Shown one piece after another: positions 1-64,000 of a stretch of DNA of 64,000 nt (its first letter is position 1; the number at the start of each line of letters is the position of its first letter). This stretch comes from Pocillopora verrucosa (taxonomy: Eukaryota; Cnidaria; Anthozoa; Scleractinia; Pocilloporidae), in assembly GCF_036669915.1 (NCBI RefSeq), contig NC_089325.1, positions 3,092,309-3,156,308 of the forward strand. The letters are read 5' to 3'. The position numbers and the translations under genes are program-made. The notes beneath the pieces were generated by a model. The model saw only the letters and a program-made list of their open reading frames with translations. It was not told the origin of the DNA and ran no database searches.

Positions 1-3000
1 GTATCAACATGCGTTGAGTAGTTTTTCCGTACGCCAGTGTCATTCTCAAGTGGTCCTGGCAAAGTTCTCCAGGTTCACAAAGAGATTCCACATGTACCTG
101 CACAAGAGGACTAGGAATTCTGTTCTGGCTCAAGGACATAATGTGAACCAATGGAACCTGTTTAAAGAGTGAAAAAAAATGCCAAATCAACAGACGAAAA
201 GAAACAATTCCATGGAGTTAAAAGCATATTTTTGTTCAAAATTCTAGTGTTGATTTAAGTGTTTTTTGTCTTTATGGAACACCTAGTTGTTTTCATGTTT
301 AACTAACACACCTGGAAAGGTCTCTGCTCCTCCTGCAGTCGGAATCTTCCCTGTGCTTCCCTCCGCAACTCGAATTTTATTATTATTTCATTTTCCAAGT
401 TCAGAAGATGAAAATGTCTATTTTCTTGTTGGGGGGAGTACTCATTACCAAATGGAACAACTTGTATACTGGAGAATTGGTCTCGTTGTAGCTGCTTTAC
501 AATCGAAGCTACTCTGCCCTATATTAGGGGATAAAACAAATAGAAAATTTTCAAAAAATTACTCTATGTTATCATAGAAATCTGAAAATAAGCTGGCACG
601 ACAGTCAGAAATTTGAAAGTTTCAATTGAATAACAATACTCCATTGAAAGGTGGTGACTTCAGGACTAGGGTCTAGCCCTTGATTGTCACCTGATTTATT
701 TCCGGCTAAGAAAGAAACAATCTTCCTGGTACCCAAATTAAATTGTAATCGCAGGACGTTAAGTGAGTACCTGCAAATTGTCATTTAAACAACCTGGCCA
801 AATACTATGCAACAATTATTCACTGAAGTGGAGATGAATAGCGGTGGATATTTACCGTGCCGCCAAGCGTCGCGGTAATTCTCCATTACTTTCAAAATAT
901 ATTTTGTATGTACCACACAGAAACTAAAAAAAAGGTAGTTTTTTCATGTCAATGTACCAAAAAGTATTTAAAAAGATTACATTTTGCGACAATTGTTACA
1001 TTTTGCGGCGTAACACTGGCGTTTTATCGGAAAGAAAAAACGTAGGCATCCATTTCTTGTGCTTTTGAGCCAGTTGATTTTTCATTCCACTGGGGTGAAA
1101 AGAGGAATGGTTCCAAACTCAAGTATTTGTAACGGTTTACTCTACCTGCATCGACTGCTCCACACAGTATACTGAAAAGGTCATTACATCTAATAGTTGA
1201 TGATCGTTTCTTATCACATATAGTGTCACTTGTCGTGGTTGGCATGGATAAGGCACCGACGAGTCTGAAAAACCTACAAGTGAAATGATAAAGTGAAGTA
1301 AAATCATAATAATTTCGACCAGGTGCAATAATCAAGAGAGACGAGGAGATGGTCAACGCTATAACAGCAACATCGAAATCCGTTACAACCACTGTAACAG
1401 TAACAACTTTTAAACTTGCAACAGCAGCAGTAGCTGAAGGATTACAGCCAATTCTGTTCCCTCAGGCACCAATTTACCATGAGCGTCATGGACAAATAAT
1501 GCATTGTTTAACGACTAATAATTTGTGAACGTTGTAGACTTTCAAGGCACAACCTCTCTCACGCTTTTTCAGTATATGTTTGTAACTTAAAATGCCTGCT
1601 GTGTTTGAGTGTGCACTTTGAAATTACTTCGAAAAGTTGATCCTGGTTACTTAATATTAAGAAAGACGTTTTAGCACTTTTGTCAGTTTCGGATTGTTCT
1701 GTTAAACTGCAACTGCGAAAAAGGAAGCAGTGTTGCCAACTGTGAATACCCCAAAGAACTCTTATACGGACCTAACCCTTACTGAAGTTAAGTTGATGTT
1801 CAAACTTCTGTTTTCGATGACAGTCACAATTCTCAAAGTAACCACCATTTCTTACTTAACCAGTTTTCATCAAGTTCAATTTTTCACTCTATCATATACT
1901 ATCATGCAAAGAATCGATGAATTGTTTTACTGCAGGAGATATTTAAGATAATTTTTGAACAACAAATTAGTGCTTTTATATATAAGTTTAAAACATTTTA
2001 ATTCATTGTGAAAGTCAATCAAAAGTTTCTCTTGGATATACTTCAGTGAAGCAGATTTCAATAGAGCAAACGTCAAAAGATTAATATTTCGTGGAAACAA
2101 GATACTTACCTTCCACTGGAAGGTTTCCGCTTTGGATCACAGGGCTTTGAGCGCGTATGTCTACATTCGCGCTGTTTGTTGTTGGTTCTGCTTGAACCTC
2201 ACGAGATGTCTCGTGGGTTTGTGGTACCGATTCCATCCCTCTTGCAAGAGTCAGATGAAGTGCCTCAAGGTTAGTAGCCGAGAATGTGGTGGATTCTTCA
2301 TTCGAAACCCTGTCAGAAGTTTCCCCACTCTGATGAGTTTTTGCACTATATTTTCCACAAAAAGGGCATCTATCAGGTCTTCCGTAAGCAAAAGCATTGT
2401 TGCCGCGATAACAAACACAGTGTAATCTTGATGCCCCGTCGTCAAAAGCCTCGTTTGGTGATCGCCTCGTAGAAGAGGAAGGTTGAGCGGAACCATCTCT
2501 AAGATTACCACGATCACTTTCGTTTTCATAACTCGCTACGAGTTCTTCCTCGGAGACTTCATATGCGTCACTGGATACTTCATTTGCTCCATTGGAGGTT
2601 CCATTGTTACTCTAAAGATAAATGAACTTATTTAGTAATTTTATCTTCCTTCCTGACTATAAACTGGATAGATGCCTGAAGAATGTTACTTCCTTCTATT
2701 GCACTTTCACTTTCGACACTTACAAGGTGCTCTATGAAATATAAGGCCCTAAAGGCACCAGTTAAACATCCAACATCACTGTAAGAAAGAATGACTTAGA
2801 TCCTACGACAATTTGCTAACTAGGCAGCCTTAGTCGAAAGAACTATGAGACATCTCTTCGTCGAAACACTTCGAATGTCGATGGCTCGATGATAGTAAAA
2901 GGTGGTATGTTTCGTAACCTTGAGTGGCTTTCGAGAGACTGTGTGCGCAATTTATGCACTTTTGATTATAAATTCTTCACTGGTTTGAAAGACAACGTAA

Positions 3001-3078
3001 CTTGGGACAATATGGTGCAAAATAGATGATTAAAACACCTACAGTTAGCGAAGTATTCTGTGTTTCTTCCGGATTCAT
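1..3078 (-). CDS. Unit A zinc-ribbon/UPA adaptor-like protein, 3' end off window
   Basis: Exons read on the minus strand: 3043-3078 (ATG, 12 codons), 2110-2611, 1146-1264 or 1273, 312-491 and 1-157 (cut by the window edge). Phases agree throughout (0, 1, 0, 0). Exon 2 encodes an acidic, Ser-rich stretch and a zinc ribbon with ligands C77xC79 and C94PFC97, then a low-complexity linker. The next three exons form a UPA-like beta domain; they align with the same exons of units B, C, E and F and have the same intron positions as the UPA exons of the receptors. No ZU5 precedes it. Whether a CARD follows cannot be seen. The gene starts 300 bp from receptor A in divergent orientation, sharing a kappaB/IRF promoter. 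Likely a cytoplasmic partner of the receptor (inference). Exon 1 was chosen because its length, acidic content and donor phase match the first exons of B and E. Confidence 0.72.
2703..2714 (-). promoter_or_regulatory. IRF/ISRE-type element in intron 1 of minus gene A
   Basis: GAAAGTGAAAGT on the minus strand. The same 12-mer sits in intron 1 of minus gene B (25185-25196), so the element is conserved in position between copies. Confidence 0.5.
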
Positions 3079-3238
3079 TCTCCTTTTCCTTTGCGCCTTC
3101 GATCTCAGTTTCATTTGCTCTTCTGTATTAGACTATCACGTCATAATTTCATTCCTTAGCACACGAGTTTTGATTGGCTGGCTTTTTTTAAGCTTGAAAG
3201 ACATTGGTGGAGCGCAATAGAGATCAGAAACAAAGAAC

Positions 3239-3249
3239 GGGAAAACCCC
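3239..3249 (+). promoter_or_regulatory. kappaB-type site GGGAAAACCCC
   Basis: An 11-bp near-palindrome fitting the Rel/NF-kappaB consensus (GGG, A/T-rich centre, CCC), placed mid-promoter. The same 11-mer occurs on the opposite strand at 52543-52553 in unit E. Confidence 0.65.
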
Positions 3250-3254
3250 CTTTT

Positions 3255-3265
3255 GAAAGTGAAAG
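3255..3265 (+). promoter_or_regulatory. IRF/ISRE-type element GAAAGTGAAAG
   Basis: Perfect GAAAnnGAAA direct repeat, the core recognised by IRF proteins. The same 11-mer recurs in unit E (52595-52605, minus) and in intron 1 of the A and B minus genes (2703-2714 minus; 25185-25196 plus). Confidence 0.6.
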
Positions 3266-3377
3266 ACATACCAAGGCTTTCCGGGTAAGAATTGGTTCAG
3301 CGAAAGTTCTTCAGACATTTCCGGGTTTCACATCTTTCTTTGCAGCCGTGGTTTTTTGCATCATCAAAATAAGGGAA

Positions 3378-6300
3378 ATGTGGATTCACCTTTTGGAACT
3401 TTACGTTGTCATTTCTCACCTGGTAAGGTTAATAAGTATTTTGTCTCTTGACTAGAAAGTGTCAGAACAGGCAAGGGAGATACGTTGATCTCACCACAAG
3501 TTGGGACGTTTCAGTCGGGTTCAGATTGTTCTGGAAATTATGCTGTTTCACGAATATCTCAACTAGAGGTCCGACGAAACCTAAGTACATAAAATTAAAG
3601 TAGTTAAAATCAATTTTGATATGATTCATTGCATCAATATAGGTATCTGGGCAACTGTCCACCTACCTCTCCCCTAACCTAACAATAGTCAATTGATAAC
3701 AAGGTAGGGTTAATTTTGGGTTAGGGGAGGGGTAGGTGGGCAGTTGCCCAGATACTGGTATTGATCCGATCCACTTAAATACAAGGTATATATTGTAAAG
3801 GGGGTTAGTTTCTAAAGAAACTGGTGTTGCGTCGGTAGGAGAGTACAACAGATAGCTCTCTGGCAGTTTTAAGCCTGGCTCAGGAGGGTAAATTGCGTTA
3901 AAAAATTAATTGGCCATATCTCCGCAAAAACACAGCCGATTGCGCCGAAACAATACTTTCCGTACGAAAGTTTACCTTGAGGCCATAATTCTGACCATGA
4001 AGGTCACGTGTTGGGTCACGTGATCTTCATCAATCAAGCAGTTTTAACGGAATTAGTAAGATATACACAGAATCGTTACTGACCAATGAACGAAACAAAT
4101 ACTCAGTAAAAATTGCTAGCCATCTACATGTGGACTGAATCCCCTTCGTTCCTTCAGAAAGAAACTTAATGGCATTTAGGTTAATAGCTGTACTTGACAC
4201 ATCATTCCAAACGTGAAGAAAAAGTTTATCAATACCTTCTTCTATTTTTCAAAGGGCAATTGCGTGAAACGGAAACATAGGCACCGGCGGCCGCGTTATA
4301 AATACTTCTCTTTGAGCTACGAAAGATGCTGCCATGTTGTTTCTTTTCGATAATAATACATATAGCAGACTTGACTATTACCTTATACCGCTGTCTACGA
4401 AAGCGCAAATCAAATATGGCGGTCAGGGTCATTCAGAGGGACAATCACTGCGAAGTAAAGTGATACTGCCGTAATAACCGACAAGTTATTATTTAATGTT
4501 CTAGTACAGTCTGTTTGCGACTTCTGCAATTGTAGGGATACTGGAATACTTGAATTATGGTTAATGATTTGAGTTTGTTTGTTGTTGTTTTTTTTTTGCA
4601 ATTTCCACGCGTGCAACGCATTGCATGGCTTGTGGCTTCCAAAGGAATCAAATATACGACAGTGGGCTTTAATGTAAAAAATCTTAAATGTTTCTCTTGC
4701 CTTGAATGCGAATTCAATGTACCAACGAATAACAATGTTAAGCCGCAGAAGGACGGGGAAGGGAGAAATGACTGCTTGTGATAGCGCCCTAATAGTTTTT
4801 TAAAATTACTTTCTGCACTTTGGACTTACCAAATGTCATTTTTCAAGTACTGAGCTGAGTTCTTATTAGTGCTAGCAGTGAGAAATAGGGTGAAAAACAA
4901 GGAATTTCAAAATCAAACTCTTCCCTTCAACCCAACTTGATGAAAGATAACTTGCATGCCCACATTGCACTAATTTCCGGGCCTAGTTGCTAACCTCTGA
5001 CAAATTTCGTGAGGTACGCAAAAAAGCAAAAGGAAAGAAAAATAGGAATGAGTTAAAAAGACGAAGAAGCATGATGTCGTTTGACAGTGGAATTAACATG
5101 CAGGTTTGCTCATATTTAGCCATGCATGAGATGCAATTTCCCTTGCCAAAAAATAAGAAAAAAATAACAAAATATGATATTGATTCAGAAAAGGCATGCA
5201 AAAGCTGGCAACTGGAAGAGGGGTATCGGCTGTACATGGAACAAAGTGAGAGTAGACACTGATGTATTTGATAAACTAAAGAGCAAGCCCTAAGTTGTTC
5301 TACACACCAGCAAATTAAATATGGTGCCTGAAGATTACACTATGTCACTTTGTACACTTACAGACTCTTAGGGAGTACATGTGCACCCCTCTCATACGGT
5401 TAAAAGATCATTAAAAAAAAACGTCTAACTCAGGCTAATGACCAAGTTGAATGTCATTCTTAGTCAGTTATATAACTTGTAGTTAGTGATCAGATGGCAA
5501 GCTTAAACAAGAAAAAAATAAGTCTTTTCATTGCAGAAAATTCAGAAAGTTGAAAGTTAAATCACCTCAAAACATTCACCAGCTCCTATTACCATCTCTT
5601 GATAATTAGATGACACCTATGTAGCCAGTCCAGTCACATGTAAGCATTTCCTTGATGGTCTGTCAGTTAATATTTAATACAGGATTTATATCTTCCTACT
5701 TATTCTGATTCTTTGCAACACTTCACCAGATTCCAGTGTTGTTGGATGTCAACAGAATTTGCTGTAAACAAAATTATATTAAACAATATTGTTAAGTATG
5801 ATTGAAAATGTTGTTTGTTTGTCATGGGCATATCACTAGCCTTTGAAATGAAAACGTAAGTCAATGTCATCAAAGGTTTAAGCCGAGCACTCATTTTGAT
5901 CGATTCCGCAGCCAAAATCTATTTTTCGCCTTACATGTAAGAACACATCTGTTAACGTATAGCTCTTATTTTCCCTCATTAATTCGAAACTTATACATAT
6001 TGTAGCTTAGTTAATAACCTATCTCCGTTGAAGCTGGCAGGACTCACAGCACTCTCATTTTAATTTTGCTTAGAAAAGTATTGTACTGCGGATCACTAAT
6101 AAATTTATAACTTGGGATTGAACGTACCAAGGTATTTAAATTTGAAAAACAAACAAATCTGTTGTAAGCTGTGGGAAAGGTTCCTCACCGGGGTTTATCA
6201 ATTTATCAATCAAAATGCGCTTCCCTCGAATTAAACACTCTTAATTTGGATGTACGTACGCGTCAGTGTATTATCAGCTACAGCAAATTGGAGCTAATTT

Positions 6301-9300
6301 CTCGAAAATAACACAAAACCAACACTCACTTCAGCTGTAGACCTGACATCTGAGAGAAAAGATCGTCTTCTGAAATATTTAGGCTAGAAATTGATCTTAA
6401 CTTCATCGGAAACGTAACCGTTCTGATGGAAAAACGGCCGCCACGCCACTAACCTTGAAACTCTGCTGAGGGTCTCGAAACAAAATAGGACTCAGGTCTT
6501 AAAAAACTGCTTGTGAGGGTAATTCAGTCGTATCAACTGAGTCATCAGCTTCTAAACTCTTTGCGTGGCATATATTGTAACCTGTTTTAAATTCTAGGAA
6601 ATTCATTTTTGTCAACAGACAAAAAGAGAAGATTTGTGCAAGCTTTAATGTATGTTCATATTCTCATTGTCAGGTCAGCAAATTGCATTCTCTTCAGGTG
6701 TGCCGATACAATCAACAAGCAGTAGAGACCCCAGATGGTAGTTTCGCATGTGTGAATTGCTTGAAATGCCCCCCGGGATCGGGTGTAACGATCCCATGCG
6801 GTAACAAGATATCCCACGGTGCCTCTGCCAAATGCCAGACTTGTGCCTCAGGTTATTATTCTGAATTCTACTCATCTGAGAGCTGTAAGCCTTGTTCAAC
6901 TTGTGGCCCTAATGAAATCATGGTAACAAGATGTAGTAAAACCTCAAACACGCGATGTAAATGCAAGCCATGCCCAGAAGGGTATTACCAAGACCAAACC
7001 TTGTCCAAATGCCTTCCTTGTTCAGGATGTTGCTCAGGAGAATTGGATATGGTGGTTCCATCGTGTCTCAAGCAAGGAATGCCTCGCACCCAAGCATGTA
7101 GCTATCACAGGAAAAAACCCTGTTTAGCGAAGTGCTGGTATGACGAGATTACAGTTGTGAGGAATGATGGCGAACAGATCTGTTTACCCTGTCCTGCTTG
7201 TTCAGACGAATTTGGTCTGACCAAACCATGTGGAAGTTTCGTGACTGATGGTGCAATACCCAAGTGTCAACGTCCAATGGTAGGGAAAACATTTGTTAAT
7301 CGACATGGTACTTTACAGTCATGTAAAATCTGTGCTATTGGCCAAAACATTGTCGCCAATTGCTCAACCAAATCGAATACCATATGTGGTGGGTGCGAAC
7401 CAGGATTTTATTTGAATGACCAGTCAAATGCTTGTGAAGAATGCTTCTGGTGTTGTAACCATAAGGATAGAAAGAGTTTTATGGACTGTATGAAAGAGGT
7501 AATGATGTTGAAAGAGCCTTTTAGTGGGCTTGGGCTTCATCTGCTTTTTTCGTCCATTGCTCTGAACAGTCAATCTGGTCAGTTGCAAACTGCAAAACAA
7601 GAAAGCTCTCTGGTGGAATGTGTCAAACTTGATGCTTTCACAGCCACTTTAATAGGTCTGTGTGTTGCCCTGATTGTGTATCACATCTCTAAAAGACAAG
7701 GGCAAACTTTGAAAGGTAAAGGTCAATGCCCATTCTTAAATAATCTGGAAAAAGGACACAGTTTATCATTGGAAAAGAAAGACCCTTCTGAAAGTACAGA
7801 AACCACTCAATCCACACCTTCAGGCAAGTTAAATAACTAATTATTTTCGCTTTATATATATTGTTATATACCTCAAGTACTTACAATCAGTACTCGTGCC
7901 TCAAAATTATTGTTACAAGCGTTTTTGATAGTGGCTAGCCCACCTTTTGTCGCTAAATTTTTGTTTTGTATCTTATTAACTTATTTGCTTTTGTTTTAGG
8001 CAGAGCACCTCATAAGTATATGAAGTCTGGTGATCAAATGTGCATATAAAAAAGCTACCTTCAAGTTGCACATGTGCAGATTTTTATAATCAATTATTAT
8101 TTATCATTATTTTTGGATCTATTTCTTAGGTATTAAGAAAGTGGAGTGGGAGCATCCAAACCGATATGGCCCAGGTCATGTGGTGTTTGAAAAGACAGGG
8201 GTTGAGGCTGTTATCCTTGACAGTAATAAGTCTACCCTTCAACAAGTGCCAAGCGATTTGGTGTTACATGCCACATCAGACAAGCTGAATTTACCAGGAT
8301 TACTTAAGGATGGCGAATTTCCACTAAGTCCAGCATTTTATCTTGTCACAAGGAGCAAGTTAACAGGACCCCTTGAGCTTCAGATACCTCATGGTGCAAA
8401 CATGGTGCTATCTTGTAATAAGTGGAAAATCATTTTGAAGGAGTTGAAAAACGATGAATGGGTTGTTGTAAGCTATGTGAAGGGTAGTGGAATAAAAGAA
8501 TTCTTCCCCAAAAGTAACCATGTTAGTTTTGAGACAGACCATTTTACAACATTTGCAGTGGTTGGACACTGTGAAGAACAGTCCTTACCAGTACTCAAAA
8601 GAATGAAGGTCATGGCATTTTGTAATGACACCAGAGTTGGAGAAGACCTTGTCGTGAGGCTGTATTGCTTTGATGATTGTGAGTGGTCATTTGAGGTAAG
8701 CTCTTGGGAATAACTAATATAGTTTAAAGATCCTCACCTAATATTAAGCAATAAATAGATGATGATTCAATTTATTCGATTTCAATCTACAAAAAGATCT
8801 CTTTGGGTCATAACATTTCTTTCTACTAGGAGTAAAAATCCTGATATAATCAGAGGCTAGGTATTTTAATCTATGTGACATGTTACCAAGTTCTCAGAAG
8901 CTTTTTGCACATAACTGAAGTCTAGTTAGAATCTATCATGTAACTGCAGTTATTTATAATTTTGATGTTAAATTTGTGCTGGTCTAGTTCATCAAACATC
9001 CTACCTCCAGTCATGGTTAGTTATTTTGTGTGATCTATTTCTGTGTTAATAAATTTGATAAAACTTGTTTGACTTGACTCCACAGAATCTTTTGAGGGAG
9101 GAGAAAGAGAAAGGAGGAAAGTTTATGTCATCAGTGGAATCTCTTGATTTTTCTCTTAGTCACAGAGAAGATGTTGAAATTGTTGTAAAGGATGTTGATG
9201 GCTGGAAGCTAAAGAATGCTTGCCCAATGGTATTTTGCAGACTCTGTTTGAGTGCTATGCAATAACAGTGCAAGTTATTTAGAAAAGAGGAAAAATTTAA

Positions 9301-11435
9301 AGGATGATTCAAAGATCTTAATTTTTTGCACTTAGTAATTGAATTTTCTCAGATCCCTGAAAGTGTTGGTATCTCTGGGTGATTTTGAAAATATCTTAAT
9401 TTTTTTCTGCTTTATCTAGAAAATGAGCTATGCATCAGTGAGGAACTCTTTCAGTACAACTCCCAGATGCAATCTGGTATTTAGCCCTGCATCCAGTGAA
9501 AAGAAAAACGGCTTTTTTTCCACCATTGTTTTGACTCAGGCATCCTCTCAAACTGTAGTGTATGCAATCACTGCTATTAAGAAGGTAGGTGACTGTACAT
9601 TTTAGGTGGTACATTTCGTGGCACAAAATGATTATCAATTTCAAGATGTGAATTTGCAGGTGACTCAGTGGTCTCATTTTAGTATATTTAAATTTGGATC
9701 TGGTCATTTTTTTAAAAGTTTTTTCCTTGCCATGGTCATATTTGGTGTTCAGCACCAGAAACTAATAATTTAAACTTAAAGGTATAGATGCATTGATTAA
9801 AATTGTCAAAGTAAATCCACAACACCAAAGAGAGTTCACCAGCAGTGTAACATTAGTATCAGTGGGCTTTCCTGATCTTTTGGATCATGAGATATACCAA
9901 CTTAGAATAAAGCTTTTAATATTTGTTTATTTTATTGTAGGATCCAATCCGTTATGAAAACCAGAGCATGTTTCCAAATGCTGTGAATGGTGACTTCTTT
10001 GTACTTACCGAGGGGTAAAATAGATGAAAGTCAGTTAGGCTTTATGTAATGTTTAAAAAACGAGCAGCAGTGTTTTATTGGGTTTAAAAACACAAGGCAG
10101 AGCCTAATGTTTTTAGAGCCGATAAAATACGTGCTGCAAGTTTTTTTAACAGCTTCAAAACCCATGCCTCTCAAGAGATTTAGATAAACGTGACGTGACG
10201 TATTAAAGGTTAATTACATTTAGAAAGGGAAAGTGCCCCATGTTCAGCTGCTGTTAAAGGTTCAGAGAGTTTTTATTTGAAATGCCACCCAAAACCAAAA
10301 AGTGCTGAGGAAGGGAGTGAGTTCTTGGATAGTTCTATTCCAAAATCTACACAGTATGCCACAAAGTGGCTTAAGAAAATATTTGGCAAGTGGCAAAGTT
10401 CAAGAAGAAATAAGGACGCCAACTTTGAGGAAAGAAGATTCAAAGTCGAAGTGGACAATGTTCACAGCTTTATATAAAGATCACTGGTGACCTTTATATA
10501 AAGATAGTTTCAATTCAGAATAAGCAATAATTGGAATTGCTTGCACATTCAGCCGCGCACTCCCCTGGGACTGAAATGAAAGCCACCACCAGACTTTTCA
10601 GAATGGTCAAAGATTACCAGGTATAAAGGGTCATACACAAGATGTTATAGTAATGTTTTGATAGGCTGTTGGCCTCATGAGTTTTAATAAAAGTATCAAT
10701 AATTAGCATATACGGAAACTAAAACAGTAGATAGTGTTGAAGGGGCATGCTGATTGGTGACTCAAAGTGCACAAATCCATCGTTATTCACCTCCGAGCAA
10801 TATGCTCAGGATTTGTCCCTGAAAATATCGTAATTGTTGCAGGAATAAATAAGTTAAAACAATTTATTGTTATATGTTCACAGTGTTTTAGTATACACTA
10901 AAACAACTATTCATCTCAGTCCGTGGCTTGCAGTGGATACATGTATCCGCATTATTGTTTTGTGGCTCAGTAAATATCTACCACTAACCACCTCCACTTT
11001 GGTAAATAGTTGTTGAACATTCTTTTTGAATCGAAAACTACTTAGAGTGCAGAGAGTTATGTGCCTGAGGAGAATTAATGTTTCCCTCCAAGTAATCCAC
11101 TTAAGAGTAAAAATTACTTTCAGAGAATTTGTTCCATAGAGAAAAGATAACAATATTAGTTTAACTGATGCAGAAAGTCTTTATATGTTGGCCATGTTGC
11201 TACTTTCTTCCTTCTTCCAGAAGGAAATCAAGTCACAAGTATCGCAGATATCACTGTTGCAAACAGTAGAAAGGGAAAAGAGCAAGACTTCACTGACTGT
11301 ATTGTTCAGTTAAAAAGCTTCATATTAAACCTGATGGTCTTCAGAAATTATGGGTTTCAAAACTTGAACTTTAGCCATCATGAACTAGATGTATTACATG
11401 CATGTATGAGTGTATGTCATATTGTCTCTATTTGA
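3378..11435 (+). CDS. Unit A TNFR-type receptor with ZU5-UPA tail, no death domain
   Basis: Exons: 3378-3422 (start of signal peptide), 6674-7823, 8130-8695, 9086-9229, 9420-9584, 9941-9989, 11224-11435 (11221 is an equally in-frame acceptor); 776 codons, all phases agree. The protein has a signal peptide, about six Cys-rich TNFR repeats that look like a duplicated three-repeat block with diagnostic CSGCC and FWCC pairs, a membrane helix near residues 331-353, a Ser/Thr-rich juxtamembrane tail, a ZU5 domain (LSPAF and IPHGANMVL core) and a UPA domain (LYCFDDCEWSFE, then GGKFMSSVESLDF, then DVDGWKL). A short exon and a novel tail follow where unit C has its DD. No death domain was found before the next gene. 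The donor at 7823 is GC (CAG/gcaagt), an AG-flanked GC-AG intron; the sister gene B has GT there. Probable role: cell-surface TNF-ligand receptor signalling through ZU5-UPA contacts. Confidence 0.85.
3633..3765. repeat. Palindromic MITE in intron 1 of receptor A
   Basis: Two arms of about 50 bp (3633-3690 and 3710-3765) are almost perfect inverted copies, starting GTATCTGGGCAACTG and ending CAGTTGCCCAGATAC, around a short loop. Short, non-coding and fold-back: a MITE-like element. Confidence 0.75.
3770..6660. other. Long intron 1 of receptor A, no gene seen
   Basis: The stretch is A/T-rich with poly-A/T runs. The few open frames are short, low in complexity and have no recognisable domain or supporting splice pattern. 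I see no RNA gene. Confidence 0.5.
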
Positions 11436-11931
11436 CCGTGCAACTAGTTTAAACTAAGAACTTAGATGAAAGAGTGTTTTTGAAAAGTGAACATGATTAG
11501 TTTTTACACAGAAAATTGAATGTGAGACTCTTAGACTTTTAGATCTGAAACTCAACTCCTACTTAGTATATTTAGTTAATATTCTTACATCATAAGTAGT
11601 AGTTTGCCATCAAAACTGTAAAGGGTATGGCCTATTAGGTTCTGAACATAGGATATTGTACGTTATCTATCTAAAGCTAATGATTGTACAGATTAAGTGG
11701 GAGTGATCACTTGTATGAGTAATGTTTGATAACCACAAAAGCCAGTGTGATATAAAGTATTGTGCTAAGTGGTGAAACGAACAATGAAGAGAGCATTCAT
11801 TCACACTATAAAGTAATTTTAGGTTGCTATGTTTATTCTGATCCATTCTCAAGAATGCAGTTCTTGTTTGGCGAGCATGACGTAATTAACCATAACTGAA
11901 ATTTCATCAATATGGTTACATTCACATTTAC

Positions 11932-12290
11932 TTATTTACTCTCTGTCTTCCATGTAACTGAAAACGTTTCAACACGAGACGTTTAGTAGCCTCTTGGTTT
12001 TCTCGTTTTTGCTTCAAAATACCTATGAAAATGTCTAGAATATTCCCTTTTCTGGGTACTATCATGAGCAATCCATCAATGCCCTCTAATGGGCGAGAAA
12101 ACTTCTCAGAAATGCCTTATCATTAGCAGTCAAGATGTTGCATTGGTTGATAGGCTCAGGATTTTGAAAGAGGTTCCCAATAATGACGCAAAATCAGTAA
12201 TCTCTGAAGCCCAGGACTATGATTATCTTCATTAAACTCCTGATATCCACCTATTATTCCTATTCTACCTTGCTGTCCTTTGTGAGAAGA
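11932..12290 (-). pseudogene. Relic CARD exon between receptor A and unit B
   Basis: On the minus strand this matches the terminal CARD exon of minus gene C (30876-31192) base for base over long stretches, including the DNA for the motifs NILTANDKAFLRSF and RKGNILDIFI. It has a one-base deletion after SFLAH that shifts the frame into TAG, and its 5' third is scrambled in frame. It lies tail to tail with receptor A exactly as the CARD exon of gene C lies tail to tail with receptor B. It is therefore the dead 3' end of an ancestral unit B adaptor gene, now separated from the surviving UPA exons by about 9.4 kb of repeats and a dead unrelated gene. Confidence 0.8.
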
Positions 12291-12682
12291 ATTCACCAGA
12301 GCAGGGAGAGTTTCCCGAATAACCTCAAGGCAACTACACTTGTTTTTCTGGGGCTTTGATGTGAGAGGCATCTGTCGCCGACCTGAAAGGATTGTTCGGC
12401 TGGGTTTCTCCTCTGGCACAGGTACTCCGCCTTCCTGACATAACAAATCGAAATTTAACAACCTAAGTAGACCTTGAGTGTCTCCTTGCTAAATGTGAGA
12501 TTACGCTTCTAAAACAGCCGCCCATGTACGTAACCATCACTGCCATATTAATAGAAAGCTGGACTCTTATTTGGTGATGCTTAAACCACGTCAATAACAA
12601 ACCACGTTCGAGCGCGCAAACTAAGTAGCGTACACCTGAGCTTTAGATTTCAACGCTATGTGTTTCCGATTTATTAACGACT

Positions 12683-13165
12683 ATGGCGTTACTTGACCCA
12701 AAATCATATTCTTATAATGTGCTAGTAGTCGGAGATGGTAACTTTTCATTCACAGTTTGTTTTGCGTCAGCGTTATCAAAGACATGTGTAAATCGTTGGG
12801 ATATCGTTTGAGTCGCGCGCGACTTCGCTGTGAAAAACATCGAGAAACTGTCCTCTTTTGAAAGCGTTGAGATCATGCACGAGGTAGATGCGACAGATCT
12901 TCGTCAAAAATTTGGCTCTAGAACGTTTGATCGGGTGATCTTTCATTTTCCACTCACTGGCGGCAAATCAAACATTGCCAAATCGAGAGATCTGGTGAGC
13001 GGTTCTTTGCAAGCACCGCGCACCACGTGGAACGGTTCAAAGGCGATATCTGTGTAAGCCTCTGTCAGTGTCAGGGAGGAACGCCCTTAGACAATCCAAG
13101 AAGGGAGCTTGGAAACTCTTGGCAGGTTGTTTACCGAGCTGCGAGAGCTGGTTGGTATTTGTTTG
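12683..13165 (+). pseudogene. BMT5-like (DUF2431) methyltransferase domain, broken
   Basis: From ATG 12683 the frame encodes a Rossmann SAM-binding motif (NVLVVGDGNFSF) typical of BMT5-like rRNA uridine methyltransferases and of the N-terminal part of FDXACB1. It stops at TGA after about 42 codons. The continuation in another frame has VDATDL and FDRVIFHFPLTGGK, and a third frame from about 13000 has LCQCQGGTP and NSWQVV, also family hallmarks. At least two frame lesions are present, so this looks dead unless the assembly is wrong. It is unrelated to the receptor cluster. Confidence 0.75.
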
Positions 13166-13169
13166 TTTG

Positions 13170-15370
13170 TCTTTTTTTTAAATGATGAGTTCGCTAGGCT
13201 TTTAAGAAGCTCTGTCACTTGGAGATTATTTGGTATTGATGAGTTGGTTAGCTGATCGTTTTCTCACCAGATTCTCCTTACTTACTGCAGGAGAGTGCTA
13301 TTTCTTAGCGATAAATCAACGCACCGTGAAGGTTAAGATGCGAACGGCCGGTGACTTAAATTCTGTAGAATTTTCCTTAGCGCCAGCTGCCATCACGAAA
13401 CCAATCAATTTGACCTGCCCCATCAAAATACCTTCTATGATGTCAACCTCGGAATGATTCAATCCAATACTGTTATAAAACAAAGCCCAGGTTCCAAAGT
13501 CATTATATTGTTTTCGCCGTTTTTCTTTATTCAAGAACTATGTGCATGATGAAGTATAGAGCTTTACGGAAATCATCCCTGAACCCTCACAGAAGGTTCT
13601 TCTGTCCATGTAATGTGGGATGGCATTTTTTGATGTGGTTGTCAAGATGAAGTGACGCCGTACCCTTTAAGTGGAATGGTGTGAGGACAGTAAGTTATGT
13701 TTTCATAACTGGTATTGAAGTCATAATATCAACCAGAATCACTTATGGGCTCAACCTCTTTAAAGTAATTTTCAGTTATCCGTAACAGTTTGCGTGTGCC
13801 CAGTGTCCCATGTGAGTGTGCGAGACATTAAATTCAATTTGGTTGCCCAAAAATACCATGCAAGAACCGTCACTCCTGGAAATGGCTTGAGCCAAGACCT
13901 TTCAATCCTGTGTCAGTGACTCATGGGTAAGTCCTCCAAGCCATTTTGCAAATTTTTTAAACTTATAATCTACAGTATAGGAATTGAAATTGTCCTGACA
14001 CATGTTATTCAGATTCAAGAATAGTTTTGATTCAGTCACAAGTAAGAACCATTTGTTATAAATTGTTGAGTTCAGTAGTTTCAAAAATTCTTATCCTTAA
14101 AACAAGGTCGGATGCAAAACCTCTAGTTGTAAATGAAATTACTTTCATGAGTGACTAAATTCATTTTTATGTAAAAGGCTTCTTATTCACCCTTGTTCTA
14201 AAACAGTGGCTGAGGGAATTGTCAAAATGGCATATGACAATTTTGGTCAATAAAGGAATTTGTGTAATTAACATTGCACAGCTATGCAGGGCGTGAAATT
14301 GCACCTAATACAGGTGCCAATGCGACTAAATTTTTTACTTTGGCGACCAAATCCTGAAAATTAGTCGCCAAATTGACAACTAGAATGTTTCATCATAACC
14401 TTACCTAGAGATATAGTAAATTTAAAAGATTTGCAAAGATAAATCTGCGACAAACTTCCTCATTAAATTTGTTTCTAAAACACAGCACATGCATCAAGAT
14501 CGATCACTAGACGCCATCTTGGATTTAGGTGAGCTTGAACATTGCATATCATCTATCCTAGTGTCCACTTTGTAGCACGTTAAAGATCTTTTCCCTAACT
14601 TAATTTCTAGAACGATGACAGCGTAAAAAAAAAGGGTTTGTTTGTCTTTGAAAATGGCGACCAACTTCTTTTGAATTGGTTACCACTTTGAAGAATTTAG
14701 GAGCCAAGAGGCTATCAGAAAAAAAAATTAATTTCACACCCCGCTATGTATGCTTTTTCTAAGGAACTGATAGTGTTTGTCTATGATTCAGCTAATTTCC
14801 ATATGGAAGACATATAGGGTAACTACCACTCATCTTTTTGGTGTTTGACTAAGTCATACCAAATGGTACTTCTTTTGTTGCTGTGATGTTTATTTCTTTG
14901 GTCTTTTGTTTCAAGCTGTAGTTCTGATAAAAATCTGTGTGCATTGTGTTTACATTAACTTGTCAGTCATACACTAAGGGTCAGTATGAGACTTTTGATT
15001 CTTAGCCATCTTAATCTCTGGCCTGTCAAGGGAAATAGGGTAGTGGTTGTAGTTCTTCATAGTTGTGGTCTAAGGATATGACCATAATCAACAGCAGTTG
15101 AATTTTTGTGTGAGGTGCATGTGTCATATTTTTCATTCACAAGAGTCACATGTGCTTTATGCTTCCTCTTCTTTCTTTTTCATTCAAAAAAGGCTATATA
15201 ATATTTTTTGTAAAAGAATCATGTTGTATAAAATATAATTTCTAATATTGGCAACACAAGTTACCTTTGATTGGTACCCACAATCCTTTTAATTATTATA
15301 ACTAGTGATTTTGTAAAATTTGGAGGTGATTTGTTACTGATATTTTAGGTGGATGGGTTGTCATTGGGAA
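13170..15370. other. Region between the two FDXACB1-like fragments
   Basis: No convincing exon. It contains the MITE-like element at 14287-14743 and otherwise A/T-rich unique-looking DNA. Confidence 0.4.
14287..14743. mobile_element. MITE-like element with CTATG target duplication
   Basis: The terminal inverted repeats are CAGGGCGTGAAATT on the left and the complement of AATTTCACACCCCG on the right. The element is flanked on both sides by CTATG (14282-14286 and 14744-14748), a 5-bp target-site duplication. No transposase frame is present. Confidence 0.7.
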
Positions 15371-15374
15371 AAGA

Positions 15375-15480
15375 GTTTATTCCATTCAGTCTCTTTCCTC
15401 CAACTTACATTCATGGTATAAGTTTCTGGATTGCTGAGCAAATGACAGAACAGCAGTTCTTTCAGGATATTTTTTAAACC
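15375..15480 (+). pseudogene. Ferredoxin-fold anticodon-binding domain fragment (FDXACB1-like)
   Basis: The frame encodes FIPFSLFPPTYIHGISFWI followed by a short tail and a stop. The pattern aromatic-PP-x-Y-x-H-x-x-SFW is the start of the FDX-ACB domain found in PheRS and in FDXACB1. With the methyltransferase fragment 2.2 kb upstream on the same strand, it suggests one decayed FDXACB1-like gene spanning about 12.7-15.5 kb. Functional exons between the two pieces were not recognised. Confidence 0.6.
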
Positions 15481-16602
15481 ACTCAAGGATGCATTTGGGG
15501 TGTTTCGTTCCTTGAACGCTATTATGATACAAAACTGGAGAAAGTGAATTACAATACCATATGGTGTATAGCTCATGTCACCGACCATTGAGTCACATCC
15601 AGAGAGTACAAATGCAAAATTTACTGAGAAGAAAGCTCTTAAATTGTGAGTTTCTACTTTAATAGTAACTTGGTTAAAATGTGCAATTTATGTGGTATCA
15701 TTGATGTTAACATCATAACAAGCTTACGACAAATGCACGATCTTGATACCTGTGTATGTAAGCAACTCACACCTGTGCTTCTATGTAACAGCATAAAGGG
15801 AACAATTACCCCCTGAATGTTATTATATGATGTATGTTATGTTTGTGGTGGGCTGGCAGCATTAGGATCCCTAAGCAAAGAAGTGCACAATGTTGCATTC
15901 CAAGTAGAAACAATCAAACAAACTTTGGTGAGCCACTGTTATGTTTTATTTAATCCTGTAACTATTTGTCAATGTTGCACAATATATGCTTATATCACAT
16001 TCATTGTATCAAAAAACCAAATCAACCATGTGTTAAAGGAGTAGAGAGACTAGGTGAATGACTGTTTAAAGTAAGTATTACCAAAAAAAACAAATAAACA
16101 AACAAACAAAAACAACTATCACAGGGAGGAGCACTCAAATATTAGGATAGCTAGTACAGTTTATTTTATCAGCTAATATGAAAAGACAGTTCTATGGAAA
16201 GCCTCATTTGGAAGACCACTACAGAAAGGCAGTGCTACTGAGGAGGAAGCTCTGTAAGTTGATCGTCAGAAATTAAGGCACTAGTGTAAGATGAAGTGGA
16301 CAGGCAAACGTTCAATACATACAAAGTTCTCGTTTGATTAATTTTCAAATACTTATTTGTCCTGATGTCCCCTCCCTCCAATTATTGTAAAATTCTACAA
16401 TGATAGTAAGGCTCAGATTTACAGGGCTTACATTCCAGGAAAAATTGATTTAAAACTTGTGTGCCTAGTCATCAGCTCTTCTAACACATGGTAATAAACA
16501 ACAGATATCTCAATATATAATGTACTGCCTAGTGAGTAAAAGATTGTTGACTATTTAGAAAACTTTCCTGGGTGCAGCTGTACTTCCCTTTTATAATATA
16601 TT

Positions 16603-16745
16603 GGGCCCAGTTATTCAATGGGCAGATGACACTGTCCAACTGATAAATTGCTATCTAGAGAATTTGAAATAAGGATATAGTGCTATCCAAAGAATAGCGA
16701 TTTATCCAGTGGATGGCATTATTCACCCTTTGAACAACTGGTGCC
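16603..16745. mobile_element. Palindromic MITE, GGGCCCAGTTRTTCAA family
   Basis: Left end GGGCCCAGTTATTCAATGGG; right end complements to GGCACCAGTTGTTCAAAGGG. The internal arms also pair. Shares its termini with 53600-53838 and, more loosely, 17874-18095. Confidence 0.7.
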
Positions 16746-17009
16746 AGTGGTTTTTGTCTAATATTTTTCAATAGAAGTGTCTTGTGATACTTTACCCCTA
16801 CAACACTTTACAAGGGTCATGTGATACAATCCAATGCTTACTACAACATTATCAAATTTAAGATTGCTTACTGGTAACTCATATTTTTTATGACTTGCGG
16901 CTCCAAATTATACTATAATACATACACTAATGTTAAAAAAGACACTGACTTCCTTCATATATCTTCCACATGCAATAATACAAGATAAACCATGATATAT
17001 TTGTTTGGA

Positions 17010-17217
17010 TCTCATGAACCCTTTTAATCCCAGGGGTGACCAAAGAGGAATTTTGTTTCACAATATCAAAACAATTTTTTGCAAAAAGGTGATGAAAAGG
17101 ATAGTAAAATAACAACCAAATGATATTGTTTATCCTAACAAAATAAATAGCTAAAGTAATGAAAACTGTATGGTAGACAGGGAGGGGAACTGATAGTTGA
17201 TCTTGGGATTGAGAGGG
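17010..17217. mobile_element. MITE, ACCCTTTAACTCCCA family, copy 1
   Basis: Starts near ACCCTTTTAATCCCAGGGGTGA and ends GGGATTGAGAGGGTTG. The ends are imperfect inverted repeats, and internal words (ATATCAA, ATGAAAACTGTATGGTAGACAG) recur in the copies at 17618, 33338 and 57640. Confidence 0.6.
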
Positions 17218-17617
17218 TTGTCAATGCAGGTTACACATCAGTAGTACTATTGATGTGTAACTTGCTTGTCATTCTTTGTAGGGAGCTATGTCATCGTGTT
17301 TTGAGTAATTTTTAAGGTCATGGAAAGTGATGATGATATTAATAATAATTGCTTTCAGATTTCAATAATAAATTGTGAGACATTTATTACAAAAAAGGTT
17401 ACAATAAATGGGAAAAAGGATAGAACAACATCAAGTGCAAGTGATAAGCTTGATAAAAATGTGGGCTAAAAATTTAAGATGCTTAAAATGTGACAGTCCC
17501 TTTTAGCATTATTCAAATTTTCATGATTGTCTATCTGTAGGTAGCTTTCAGAGGAAGAAATACAAGTAAACAAAAACATATTCACAATCACTTATAAAAT
17601 TATCAGTACTTACAGCT

Positions 17618-17833
17618 TAACCCTCTTACTTCCCATGAGTGATCAATACAGAATTTCTCCTTACAATATCAAGTCAAAATTAAGCAGATATGTGACAATA
17701 ATAAAGAAAATGAGCAATTGAATGACTATTCGTTGATTCAACACCAAGTTCTTTCAAACTAACATCTTAAGAATTGTATGGCAGACAGTGAAGAGAATTA
17801 CTAGTGAGATCTTGGAAGTGGAAGGGTTAAAGT
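17618..17833. mobile_element. MITE, ACCCTTTAACTCCCA family, copy 2
   Basis: Starts TAACCCTCTTACTTCCCATGAG and ends with GAAGGGTTAAA. Internal ATTGTATGGCAGACAGTGA parallels copy 1. Confidence 0.6.
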
Positions 17834-17873
17834 CAGCTTATTACACATGCTGAAGTACTTTTAGGGCCAGTTA

Positions 17874-18095
17874 TTTCAGTGAAATCTTAAGTTTTGCCAC
17901 AGTTTAAGATGATATAGGAATCTTTAGATTTCTGTATGAGTGGGTTGTTTGAAATGAATAGATGTTTTTCCTGTGTTAGACATGGGTCATAAAGGTGTTC
18001 ATGGATTTCATCTTTAAGACAATATGTTTGGTATTTTGAAGAATGTTAAGGAGTTGATTTGCTAGACAGTGACAAAACTTATAAATAACTGGCCC
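17874..18095. mobile_element. MITE with GGGCCAGTTATTT termini
   Basis: Both ends carry the 13-bp inverted repeat GGGCCAGTTATTT, and the next 20 bases also pair imperfectly (AAGTTTTG near each end). No coding capacity. Confidence 0.65.
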
Positions 18096-18493
18096 ACTAA
18101 TGTTTTATACATTACTGATAGTGGTATTTGTACCCAGTATAATTATATATAATTATGTACAAATGACACAAATACATGACATTCCATCTCTGACTTTGGT
18201 GGCTGATTTGATTGAAAGGATTATCATTTTGTTCATTCTATTTTTATGTATATCTATGCAGTTGGGAGATCATGTCCAACAAGTTTTCATAATCCTAACT
18301 GTATAGACTTTACTGAACTTAACTGTGTCTATTTTTCATGAGAAATGTTAAAGTTATTATTTATCTTGGATTGTTGTACAATATGATGAGAATTAGGAAT
18401 TAAATTAAATTACATTTTTTTGAGGTTATGAATGCCATGTATTTATGTAGCTGTCAGACTAGCAAAACCAAATTTGATTATAGTAAATATAGT

Positions 18494-18707
18494 CCATTTT
18501 AAAGTTGCATGCTTGGTTGCCAAGCCTTTTAACATGAGTGAGTCTAAGGGTGACCTTGTTATGATACAAACCTTGCTACTTTTCAAGTTTAAATTACTTA
18601 CTTTGTTATCATGCTAACTAGATTCTGGTCTTTATGACAACAAGGTCACCTTCAGCCTCACTCCAAATCAAAGGCCTGGAAACTAATTACATAACCGTAA
18701 AATGGCC
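18494..18707. mobile_element. Fold-back MITE with long terminal inverted repeats, copy 1
   Basis: The outer arms begin GCCATTTT-type ends and contain AAGGTGACCTTGTT on one side and its complement on the other. A second copy lies at 19393-19591. Confidence 0.7.
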
Positions 18708-19392
18708 TATTATTCTTAGCATTTTACATTTTTCAAGGTAAGTGTGTATTAATTGGACTAATGATATCAATATTCTAAATAATCTATTTATAATGTAAAC
18801 ATTTCAATTGGAGGCTAGGTAATTGCTGACAGCATTTTTCATGGTGTATGCCAGAAAATTTTGTCACCCTTATTTAGGAGTGGCAAAACTCCCTAGAATA
18901 CACAAAGCTCGTAGTCATCTCAACAGCTTTGTAATCTTCAAAGTCCACTTTCACTGGTAATGGTATTTCTGTTATTGAAAGCTAGCTGTTTGACTTAGAG
19001 AGCTTTTTCCAATGACCATACTTAGTTAGCAAAATATGTTTCCAGTGAAAGTGTATTTTGAAGGTTGTATTTATGTAGTGTATAAATGACTTTAATGTGG
19101 CTGGTGACAATGTGAAAGTTGTTTGATGCTTGGATCATGTGTGACACCACCACTCTGCATAAGTTATCTTGATCATACAGATAGAAATAATCAATGTCCA
19201 GAAGAACACAACTAAAAAGTCATTTTTATGAAGAACACTTGTGGGAAATTGTGTGAGTTAGGTGGAGAAGGATGGAAAAACTACTGAAGAAGGCTTATGT
19301 GTAGGTAAATTTTCAGAAATTAAAAGAAAGTATGCTTCATTTACAAACAAGATGAAAGAAAAGGTAGAAAATGAGTACAATGCCCGTAAATA

Positions 19393-19591
19393 GCCATTTT
19401 GCAGTTGTGTGCTTGCTTGCTAAGCCTTTGAGCAGGAGTTAGGCTAATGGTGACTTTGTTATGATACAAAAATTGAGGCTTTTCAAATGTAAATTTCTTA
19501 ATTGTTATGCTATCTCTATCACAACAAGGTCACCTTTGGCCTCATTCCAAATCAAAGGCTTGGCAACTAAGAACACAACTGTAAAATGGCC
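19393..19591. mobile_element. Fold-back MITE with long terminal inverted repeats, copy 2
   Basis: Arms of about 65 bp (GCCATTTTGCAGTTGTG at the left, its near-complement at the right) enclose a short A/T-rich centre. Same family as 18494-18707. Confidence 0.7.
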
Positions 19592-20291
19592 TGTTTGATG
19601 CATGAAACAGTTATTTCTGATATCAACTTAGTCAGAGTGGTAGTGTCATATTCCATCAAACATGAACAACATAAAATTGTCAGCAGCCACTTTTAGGTCC
19701 TTATTAAGAATTCCACACTTTGTGTTATGTTTCATTTTAAAGAGTTTAGGTCCATTGATGCCTAATAGGCAATGGACTTTTGTGCTTGTTCTGTGAACAC
19801 TTAAAAATTTTGAAAGTAAAAACTGAATTTCCAATGTAGAATATTCTTTGCTGTGTGAAAAAATAGGGGAAAGACTGAAAGTAGTGGAATTCTGAAAAAG
19901 GTGGGTTTACTTCTAACAGATCTGTTGCTTTTCAGCATCATTAGGCTCTGTCTCTTTTTGAGGGGGTTCATGTGGATTAGGCTCAAAGTGAATCAACAAT
20001 TAACCCCCACTCCTTGTTTCATAAGCAAGACAAAGAGGTTTGGGAAAGAATTCATCCTTTTGATAGATGTCACTTAGCCTTTCACTAGAAACCCTGTTTT
20101 GTTTATTGCCCTAAATCATGTCAGGGCCTTCTCTGTGAAACTCATATACCTGAGGTAGTCTAGTATTGTAAGTCACTATAAAAGTGATCTCTCTCTAAAC
20201 TAGATGTAATCAGTGCTTTACTAATTGTTTTCTGGTATCTTTTAAAGATGGGATTACATAAGTTGAACATGAAAAAAGATTTATAAGTTAT

Positions 20292-20296
20292 TTATA

Positions 20297-20332
<36 letters not shown>
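20292..20332. repeat. (AT)n microsatellite
   Basis: About 40 bases of uninterrupted or near-uninterrupted TA dinucleotides, bordering the element at 20351-20625. Confidence 0.95.
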
Positions 20333-20333
<1 letters not shown>

Positions 20334-20350
20334 CAAACAATTGTGATAGA

Positions 20351-20625
20351 GGACTCTTCGCCTGAGTGTCGTCAAACCAAAGTTAAAGTAATCACAATGG
20401 CCAAGCAGAGTAATAGGAAGCATGGTAAATAACCAGTGAGAATTTAGAGTAAGACAAAGCAAACTCCCTAAGGGCAAAAAAATGCAAGTCACCAAGTTAT
20501 TACTGGATTTGGTTTTGCAAAGGAACTGTTAAAAAGGGTGCAAGTTTTTTGACCTATCACAGTAGAGAAAAGGAGCAAAACCAATGCAATCTCGGATTAC
20601 TTTCAACACTCAATTGAAAATCGCT
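20351..20625. mobile_element. MITE-like element with GAGTGTCG / AACACTCAATTGAAAA ends
   Basis: The left end has GAGTGTCGTCAAACCAAAG and the right end TTTCAACACTCAATTGAAAA, a diverged inverted pair. The type is familiar to me as a common anthozoan repeat (recollection, not checked). Confidence 0.5.
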
Positions 20626-21703
20626 CCACCTCTAGAGCTAATTTTTTTGTTTTGTTTTGTTTTTTTTGGGAGGGTTTCCCAATTTCATAGTTCTAAGAAA
20701 TCAATTTAATGTTGCTAGATTATATCACAGCTAACCTACAAAGTTAATGCAATTATTTAAACTGACATTTTGATACCCTGCATTCATTGTGTAAATAATG
20801 CTTGATTATGAGGGCTGCTACTGCAAGTTTTGACTATATGTAATCTGTTTATATGCTAAGCTATATTTTACAAATAATTCACAATGGCAATTGATACTAA
20901 GTGGTAATATTAATAGTCTATGACCTGCTGGTGGACTTCCTAGGGAAAGATGAAGAAAATTGTAGAAAAATCTATTGCATGAAAATGAGCTGGCTTAGAC
21001 AAAGGATTCCATGAGTGCACCAGGAGCAATAAGGAAATTTTCAAATCTGGGGTCATATTCAGGGCATAAGTTTGCATTGTTTACTGCAACATTGTAACCA
21101 GCATGGTTACAATGTTTATTAATTGGACTTTTTGCATAGTGTTTTTTTTGTTTAGCAAGTTTTGCATGCATTCATTTGTTACCAAAAGTTAAATTGCAAA
21201 TATGCACAGGAAAAAAGTACATCAAGTAAATAACATCCAAGAATTTGGCAACTATTGAACCTGAAATTGGTTAAGAATGGCACAAATTTTCCCATTGCCC
21301 CTGATATCGTTCAAGGAAATTTTTTTCCAGCAAGTAGATTCCATCTGGATATTCTTAGTGAATGTGTTAGAGTGAGAACTTTCTAATCAGAGAAAATCAA
21401 AATCACTAAAATGCTACTCATGGCAACATTATTGTTTTTTATGATAAACTAGAAATCATGGGGTTGCAGTTCTCTGTTACTGATGACTAATCAGTCCTTT
21501 GGAAGATAACTTATTATCTGATTACATTGTAATTCTATACACCTGAATACAAGCTGGAAAAGCTTGAACAAGAGGGTTTGGTTGCAGTTTACTCAAATTT
21601 AAACAAAGCAAAACTATTGTATTGTGTGCAGTCTTAATCCAATAATTTGAGTTGAGTTTTAATCTGAATCATTAAGTTTACTCACCAGGCACAGAGGCAT
21701 TTT

Positions 21704-24700
21704 TTACTCTCCTTGATCAGCTGGCCTTGAAGACTGAGGAAGAAAGAAGAAAAAAATTATTACAGAGCAATCTGTTCCATGTGAAATTACTCAGTCCACT
21801 CCATCTATTTTATTAAAAGCAATTACTAATTCCCTTACTGATACTTAATTTTGTTTTAATTTATTCAATAATTAAAACGTTGATTATTCTTAAAATATCC
21901 CTACAAAGGGATTAAAAGTAATATAATTATGTGACCTCTTCCTAGTGGATAGTTTAGAAAACTTTGTAAGGTCATTGTCAGCCCCTCTACAAGGTCTCAA
22001 AGGTATTTTGTCTAGTAGTGACAGAATAGCAGAGAAAGCTGAGGTGAATTCATACATATACTTTAATAAACATGGTTAGAATTACCCAGATAGGAATTAA
22101 CATGATGTGAATAGTATGCCCAGTGTTGATTGTCATCTTAATGTGATCCTGACAAACTTCCCCAGGTTCACAAATAGGCATCACGCAAACTTGAGCTACA
22201 GAACCAGGAATTCTGTTCTGGCACAAGGACTTTATACGCATCAAAGGTACCTGACAGTGTTTAGGAGAAGTAAGTAAAAAATATAGTTTTTATTAGTGAA
22301 TTATTGTGATTTTTCCCAAATGCCCACTCTGTTTTATGGGGTGTTTCTTGAAATCACAACAACAAGTGTATTAGTCAGCTGTCTACTTTGTTTTAGATGT
22401 AGCTGTTGGTCAGCCTTTGGGGGGGGGGGGGGGGGGTTGGGGATCTGGAAAAATTGTGAGAAACTTAGGTCTCTGCACTCTGACCTTGTTAAAGACAAAA
22501 TATTTGCTTTTGCTATCCTCTTCACAAAAAAAAAGTGTCAGAGACTGTTGTATATCAACCTAAGGAACCAAGTCTTACATAGTTTTACAGGTTATTTTGA
22601 ATATACAAAAAAAGTGTATATAAAATCCTAGATTAATTATTCATACGTGTTAAGCCAACCAAGGTAACCCCCCCCTTCATTGTCAGTAATATTTTATTCA
22701 CTTACTTCCCTTTCTTCTAGTGTTTGCAAGATCCCTAAAATCAAGATACCACCCAACTTAATGAGTGGTCCTTTTTCCTGCTCATAACATTTTCTTATGG
22801 AATATTTTACTATAGTTGCTTTACCTCAAAAGTGTCCCCACGCAGTATGAATTTTCTTTCACATTGTTTCAGCAATTGAAACATAACTGTAATTTGTTGT
22901 TCTACATTGATGGTGTGGAGATGCTTACTCTCTGCTTGGGTAGAATGTTCCTCACCAAGTGGGACAACCTGAAATCTCATTCCCAGGTGTTGCTCCAACT
23001 GTCTTACAGATGAAGTTACCCTCCCCTAAGCAAAGGGGAAAAATCATTGAAGTTGATTTAGTACATGTAGTTCAAATCAAAGAATGAGCATTTCCTGGTA
23101 GAATTTGTCAAATATGTAAGGTTATTGAGCTGATGGTTAGTACAATATCTCTCCATTCATCAAATATTTATTGGTTTCAAGTGTTAATAATGATGGGCAG
23201 AAAATTCAACAATGCAGTGATGGTATCAACCTGGCAGTATATTCACTGGTAAGGGTTAAGAGGGCTGACCTTATAGGGCAATAATCTAGTGAGCTTCACA
23301 TTTAAAGAAGTTGGCAGCAAAAATTACTGGCTCTGATGACTAACTCCTTGAGTCCACTGGGATTGCAATGGAGATATTTTTTTTTAGCTTTGCCCAATTA
23401 TACTTTGTTAGTGTCTTATTAACAGTTTTCTATACCTGTTCTGAATGTTCGATGAAATGTAATGAAAATAACATTTCATTAACATCTATATGATCTTGTT
23501 TCAGCACAAAGAACTTCAGAAGGAGAGGTTCACATGGCACTTGGACTGATGGGTGTGAGATGCCTAAAAGAACAATTATTAAGCGATTACATTTTATATA
23601 ACAGGTACACGACTACATTTGTCAATCATAAGGAAATGGTCTTGACAATTGTAATGTCGCATCTTACAGGTGATAATTGATAGCATCGTTCTCTATTTCG
23701 GAACTAAAGTAACTCAATAACAAGTTTATCAACAACGACAATAGAAACAAAAAGTTTTCATAATTCCTTATTAAGCTCTCACAGCATTGTCACACAATGT
23801 CTTAATGTGTTGTGAATTATTGTTGTTTATGTTGTTGTTTTGATATATCAATTAAGCTGGTATAGATTTCTCCTGTTTTGGAGCTTTTCTTTAGATCTTT
23901 GTGTGGATCAATCCAAAAAAGTTTGAAAACTTGCATAAAAACTAAGTATAATTTCGGAGGCAAGAAGAGGCTGAAGCATTTCCCTGATTCAACCAACCAA
24001 CTTAACCCCCTTAAGCATCTGCTATTACCTTCTCAAAGTGGACTCAGCGCTTTGCAGCTGTAGATGTTTGGATGTTAAACTGTACATTGGGGATACTGCT
24101 TTTCTTCTATTTTAAAAGAGTGTTAATTCTGCTCGTGTGAATTTATACGATTACTTTGGAAGTTTAAGCTGTGTTTTATTCAGGCTACTGAGTATGATTT
24201 AAGTCAAATTTGACTTGTGAAATACAAACAAAAAAGCAAGATTTAGAGGGGCATTTTTTTTGTACAAATAGTATAGAGAACTATTAATTTTATTTTGTAG
24301 TTATCTATACAGCTGTTATTTCCATCTTAAACTTTACTCTCCACTCTAAGGACGTTTACTCTCAATTGCGAGTTAATCATCAGTAAATGTTTAGACTTAT
24401 TAGCTTCTGGAGGAGACTACGCCATAAATGCATTAGAGGCTATTATACCTTCAAATCTTTATTAGATTAGCCATATAGCAATGCTAGCAAAGTAGGTAGA
24501 AGATTTGTGTTCATAGTAGTGTATTGAATAGTATTCGGAGTCTTTTAATTTTGTTTAATGGTGTTTTGAATCTCGGAAATGTTACGCAAATAGCATTCTT
24601 TATTTCTTCGAGAAAGTAACAAATCAGGTGAATAATGGCTCACAACGCGTGTTGTGTTACTTACTTTCAACGGGAATTTTGATTCCACCTTGTCCCTCCT

Positions 24701-25350
24701 CACATGGAAGATCTGTATCTACGCTCCCATTTTCTTGTGTTGAAGAAAAAATCTCATCGTCGAGAGATGCTTCGGATGGAACAATGACCAGTCCTTGTAC
24801 CAGACTTGAAATTAATCCGTCAACATGGCCATTTGCTGTTGCGCCCGGCTCATTAGTCGCTGAAGTCGTAGCTTCTTTTACAGTTTTGTCGATGATTTTC
24901 CCACAACGGGGGCAGATGGCTTCATTCACATCAAGTAAAGGGGTTGTTTCTCCAGGGCAGACGCAAAATTCTGTTGGACTGAAGCCGGATGCGCCTGGTT
25001 GTGGAGAATCGCTGATGTTTCGCGTTATTTCATCTTGAACAACGTCGTTCCTATCGTCAAGGACGTCATCTCTTTCACTCCTTGCTTCATCGCTGCTCTA
25101 AGTCAGAGAATAAGCACTTTGAATCACTTTTTCCTTTTGTTTTGTTATGAAAGTCAGTTTCCGACGTCTGTGCAGAAGTGCTTCGAAAGTGAAAGTTTCC
25201 TACAAATGCTTCATCCCTCTTATTTATGAGTGCGTAGTTCAATGGTTCTTAATTGATGTTAACTGAAAAAGAAACTTCATACACAAGGTTTAACCGATAT
25301 TAATATCACTGGACCTTTCTTACCTCGCTTCGTCTGTCCTCTGTATCCAT
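21704..25350 (-). CDS. Unit B zinc-ribbon/UPA protein lacking a CARD
   Basis: Exons on the minus strand: 25324-25350, 24665-25097, 23436-23545, 22825-22968, 22086-22250, 21704-21733; 302 codons plus stop, all phases agree. Exon 2 gives an acidic leader and a zinc ribbon (C54xC56, C71PRC74). Residues about 154-293 are the three-exon UPA-like domain, closest to that of unit A (shared QNRIP and CEPGE.CQDH motifs). The last exon encodes only SSRPADQGE and then TAA. The matching exon in unit C is open and joins UPA to the CARD, so here a stop in the linker exon removes the CARD; the decayed CARD lies at 11932-12290. The start is 434 bp from receptor B in divergent orientation. Possible UPA-only competitor (inference). 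Confidence 0.75.
22419..22436. repeat. Poly-G run of 18
   Basis: Eighteen consecutive G residues upstream of the UPA exons of minus gene B; a possible quadruplex and a likely length-error site in assembly. Confidence 0.95.
25185..25196 (+). promoter_or_regulatory. IRF/ISRE-type element in intron 1 of minus gene B
   Basis: GAAAGTGAAAGT, in the same intron as the matching element of unit A. Confidence 0.5.
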
Positions 25351-25497
25351 TTTTTAGCACTTTCGTTTTTTCTCGCTTTAACTAATCGGTTTCCTAGAGA
25401 AAGGGGAAAACAGGCTTAATTTGTATCATTTATACAAGTTCCCTCCCATTGGCTAACTTGTTTCCCTTTCGCTCATTGGCTGAATAAAACAAAGGTC

Positions 25498-25508
25498 GGG
25501 GAAACCCC
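25498..25508 (+). promoter_or_regulatory. kappaB-type site GGGGAAACCCC
   Basis: Eleven-base match to the Rel/NF-kappaB consensus; same relative place as in units A, C, E and F. Confidence 0.65.
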
Positions 25509-25511
25509 CTC

Positions 25512-25522
25512 GAAAACGAAAG
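25512..25522 (+). promoter_or_regulatory. IRF-type element GAAAACGAAAG
   Basis: Perfect GAAAnnGAAA, four bases downstream of the kappaB site. Unit A has the same kappaB-then-IRF order with similar spacing. Confidence 0.6.
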
Positions 25523-25784
25523 GATAGTACTTAGCTAGTATACTTCCTCAAAGAACAGAGTAAATTTACAGTGGTTCAACTCCTTCCAATTTGTAAGGGA
25601 GATCTAGCAATCAATCGAAACATATTCTTCGGGTGGCGTTAAAACAAATATCCACTTTTGTAGGTTTTGGTCGATATATTTGTTATTGGTAAAGGGTCAT
25701 CACCGTCTCTTCAAATCAACCGATTTTCTGCATTTGTAAAATCAAGGTAGCCGTTACCTTTGGCAGTCAGTTGAGGTCAAAGAA

Positions 25785-28700
25785 ATGGAAACTTGTCAAC
25801 TTAGACAGTATGTTTTCTTCTGCGTCTTGGTAAGGTTATTGTCTTATATCATTTCATGACCTATAACGGTGAGATGTTAAGCGGAAGTGAAAACCTCTTG
25901 ATCCAAACAGACTGTTAAAATGTGCCAGTAATGTTTATTGTACTGTTTATTGTACTTATTTTAGGTGTAAGGGGCCCAAAAGGAAAAAAGGTTGCCTTGA
26001 ATGGCAAGAGTACGTCAAATTTGATCAGTACCAGTTCGGTTAAGACTGAGACTGAAGTTTTCAGGATGCACCAGCCATTTGTACTTTTAGTGCGGGCGAG
26101 TTAACGTTGTATATTGTCTCTCCGGACGAGCACTCACTCGCCAAAATAACACTTGCTCTGAAGGCTATGAACGTTTCATGACCGTACTCTTTGGTGTGTT
26201 TCACAGATGTAATAGCCCGCAGAGCAGGTGTAATTTTGGCGTGAGAGTGTTTAAAAGTGTTTTAAATTTCTTAGCTAAAATTATGGCCGTCATCTTTGAT
26301 TTTAATGGCAGCGGAAGGCTGGGGAGAGAAATAAATTTGAACCAAGGGGGCGGTCGACGGTCAAAAATAAATAGAGGAGTGGGGTTAGGGGAGTGTAGAT
26401 CTAACTGCAAGTCAAACATGGCCGGTCGGTTAAATGATTGCGAGCTTATAAGATAAGCTCGCTCTAATGACACGTCTGCACTGCAAGCTACAGATTTAAT
26501 AGTTATTTATGTTGTTAACGTGCTTCCAAACGAAAGGAAACTGGAATGCGAATGTCAACAAACAGAAAAGTTAAATCATATGAAATTTAATCTTAGAGAA
26601 ACCTTTGTTTGTTCTAATTTGTGTCCCTCTCTATATAGGTCAATCAAGCCAATGCAGCTCAGGTTTGCAGAGATGACCAACATGCAGTAGAACTGCCGGA
26701 TGGTAATATCGCTTGTACAGATTGCATCAAATGCCCCCCAGGATCGGAGGTAACAATCCCTTGCGGAACTAGGAGGGCCATCGACACCAATGTTGAGTGT
26801 AAGGAGTGTGCCTCTGACTACTACTCTGATTCCTACTCTTCCGAGAGTTGTAAACCCTGTTCAACCTGTAATCCAGATGAAGTAACTATAAAGCGATGCA
26901 CTAAAATCTCAAACACTCACTGTAGTTGCAAGCCATGCCCAGATGGGTATTACCAAAACCAAACTTTGTCTAAATGCCTCCCTTGCTCAGGATGTTGTTT
27001 GGGTGATTTGGACGTAGTTGTCCCACAATGTCTCATGCAAGGGATGCCCCGAACTCAATCGTGCAGCTACCACAAGAGAAAACCCTGTTTAGCAAAGTGT
27101 TGGTATGATGAGATCACAGTTGTAAAGCATGATGGCAAACAGATCTGTTTACCCTGTCCTCTTTGTTCAGACGAATTTGGCCTTACCAAACCGTGTGGAA
27201 GTGTTGTAACTGATGGTGCGATACCCAGGTGTGAACTTCCGATCTTAGGAAAAACCTTCGTTGATCAGCAGGGTGTTCTACAGTCTTGTAAAATCTGTTC
27301 GATTGGTCAGAAGGTTTTAGCCAACTGTTCTACCAAATCAAATACCATTTGTGGTGAGTGCATGCCAGGTTTCTATCTGAACGACCACTCGAAAACTTGT
27401 GAAGAGTGCTTCTGGTGTTGTGGTTTTAGCGACAGTCGAAGTATCGTGAACTGTATAAGAGAAGGAATGGCGTCTTCAGAAAACTCTCAAGGGCTCGCTA
27501 TACAGCCTCGTAGTCCATCTTTGGGCTTAAATGAGCAGTTTGGGCAGCTGCAAACTGTAGAACAAGAAAACTATAAAGTGAACTCAAACGAACTTGACAA
27601 AGTGACAACAGTTGTTGTATTGAGCATATGCTTCTTTCTGATTTGGAAAGCCATTTCAAGACCATTACCGGAAGGCAACTATCATTGTCCATTTCCAAAT
27701 GAAGTACATAATTGTGAGCTAATGGAAAAGAAGGACTGTGCTGAAAGTACAGAAACTTCTTCACATTCAGGTTAGTTAAGCATCATTTATTATCTCTAAT
27801 TGGTTTTCATTGCTTTATGTTTTCAGTGCCTATAGGCTTAAAACTCTTGTGTATAGAGTACTGTACCTCGTGTTTTGAATAAAAACAAAGTTACCCTACT
27901 TCTTTTCACTTTTTGTTTGTTTCTTTGATTTTGTTTTCTATTTTTTATTTGTTTTGTAGAAAGGACTAGAAATGGAGTCTTGACGTACTGTTTTTCTAAA
28001 AAGCTACCTTGTGTTTACAATATCCATATTTTATGCCTATTTTTTCATATGCATATTTTATTTTGTAGGTAGTAAGGAGACAGAGTTGGAGTGTCCAAAA
28101 CAGCATAGCCCAGGTCATATGGTATTTGAAAAGACAGGAGTTGAGGTTGTTTCTCTTGATAACAACAGGTCTGCCCTTCAATACTTGGTACTGCATGCCA
28201 CACCAGAAGGGCTGGATTTACCAGGACTACTTGAGGATGATGAATTTCCACTAAGTCCAGCATTTATTTTTATTTCAAGGAACCAGTTGTTGGAACCCCT
28301 TGAGCTTCAGATACCTCATGGTGCAAACATGGTGCTTTCTCCAAATAAGTGGAAAATCATTTTGAAGGAGTTGAAAAATGATGAATGGGTAGTAAGTTAT
28401 GTGGAGGGTAGTAAGTCATGTGGAATAAAAGAATTCCTCCCCAAAAGCAACCATGTTAGCTTTAAAACAAATTATTTTGCAACATTTGCAGTGGTTGGAC
28501 ACTGTAAAGAGCGATCTTTACCAGTATTCAAAAGAATGAAGGTCATGGCATTTTGTAATGACACCAGAGTTGGAGAAGACCTTGTTGTGAGATTGTACTG
28601 CTTTGATGACTGCGAATGGTCATTTGAGGTAAGCTTTTGAGGATAAAAAACAGATTCTCTCCTTAGATAGGACTGAATTGACAATAGTAAGGGCATTGAA

Positions 28701-30236
28701 TTTCTCCCCGAATTTCAGCTTCAAAGAGACCAAAAGATCTCTTTCATATATAAAATTTCTTTCAATTGTTCAGTAAGAGGACAGGTGTTTCAAACCTTGT
28801 GACATCTTACCCAGCTGTGGCAATCTGTTTTGTACTTAATTGAAGTCTTAACTAGGATTCTTAAGGTATTTACAAGTATATGTAATTTGATTTTTAATTT
28901 GTGCCAGTCTAGTTCATAAAGAATCCCAACTTCCAATCATGGTTACTTATGTTATATAATTTTGTTAGATCTATTTCTGTAAGTAATGAATTTTAACAAA
29001 ATTGTGTGACCTTTGCTCCACAGAATGTTATGAGGGAGGAGAAAAAGGAAGGAGGAAAGCCTATGTCATCAGTTGAATCTCTTGATTTTTCTGTAATTCA
29101 TGAAGAGGATGTAGAAATTGGTGTGAAGGATATTGATGGCTGGAAGCTTAAGAGTGGTCACCAAATGGTATTTTGCAGTCATTGTTTGAGTGTCATGCAA
29201 CAACAGAGCAAGATTCTGAGAAAAATGGAAACTTTCAAGCTTCACTGAAGATCTTAAAATTGTGAACTTGATAATTAACTTTCTTTTCAGATTCCTAAAA
29301 GTTTTGCTATCTCTTGATGATTTTGAAGACATTTGCATTTTGTTCTCTTTTTTTTTAGAAAATCAGCTATGCATCACTGAAGAACTCTTTCAGTACAACT
29401 CCCAGATGCAATCTGGTATTTAGCTCAGCATCCATGGAAAAGAAAAGCAGCTTCTTTGCTACTATTGTTTTGACTCAGGCATCCAATCAAACTTTGATGT
29501 ATGCAAGCACTGCTATTAAGGAGGTACATTTTACGTAGCACATTTTATAGCACAAAATATAAATATATTTTAAATTTCAGTGAATAAATCTACAGGAGAC
29601 ACAATGGCCTCTGTTGTAGTCTATTTTAATGAGGATTTGGTCACCTATAGTTCATCTTCTTCTTGCTTGGGGTCATATTTGTGTTTAGAACCAGAAACTA
29701 ATAATTTGAAGATATGAATGGGTCAATGAAAGTTGTCAAATTTAATCCACAACACCAATGAGAGTTTACCAGCAGTACAGTTACTGCCAACACAGGGTTT
29801 TTCTAATTTTTTTTGGATTGAGAGATATGACAACTGAAAGAGCTCTAATTTTCCATTTGTTTCATTGTAGTATCCAAGCTGGTATACGAATCAGAGCTCG
29901 ATTGCAAATGCCATGAATGGTGAGTTGTTTACACTTACTGAGAGGTGTTAGGTTTTAGTAGCCTTCAAATGGATGAAGGTCAGTATAGCTGGATTGAGTC
30001 GTAAAGTTGTCAGTTATTATTCTTTTGAAGTAAAAAACTACTTGAAAATGCAAGGAACTTTGTTCCTGTAGGGGAACTGATGTTTTCTTCCCAGTAATCA
30101 CTACTATTACTTTCTTCCTTCATAAGGAAATCAAGTCACAAGTATCGCAGATATCACTGTTGTAAAGAGTGGAAAGGGAAAAGAGAAAGAAATTTCTGAC
30201 TGCATCATTCAGTTGCCAGCTTTATACTCAACCTGA
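25785..30236 (+). CDS. Unit B TNFR-type receptor with ZU5-UPA tail, no death domain
   Basis: Exons: 25785-25829, 26639-27770, 28069-28628, 29024-29167, 29359-29523, 29871-29919, 30127-30236; 734 codons plus stop, all phases agree. It is a close paralogue of receptor A exon by exon: signal peptide (METCQLRQYVFFCVL), duplicated CRD block, membrane helix near residues 335-354, ZU5 (IPHGANMVLSPNKW) and UPA (LYCFDDCEWSFE, GGKPMSSVESLDF). It ends with the short GNQVTSIADITV-type tail instead of a DD. The stop codon TGA at 30234-30236 is the last codon of the first unit of an 11-bp minisatellite. In the ZU5 the position of the HFS self-cleavage motif of PIDD/NLRP1 reads YFA, so autoproteolysis is unlikely. 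Probable surface receptor for a TNF-family ligand. Confidence 0.87.
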
Positions 30237-30357
30237 ACTCAACCTGAACTCAACCTGAACTCAACCTGAACTCAACCTGAACTCAACCTGAACTCAACCT
30301 GAACTCAACCTGAACTCAACCTGAACTCAACCTGAACTCAACCTGAACTCAACCTGA
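30226..30357 (+). repeat. 11-bp minisatellite (ACTCAACCTGA)x12 over the stop codon
   Basis: Twelve perfect tandem copies, 132 bp. The first copy carries the receptor B stop codon, and the rest form the start of the 3'UTR. Receptor A has a single diverged copy at the same place, so the array grew after the A/B duplication. Every copy carries TGA, so the array can supply a nearby stop in several frames. Confidence 0.97.
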
Positions 30358-30875
30358 TAATCACAAGAGATGAGGTTCCATTGAGTGAACTTCAGTGTCC
30401 ATAGACTAGAGGCATTATACTGTGTATATTTCCTTTTGTTTTAATTTAATCGATTGAGTAAGACAAAAAACCAAGATAGAGATCGAATCTTTCTGACATA
30501 TTTCACAAAAATTTTCAAAAAGGTAAGTAAAAAGTTCACAGATAATTTGGTACGTTAAGGGATCTTAACATCTGAAATTCTCTCACCCCTAGATGAAACT
30601 CTTTGCCAGGTATTAATTCATATTACTTCGTTAGTAGTAGTTTATCTTAAAAAGTGTTCAGGATAAGGCGTTTGAAGTCCTGAATAGAGGATATCAGAGG
30701 TTGTACATCTTAAGCTAATAAATTTTTAAGTAATATGTACAAAGCAGGAGTTATTGCCTGGTTATTAATGTGTATAACGACAGAGTGTTGTTTCCTGTGA
30801 AAAACTAGTTGTGATGAAACATTGTGTCGAGTAGTGAACAACCAATTTTTAAAATGTATTCAATCACACATTAAG

Positions 30876-31303
30876 TCATTTACTCTCTGTCTTTCTGTGT
30901 AACTGTAGACGTTTCAACACTAAACGTTTGGCAGCTTCTTGATTTTCTCGTGATTGCTGCAAGATACGTATGAAAATGTCTAAAATATTCCCTTTTCTGG
31001 GTATCATCATTAGCAAGCGATCGATGCCATCTGATGGACGTGGAAAACTTCGCAGAAATGCCTTATCATCGGCCGTCAAGATATTGTATTGATAAAGATA
31101 GGCACATAACGATGTAAAGTCCCCAATATTGGCAATAAGATCTACGTGACAGCTTTGAAGGGCGTCTCGGTCCAGTTTTGGCATACCCGTAACTTTGAAA
31201 TGAGAAATGAAAAGGATCAGTGAACAATTTTTTTTGAATAAACACAACTATCCTGCCATCTATTTTTCTTTCTTTATATCTATCTCTCTAGCTAGCTAGC
31301 TAG

Positions 31304-31386
<83 letters not shown>

Positions 31387-31420
31387 CCTACCTACCTACC
31401 CATCTATCTATCTATATATA

Positions 31421-31455
<35 letters not shown>

Positions 31456-31462
31456 CTATCTC

Positions 31463-31497
<35 letters not shown>

Positions 31498-34331
31498 GTT
31501 TGACTGTCTATCTATCTATGTATGTATCTATCTAAATTATCTATCTATCTACCTTGATATTCCCGCATAACAATTGAGCTTTTCTGTTCCCTGACCTGAG
31601 TGCTTGATATTTGGCAAGTCAAAACACCAGAACCTTACTTGACTTGTAATTAAGACCTAGGTAAAGCTCCATAGGGTAATCTTGTATCACAAAAATTCCA
31701 ACTGGACTTGTGAATTAAATTTTAAGTTTTGTACCTGAATAGTTTTGATTCTCAAGGCCATCGGTTGGCGTATGATGAACCTAAGAATACAGAAAGTTAC
31801 CTTTATTGATTAGTGCTTTCTGGGTTTTACACGCGATTGTGGGAGGTTAAAATCATATGATTGTTAACCAGGAAGTACCTCTCGTGGATTGTCATAATCC
31901 AACTACTAGCAGCAATTAGCACTTCAACGTGTTGTAGGAAGAGAAGCTCTCTATAAGATTCTAAAAAACGTTTTGCCGACTGAAAATCATTGGGTTCTTT
32001 ATGTTGGTTTCTTTTGTTATTTACAACTTGAAACAACTGACTATCTTAAGAGGTAACGCCTCCAGTCGCAAGACTGCTGTCAGTAGGGAACTCTGAAACA
32101 CTAATAAGAAGATCATGAATAAAAGCAATTGATTGATTAATTGATAACCAGTTGTTAATAGCAATCGAATAAAATATTGTTATGTAAAGCCAAATTGGAA
32201 TGGTAAGTGCACTCGCAATTTTTAATAATGAGGTTGAGAATGAAGAGAGGAAATTATATGAATGTTTTCAGTCCTGAGGAGGAAAAAAATTTTCATTTTT
32301 TTTTGGGAGATTCAATCAATACGAACACAGAAGTTTTATTATTAAGACATCACTAGTACTAAAGCCATACCTTGGTAGGAATGAGAATGACCAGTCTCGC
32401 TTTTCCACTAAGCAGTGCCATCCTGACTCTGTCTTCACGAAGAGTGTTTTGCTCTCCAACATATGTAGTGACCAGCTTGACACAAGCGCCAGGAAATAAC
32501 CTCTCCTCACTTTTTGCAAGTAGATGTTGGACGCCAATGGTGGTTGGCTATTAAAAAAGAATCGATTCACAGATTTTTCAACCAAACTTGCACTTACGGA
32601 TTGCAGAATGCAAACAGGGTGCCCAGCCGACCTATTTTTAGAAGAGTTGTATACCGTAGGTTCTATGGTAGAGTCAAACCCAACACTGAGCAGGTTAATT
32701 ACAGTGGGTAAGCCACTATTAAATTGTATTGTGGTTGTCAACCCCTGGCCCTGGATAAACCTGCATCTCTTTATGCGGAGTTAAGCACTTACTGCTAACT
32801 AGGGTATCCAAACAAATTTATGCTAGAAAGTAAATTAGAATGCAATATTATAACTCGGAACGAAAATTTTTTAGGAGAAAAAGTGTTACCTACCGCAGGA
32901 CTGACCAAGGCAAAACATTCGCCACAATCCATTTCAGAGATGATTGTTACCTCACTTTGGATTGCCATTTGAGGATGATAGGCGAACAAGGATCCTTTCT
33001 CATCTATCACAGCGATCTCAGTTCCTTCATAAGCAGCTGCTTCATTTTGAGCGATTTTGTCGTACACCTGGGAAATCGAAAGACGTGTTGTCATATATGA
33101 AATGCATTAACCACCAAAAGGTTGGTGTCAATTTATGTTTTCGTTATCTTGAATCAAATTTTTTTTCAAGTTCTCAACCCAATATTTAATAGTGATTTGA
33201 TAACTCTTGTGAGGTTCTATTGACCAGTATTATTAATTTTCCATTTATGTAATTAAGTGTACTCTATTGTAGGCGTCGTAGAGTGTCGAGAAGCAATTGT
33301 GCGAGTTTGGATTTAGTAAGCAATGTACCTCACGTTACTCCTTTAACTCTCAGAAGTGATTAACATGTAACTTTTCCACGTAATATCCGTACATCATCCA
33401 GCAAAAAGGTTACGAGAATACTCAAACGTATGATGTGGAAGTTGTTGTCTTCAATTAACACCAAATTATCCGAACTAATTCGAAAGGAAATGTATAGCAG
33501 CTCTAAGGGAGACATGACAATCAGATCTTAGGGGTTAAAAGGGTTACCTTTTTCGTTTAGGTTTTGAGGAGACCTTGAATTTTTTCTAAATAGACACTTG
33601 GTATCTTACCAAATCGAATTTTTCCCTCGGAATAACATAGACGACATGGCTTCGATTTTTTCCAGAGAGAACTCCTCGCTTGAATATTGCTATGAAGCAC
33701 GACAGACATTCATGGTTCGACTTCAACTCCCCTAAAATAACAGAAAGAGCAAAGATGTCTGAGATGATTGTGATCCGTGTTGGTCTTTTCTGATGCTCAT
33801 TAACTGGAAGTCAGTTGAAATTTTTATCGGTTCAGAAGGAGTGACAAGGCAGAAATTTAACTATTCAGTCGATATGTAGTTGTTAATTTGATTTCTTCGT
33901 CATAATTGTTACATAGACCACCTACCACAAGTCTGGCACAAGTCGTTTTTTCCGTTTTCGTCATTTCCTTCGGTCGGAGTTTTAGAAAGTTTACTTGTAT
34001 AAGTGTTTGCTTTTCCTAAACTTGAACGTTCTTCAGAGTGCTCCTTTAGTGGTAAACCAGAAGCGTTTTCATCTGTCGATAAGCTCAAATGTGCTAGAGA
34101 CATTGGTGTGTTCTCCATATCTTCGTTATAATCTCGGAGAATTACGTTTTGCTCCCGATTTTCTGTGCATCTCCTTTGTGAGTGCGAGTTGGCAGTGTTC
34201 GGAATAAGATCCCCGTTGCATAGTGGGCATAGAATGATAAACTGCACCGTAGAAGGAATCTGTACAACTCCACAATTGGCACAATTTGCGTCGACAGCCT
34301 TCCCATAATCAAACCGGTCGTTTCCACTCAT
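30876..34331 (-). CDS. Unit C zinc-ribbon/UPA/CARD adaptor-like protein (complete)
   Basis: Exons on the minus strand: 33926-34331 (ATG, zinc ribbon, linker), 33610-33731, 32894-33067, 32371-32547, 31735-31780, 30876-31192; 413 codons plus stop, all phases agree. Residues 17-38 form a zinc ribbon C17xxC20-x14-C35xxC38. Residues about 136-293 are a UPA-like domain whose first strand reads VVYVIPREKF, split by introns as in the receptor UPA. A 46-base exon joins it to a CARD at about 316-400 (LQSCHVDLIANIGD, then KGNILDIFIRIL, then REN/QEAA). It differs from the others in having ATG and zinc ribbon in one exon and CxxC rather than CxC in the first ligand pair. It starts 757 bp from receptor C, divergent, and ends tail to tail with receptor B. 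Likely a cytoplasmic CARD adaptor; whether it recruits a caspase is inference. Confidence 0.82.
31261..31556. repeat. (ATCT)n tetranucleotide microsatellite
   Basis: About 300 bases of CTAT/ATCT repeats with an internal TA run, inside the last intron of minus gene C. Confidence 0.95.
33338..33546. mobile_element. MITE, ACCCTTTAACTCCCA family, copy 3
   Basis: Starts CCTTTAACTCTCAGAAGTGA and ends GGGGTTAAAAGGGTTA. Internal ATCCGTACATCATCCAGCAAA recurs at 57640. Located in an intron of minus gene C. Confidence 0.65.
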
Positions 34332-35087
34332 TAGGGAACAGTCTTCATGCTATTGCCATCTTTGAATTGAATTGAATGAAGCCCACAATGACTTCGAAAA
34401 AAAAATAGCAAGCTAAGCACCTTCCTTACTACTCCTCCGAACGTGATGCAATCTCGTAGGGGAATCCCCGACTCGGCTATTCATGATACGGTTATGCAAA
34501 TTTTCGAGACGCAAAGATTGGGGCAAGGTTCAGTGGAACCCGCACGTACAGGAATTGCTGTCGAGGAATCACGTTAATTGTTCACTTTTTCAATTTTAAA
34601 TTGTAAGTAATGACTTCTTTTTATATCTTTGATATCAAGAAGATCGTTGAAAGCATGTAGAATGTAGTTTGATCCAACAAAATTAGAGCCTTTTGTTTTG
34701 TTTCGGGTAGACGCGTAAGGTAACCGTCGTAATAAACATGGCCCTACCTCAAAAGCGTTTAAAATGTTTGATGTTTACGTTGAATTTGTTATGGTTGCTC
34801 CTATTTTCGAAAAGAGATTTAAAATACGAAATTCAGAGGTGCTATTTATGTTATGGATGATTTACATTTTAAGCATTTTTTGCTGGAAAAAAAACGCAAG
34901 GAAGATTATGCATAAAATTGTGCTGCGTAATCATTTTTGGGAAGCATGTGCTGAGTAAGCAATTGTAGAGGAATTAACGAAATGTTTGATCCCACCACTA
35001 TTTCCTAGTGTGCATTGTTGTATTAAACAGAGTTGCGTTTTTACAGAGGTCTTCCTTTCTTTTACAGGGAGTTTTCGTGGTCTGAGC
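34332..35087. promoter_or_regulatory. Unit C divergent promoter
   Basis: 756 bp between start codons. Contains a kappaB site at 34459-34469, a POU-type octamer ATGCAAAT near 34494 and a CCAAT box (ATTGG near 34527). No good IRF motif was seen, unlike the other units. Confidence 0.65.
34459..34469 (+). promoter_or_regulatory. kappaB-type site GGGGAATCCCC
   Basis: Near-perfect palindrome of the Rel/NF-kappaB type, identical to the sites at 52520 and 62203. Confidence 0.7.
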
Positions 35088-38000
35088 ATGGCGAAGGAAT
35101 CGCCACTTTCCTTGTTCCTGTTCGTTGTGAGTATTAATTTCCCCTTGATTAGACTTACTGTCAACGTTGCTACAGATATAGTGGTCAATTGACCTCGGAA
35201 AGACTTAGGAATAAAAGTAATCAACAGACATCAGTTGCCACTGCAAAAACTGTTAATTTAATAGGCCAACTTAAGTGAATGTGTTGATCAGTCTTGCTTT
35301 AGCTTGGCAGAGTGCATGCCAGATCTCTAGGTTAGATTCGATAAAGCAAACAGCGCAATACACTTTTCATCCATTTTGGAACAGAGTTGTATCAGTATGA
35401 GATTTTCCAAACATGATGAAACTTTCCTGCAGTTTGCTTAAATTATTTCATATTTTGTGTTTTTATCTTCCAGGTTATATTTCTATGTTCTAGCAGTTAT
35501 TCACTTCGATGTAGGTACAACCAGTTTAAAGTTGAAGATGTGATGGGTAACTGGTCATGTGTTAATTGCCGCAAGTGCCCTCCTGGATATGGCTTGACTC
35601 CACAATGTTACAGTGAGGTCAAATATGGTACCCACATTGATTGCAAAAAATGTGAGCTTGGAAAAACATATTCTGGTGCTCATAATACTGAATCTTGCAG
35701 GTCATGTGGGATTTGTGCTCAGCACGAAAAAGTCCTCCATAAATGTAATTTGACATCAAATTCAAAGTGCGGAAAATGTGAAAAAGGCTTCTATAGTGAA
35801 GGGTTAACTGGAGATTGTAAGCCATGTTCCTTTTGTTGCTCATTTCTTCCCAACCACACTGGTATAAGCAATAGCGTGAAAGATGAATGTAAAAACATGC
35901 CATACTATAAACAATGTGATGCCAATGCTGTTAATTGTCAAACACCAAAATGTAGAGATGATCAGTACCTTGTTGTAACAAACAAAAGAGGTAGTGCACA
36001 ATGTGTGGCCTGTAGGATCTGTCCGGCAGGAACATCACCGTCTATACCATGTGGAAGTGGACATATACTAGAGAGTTTTGACAATGTCAAATGTATGAAT
36101 TGCTCTCTTGGTGAAACATATTCTGAAAGTCCAGGTACACACTCTTGCAAGCCATGCTCTACTTGTTCATTTGGACAGATTGAACTGACAACCTGTAATC
36201 TGACACATGATAGGGTTTGTGGAAATTGCGACAAAGGATTTTATAGTATAAATGGAACAGAATGCAAGCCATGTTCTGCCTGCTGTGGTGATGAACAAGA
36301 TGTTCAAATCCCAGAATGTGTGAGAAAGAAAATGCCAAAGAGTACACAATGTAGTTATACTCAAAGATCCATCACAGTATGTCAGGAACAAAGCACAACT
36401 TGGACCATCATTCAACAGAAATCTACGATCACTACTACATTATTGACTGTGATGATAGTAGGGATATTTTTTGTAATCGTGGTATTGGTTTTGTTGGGAT
36501 ACTTGAAGTACAAAAAGAGTAGAGGTTCTCTTAGTGGATTTTTCTATTCTCAGTTGCAGCGATCTTCAGAGGAAGGTGAGGTTTTATCATCAGTGCATAA
36601 TATTTGACCATAAATCACTTTGGTGAATGTTTACTTGGTGTAATCTAGTTTGCACCTATTTTAAGGTACCTGTGGTAAGTGAGCTGATTTGATTCACCAA
36701 TACTACACCTTTAGCTTGTCATGTAATTTTCTTTCAGTGTCTCAAGGCCAGAGTCACTCAATATCACTGGAGAAGCCAATAGCTCATGGAGCACAGGAAA
36801 CTTTATCTTTTGATAAATCAGGTGTTTTAGTCCAGTTCAGGGATACACAGAGTTTTTTCAGTGATGCTCAAGGAATAAGATTAGAGATATGTTGGGATGT
36901 TGACTGTATCATGGTGCCTCTTCAATCTGGTGAAGTGCAGCTTAGCCCTGTGATAAAATTTCACCCTTATGGGTTCCAACTATCCAAACCAGTACAGATC
37001 AAGATACCACACAGTGCCCTAGTGCTTTTTAGTAATGGCTGGGGAATCAAATTAAAAAGCTCTAGACTACATAATGAATCCATCGTATGGAGGGAGGAAA
37101 ATCTGTTTGAAGTCCATAATAATGAAGTCAGCTTTCAAGTGGATAGTCTTACCTCCTATGTAGTCATTGGTACATCCTTGGCCAATGACAGACCAACAAA
37201 GAAGCGCCTTCAGTCTGCTGTTTTTGGTGGAGAAGGTACTGTTGGTGTGGACTACACAGCATACTTATATGTCTTTGATGACTGTGAGGCATCATTAGAG
37301 GTACCAATTATACATTTGTTTATACTTAGTCAACTAATACTTCAGTTTGGTCAATATAAAAGGTGTATGAACACTGATGAATGTTATTTTTATTTGAAAT
37401 TTTTAAAGTTCCCTAAACAGACTGGTTTTTTTTTTTAGGGAATGTCTCATTAGAGACAGGTAATGATGGGTAAATATACTTCCCTAAACTACTGGTATGC
37501 TAGAATTTTACTCTTCATAGGGTGGAGAATGGGAGCAAGCTTAATCTGAAACCAAAATATAATTTATCTAAGGCATACAACTTGAGTCATATCTCTCTAA
37601 CATAACCAGTACTGGATGAAAAACAGAAAAAAAAAAGTAAACCACATAACACTCGTACAGAAGACAAATCTCAATTTGTGCACATATATGATTTTCTAAT
37701 ATTAATTTACAGTCATTATTCACCACTTGGAAGGTTTATTTGGATCCAGCTCCCAGTTGGCTTGGTAGCTCAGTAGGTAGAGTGCTGCACTGGTATCGCA
37801 GAGGTTATGGGTCCTGTAGGGGCCTGAATTTTTTCAGGCCTTATTTCAACTACTAGTTCAGTAGTGTCCATAACTGTGAGGATCACTTCTATATCCATCT
37901 CTTCAACCACAGTGCACATACATGGTTTTCATATATTTTCAGTCATTGTTTGTGTATGGTTTCGTAATCAGTATTAAATGATTGTTAGAATGTACAGATT

Positions 38001-40132
38001 ACTTTATAAACCTATATTTCATTTTTCCAGAAAATCATGCAAGAGGAGAGGTCAAATGGAAGAATCTTGTTGGGTTCCCCCCAGTCTCTCTATGTTGAAA
38101 CTGTGATGATCAAAACTGATATCAAGATTTCTGTAAAAGAACCAGTGGAGGGGTGGACTGTTGGAGACATTAAACCAGAGGTAGCTCCACAACTGCAGTT
38201 TATTACTTTCTCTATTACTCTACTTTTGTAGTTTTTTTCAAACATCCCTTTGAACCCGGTCCCACTCCTATTTTGGATTAAAGAGGTAGTTGCATTAGGT
38301 TTTTTAGATGTTTTCTTATTTAAATAAGAAATTACTGTAAAGGGAAGAAACCATCAGTGTGTATTAAATTATTAAGTGTGTTTTTCTGTGTAATGGATGC
38401 ACAAGAATTAATCAACTGAGAGTACACATAAAGGTACTAGATATTTTCTATTATGGAAATGTGGCGGCTGTAAAGAATGAAAAGTGCAGTTAAAGAACTG
38501 GAAAGGGGAAGCAGTTGGTTGATTGCAGGGGATCATATGTATAGGGATTACTATTATATTGTATCATTGATCATCTGTGTTAATATTTCCATTTCAAAAT
38601 AGAGAAGAATGAAATTTCACTTGACTTGTTTTCTTTTAATCACAGAGTATTACACAAAAGAGTTTGAAGGAATCTTATCACACAATACCTAAGGCAGAAA
38701 TACTTTTTAAACATGACAATGGCCGCAACAGAGATTTCCTTTGTGTATTTGAACTAACAGCTGAAGAAACAACAACAACCATTTGTGCAGTTGCCTCAAT
38801 TAAAGAGGTAGGTGTCATTTTGTGGTAAATTATTAATTTAAAGCTTTATTCATAAAGCTTGAAAAAAAATTGGCAATTTAAGTTTAGTTAACATGAGTCT
38901 TACTTGGAAACTAGAGCTTTTCTACTTATTTAAACTTTTTAAACTCTCAATTTCTAAGACTTCTTGTGTGCATTGTGTAATTTGACTGATGTGTAATTTT
39001 GAAACCACAATACAAAAACAAACATTAAGCCTCACTGATATCAAGTCAGAAGTCAATGTTCCTTTATTTTCTTTTGTATGGGTCATAGCATGATTATATG
39101 TAATTTTAATTAGTAGATTGATAAATTTTGAATGTTGTTTTTGAGTGTTCTTGTAGCTTGGTCTAACATAACTGCCTAACTTTCCATGATTTTAAAAATG
39201 TACCTATTCCTTCAGGACCCATTTAGGAGGTCTCAGGAGCAGCAACCAAGCTTCAGTAGTGACCGCCATTGTTTAGTGACAGGCAGGAACTTGTGTGGTA
39301 AGGCCATATGCTGTGGCGGCATTGGGCGTTCTAAAATAACATGAATATTTTTCTCAACATCAGATAGAGTTAACCCTTTAATTCCCAAAGTCTGGTTGTT
39401 AATTCTCCCCTCTAGCTGCTACACATTTCCTTGTAAAGTAGGTGGGAAAATTTGGTGTTAGATCAAGATGACAACTTTTACTCATAAATTTGAGTATTCT
39501 CATTACCTGCTTGCTGGATAATGTATGAATACTATTGGGAGAAGTAACATGTTAATCACTTCTGGGAGTTAAAGGGTTAAGTCTGTTTAGCAGCCGTTTT
39601 TTTGGTCACATCGCGCAAATACGCTCTCCCCTCCTTTCTCCTCACAGTATTTTATTCTTCATACTTTTTTTTGGGAGGGGGGGGGGAGTATTATCTCAAA
39701 CTGATTGATAATTTCAATTTAGTGAACAGTATTACCTGTGCTGCACTTCATAACCAATAAATTTGTTTTGTAGATCCACTGATTGTTAATGAAGAAAAGG
39801 CGTCCCTTCGTCTTGAAAAACTCCCAAAAGAAGTTTTTCGTACTGTTTGCGTGACCCTGGATAGGCCCCTTAAAGGAGTTGGCAACTGGCGACATGTTGG
39901 AGCATCCCTTGGATTCAAGGAGCAAGAAATTCAGCGTTTTAGAGATGAGATGTTAACTCCTGAAGGAAGTCCTTGCATGGTGATGTTGGAGGCGTTGATA
40001 GTCAAGTCGCCGCTTTGTACAGTCGCAGAATTAGTGCAGATCCTTCAAGCAAGAAATATTCAGCGCTTCGATGTTGTAGTAATCCTTGAACCTTATTTAT
40101 ACGAGCCAATCCTTGAGAACAGTCTTGCATGA
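35088..40132 (+). CDS. Unit C TNFR-type receptor with ZU5-UPA-death domain tail
   Basis: Exons: 35088-35126, 35474-36575, 36738-37300, 38031-38180, 38646-38807, 39216-39297, 39774-40132; 818 codons plus stop, all phases agree. Order of domains: signal peptide (MAKESPLSLFLFV and on), CRDs in two blocks (residues about 26-320), membrane helix about 332-356, ZU5 (SFDKSGVLVQF, then LSPVIKFHPYGF, then KPVQIKIPHSA), UPA (AYLYVFDDCEASLE) and a DD at about 715-800 (LPKEVFRTVC, then NWRHVGASLGF, then TVAELVQIL). The intracellular ZU5-UPA-DD order is that of UNC5 and PIDD, here fused to a TNFR ectodomain. It is the only complete receptor of the cluster. The DD exon joins by a phase-1 intron, as in receptor D. 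Expected role: ligand-gated assembly of death-fold partners at the membrane. Confidence 0.9.
37672..37960 (+). mobile_element. tRNA-derived SINE in intron of receptor C
   Basis: From 37757 the sequence has a tRNA-like 5' half with an A-box (TAGCTCAGTAGGTAGAGTG) and a degenerate B-box (GAGGTTATGGGTCC), then a body with GGCCTGAATTTTTTCAGGCC hairpin. Bases 37672-37756 resemble the tail of the same element (GCACATATATGATTTTC compared with GCACATACATGGTTTTC). I recall this family as common in coral genomes (not checked). Confidence 0.75.
39357..39580. mobile_element. MITE, ACCCTTTAACTCCCA family, copy 4
   Basis: Begins GTTAACCCTTTAATTCCCAA and ends CTTCTGGGAGTTAAAGGGTTAA, clear inverted ends. In the last intron of receptor C. 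Confidence 0.7.
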
Positions 40133-41210
40133 AAAGTCCACTAAAATGTGAATATACACTAACACTTTTACGTATGGATATTAATGAAATTAAACTTATA
40201 ATTTGGTTGTGGTTTAGTTAACAAGGTCACTGCTTCAGAGATCGATGTTAAACTTAAAGTTAAGAAAGATTTCAGTTTGAAGAATAAAGTCAGTGCATAA
40301 TAGCATTTGTAATGAGAATGTCTCTTAAGCTTTGGGATCTATGGTGAGAAAAAATGAAAAATGGAAGTTCGTATCACAAGTTAAATTTCCTTGAAATACA
40401 GGCTATAATGATATTATAAATGCCTAGTATGCATATAATTTAGTAGTGTGAAACGTTGTGCACTTTTCTGTAAGACCAATGATTATGAATTCAGAGTTGA
40501 CAACTGTCCCTGCTATGATATTTAATAAGTGAATAATTCCCACAGTAATGTTCCAAGTTAAGCAACTTACACACACACAGTAAAATATTAGTGCACTGCT
40601 TTTGAAATTGTCCGCCTTACATATCAGCTGATTTAAAAATAAGAAATATTAAACAAAAAAAAAGAAGAAAAATTAAAACAACAATAACAACAACAAACAA
40701 ACAAAACTATGGAAAAAGAGTGAAAATTGAATAAAAGAGAGAAACAAAATTTCCAAAGCACGATGCCTGAGCTGAAAGACATTACTTCCTTGGGTCTTCT
40801 ATTTCTCCGATAAAGTCCTTTGCATTCATAACATTCCATGAAATCCTTAAAATCGATGTCTTAATGTCCAATTTAGACCACACTCACACAAAACGGGTCC
40901 TTTTGTCACAGCTGCATTGTTTACATATGTAATTATGGAAAACACACACCGCCGCAAATTTCAACCCAAGCCAATTTTTGCCGAGTGGACTTCAGTTACC
41001 CTAATATTCAGAAACGCCGATTCGTTATTACACTCTTTGCTCTGAATTTCGCCTGGCGGCGTTAGTGTCTTGTATGATTTTCGTTTCATTTCTCATGTAG
41101 AAGGATCGAGGCTGCTAACATTTTGCAAGGGCTGTCTCAACTTATGCCCTGTCTCAACACACATCAGGTGTGAAATTTTCCTTGGGCACCGTTAGCAGTT
41201 GAACAGGAAC

Positions 41211-41222
41211 GGTTTCATTTTC
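41211..41222 (-). promoter_or_regulatory. ISRE-type element GAAAATGAAACC
   Basis: Reads GAAAnnGAAACC on the minus strand, a textbook ISRE core, 109 bp upstream of a kappaB-type site. Confidence 0.55.
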
Positions 41223-41330
41223 ATTTTGAACACCTCGCAGAATAATAACGACCTACGCGTTTTCTTTAAATTTAAAGGTACGTGAAGGAATCACAAGAAT
41301 TCTTGAAGGCAAAGTGCTGCGTTTGCGGTT

Positions 41331-41341
41331 GGGAAAATCCC
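41331..41341 (+). promoter_or_regulatory. kappaB-type site GGGAAAATCCC
   Basis: An 11-base near-palindrome of the Rel class upstream of receptor D, with a CCAAT box (ATTGG) at about 41424. Confidence 0.5.
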
Positions 41342-42079
41342 GCCAATATTTTATCGGTTTCTCAGTCACAAGAATATCATGTGATGACAATCACCCTTCA
41401 ATGAACTGATCGCATTTCATTTGATTGGTTGCAGGCGCACGTGAATGAAATCGATGACGTAACGTTTGTAAACAATACAACTAGCGTATTTTTAAAGAAC
41501 CTACGACGAAAGTCCACCGTCTTTCTTGTTGAAAGTCTTCGTATTCACATCGCCGTGAATTTGCGAATTCAGCGGAAGATCTTTTTACAGAAATGCTAAA
41601 TGGATGTTTCTCAAGCAAGGCCTTGGAATATCCATTTTTAGCCGTCGCTTCCGTCGAGATTTCGAACCCTCTGAAGAATCATGACGCAATACGAGAAAAT
41701 GGTACAATTTGTCATTTCGTTTGCTTGTTTGTGACGATTTCTCTCGCTTTTGGATTTAGCATGCAAACTTTTGAGCTTAACGCAATATTTTCTTTCCAAA
41801 CGTCTTCTCCCCGATACAGGTGGTTAGCGTTGAGAAGAGATACGTCATAAGACACCGACCGCAACGATCCCTCGAAGAAAGCAATCATTGGTCTTTTTAT
41901 CGAAAGGTGAGCGACTTTTTTTAACTCTTCGGTTCTTAAAGGTCTGATATAGCTGATCTAAACGTTATCTCCTCCATGTTTTGACCGTTTTTAAGTCTGC
42001 GTAATATTGCATGCTTTACTTACGTAGGCGTGTCGGAGGCGTATGACGCCATATAAGCGAATGTGCTGTCATAAGCATA

Positions 42080-43225
42080 TTCCTGTCAACAAAAGATTAC
42101 TCTTCTTCATCTGAGGTTTTACATGATGTAGAGAATGTTTCAAGCGAATGATGTTACGATGAAATAAGCCTAGGCTTTGAAACTACGCATTCGTGTTTCA
42201 GAAGAGATTGAAAATTTAAAGCAGGGAAGGAAATTGTTTAGGACATAAGTTAATTTTTGACCCATTGTGCTAAAAAGTGCACAGTCATTTAAAGCAAGAA
42301 TTCGAATTTGACATATTCTTAAATTTGCATTTAATTTTGAGTACAACCTACACAATCTTTTCTTGATTTTTAATGGTGTTGTTTAGATTATAGTTAAGGA
42401 TAGTGGGTCCACAGCTGTTTATATTTGCCTATTTTATCAATTTACAAATAATTGTATGTTTGGAGATAAAATGACACAGGGAATATGGTTCATTTTGTAC
42501 CACAGAGCTGTCAATTATTGGACTTACTTCACTAGTTTAAATTCTGGTTACTTTTAATTTTTGCTCTCAAGCTGCATGATATTCTGTATCAGTATAATAA
42601 GTTCAATTTCAGTTATCAATTGTTCCATCAATATCGCTAATGAGTGTTCCTGGTATGCATCATTGTATTGCATCATCTGCATTTAAAGTATTGTTCACAA
42701 AGTTAAAGGAATGCCTTGAAGCATAATTATTGCATCATCTTTACTGTCACTTAAATTGTCTGACATCGCCTTTTTAAGTTAATTCACCTTGAAATGTGTA
42801 AACAAAAGATTATTTTGTTTTATCCAAGGTTTGCATGGTATTGAAAATGCCTGAAGTAAATGTTACATTATAATAAGTCTAGGCTTTGAAATTTCACAGT
42901 CATGTTTAAGAAGAGATTGGAAATTAAAATCATTCAAGAATATCATTCAGGACATTAAAATTAATTTTACTAAAAAGTTCACTGTCATTTGAAGCAACAA
43001 TTCTAATTTTAGGTATTATGAAATTTACATATGATTTTAAGAAAAATCTACTCAATTTTGTTTAATTTCTATTAGTTTTATCTAGATTATAGTTAGGGTT
43101 ATAATTATAGTTAAGTATTATTCACAGAGTTGAAGAATGCCTTGAACCATAATGCATCATTCTTTCTGTCACTTAAATTGTCTGACATTTTTTGTTGTTG
43201 TTCCGTCTTGAAATGTGTAAATAGT
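42080..43225 (+). repeat. Diverged tandem duplication in 5' intron of receptor D
   Basis: The block near 42088-42400 (AACAAAAGATTA, then CTAGGCTTTGAAA, then AAGAGATTG) recurs at 42803-43090. The block at 42686-42800 (TTCACAAAGTTAAAGGAATGCC) recurs at 43113-43225. Both are non-coding and clearly diverged. Confidence 0.65.
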
Positions 43226-43328
43226 TAATTTTCTTTAAGTTTATGCAAAGAAAGTGTTCTATTATTTTGAGTGTTAATAAAGTTAGTTAATTGAATTTAA
43301 ATGTTGAATTTAAACTCTGTTTTTGCAG

Positions 43329-46300
43329 GTTTTTGGAACATTGCTTGTTGCTGGCTTACTTTTCCATGTAACATCTGCAAAGGTATATTTATACATAATA
43401 TTATAGCTTTCAGTAATATAATATAATTGCCAGTGATAATAAGAGCAATATGTAAAGAAGGTCAACCTCAGTTACTAAAATTGATTATTTTCAAACTAGC
43501 TTCAAATATATCTTAAACTGAAAAATATCGAAAAAGTATTATGAGGTTGATTTTGTTGCAGAGATGTGGTATTGAATGGGGTTATATGTGCTTTATTTTA
43601 TTCAGAAGGAGTGTTTTGGGAAATGTTTAAAGAGAGAGTATGTTTAATCTACGTGTAGCCAATTGGAAAGATTTAGAACTTTTAATCACATAATTTCATT
43701 AACGTCAATAATTTCACTTTCAATTTTGAAAAATATTCAAAGACCTCAAGCCCTTATGCCTTACCATTAATAATCTTTTTTTTTTCACAAAGTTATCTTG
43801 GAAAAAAATTGATTTTGAGAAATCATAATGAAAATACTATCAACAATTGAATGAGCTAAATTTCTTAATTTAAATGAAAAATGTATATATCATACATAGA
43901 ACAAAATGTGTCACTAAATACCAGTAAGTAGTGTTGTAAGTGATGTCCTAATAAAAGATATGCAGTCAGACTTTCAACTTGAGTAGACTGGTTAGTTCTG
44001 ACTCGTTATAACATGTCATCACATACATTACATGTCACATGTCTAATTTATCTTATGTTTATGAATAAGATAAGCGAGGCATAAATTAGATGTTTTACTT
44101 GTAAATTATTCTGAAGGAGTTTTTAACTGTCTATGAATAAAGTTATCAATCAATCAAACTTTTCCAGTTTATTGCTGATGTGGGGCAGGGGCAAACAGTC
44201 CCATGCTGCATGTTACTTATTTTATTAGAAGTTATTAATTATGTATTTATATATTTTTTTTCTCAACAAGAAGGAGAGATATATATTCTCAGGGACCCTT
44301 TGAGTTATTCCCATCAATTTTTATGTTTCAAAGCAAAATCTGAATTGAAGTTCAGGTAACATTTACCTTTTAGCCTACAAATCCTTGCAAGAAAAGCCAA
44401 CACTGGGTTGAAAATGCAGATGGTCCACCACAGTGTATAGACTGTCAGGCTTGCCCTCCAGGCCAGACTATCTCACCAGAATGTGGAAATTCAAAACCAT
44501 TAACACCTGATACAACAGTGTTCTGTGTTCCATGCCAACTGGGAAAGTCATTTTCCAATGAATTTAGCACATCTGTCTGCATTCCTTGTTCATCTTGCTC
44601 CAAGGACCAGGTGGTGATGAAAAACTGCTCACGTCAAGCAGACATTGAATGTGGAAAGAGATGTTACAGCAAAGACAGGTACATCATGTAACAGCTGTAC
44701 TTGAAGTGGCCATGGGGTGAAAGGGGGGGAGGGTGTCAAAGGGTGCTTGGAATTACTATAATTCCAACTTAAAATCTGATTAACTGCAGAATTTTCCTAG
44801 TTTGGCTTTGATTTACATTTAAATACCTGGCATTTGCCTATTGGTATAGGAAATTTTAGTGAAACTAGCCTGATAGAAATTAATTGTCATTGTTCAGGCC
44901 TTTAATGTTTCCTTGCAGGAATGGCACAGGGGTGGTGCAGTGGAGTTTTCTCCAGTCATCAGGTTTTTTTTCTAGGTCCTTAAGTTTTCCTCCCTCTGCA
45001 AAAACCAACATTGCAAATTCCAATTGACCTGTAAATGGTGGGCAGGTGGAGCCACTTAGTTGGTTGTCCATTACTAGATTGCCATTTATTTAAAATGTTG
45101 GGCAAAAATTTTTAGACAAATCAATGCTTCTAGTTTTTTTTAATTCTGTCATTGACATGATAACAAGAATGATGATGTAGTTGTTCAATTTTCAGGCAAA
45201 AGGCTGGCTTATATGTTTTAAACAATGGATATCATAATCCTTGAAAAAATGAGGGGGTTGACATTTAATGTTTTACTCTATATGTCAGCCAAAAAAGATA
45301 ATTTTTTATTCCTAACTCTTCCCTTTGAACAGGTATTATGATGAATCCAAAGGAGATTGTCTTAAATGTTCCAAGTGCTGCAATGATGATCAAGATGTGG
45401 TGGAGAGTGAATGTATAGAAAAGTTGGGATCTCAATCAAGCATGATCTGCTCTTTCCACAGCAGTGTCAATAGATGCAATATTAAATCAACCCCAAAATT
45501 TGTACCTCAGTCTACCAGTCAGAGTTCAGCTGCCACTACATCAAGTCACATAGTCTCTGTAGCCTTAACTAATACCAGTGCCGATGTGGGTTACAGATTA
45601 GAAAATATAACCCATTCTGGGGTTGGTAGCTGGTTTGCTTCTAAAAACAAGAATTGCAATGACTCTTGTATATCAATTATAGCCACTGTGGTACTTAACT
45701 GCTTCTGGTAATTGTGAGTGGAATTTACCTAACATGGTTTTGCAAGTCATGGTCACCAACGCATAGTTGTGTTGATCCAGGTAAATCTCAGTCAAGAATC
45801 TTACATGTGGTGTACTAGTTGTCAGAGACAAAATAAATATATTAGGGAAGATTTAAGGTATGATTTTTATGTGACAAAATCTGATCCACTAAAATTGTCA
45901 CAATTAACTGTTGTTGTGTAGTATCTCCAGTATCTCCTTTACATGTTCATTATGACTTTGTGAGAAAAGAAAGTTCGCCCACTGTAACAAAAGTTAGGTG
46001 CTGTCTAATTACAATTGTCTAATATTATACTCGGGGGATTTTTGGATGTCCTTAATGCATTACAAATTACTTTCAATGTATAGTCAACAATTTTTACCAT
46101 ACTACCAACAGATGGGGGAACACATAAGAAGAAAAGTACCAAAGTTCATTATAATTCTGGATTAGCAGCAGTTGAATTATGTGAACCACTGTTAGAGGTA
46201 ATGAATGTATGAATTAGTGCCCAGGCAGTCCACTTGTAGATGAACATGAAGTTCTTTAATTTTTCACTTTCTACTCCAGTTGGACAGAGAAAATATGTGG

Positions 46301-47477
46301 TAATCTCTCCCATTTGAAACAGAAATGTTCTGAAGTTACAGTAAAAGAAATGTGGCTCTGTAAGTCCTTTATTATCCAGAATGGTTGTGTAAGTCAGGGG
46401 TGCAGTAAGGAATTATAAGTATCATAGAAACACAAGTGAAATAATGCTCTTGTTATTCAAGCCTTATGGTGCATAGGGGTAAAATGAAAAATGGTATAAA
46501 GTTAAAGAGGAGCCAAGCAAATTGTAAAATGGGCCAGTCTGACCCATTCATTAATTTTGTTTCTGAATTCCACTTTATTTTATCATGATGTCTGGATGCC
46601 TGTAATTAGTGTCTACTAGTGAGGGTGCATGGCAATATTTTTGCTTCAAAACTATACTTTTTTTAGGTTTCACCTTTCATGGGTATAGTTGTACTCACTT
46701 TGATAGCTTATACATGATATAATTATCTATGCATGAACCATTTAGGATGTATATCAATTGTGGTTTACATTGTAGGGTGATGGAAAGTTGCGTACAAGCG
46801 CTTGCCACAATGCAGAACAGTTGGTGAAGTCAGGTAATTATTATTAATACTTGTCATGCCTACAGTGGACCTGAACTCTTCTCACAAATTTGAAAAATGC
46901 TAAATAAATGGACTAAATAGGTAAAAATTTGAGGATTATTTTTACAGTTCATTTGTAATTTGAAGGCCTTAGTTGTCCCAAACATGAATTGAAATTAATT
47001 CATTTGGGGAAAAAGTTTTTTTAAAATTTTTGGTGTGTCTAGTAGAAAACAATATATCATGTAAATAGTATATTGAGTGTTATAGTCTAATTACAGTACC
47101 TTTACACAGGCTGTTACATATGGATTATCTGATATATTTTGTCATGTTCAATCTGTGTTTCAGATTCTAAGCCAATAGGAAGCTTATTGGACTCAAGTGA
47201 ACTGGAAACAATTTGCGAACTTTTAGACACACCCATTGGTGGAAAACTGGCCTATGAGATAATTGCTCGTTTTTATGGTGCCAATTACTTCAAAATAAAA
47301 GCAAGGTTTCAGGATCAAAAATCAAAAGCAGTGATTGAATTGTTGGCAACTGAAAGGCCAGAACTGACAGTTTGGGAGTTTGCTAATGTGGTGAGGACAA
47401 AAGCTAGGAGAACTGATGTTGCTAATCGGTTGAAAGCATTTGATGCAAAGGCCACCAAAGAATTAACTGATGTGTGA
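43329..47477 (+). CDS. Unit D TNFR-type death receptor, frameshifted in the membrane helix
   Basis: Exons: 43329-43382 (signal-peptide core, VFGTLLVAGLLFHVTSA), 44374-44678, 45333-45780, 46112-46197, 46776-46833, 47164-47477; the ATG exon is unresolved. It encodes one CRD block ending in the CSKCC repeat, a Ser/Thr-rich stalk, a membrane helix, a short linker and a C-terminal DD (LETICELLDTPIGGKLAYEI, then LTVWEFANVV). There is no ZU5-UPA. As written, the helix exon hits TAA at 45709-45711 after IIATVVL. One base earlier or later the helix continues (LLLVIVSGIYLTWF), and the remaining exons stay open and in phase, so a single-base loss or an assembly error is likely. If real, the product would be truncated within the helix and lack the DD. 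Confidence 0.7.
44681..45332. other. Intron of receptor D, no feature seen
   Basis: A/T-rich intron with no recognised exon or repeat. Confidence 0.5.
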
Positions 47478-49447
47478 AATATGTATATAGTGTTTATTTG
47501 ACATCACTCAACTCAATAGTTGACCACAAACTTTATTTGATTTTTGTAGATATTAAGTTGAAAACGTGAATGTGATTGTTTAGTGACTGTAAAAACATAT
47601 ACTACAGAGATGTATGTTTGCTAAGAATGTGAGAGTGCTCAGAGGACCCCTTAACAAGAGTGTATCTTTTATGCAGGCTTGAATAGATTTGTACATGTTT
47701 GAAGTGTCCATGTTGTCAAGTGTATTAAACGTGCCCTATCTTATGGATATTGTCTATGGAAAAAACCTTAGCCTATTATTACTTTAGTCTTTCATGTCTA
47801 ATCTTTAAACAAACGCTGTGAAGGTTTTGAACTTCGAATCTCCCATCAGAATGAAGAAACCTCATTTTAGATCTTTTTTTTAAGGTGAAGAACACCAAAA
47901 AATTTTTTGTATTGTTTTAGAATGTGTAAATATATAGGTTACCATATTCAAATTTTTGTCGTTTTTACTAATTGAAGATAATTTTTAAAGTAGCAGGTTT
48001 TCAATTGAACTTTACATTTTGATTATCAGATGTTAAATGAATACAATCTTTTGTATTCATTCCTCCATAAATTGTATGTATTTATGCGTTCATTATATCT
48101 TTAATAGCCAGCCATTTTCATGCACCGAATGTACCTGTAGAAATAAGTAGATGAAGACTTGTAGCGGTTTAAGTCTTTTTAACTAGATGATCACCTGGTG
48201 TCAGTTCACTTGGCACATCTGTGTAAATCAACGATGGTGTGTATATCATTTACTTTTAATAAAATATTCTTATTTTATGAATTATTCTTTGCCTACATTT
48301 TCAATCTACAGCACTGGGGAACTATTAAATATTTTACTGTTTCATTGCATAGCTTTCTTGTCTACTTTCAATCTCAATCAACCAATTTTCTTCATCTCTG
48401 TCTCCTTCATCATCACCATTTCATAATTTTCACTGAGGACAGAATAAAAAGGCAAATTGTTAAGGCAACTGTGTCTAGAATTTTTATTCCTGATAGAAAA
48501 AGTACAACAAAAAAGCCAAAACAATTAAAGCTAGCTGCCACCTTAATGACCTCTCCCAACCAGTGGTATATACAGTGGTAAGAAGGCAACCAAAGTTAGT
48601 CACTTTAAGCATTAAATGCGACACATAAATCTTTCTCTTTAATAAAATGACAAATACAAGATAAAACAAGAACACAAAATATTAACTAATGCATATAGTT
48701 CCCTAATTGCAAAATATTTATAAGTAATTTCAGCCAAAAGTCAGTTTGAGCACTGTAAATAATCCATCTCTAGATATCATGGTGTAAACAAAACAAAAAC
48801 AAAGAGGACATCTGAGATTTCTAATCTAATCAAAACGTTTTCTCACAAGTTTCACAAGGCATTTCACCTATTATTCAATATTAAAATTTCTGCAGCCAGG
48901 TGTGTTCCCAATATCTTAGTAAAATGTTTGTCAATGAAATGTTTAATGTAAGAGTATTTTGCTATCATGAGACATTTCTTGTCATGTATGTTTCCAGATA
49001 TCAGCCTCTAACTTCGAAACAAAAACTACCTTGACACATCAAATACCAAGAACATTACCAGAAACACTTATACACTTAGGTGTTATAAAGGAAAATATTT
49101 TACATTTTTGTTATCCTGGCAGCATAATGTAAGCCTGCGCCTGCACAGTGGAGAATTCGGCTATTTACACTGTACATTAGCATGAAAACGGTTAGTGAGA
49201 TGGGGTAGCCCTACGGTAAGTGAGCTGAACCCTGGGTTGGGAGGTACACTTTCAAGCTTTGGCCAGGTCATCTTGTTCTTCTCCGCCTAAGAAAAAAAAT
49301 GAGTACCACCAATTTTTCGGGAAAGCCAGAAAACATGCTGGGGGTTACCTTTAATGGATTAACATCCAATCTTGTATGAGCAGATAAGCTTGTGGTTGCT
49401 TCATACCACAGGAAATGAACTACCTCACCATATCATTTCCTTACTCA
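47478..49447. other. Gap between receptor D and minus gene E
   Basis: Holds the 3'UTR of receptor D and then unassigned DNA. I looked specifically for a CARD exon for minus gene E here on the minus strand and found none. Confidence 0.5.
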
Positions 49448-49652
49448 ATAATAATAATAATAATGATTATAATGATTATAATAATGATAGTAATAATGAT
49501 TTAGCAGAGAGTAAGACCGGATACCCGGAGAAAAACCCTCGGAGCAGGGATGAGAACCAACAACAAACTCAACCCACATACAACACCAGGTACTAGAATC
49601 GAATCCTGGCCACAGTGGTGGGAGGCGAGTGCTCTCACCACTGCGCCATGCC
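49448..49652 (-). mobile_element. tRNA-derived SINE with (ATT)n tail
   Basis: On the minus strand it starts TGGCGCAGTGGTGAGAGCAC (A-box), has a B-box GGATTCGATTC and a body ending CTCCGGGTATCCGG, and finishes in an ATT-rich microsatellite (49448-49500), the usual SINE layout. Confidence 0.8.
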
Positions 49653-49901
49653 TTATATTCGTAAGTATCAAGAGTATCAAGAGTTACAATGCTAACCTCA
49701 ACCAAAGTTTTAATTTTCCCTTCACCAAGCATAAGTTTAGCTCGAAAACAGATGGTGAGGTTTAGAAAAAAAAATTGAATGAGGTAAACTATTGTAGAGT
49801 ACAGTGTAACTTAAATTTGGCACAGTGACTGATTATTCATGAAGTTATGTTCTCAGAAAAGTAATCGGTAGATACCAGAAGTATTTCCATTATTTTCACC
49901 T

Positions 49902-52370
49902 CTAATCAGCTGCTGTCACTGGGCTCTGTTGAGAAAAATGTTCAAGATTAAAGTGAGCTCAGATAATAGAATTGCGACTTAGGAGATGTCATAATTGGAG
50001 CTGGTATTTCAATCGATAATCATGACACAATTTACCTTCACGACCATGCTATAAGTCTTAAATTACAATACAATTCATAAAGAGAAAGGAGGTTTGCATC
50101 ACAAAATAAATAAGTTTACAAAGGTTATGAAAAACAATATTTTAATAGATGACAAGGTGGCCTCATGACTTGAAAAAAAAAATAGAAAAAATGCATTGTA
50201 CATGTTGGCGATAGGCGTTCATTGGGAAAATTTATTTTGCCAAACCCACCAATTCTAACAGTCAGTATTCCTATTACCAAATGCTTGCTCAGAAAAGTAC
50301 TATTCTTTAAAACTCTTTTTGCTATCATTTTGTTGTTACCGTAAATTTATATTAAAAATTGTTAGTGTTACTCTGAAAGTAAACGAGACTTACCCAAAAT
50401 GCGATGGGAAAGTACAGAGAACACTGTGTCTCTGCATCGATGGCTAAGGTGATTTTTCCTTGTTCTTGACAAGGATTTTCGGATTCACCAACATACTGGA
50501 GTCGGAAATGGGACTTGGCTCCTGGTGCTACTCGGTTTTTGCTCTCACATTCAATGTTGGCAACTCTAAAAACCTAAAGAATCAGAAATTCATAACCGTT
50601 GAAAAGCACAGTGCGAAGAGATATAATCCTTTGCTTGATATCAGAAGACTCACTGAAAAGAGTGATTGTTCACTCTTAATCCTAGAAATTTACGAGTGTC
50701 CAACAAGAACTTGACATCTATAGAAAACTGTGTTTGGATTAAAAGCTATTAAAAAATGAATAACGAAACATTGAACTATCATAAAAGGTGTAATCCGGAC
50801 TGAATGATTTAATTTTTGTGTTTCAAATGTACTTACAAATTCTCGGCGTCTTTCATCCTCAGGAGAGACGAAGTTTTGTTGCTGTTGATCCACAATTTCA
50901 AATGAAATTCTAATTTGCTCGTGAACAAATACAGAATGAAAATCTTGGCTTTTGCCATTGTTAACACAAAATGAAATTTGTCTCGTTGAGTAACCTTGCT
51001 CAGTTCCCTCATTTTTGTAACTTTGAACAATTGTCTCATATACCTTAAAGGAAAAAAAAGATGTCTAAGTGTCATTAACTATTCAACGATGAAAACTTTC
51101 AATTGCGAAGGAATTCAATTTCCTACACTCACCTGTTGCTCTTTTTCAGGGATCATATAAAGTAAGAATAACTTTTCTTTCCTTTCTTGGTGGCTTCTTT
51201 CAAAAAGGAAGAAAACCACTGTTAGACCAGGCGATGGATGCTGCACCGAATGGTCACACACATCTGCGGAGGACATGAAATAAAAATAACGTACGTAGAT
51301 GCAAATAAGTCCTTCCAAAGATACGTTCATGAAAATGGTGATCAGATATACAGATTGTAAGAGTTTCTTTACACTGAACAACTCCTCTATCGTGTTTTAC
51401 GTGGCCCAGTGCTGTAAACGAAGTAAAGCAGATTTTAAGTTGAAGACTATTTTGGAAGAGTGAAGTTCGTTAATTTGGACATGTACAATTATGCGGGGTT
51501 TAAAAGGGTTTTAAGTCGACGACTAATTTGACTGGTTGGATAATGATGCGATAAACATACTTCTCAAACAGACAAATCAAAATCGTTACTTCTCGAATGA
51601 AAAGAAAAGAGCAGTACAATTTACGCACACCGTCTTTGAACACAAGAGCTCAAACTTCGAACTTACGTAGTACAGGAATTTTCTTTCGCTGAGGTTCAGA
51701 AGGCACTGTTGGCAAAGATGCTGCTGTCGAGTCGCTGCAGACCTCATCTTCAAGGGATAAACTGGGAAGCGACGGCAAATGTCCCCTGTACGAATCTGGA
51801 ACGGTTAACAAGGTTTCTTCCGTTGTAGTTGGATTTGGGTTGGATTTATTGGGTTTTCCTCGCTGAGTGCGGTTTCGAGTTATCGCTTTACCGCATAGCC
51901 TACAGACCATTTCAGGAGTTCTGCTGGACGTTAAAGTAGGTTGCCCTTCTAAACTATGGGAACACAATTCACTTTGTTCTCTTGATCGTTCCGAAAGGTC
52001 ATTTCTATGTGCTGTCCTGATCCGATTTTCTTCTAAGTCAGAGTCGCTGTCAGATTTATATTGTGCATTACTCCCTATGGCAAGGAGCCCCTCGTTGTTA
52101 TCTTCGCCCTCCAGAGACCGATCCTCATTTTCATCGCTCTACAAAATGAAATGAAAATTGTTGTTTTAATTTTTCGGCTAAACGATCTTCTATTTATATT
52201 TAAATGGAGAGCTATGGAAAACGAAAATATTGATGCAAATAAGATAAGTTTCGAAAGTGAAGTGGAGAACAGCGGATGAAATAAAGCTATAAATTGTAAG
52301 TGGAGAGGGAAAATTGCTATCAGTGCTCAGAATTTACCATATTGTCTCTGTTTGTATTTTCTGCAGCCAT
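49902..52370 (-). CDS. Unit E zinc-ribbon/UPA protein lacking a CARD
   Basis: Exons on the minus strand: 52338-52370, 51667-52138, 51133-51263, 50837-51043, 50394-50573, 49902-49925; 348 codons plus stop, all phases agree. Exon 2 encodes a long acidic/Ser-rich leader and a zinc-binding motif in which the first pair is C70xH72 and the second C90RLC93, a Cys-to-His swap relative to A and B. Residues about 169-341 are the UPA-like domain (FLLYMIPEKEQQ at its first strand). The final exon encodes SPVTAAD and a stop, as in unit B, where unit C splices on to the CARD. No CARD relic was found. Divergent from receptor E with 447 bp between start codons. Confidence 0.78.
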
Positions 52371-52519
52371 TGCTTCAGTATCTTTCCACAATTCATTAAT
52401 CTGCTCAGCAGAAATTGAATGATATCTCGCTTTTAGGGTCACAGTAACGAAAACGAGAGCTAAAATTTATTCACGTGACCTACTCTTCGTCCCTTTGATT
52501 GGTTTTCGATTACCCACTC

Positions 52520-52530
52520 GGGGAATCCCC
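52520..52530 (+). promoter_or_regulatory. kappaB-type site GGGGAATCCCC
   Basis: Identical to the sites in units C and F. Confidence 0.7.
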
Positions 52531-52542
52531 ATGTCAGAACAT

Positions 52543-52553
52543 GGGGTTTTCCC
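52543..52553 (-). promoter_or_regulatory. second kappaB-type site GGGAAAACCCC
   Basis: Read on the minus strand; identical to the unit A site. The two unit E sites are 12 bp apart. Confidence 0.62.
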
Positions 52554-52594
52554 TTTCTAAAATAGGATTGTTACCTTTTAATTCATGGACATAG

Positions 52595-52605
52595 CTTTCA
52601 CTTTC
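52595..52605 (-). promoter_or_regulatory. IRF-type element GAAAGTGAAAG
   Basis: Same 11-mer as 3255-3265. A near-match (GAAAGTGAAG) also occurs at about 52253 in intron 1 of minus gene E. Confidence 0.6.
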
Positions 52606-52817
52606 GAAAGCTTGCTCTTCTGTGGCATAAATTTTGTCAGCAAGCTTAAACGGAATTAGATTTAACCAAATACCGAAGGACACAAGTAAGATCTGTTGCG
52701 TACTTAACCAAAACGACATAGTTTCCTTTGATATTATACATTAATTTTTGGCTTTTACGACAGGTATACCCCAATCACGGCACTGGGACGCTCAGCATTG
52801 AAAATTTAGACTTTGAA

Positions 52818-55800
52818 ATGGGAAACATTTTCTCTGTGATCGCTGTTGTCTGCCTACTGGTAAGTCGTTATTTTGAGCGAAATTAGAAAATTCGATGCCT
52901 CGATGGTAAATTCGATGTAAATTCGATGCCTCGATGATTCTTATGATGCTCGAACTAACTTAGAAGTACTTCCTGTTATGGATGTTGAACGCTTTTAGAT
53001 CAGTCGAACAAAATTCAACTGCCAACCCTCTTCTGCTATGTGACGTCCTCACTTTGCACATCTACTCAATCACAGTTTGGTCAACTGCGTTACCTTTGTT
53101 TTTCAGTAGGAGTCACATCACAAAGTTTCATGTTTTACAACGTGCATACATTTTTCTTCCAAACTCGTGCACCTCTATCCACCTACGCCTTCATCACGTT
53201 TCAGTCTTCCACCCACGTTCTTAATCCCATGACAATATCAGTTTCGCTTATCGGCGGAATTTGAATTTCATCCACTTAAATCACGGCTAAATTTATAGTT
53301 TCAAACCTCATATACGAAAGATTTAAATCAACATCTGTTTACCTCTACTTTCACTGCACTGCATCTACGCCATGGTCATCTCAAATTTTCAATTTGCACA
53401 TTTCACTCATGCGTTAATTTTAAAACAGAATAACGCAACAAATACGGGAAGTTTCAATATCTAATTTAAGCAAAGCTGAATACGTACCCTTGCACACTGT
53501 TGAGTGTTTACGTTTCTGCTTTTTTTGGTGAAAATCTGGAGTAAGAGTGGAAGCAGGAGGACGCGTCGCCGAGTAGTAGGCAGGCTACACTTGCAACCTG
53601 GGCCCAGTTGTTCAAAGGCCGATTAGCCCTAACCCAGGGTTAAATTTCAATCCAGCTTTCTTTATTTCTTTATTCAAAAGTCTTTTAGGAAAAATGTTCA
53701 CTATTCTTTTTAGAACATCTAATGATCAAATTGCAAGCAAAAAGATTTGACCTGAATTTTCTCTTAAATTTTTCAGACCTGAAATAAAATTTCACACTAA
53801 CCCTGGGTTACATTAACCCAGTTTTGAACAACCGGGCCTGGTCTAAATGTACTGGGTCGAGTCTTGCAAATAGCCAACGGGTCTGCCTTCAAACAGTTAT
53901 GGTTTATAACCATGTCCTGTTGTATTTTTTAATTATTTCTTTCACTGAATTGATTTGTCTCTTGGCCTTATGTACCATATGTACAGCCTTTGTCGTCCAA
54001 AGGGTCAATAAATCCTTTCTACTTATATAAAGATTATTTTTAGAGCTAAACATCCTAAACAGCATTTATCTCTTGCCTAACATGTACACCATTTTGATGT
54101 CGAGTCCTCTTTTATAGGTTAAGTCAGTGTCTTCAGCCATATTTTGTCAAGAAGACCATCATGGACATGGTCTGTCCCTGGTACTTGACAGCATTACAAC
54201 TCAAGCATTTAGCCTAGGATTCAGCCTTCTGATTCTTTACCTTGTGTACAGTATGTTTTCATTTGACAGCAGTTTGGCCGACAGAAACCAGTCAGCAGAC
54301 CGCTATGATCATAATTCTAAACAAAGAATACTAAATGCACAATCTGGTGAGTGTCAAAAAGACATCAGGATACTTATTAAACGTACTCAATTACTTTGGC
54401 ATAAAGAAGTTTAGCATTTTAATATTATTTTTATTCTGTTAGCCTGCAAGAAGGACGTGCTTTTTGAATATCCAGTGCAACAAAGTACTGACCATATAAT
54501 ATTTCAGAAGACTGGGGTAGAAGTGATGGAAGTGAAGGCTGCTAATGGATTGACACTCACCAATAGATGGATGCCGGGAAATGTGATGTTACAAGCTTGC
54601 ACTGAAGCAATGCTGCCAGACCATTTACAGGAGGATGAGTTGTCTCTAAGCCCAGTATATAAATTTGTATCAGATGTTGTAAAGTTGGACAGACCACTTG
54701 AAGTTTGGATACCTCATGGTGCAAACATTGTTTTAACAGGCGAAAACTGGAATGTAATTTTGAAGGAGTATCGAAACGACAGTTGGGTAACTGTTGGCCA
54801 AACTAGTAAAAGTATCAAAACACAAGAATCAAAGAACTTTGTCTGTAAAAGCAATCATGTGAGATTCAAGACTGACCATTTATCAACTTTCAAAGTAACT
54901 GGAAAGTTTGAAACGTCTCGGTCGACTTTGGCCGTTAAGAGAATGAAGGTTGTAGCATTCTGCAGTGAAACCAAAGTTGGAGAAGAACTTGTTGTCAGGC
55001 TTTACTGCTTTGATGATTGTGAATGGTCTCTCGAGGTATATGGTTTTCATTTTATGATAATTTAGATCAGTGTTATTGTTAACGCTACTTCTTAAAATAA
55101 CGCGATAGTATGGAAGAGAAATTTGCGATACAAACTACTGGTGCCAAGCCATGTGCACTCGTGCAAACAGTACCTTAACCAAAAATGTTTTCTATTTGTT
55201 TTACGGAGTTTTTGATTTATGATCGGGCCTTGTTTCATCATTTTATTTTCAATCAAAAATATTGCTTTCTGTTTTTTGTCTTGGAGAAAGCACAATCTAA
55301 GTAAATTGAAGTTAGTTGTCTTTGTTTATTTTTTACCGTTACAGAGGATGATGCAAATGGAGCAGAAAATTGGAGGAAGACTCATGTCCTCGATCGAATC
55401 TGTCAGCTTTTCTGTTACCAGTAAACAGGGTCTTAACATATCTGTAAAAGATCTTGCGGGCTGGCAGCTGAATAAGGCCTCCCCACTGGTATTGCCAAAA
55501 ACATGTCACTTGCTTTCCTGGACAAACCGTCCATTAAATCTGTGTTATAGTCTTAATTCCTACTTGTGTAGTTCAGTTCCTTTTTTCGACCTGTTTCTAA
55601 TGAGAAGATAGGTGCAGGGAATTACTATCAGGGTCATATTTTGTATCTTTTGCCTCTTCTCGATAGCCTCGCAGCTCATCGAAGAAATTTGCTCTTTGTT
55701 TATTATTATTATTCTTTTAGTTCATTCCTTAAATATGCCATAAGCGTACCAAGAATTTTATGTAAACTTCTGACAAGAATTTAATTATAAATCATTTCTT

Positions 55801-56147
55801 TTATTATAACTCTAGAAATTCAGCTTTGAATCACTGAGGAACTCCTTCAACGTCATTCCTCGGTGTGATCTGGTATTCCAACCTTGCAGGAAGTCACTAA
55901 GCACCAGTGTTTTTGTGGAATTGGTTTTAAATCATGAACCATCTGGTGAAACAAGGATTTATGCATCCACATCACTGAAAAAGGTAAAGAAATATCCAGC
56001 CTATATTTTAACTTTCTTTCCTCTTGCGTTCTGACAAACGTATCCGAGTCCAGCCCCGCAAACGCTATTTCTATATATTTTCTCCTGTAGAGATTTTTAG
56101 AAGATCCTTTAATAAGATCATTTGAACATGATGAAGTGGAAAAGTAG
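52818..56147 (+). CDS. Unit E receptor without cysteine-rich ectodomain: SP-TM-ZU5-UPA
   Basis: Exons: 52818-52859 (MGNIFSVIAVVCLL), 54118-54346, 54443-55035, 55345-55488, 55816-55983, 56091-56147; 409 codons plus stop, all phases agree. The second exon joins the signal peptide directly to about 25 non-Cys-rich residues and a membrane helix (about 45-62). In A, B and C the corresponding exon is about 1.1 kb and carries all the CRDs. Intron 1 contains a MITE but no CRD remnant. The ZU5 (IPHGANIVLTGENW; HLS at the possible cleavage position) and UPA (LYCFDDCEWSLE, GGRLMSSIESVSF) are intact. The last exon gives about 18 residues and a stop, with no DD. It cannot bind a ligand in the usual way; it could be a constitutive or dominant-negative ZU5-UPA membrane protein (inference). 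Confidence 0.8.
53600..53838. mobile_element. MITE with GGGCCCAGTTGTTCAAA termini
   Basis: Left end GGGCCCAGTTGTTCAAAGG; right end complements to GGCCCGGTTGTTCAAAACTGG. Both arms carry AACCCAGGGTTA. Sits in intron 1 of receptor E, where the lost CRD sequence would be expected. Confidence 0.75.
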
Positions 56148-58236
56148 GAGGTAAGTATTAAAATGAGATTAACGTGAAGTTGATTCATAGTGTTATAGTT
56201 TAACCATAACTTTTTTCATTCTTTTCTTAGTTCATTCTCAAAACCTTCCCGACGAAGATGATTAACATATCACAATACTGGAAATATGAATATTTAGGAA
56301 ACGTTTTTTGAGATGCACAGTGAGCGGCCAAATCATAACTGATTGAGGACTAGAAATATAATATTATAGGAAATTTTTAGTTCAGTAGACAACGTTTTAA
56401 GCATCGATCAACGTCTGCTGTTTATGATACTTAAATATCAGGAACTTCACGGCAAAACAGAAATGTTTTTCACAAAATAATCCGATGGCACATTTCAAAA
56501 TACTTTCATTTTTTGGTAATGATGAATAAACCATTCTATTTTAACAAACATGAACGTACATTTTTTATCTAGTTTAATAGTATTTATATCTCAACCAAAA
56601 ATGTATGCAAGGGCGGGGAAAACAATTATATCAAGAAAAGGATTTATTTACAGAAGGGTAGAGTGCGGAGTCAGTGTATACTTCTCGATGAGGAGTCCAG
56701 CACACCAAGTCCATTATGCCACTATACCTCTCCCTTGCTTTGTGTTCAATAAAAAAATATTCATTATAAATCAGCCTCCATTTTGCATTGAATACTTAAC
56801 CTTGCCTTGAAAAAGATTGAGATGGCTGTGGCTTGCACTTATCATTGCAGCCAAGGTATATCATACCACTTCATAAGGTTTGCGCTTGATACAAGTAAAA
56901 ATTCATAATTATCAGGGAATTACCAACACTTTTATTCACTAAAGCATTTAGTAGCAACAAAAAAATCATGTTAATACTGAAATGAATTTACGATTCAGAT
57001 AATTAGCTATCAAAACTAAACTGTATTTTATTCAGCTTCAGCTGATGAATTCATTACAATCTAACAGCTTTAGATAAGAAACAGCATTTCTCAAAAATGT
57101 ACAATATTTAATTCTTTGGCATGTGACTGTCAAATGCATCAAAATAACTCTATACAACTTACGCTGGTCCACGTAACCTTGCATGCCTGCATGCCTAATC
57201 GGCAAGTGGATAAGGGCGCTCGGTCATCATTGCAACTGTTAATAACGAATAATCTTTATTTTGGATGTTTGGATATTTGCTAGCGGAGACAGTTGCTAAA
57301 AAACAGACAGTAACTCTATAACAACAGAAGAACACTTTTCCAGCTTGAATTTGGATCAAAACGAGAATGTCGAACATACTTGACGTCAAGTTTAGAATTT
57401 TATGAAAATATATACAACAGGCTCTACGAGGACACGAAATAGACATGTAAGTTTGACCTTCGACCACTATCTGTTACCCGAGGCTACAGTCTCCCCAAAA
57501 AACTCTACCTAAGCATTTACAGACTGAGAGTTATGTTTCGCTATGATATATAAAATTGCTTTGATGTCAAAACATCACATAACATATGAGAACCTTATCC
57601 ATATCTACCTGCCATATACCTTCTAATGCCAAAGGCAGGTGATTAACCTGTAACTTCTCCCCATGATATCCATACGTCATTATCCAGCAAACAGGTTATG
57701 GTAATAGTCAAACTTCTCAGGAAGAAGTTATCTTGATCTAGCCATAAATTCTCGTAACTGGCTTACAAGGAAATGTATGGTAGCTAGACGAGAGAATTAA
57801 AAATAATCATATCTTGGGGCACATTGCCTAAGGTTCCAAATTTACCAATCTTCATACAACACCAGTATGACACATTAGAAATAAAAAATTCTCCATTTTT
57901 ATATTGTAACTAGAATAATAGGAACGAACAGTACCCATCGGTCCTGTATGTCTCTGAAATCGGATTCTTGTGCACCAATTAGCTAGATATACTGTAAACA
58001 AATACAAACTCAAAGAATTGAAAATAAAAGATTATCCACAGAACTGCATTCCTAAGCAGCTGGAACAACCGAGCCAGTAAAAGCGGACTACCTTATTCTC
58101 CCTCGAACAAATTTTGTTTACTGATTTTTTCGCACAAATAATATATTTTTTAACTTAAAGCTCGGTAAATATTATTTACAGGGCAGAGCTAATCTAATTA
58201 AAAGTAAAATTAGTTATAAGCAGGTAGAGTCGACCT
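56148..58236. other. Convergent gap between receptor E and minus gene F
   Basis: Contains the 3'UTRs and one MITE copy (57640-57815). No exon or RNA gene was recognised. Confidence 0.5.
57640..57815. mobile_element. MITE, ACCCTTTAACTCCCA family, copy 5
   Basis: Shares GTGATTAAC.TGTAACTTCTCC, ATCCAGCAAACAGGTTATG and AAGGAAATGTATGGTAGCT words with the copy at 33338. The outermost ends are worn. Confidence 0.55.
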
Positions 58237-61200
58237 TCATTTGTCATCATTGTTGTGACCAGCTGCAAGGTGTCTTTGGTTCAGTAAAATGGCGGCCGCC
58301 TCTTGGTTTTTTCGCTGGCTTCTCATTATGTCTATGATAAGGTCAAGGATGTTGCCCCTCGTCTGGATTGTCCGTAACAAAAAGGCGTTGCGGTACCTTT
58401 TCACTTTCATACTCTCTACCTCTTGCATGTCCTCTTCATCGAAGATTTTGTGTTGGTATAGGTGATCACACACACTGATTGGGTCACCAATATTCTCAAG
58501 AAGAGAAACATGGCAAGAACGCAGCACTCTCCTGTCTTCGTCGGGCATGACAGTGACTGAAAATATAAAAGTTAGGCAATTAGAATAGTCTTAAGAAACA
58601 GTTTATAAATTACCTGTCAATGAAGACAACCCGACCTACTTGCAATCGCGATACTAGTGTCTTTATTTACTGTCAATAACACATACTGACGTGAAGTAAG
58701 GTACGTATCTTTATGCTTACCTAATAAACTAAATATTTTTCCTCACTACCTTACAGCATAACTTATTCACTAATAATTAACAATATTTACTGCTTAAGTA
58801 ACACACATTTGTTTGAGAACTGTAAATGAAATAGTGATTATCAAAGTGTCATAGACTGATACATATTTTCAGTGTTGTAAGGGTTATGTCTAGGGTCCTG
58901 GGTGGCATGGGGATTTCATGGTAGTTTCTCACATGATGGCTATTGTGTTCAAACTCAAAGCAAATCATCTTGTCCTGATATTTCTAGTAACACAAGTTCT
59001 ACTTCAAGATTTTTCAAAAATTGTAAATGGAATGCTTCAGTCAAGCTTGCTTCACAATCTACATGTAATCTCTAATTACCTGCTTGTGGATTGTACAGCC
59101 AGGGTGATATATTTGCTTCGTAGTACTAAATCAAAACAAGATAGAATTTGGTAAAATATGTAATATTTTTTATGAAGACTTTGAGCATTATAACATTTTG
59201 GAAATTACTTTAAGACGAGTTGAGTTTAATTTATTGAACCAAATAATGATGCAAAAATGTAATAACTATTATTTCAGTCTTTGCTAGGTTATCAATAGAA
59301 GACATCTTGAGACACATGAAACTTTACTTGTTAGAACTTTTTGGTTTTAAAAAGATAAAATAAACGAAATTGAATCTAAAACCATGATATGTGGGTGTAT
59401 AAAACTAAAAAGGTATCTTCAAGGAAACGAAAGAAAAAAAAACTCCGTAAGACTAAAAATAGTAAATTTGCAGGACAAGTACCCAATACCTAGCATGACT
59501 TGTTGCATGAAAATTTCGAAAAAGATGCTGATAACAATAATGCTTACATTACAGTACTTATATGATAAGTATGATTATAATATCATTGTAATGATATTGT
59601 TACTAATCGACCTCTCAGTTTGAAACCGTCTAAGTAGGAAACAAACATGACTCTCTGCAACTAACTCACACATGATTGTCTGTGAGCGGTAATATGTCCT
59701 GCCTCGGGAAACACACAAATGGATGTCCATGAAAAATTTTATACTACACGAGGAATTTTTTAAGACAATGCACATTTATAACAATAGCTTACCGCTATGG
59801 GCACAGTAAAATGTAAATTTGTGTCACCAGATTGGATGTTTATGCGGATGTTGTCCTCAAAGAGCTTGTCCTTTTCACCTGTGCATCTTGTTAGGACTGT
59901 TGCTGAAAATCCACACCCAACCCGATCTTTACTCCTTGAAAGGATTTCAGAGACATTTGCAACTATCTGCAGGACAGAATGTTTACGAAGGTGACTAAGT
60001 CAGAGAAGTGCTTGACAAGAATATATAAAACTACAACTTTGTCAGAGTGTCAAAACTCTACATCTCTTTTTCAAAAACTTGCTAATAGGTAAATATTACT
60101 GACAGGAAAAGAAAGACATGAAATACTCAAGGAAGAAATATAAACTTAAAAGACAAATTACAGTACATTAGAGGAGAGAAGTTTCTAAAGTAACAGTGGT
60201 GCTGCGTCAGTGGGAGGGTATACCAGAGTAATTTAGTATTATGAACTGAATCGATAATGTAAAAATTGGCCACCGTAAAGAGTTTAAAAGCTGACGCTCG
60301 AAACGTAAAATTCGAAACTCTTTACGGTGGCGAAATTACGCTATCAACTCCGCTGACAATACTAAATTACGCTACAGTGTAGTAGGGCTAGGTTTAGTCA
60401 ACATGTTTTCACCAGATGGTAAGTGCTCAGGACTTTGATTATATTAATGTGCTAGATTGTATGAATAGAAAATAACTGATCTAATTACTGAAGTCATTTA
60501 TCCAAAGTAACTTACTGTAGGTGGGGAGACAATTGAGAACATTTCACCAGTGACCATTTCAAAGTTAACCTGACAAATTTCATCAATCATAATGCGATGG
60601 AAAAGAGCTGGTAACATTTTTGTTTCTTCCATCATTGGGAACTCTGTGCCATGGCACACAACACCCTCGTATTGCTGGAGTTTGGGAACTTCTGCAATTG
60701 ATCATAAAAATATGTTTGAAAAGCTAATCTCCAGGAGAAACAAGTTCGAAATAATCTACTTAAGAAAGAACCTTGCGACAAATGTTTGCACAGCCTTAAA
60801 TTTCAAAGTTCACATGGCTCAATTTAACTGCAGATAAATTAAAAGAGCACATACATATATGCATACCTCCTGGAAGTCCTTAAGTGGGATTATGTAGAGA
60901 GCATGGATTAAATCATCTCGTGCAATGATTCCTCTTTTACACAGAAAAATCATACAAAGTATTCGGAACACATTGCTTGATCCTGGATCTCCTGGTAATT
61001 GACAAAATTAAATTTTCCTTAACAAATTAATACTATTGCATGTTTATTAATACAAATTAAGTTTATTAGGTGTATGACCTGCCCACATGACTCCTACTAC
61101 CAAACATAATCCGAACTTTGGACTTTAGTGCCAATTGTCTCTCAGAAAAACATAATGGCTATTGGTTCGGACTCCAATGCCCAACTGATTGGCATTATAC

Positions 61201-61984
61201 CTACTTCACTCCTTCTACACACCCACATGAATGCTCTTCTGTTTTCTCGATCCATAAACCTTTGAAGACTATTCGGATTTGAACTAGGAACTACACGGCC
61301 TGAAGGGTATAATGTCCCCTCCAACTGCTTGTGTGATTTCTGATGCGATATTCCGTAGGCTAAGCACAATTCAGATTAAAATGTAGCCATTTAGTTGGAC
61401 TTAGCGAAAAAAAAAATATTCAATTTCATTTACAGACAGAATCGATGGAATCGAGGGAATCGATGGAATAATGGTCTTAATAAAAAAATTAAATCGTTGG
61501 TGATACATAGACAATTATATTAGATTTTCCCCTACTACAAAATCGTTGCGTATCCTACTCTCTGAGCGTCGAGTTGAAGACACCAATACGCCGTTTTGTT
61601 CCGCGTGTATGCTACAACACTCCTGTTGGGGAGTAGGTCTGCTCTGTAAGGATGCATTTCGAGTGTGTTGTTCGGACGAATGTGCAGATTCTAAGATTTC
61701 TTCGATCTGATCATGGGCTTCTGTTTCTCCCAGAGGTCTCCTAGAGTCTTCCACGAACTCTGACTCAAGAAGTAAATCTTCTTCCCTGCCATCAGTGCTT
61801 TTCCGAACTGTGTGTGATGGCAGTTACTGAAGTGTCTGCAATGATGGTTGGCTACCGTAACCGGCGACGGAGCGAGTGCCATCGGAGAGGGACATGAAGT
61901 TAGAGTCGAGGTTCTTTCCCCCATTGTCTGTATCCCGTAATCGTCGGCAGCGTTTCTAGTCAAAGGATTGTACCTGCTATCCAT
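58237..61984 (-). pseudogene. Unit F zinc-ribbon/UPA/CARD gene, 5' part damaged
   Basis: Recognised exons on the minus strand: 61984 ATG exon, UPA exons 60867-60991, 60516-60691 and 59793-59966, and a CARD exon 58237-58556. The CARD (LRSCHVSLLENIGDP, then RGNILDLIIDIM, then NQEAA) is intact and closest to that of unit C. Lesions: the first exon is open from ATG for 97 codons but the acidic linker that should follow lies in another frame. The second UPA exon has two extra bases at its acceptor, so its phase no longer fits the exon before it. The small exon joining UPA to CARD is uncertain (candidate 58614-58635, right phase, weak acceptor). This may be a decaying gene, or the splicing may differ from the sister genes. 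Confidence 0.6.
60180..60385. repeat. Fold-back repeat in an intron of gene F
   Basis: Contains the inverted pair CCACCGTAAAGAGTTT and AAACTCTTTACGGTGG around GACGCTCGAAACG. The flank at 60177-60220 resembles 3800-3850 (TTTCTAAAG.AAC, GCTGCGTC). Confidence 0.6.
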
Positions 61985-62736
61985 TGCTCTGCTTTAGGGA
62001 TACCGAAGGTACAGCAAACCACCGAGATATGCCCCTATGCGGCGATAAGTTATTTTATATTTTCACAACGTGCTCTGTAAGCACTTTCGTTTCCGTCGAA
62101 CAGAGTCTTTTCCAGCCATTCAGCGTTTAGAGTGTTAATAATTTATTATGAACGGGATCATATGATTGGTTGTGGGTAGCTAAGTTTGAAGTTTAATTGG
62201 AAGGGGAATCCCCGCACTCCTACGAAGTGAAAAGATTCGACGAGTCGGGGGTGTTGGCATTGTAGTCGAGTTCACCGTTGCTGACAAGACCGCTCACCTA
62301 ACTTTCCCTCATAACGTTGTCATGAAAAGGCGTAAGTACCTGGAATTCAGTATTCTTGCTTTGCATGTGTCACGCTGTTTCAGCATGTATTTTAAATGCG
62401 ATCTTCTTTTGGATTTCGATCACGTCACACAATTTTAAGTTATTGATTCCCGTCAAAATCATTTGAATGTTGTAGGTTATTCGCAAGGCACAAAGGCAAT
62501 CAAAACTAAAGGACAATTGTAATGTTTAGTGAGTAAGCAAAAGGATAAATCTTCCTAATTTTCTGAGCGTTATGATTACCTTAAGAATGTGCTTCGCCTA
62601 GCACTTTCGATCAATGACGTTTGTTACTTTACCCAATTTAGGCCTGGTTAAACACGGGATTAAGTAAGCCGACCCTTCAGCTCAATTAGTGGCGTTTTCT
62701 TTAAATTTTACCTTTGCAGATCTGAGAGACCAAAGA
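61985..62736. promoter_or_regulatory. Unit F divergent promoter
   Basis: Contains an IRF-type core (AACGAAAG on the minus strand, 62084-62094), CCAAT boxes (ATTGG near 62166 and 62197) and a kappaB site at 62203-62213. The architecture is kept although both flanking genes look damaged. Confidence 0.55.
62203..62213 (+). promoter_or_regulatory. kappaB-type site GGGGAATCCCC
   Basis: Identical 11-mer to units C and E. Confidence 0.68.
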
Positions 62737-64000
62737 ATGTACATTCTGAGCCTCTTTAATGTGTTCATTCCAATTTCTCTCCATTAAAAATGTGAGTAAA
62801 CCGTTATTCTTTAGGAATTTTCAAAAAATTTAAATGAATATATTACGAAGTGACAGTTTGCCGCCCGTCTCGGTCAAATTCCACGAAATTCTCAGCGATA
62901 ACCCCATTGCATTACAAATGACCTTTACAAACGACATTGGATCATTTCCTAGAAAGCAATGCCAGTGATAAAAGACACAGCTACGTGATTATTTACCAGA
63001 CTAAACGGCACAGAGGTAGACCGTTGAAAGCAGGATAAAGAATAGAGCAGCTTTGCTCCTAACGGCTTATCAACAAAGACAGGTCTACAGTATCCTGACA
63101 TCTCCACACTGATTGGCGAGCTTAGAAAGATTTCGATGTTCCTCACACTGAGGTTTAGGCACCAGTCTTCCTTAACAGCTTCTAAATTAAATTATAGAGG
63201 GTCTTATAATACATGATAATAAACATCAATTTGCTTTTTATCAGGTTCATACCGTCTGTAACTATGACGAATTTGAAGTCGAAGATGTGTTCAACACACG
63301 TTCTTGTCAAAAATGTCTATCTTGTCCTCCTGGAATGGTCTAACACCACAATGTGGGCAGTTTTGTTAGTTATGGTGAAAAAGTTATTGTGAGCCATGTG
63401 AACCTGGAAAATCTTACTCTCCTAATAATGATAGCAGTTCATGCCTGTCATGTGGAATCTGCTCTGACCATGAAAGCCGCAAGAGGAACTGTTCCTTGAC
63501 GAATAATTCACAGTGTGAACATGGCTGTGGCAAAGGGTTTTACTTTGAAGAACTCACTGGAGATTGTAAGCCCTGTTCCTTCTGCTTTTCCTATCTTCCC
63601 AATTGTAACATAAAAATAGTGTGAAAAGAAGGTTGCAAGGACATGCCATTTACAGACAATGCGATGCCAATGCGATTGGCTGTCAATTACCAAAATGTAG
63701 AGAAGATCAATCCCTTGTTGTAACCCAAGAAAAAAGACAGTGCATACTGTGTGGATTGTAAAATCTGCCGGCGGGAACATCACCCTTTCCACAATGTGGA
63801 AATGGAATCATAATAAAAAGCATTGATGATATAAAATGTATTAAGTGCTCTCGTGGCAACAACGTTTTCTGAAAAGCCAACTAAGCAAACTTGTAAGAAA
63901 TGCTCCATTTGTGCAGTTGGACAGAGAGAAACTGACACCCTGCAATATGACACATGATAGGATTTGTGGGAAATGTGACAAAGGACTTCTATGGCAGTAA
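62737..64000 (+). pseudogene. Unit F TNFR-type receptor remnant, runs off window
   Basis: From acceptor 63244/63245 the sequence matches the CRD exon of receptor C (CNYDEFEVEDVF, SCQKCLSCPPGM). A one-base loss brings TAA at 63341-63343. Further frame changes are needed to follow the repeats (CGICSDHES-, CKPCSFC- and CKKCSICAVGQ-type segments), at least three in 750 bases. A candidate signal-peptide exon (ATG 62737, MYILSLFNVFIPISL) meets TAA just before its donor. Several lesions make a pseudogene likely, though uncorrected indels near the window edge cannot be excluded. The ZU5-UPA part, if any, lies beyond 64000. Confidence 0.72.

Follow-up and report, generated by a model that had tools for sequence, protein, structure and literature searches.

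Layout of the array and its receptors

The window, i.e., the whole analyzed stretch of 64,000 nucleotides from the coral Pocillopora verrucosa, carries a tandem array of receptor and candidate adaptor genes in six units, A to F (Table 1). Units A, B, C, E, and F are divergent receptor/adaptor pairs with ATG-ATG distances of 300, 435, 757, 448, and 758 bp, respectively. The values for B, C, and E are based on clean first exons of both partners, that for A is tentative (its adaptor donor is weaker, and its first receptor exon was placed 3.2 kb upstream), and that for F is taken from a second DNA copy (starts at 75116/75874). The five divergent pairs with close starts reported in the preliminary description are confirmed, A tentatively. 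Exon chaining, from which unit F was left out, gave spliced chains free of internal stops for both partners of A, B, C, and E, with receptor lengths of 706+, 698+, 815 (with stop), and 392+ aa and adaptor lengths of 349+, 318+, 293+, and 341+ aa ("+", 3' end not reached).

Table 1. Features of the array (window numbering; SP, signal peptide; TM, transmembrane segment; DD, death domain).
Feature	Position	Strand	Details
Unit A adaptor	1–3078	-	Exons 3043–3078 (tentative), 2110–2611 (CxC...CxxC), 1146–1273, 312–518, 157 to past left edge
κB-type site, A gap (3079–3377)	3239–3249	+	GGGAAAACCCC, one mismatch; minus strand GGGGTTTTCC at 3240–3249
Unit A receptor	3378–9989	+	SP, TNFR repeats, TM, ZU5, UPA, 16-aa linker
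CARD relic	11955–12145	-	Frameshifted; longer piece 78% identical to C CARD
Unit B adaptor	22086–25350	-	Five exons; no intact CARD found
κB site, B gap (25351–25784)	25498–25508	+	GGGGAAACCCC
Unit B receptor	25785–29919	+	SP-TNFR-TM-ZU5-UPA-linker
CARD exon adjoining adaptor C	30879–31192	-	Pfam CARD, E 1.9e-6
Unit C adaptor	32371–34331	-	CxxC...CxxC exon and three-exon domain
κB site, C gap (34332–35087)	34459–34469	+	GGGGAATCCCC
Unit C receptor	35088–40132	+	SP-TNFR-TM-ZU5-UPA-linker-DD, 815 aa and stop
Unit D receptor	44374–47477	+	TNFR repeats plus DD-like exon; no first exon found; no adaptor
Unit E adaptor	50394–52370	-	CARD not found
Two κB sites, E gap (52371–52817)	52520–52553	+	GGGGAATCCCC at 52520–52530, GGGGTTTTCCC at 52543–52553
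Unit E receptor	52818–55983	+	SP-TM-ZU5-UPA
Probable contig overlap assembled twice	54380–64000		Second copy at 67375–77138
CARD exon adjoining adaptor F	58240–58556	-	Pfam CARD, E 3.6e-9
Unit F adaptor	59793–61984	-	First coding exon and second domain exon free of frame breaks in second copy
κB site, F gap	62203–62213	+	GGGGAATCCCC
Unit F receptor start	62730–64000	+	Coordinate approximate; frames broken at contig end

Compared over 56.0–62.5 kb, the two copies of unit F are separated by 2 mismatches and 14 gapped positions, and most differences fall at the two contig ends. Because the two stretches look like one sequence, the frame breaks in F are probably contig-end errors. A real duplicate, arisen by very recent duplication, is considered unlikely in view of this near-identity and of the piling up of differences at the contig ends. 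All of the TNFR, ZU5, UPA, and DD exons read open in the second copy. The array extends beyond the window; there, at 90.8–92.5 kb, an adaptor-like gene faces a TNFR-DD gene without ZU5 at a distance of several kb, an arrangement that was counted against the cassette reading.

TNFR_c6 was matched by receptor A (Pfam, E 3.1e-17) and exceeded the cut-off in B, C, D, and the second copy of F, staying below it in the window copy of F; cysteine-rich TNFR repeats were not found in receptor E (Pfam with 150 of 247 candidates scored; in-house profiles). ZU5 exceeded the Pfam cut-off in C (3e-9), E (1.8e-4), and the second copy of F and was below it in A (0.036), while ZU5 of B was assigned through its 75–77% identity to A. 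UPA was matched by all five receptors of A, B, C, E, and F, with E-values up to 1 (A, 4.9e-7; best, 5.5e-9). The best PDB match of the receptor tail in profile searches was UNC5B (E 2e-11; UPA part, 0.063), and a fold search placed ankyrin ZU5 structures on top. The structural model of the ZU5 exon has a mean pLDDT of 66 and cannot be relied on for its last 35 residues. A death domain was above the Pfam cut-off in receptor C (E 5.8e-5); that of the second copy of F matches C at 5e-43 and unit D matches the F death domain at 4e-5 (both tblastn), D by itself giving no Pfam Death hit. The C and F linkers are in frame (DPFRRSQ... and DPSRKFQ...). Death domains were not found in the A, B, and E receptors (Pfam on selected ORFs, in-house profiles).

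The proposed TNFR-ZU5-UPA architecture therefore holds for A, B, C, and F but not for E, where no TNFR repeats were found. Unit D, considered before as a lone receptor, has TNFR repeats, a DD-like exon, and no adaptor; ZU5-UPA was not found in it with in-house profiles. The residues at the position of FIIND cleavage, at the ZU5 end, are HFT, YFA, SLT, HLS, and NLT in A, B, C, E, and F; these differ from the FIIND cleavage motifs SF/S (CARD8, NLRP1) and HF/S (PIDD), as given in the available part of the source (PMC3210808).

Candidate adaptors and CARD exons

The leftward genes had been described as encoding zinc-ribbon-UPA proteins, some with CARD. Two complete CxxC knuckles are present only in adaptor C; A and B have CxC...CxxC, and E and F have neither pattern. 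All zinc families were below the Pfam cut-off in adaptors A and C. The three-exon domain is only 14–44% identical between adaptors, yet reading frames and exon phases are kept. It gave no Pfam match to UPA and no PDB profile match. Alignments to UPA by hhalign scored 0.05% and 0.6%, the latter being non-collinear, although its score was reached in column shuffling only twice per 100 runs in global mode and four times per 100 in local mode. In an exon-wise test, shuffles equaled or exceeded the real score in 13, 0, and 121 of 150 cases for the three exons and in 1 of 150 for the sum, which favors just the middle exon. UPA identity was not accepted on these five tests; its support is at best weak, the exon-wise part being what stands of the earlier assignment. 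Searches with the B, F, and E adaptor proteins matched only contig C14 in the genome. A UPA family search of the genome found none, even at the A–F locus, because the exons split the domain, as the control of the search itself warns.

Intact CARD exons were found only next to the C and F adaptors. The best fold matches of the C CARD are CARDs (TM-scores about 0.6–0.7, Foldseek E 0.33), and its best sequence match, a weak one, is CARD8 (E 0.047). The CARD exons start in phase 1 vs phase 0 at the end of the last adaptor exon, and a conserved in-frame link between these exons was not found in C and F, the candidates being weak and dissimilar; the same method did recover the receptor C/F linker. 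That the CARD exon is part of the adaptor transcript is likely but unproven. What was found of the adaptor CARD claimed earlier is an intact exon adjoining C and F.

Death-fold families were not detected for the A, B, and E tails in 20 selected ORFs (7 receptor-tail, 13 B/E adaptor-tail) or with in-house profiles, the A adaptor tail, which lies outside the window, being covered by the in-house profile and tblastn. The CARD relic, included among the 13 adaptor-tail ORFs, gave no family match, and three unrelated sub-threshold matches occurred in the set. DD was found only in C, D, and F and an intact CARD beside C and F, so that pairs C and F are termed armed, and A, B, and E unarmed. DD/CARD presence follows clade, and therefore may reflect one or two events. 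Taken as a whole, the preliminary description is upheld for the divergent array and revised for several domain assignments, unit F, and the array limits.

κB-type sites in the shared gaps

The κB motif was first recognized in the gaps of B, C, and E; the start positions in A and that of the F receptor were fixed concurrently or later. In the 64-kb window there are four copies of GGGGAAWCCCC (expected 0.03), and all four lie within the shared gaps of B, C, E, and F. The looser GGGRNWYYCC is found at eight distinct places, six of them in the five gaps (19 overlapping/two-strand matches; expected 2.3). κB words are also present within one of the coding exons of B and 5' of the unpaired D. The κB cores are 82–100% identical between gaps, vs 18–37% for the 60-bp flanks (ungapped). 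In an unbiased k-mer search, the 9- to 11-mers common to at least three gaps were κB words only. A 10-mer test over all five gaps gave a minimum window count of 7, which none of 30 random interval sets reached (3 gave 8), a modest support for the sites. Genome-wide, GGGGAATCCCC occurs 175 times vs 40 for a reversed control. The same word is part of an EMSA probe used for NF-κB of Nematostella and derived from upstream of Nv-IκB, according to the available part of the source (PMC2751831). κB-dense places were also seen on contigs C8 and C5, where the 9 and 8 kb read contain one ORF of at least 110 aa each.

Since a κB-type site is found in each of the five gaps despite the diverged surroundings, joint production becomes likelier, and an immune response probably brings about production of both partners of a pair. 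The suggestion that the two products must be made together is supported to this extent.

Origin and putative function of the cassettes

Receptor and adaptor trees of the five units (FastTree) have the same topology, ((A,B),E,(C,F)), with 60/60 bootstraps at each split. Because the trees are congruent, the pairs appear to have duplicated as units, and the claim that pairing was kept through tandem duplication is borne out. At the DNA level, regions A and B resemble each other over the receptor and the next CARD exon.

The gene anatomy, receptor domains, κB-type sites, co-duplication, and DD/CARD split read from this DNA are interpreted, at about even probability, as tandemly repeated receptor/adaptor cassettes inducible by NF-κB, of which two would signal and three would be decoys or modulators. 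In each cassette, a single bidirectional promoter, 757 bp long at most and containing a κB site, would let NF-κB switch on both genes at once. The rightward product would be a single-pass membrane protein with UNC5-like ZU5-UPA tail, and the leftward product a cytosolic protein with a cysteine-containing N-terminus and the conserved three-exon domain. In the armed pairs C and F, ligand would cluster the receptors and death domains would be presented, the adaptor would dock onto the clustered tail via its UPA-like domain, and death-domain and CARD oligomers would recruit caspase or BCL10-type effectors. The unarmed A, B, and E, with no detectable death-fold module in either partner, may be decoys or dampers competing for ligand or tails. 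In NLRP1/CARD8, UPA lowers the CARD filament threshold (PMC7794386, available part).

Congruent trees by themselves could also result from plain tandem duplication by unequal crossing-over, with coupling and κB site irrelevant. All pairs lie in one array, cassette copying alone yields such congruence, and the A/B similarity covers the receptor plus the following CARD exon; this explanation is nevertheless distinctly improbable, as the gap flanks have decayed to 18–37% identity with the κB core held at 82–100%, and adaptor domains of 14–44% identity still have intact frames and exon phases. Co-regulation only, in which immune genes have a common NF-κB promoter, the products never touch, and the adaptor serves another pathway, is somewhat unlikely. 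It is favored by promoter sharing having been deduced from sequence, by the lack of proven similarity between adaptor domain and receptor UPA, and by the 9-kb TNFR-ZU5 locus on contig C8 without adaptor domain, together with the B, F, and E adaptor searches that matched only C14. Against it, the same topology for both partners implies joint duplication and retention, and receptor DD and adaptor-side CARD co-occur in the same two pairs. The adaptor could instead be an inhibitor capping the receptor tail, NF-κB making receptor and brake together; co-production suits a stoichiometric brake and no intact CARD was found near three of the five adaptors, but an intact CARD exon adjoins adaptors C and F, and this possibility is judged quite unlikely.

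Improbable, finally, is a split surface inflammasome, in which the TNFR-ZU5-UPA receptors would cleave themselves where ZU5 ends (A, HF/T; C, SL/T; E, HL/S; F, NL/T), in the manner of NLRP1, CARD8, and PIDD, and the UPA-like partner would supply the CARD half in trans, both under one NF-κB promoter. If true, this would amount to a membrane-bound equivalent of NLRP1/CARD8 spread over two genes.

Returning to the proposed inducible cassettes, their parts resemble several known systems. UNC5 netrin receptors, including the closest solved relative UNC5B, likewise have TM followed by ZU5-UPA (and DD, as in C and F). The UNC5 ectodomain consists of Ig plus thrombospondin domains, whereas in the array it is TNFR-type or absent, and a head-to-head adaptor is present. 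Death receptors of the TNFR superfamily have the cysteine-rich repeats, the single TM, and the DD of C, D, and F; C and F differ by ZU5-UPA between TM and DD, while no DD was found in A and B and no repeats were found in E. FIIND proteins (NLRP1/CARD8/PIDD) have in common with the array ZU5-UPA, the weak CARD8 similarity of the C CARD, and, for A, C, E, and F, a hydroxyl residue where cleavage would occur, but the array members are surface receptors with CARD adjacent or encoded by another gene. Invertebrate TRADD-N (DEDD2-clade) proteins fused to FIIND or UPA-ZU5 form lineage-specific expansions, cnidarians included, which similarly join death-type modules with ZU5-UPA; they have TRADD-N instead of TNFR receptors, and divergent pairing is not described in the available part of the source (PMC8195603). 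As for cnidarian NF-κB-regulated genes, the array site matches the Nv-IκB probe core exactly (PMC2751831, available part), but it sits between two divergent genes and is repeated in five cassettes.

Within the same genome, a candidate TNFR-ZU5 gene (L031 on contig C8) has TNFR repeats, then TM, then ZU5 along a single strand. It shares these receptor parts with the array, but adaptor domain, DD, CARD (in-house profiles), and GGGRNWYYCC were all not found in 9 kb on both strands. Titles and abstracts of the literature on ZU5 with TNFR, UPA, or CARD and on coral TNFR contained, among the matches listed, no description of TNFR-ZU5-UPA receptors or of this pairing. The designation as an undescribed module is thus tenable for the pairing within that literature, but the parts are of known kinds and the C8 gene is a further TNFR-ZU5 candidate.

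Compact and directly testable, the array joins a death-receptor-type receptor to a candidate adaptor under one putative NF-κB promoter, amplified as a unit. NF-κB activity has been suggested to be linked to coral bleaching (PMC13042239, available part). If the pairs work as proposed, an early-branching animal would tie the dosage of receptor and adaptor together and add decoy cassettes.

Architecture of the paired genes

The array of receptor/adaptor pairs is real and, because of the κB sites between the divergent start codons, better founded than from the first reading; the parts list of the preliminary description is in need of correction. In the five head-to-head pairs the start codons lie 300 (A), 435 (B), 757 (C), 448 (E), and 758 bp (F) apart, in agreement with the 300–760 bp described earlier, the A distance resting on a weakly supported adaptor start.

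Receptors A, B, and C have a common exon plan, opening with a signal-peptide exon (phase 0). Next come a TNFR exon with a phase 1 end, the ZU5 exon (phase 1 to 0), which contains the first UPA strands as well, two more UPA exons (phase 0), and a short exon for the linker (phase 0 to 1). Receptor C has a death-domain (DD) exon in addition, the second copy of receptor F has the same exons as C, and receptor E follows the plan with a short TM exon replacing the TNFR exon. The common adaptor plan is a first exon of phase 0, then a long exon that contains cysteines and ends in phase 1, then three exons (phases 1-0, 0-0, and 0-0) that together encode a conserved domain of ~160 residues. Adaptors C and F have their start codon inside the cysteine exon. 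The spliced chains of A, B, C, and E are free of stops, and for F the exons were read one at a time in its second copy. Receptor A apparently has a GC-AG intron (CAG/GCAAGT), with GT at the equivalent place in receptor B.

Pfam searches identified TNFR_c6 in receptor A (3.1e-17), ZU5 in C (3e-9) and E (1.8e-4), with A below the cut-off (0.036), and Death in C (5.8e-5). UPA is matched by all five receptors with E values no higher than 1; the best is 5.5e-9, and A has 4.9e-7. In a search of the genome (353,415,432-base assembly, 52 contigs), TNFR_c6 matches passed the cut-off for receptors A, B, C, and D and for the second F copy (150 of 247 candidates scored), and ZU5 was found in C and the second F copy. 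Among solved structures, the receptor ZU5 profile matches UNC5B (2e-11), and the predicted model of the ZU5 exon (mean pLDDT 66) retrieves ankyrin ZU5 structures first and a GAIN domain next. The best matches of the C death domain are weak (MALT1, E 0.004; lower, p75NTR, 0.29). Profiles made from the array's own domains were partly built from the same sequences, and self-matches of those are no evidence.

The earlier designation of the receptors as TNFR-ZU5-UPA proteins fits E in its ZU5-UPA part but not in its TNFR part: the 392-residue open chain has a signal peptide, TM, and ZU5-UPA, and no TNFR repeats were detected by the own profiles or by TNFR_c6 (150 of 247 candidates scored). Similarly, D, introduced as a lone receptor, is an unpaired TNFR gene with a DD-like exon, but ZU5-UPA was not found in it by the own profiles. 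By tblastn, its last domain is akin to the death domain of F (4e-5) and to one at 88.9 kb (6e-13); by itself it has no Pfam Death match.

Between 56.0 and 62.5 kb the two stretches carrying F show 2 mismatches and 14 gap positions; the differences are mostly concentrated at the two ends of the contigs, and 3374 N separate the stretches. They seem to be one sequence at two overlapping but unmerged contig ends, and F is therefore probably one unit with copy number inflated in the assembly, its broken frames in the window being probably end-of-contig errors. Further near-copies, 94–99% identical in several blocks beside a 5000-N run, could reflect either segmental duplication or a haplotype left unmerged.

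Coordinates of features in and around the array (values above 64000 continue the window numbering)
Feature	Position	Strand	Remark
GGGGAAWCCCC, exact	25498; 34459; 52520; 62203		
GGGGAAWCCCC, one mismatch	3239		A gap
GGGGAAWCCCC, one mismatch	52543		E gap
GGGRNWYYCC	27041		B TNFR exon
κB consensus GGGATTTTCC (GGGRNWYYCC)	41332-41341		~3 kb upstream of D TNFR exon
Apparent GC-AG intron, receptor A	7824		
Tandem array, ~8-bp units	31200-31566		just upstream of C CARD exon, at the place a putative adaptor-to-CARD intron would occupy
Stretch carrying F, window copy	54380-64000		
Stretch carrying F, second copy	67375-77138		
G, adaptor-like gene	90.8-92.5 kb	minus	first exons not found
Near-copies	76943-102651; 188901-223692		
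L031, TNFR/ZU5 locus	G000:C8:18087001-18096000		
GGGGAATCCCC-rich region	G000:C8:20640552-21096211		
κB/TNFR_c6 region	G000:C4:24.98-25.14 Mb		

κB sites and related loci

A GGGGAATCCCC-type word, found on reading the gaps between divergent start codons, is common to the gaps of B, C, and E, where the ATGs had been fixed before the motif was seen. The four exact GGGGAAWCCCC sites are the only ones in the window (expected 0.03); allowing one mismatch adds two further places, for a total of 9 matches on the two strands together against 0.61 expected. The looser GGGRNWYYCC occupies 8 places with 19 matches, overlaps counted, against 2.3 expected; 6 of the places are in the five gaps. The three pre-fixed gaps, 2.6% of 62.5 kb, contain 3/4 exact sites (binomial 7e-5) and 4/8 looser sites (3e-5), and the five gaps 6/8 (2e-7), figures that are guides only, since the motif was picked after the gaps were seen, and the starts in A and of the F receptor were placed at the same time as the motif or later. 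An unbiased search for 9- to 11-mers common to at least three gaps returned κB words only. When all five gaps are required to share a 10-mer, one mismatch being allowed, the word with the lowest window count is κB-like, at 7 vs. at least 8 in 30/30 random interval sets; this comparison lends modest support. The sites are 128–219 bp from the adaptor ATG, with cores 82–100% identical and 60-bp flanks 18–37%. In vertebrates, GGGGATTCCCC is the κB site of MHC class I as well. For Nematostella NF-κB, the assay used the probe TCGAGAGGTCGGGGAATCCCCCCCCG, taken from the region upstream of Nv-IκB (PMC2751831).

Genome-wide, GGGGAATCCCC occurs 175 times and its reversed control 40 times. Of 100 listed places, 27 are in half a megabase of contig C8, where a 9-kb sample (L029) contains one ORF of at least 110 aa and no clear gene. 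On C4, at least 7 κB words among the matches listed are interspersed with at least 4 TNFR_c6 matches, making this region a candidate for another NF-κB-linked TNFR cluster.

The adaptors of B, F, and E, the receptor tail of A, and the CARD of C have matches nowhere but on C14, the contig of the array, whose positions 3092309–3156308 form the window. TNFR_c6 has at least 52 repeat matches genome-wide, at least 19 of them at C14:3.09–3.37 Mb (150 of 247 candidates scored). C8 has four ZU5 matches, each 2.9–4.5 kb from same-strand TNFR matches. L031, the sole one of these four loci read, encodes, in this order, TNFR repeats, a segment resembling a TM, and ZU5; no adaptor domain, DD, or CARD was recognized in it by the own profiles, and GGGRNWYYCC is absent. 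It is a candidate TNFR-TM-ZU5 receptor different from those of the array, with a long Ser/Thr/Pro-rich stretch.

Adaptor domain, CARD, and possible receptor cleavage

The name UPA given to the adaptor domain is not upheld by recognizable similarity: none of five members matches Pfam UPA, no noteworthy PDB match was obtained, and hhalign against receptor UPA gives a probability of 0.05% with five rows and 0.6% with the downstream adaptor and UNC5B added. The latter alignment is non-collinear, yet its score is reached by no more than 2/100 (global) and 4/100 (local) column shuffles. In exon-wise alignment with the receptor UPA exons, the numbers of shuffles (out of 150) scoring at least as high as the real alignment are 13, 0, and 121 for exons 1–3, so that the middle exon alone is supportive; for the sum of three exons the number is 1/150, and one permuted exon order scores slightly above the true order (5.2 vs. 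4.9). The agreement in intron phase, together with the middle exon, leaves UPA standing as a hypothesis for this domain.

The CARD attributed to some adaptors is present as an exon adjoining adaptors C (1.9e-6, Pfam) and F (3.6e-9), and the predicted model of the C CARD (mean pLDDT 76) finds CARDs at TM ~0.6–0.7 (best Foldseek E 0.33). Its fusion to the adaptor is putative: CARD exons begin in phase 1 but the last adaptor exon finishes in phase 0, and the linker search in C and F gave weak, dissimilar candidates only, while the same method succeeded on receptors C and F. No intact CARD was found within 32 kb to the left of adaptor A or in 13 selected ORFs for adaptors B and E; a frameshifted CARD relic is located 10 kb from adaptor B.

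In a reading of low probability, the receptors would be cut at the ZU5 end, with CARD supplied in trans. Cleavage sites are SF/S in CARD8 and NLRP1 and HF/S in PIDD (PMC3210808). The aligned residues are HFT (A), YFA (B), SLT (C), HLS (E), and NLT (F), and QLG in UNC5B. The strict HF/S or SF/S motif is absent from the residue alignment of all five; 4/5 receptors have a hydroxyl nucleophile at this position, a feature that bears on this low-probability reading only. FIIND and UPA-ZU5 are fused to invertebrate TRADD-N proteins (PMC8195603). Neither a TNFR-ZU5-UPA receptor nor the receptor/adaptor pairing is described in the portions of the freely readable literature covered, a weak absence.

Descent of the pairs

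For the five units, the receptor ZU5-UPA tree and the adaptor tree are both ((A,B),E,(C,F)), with every split in 60/60 bootstraps. Receptor identities are 77% (A-B) and 73% (C-F) vs. 44% and 30% for the adaptor domains, and the adaptors therefore change faster. Once G, the downstream adaptor-like gene, is added, E joins C+F (support 0.72), which makes its position in the adaptor tree uncertain. G faces a TNFR-DD gene without ZU5 at ~97 kb.

Death domains are found in receptors C and F, the units with a CARD exon beside the adaptor, and were undetected in receptors A, B, and E (own profile; 7 selected receptor-tail ORFs). Since this division follows the clades C+F vs. A+B+E, the DD/CARD split represents few events, yet it is present in both partners.
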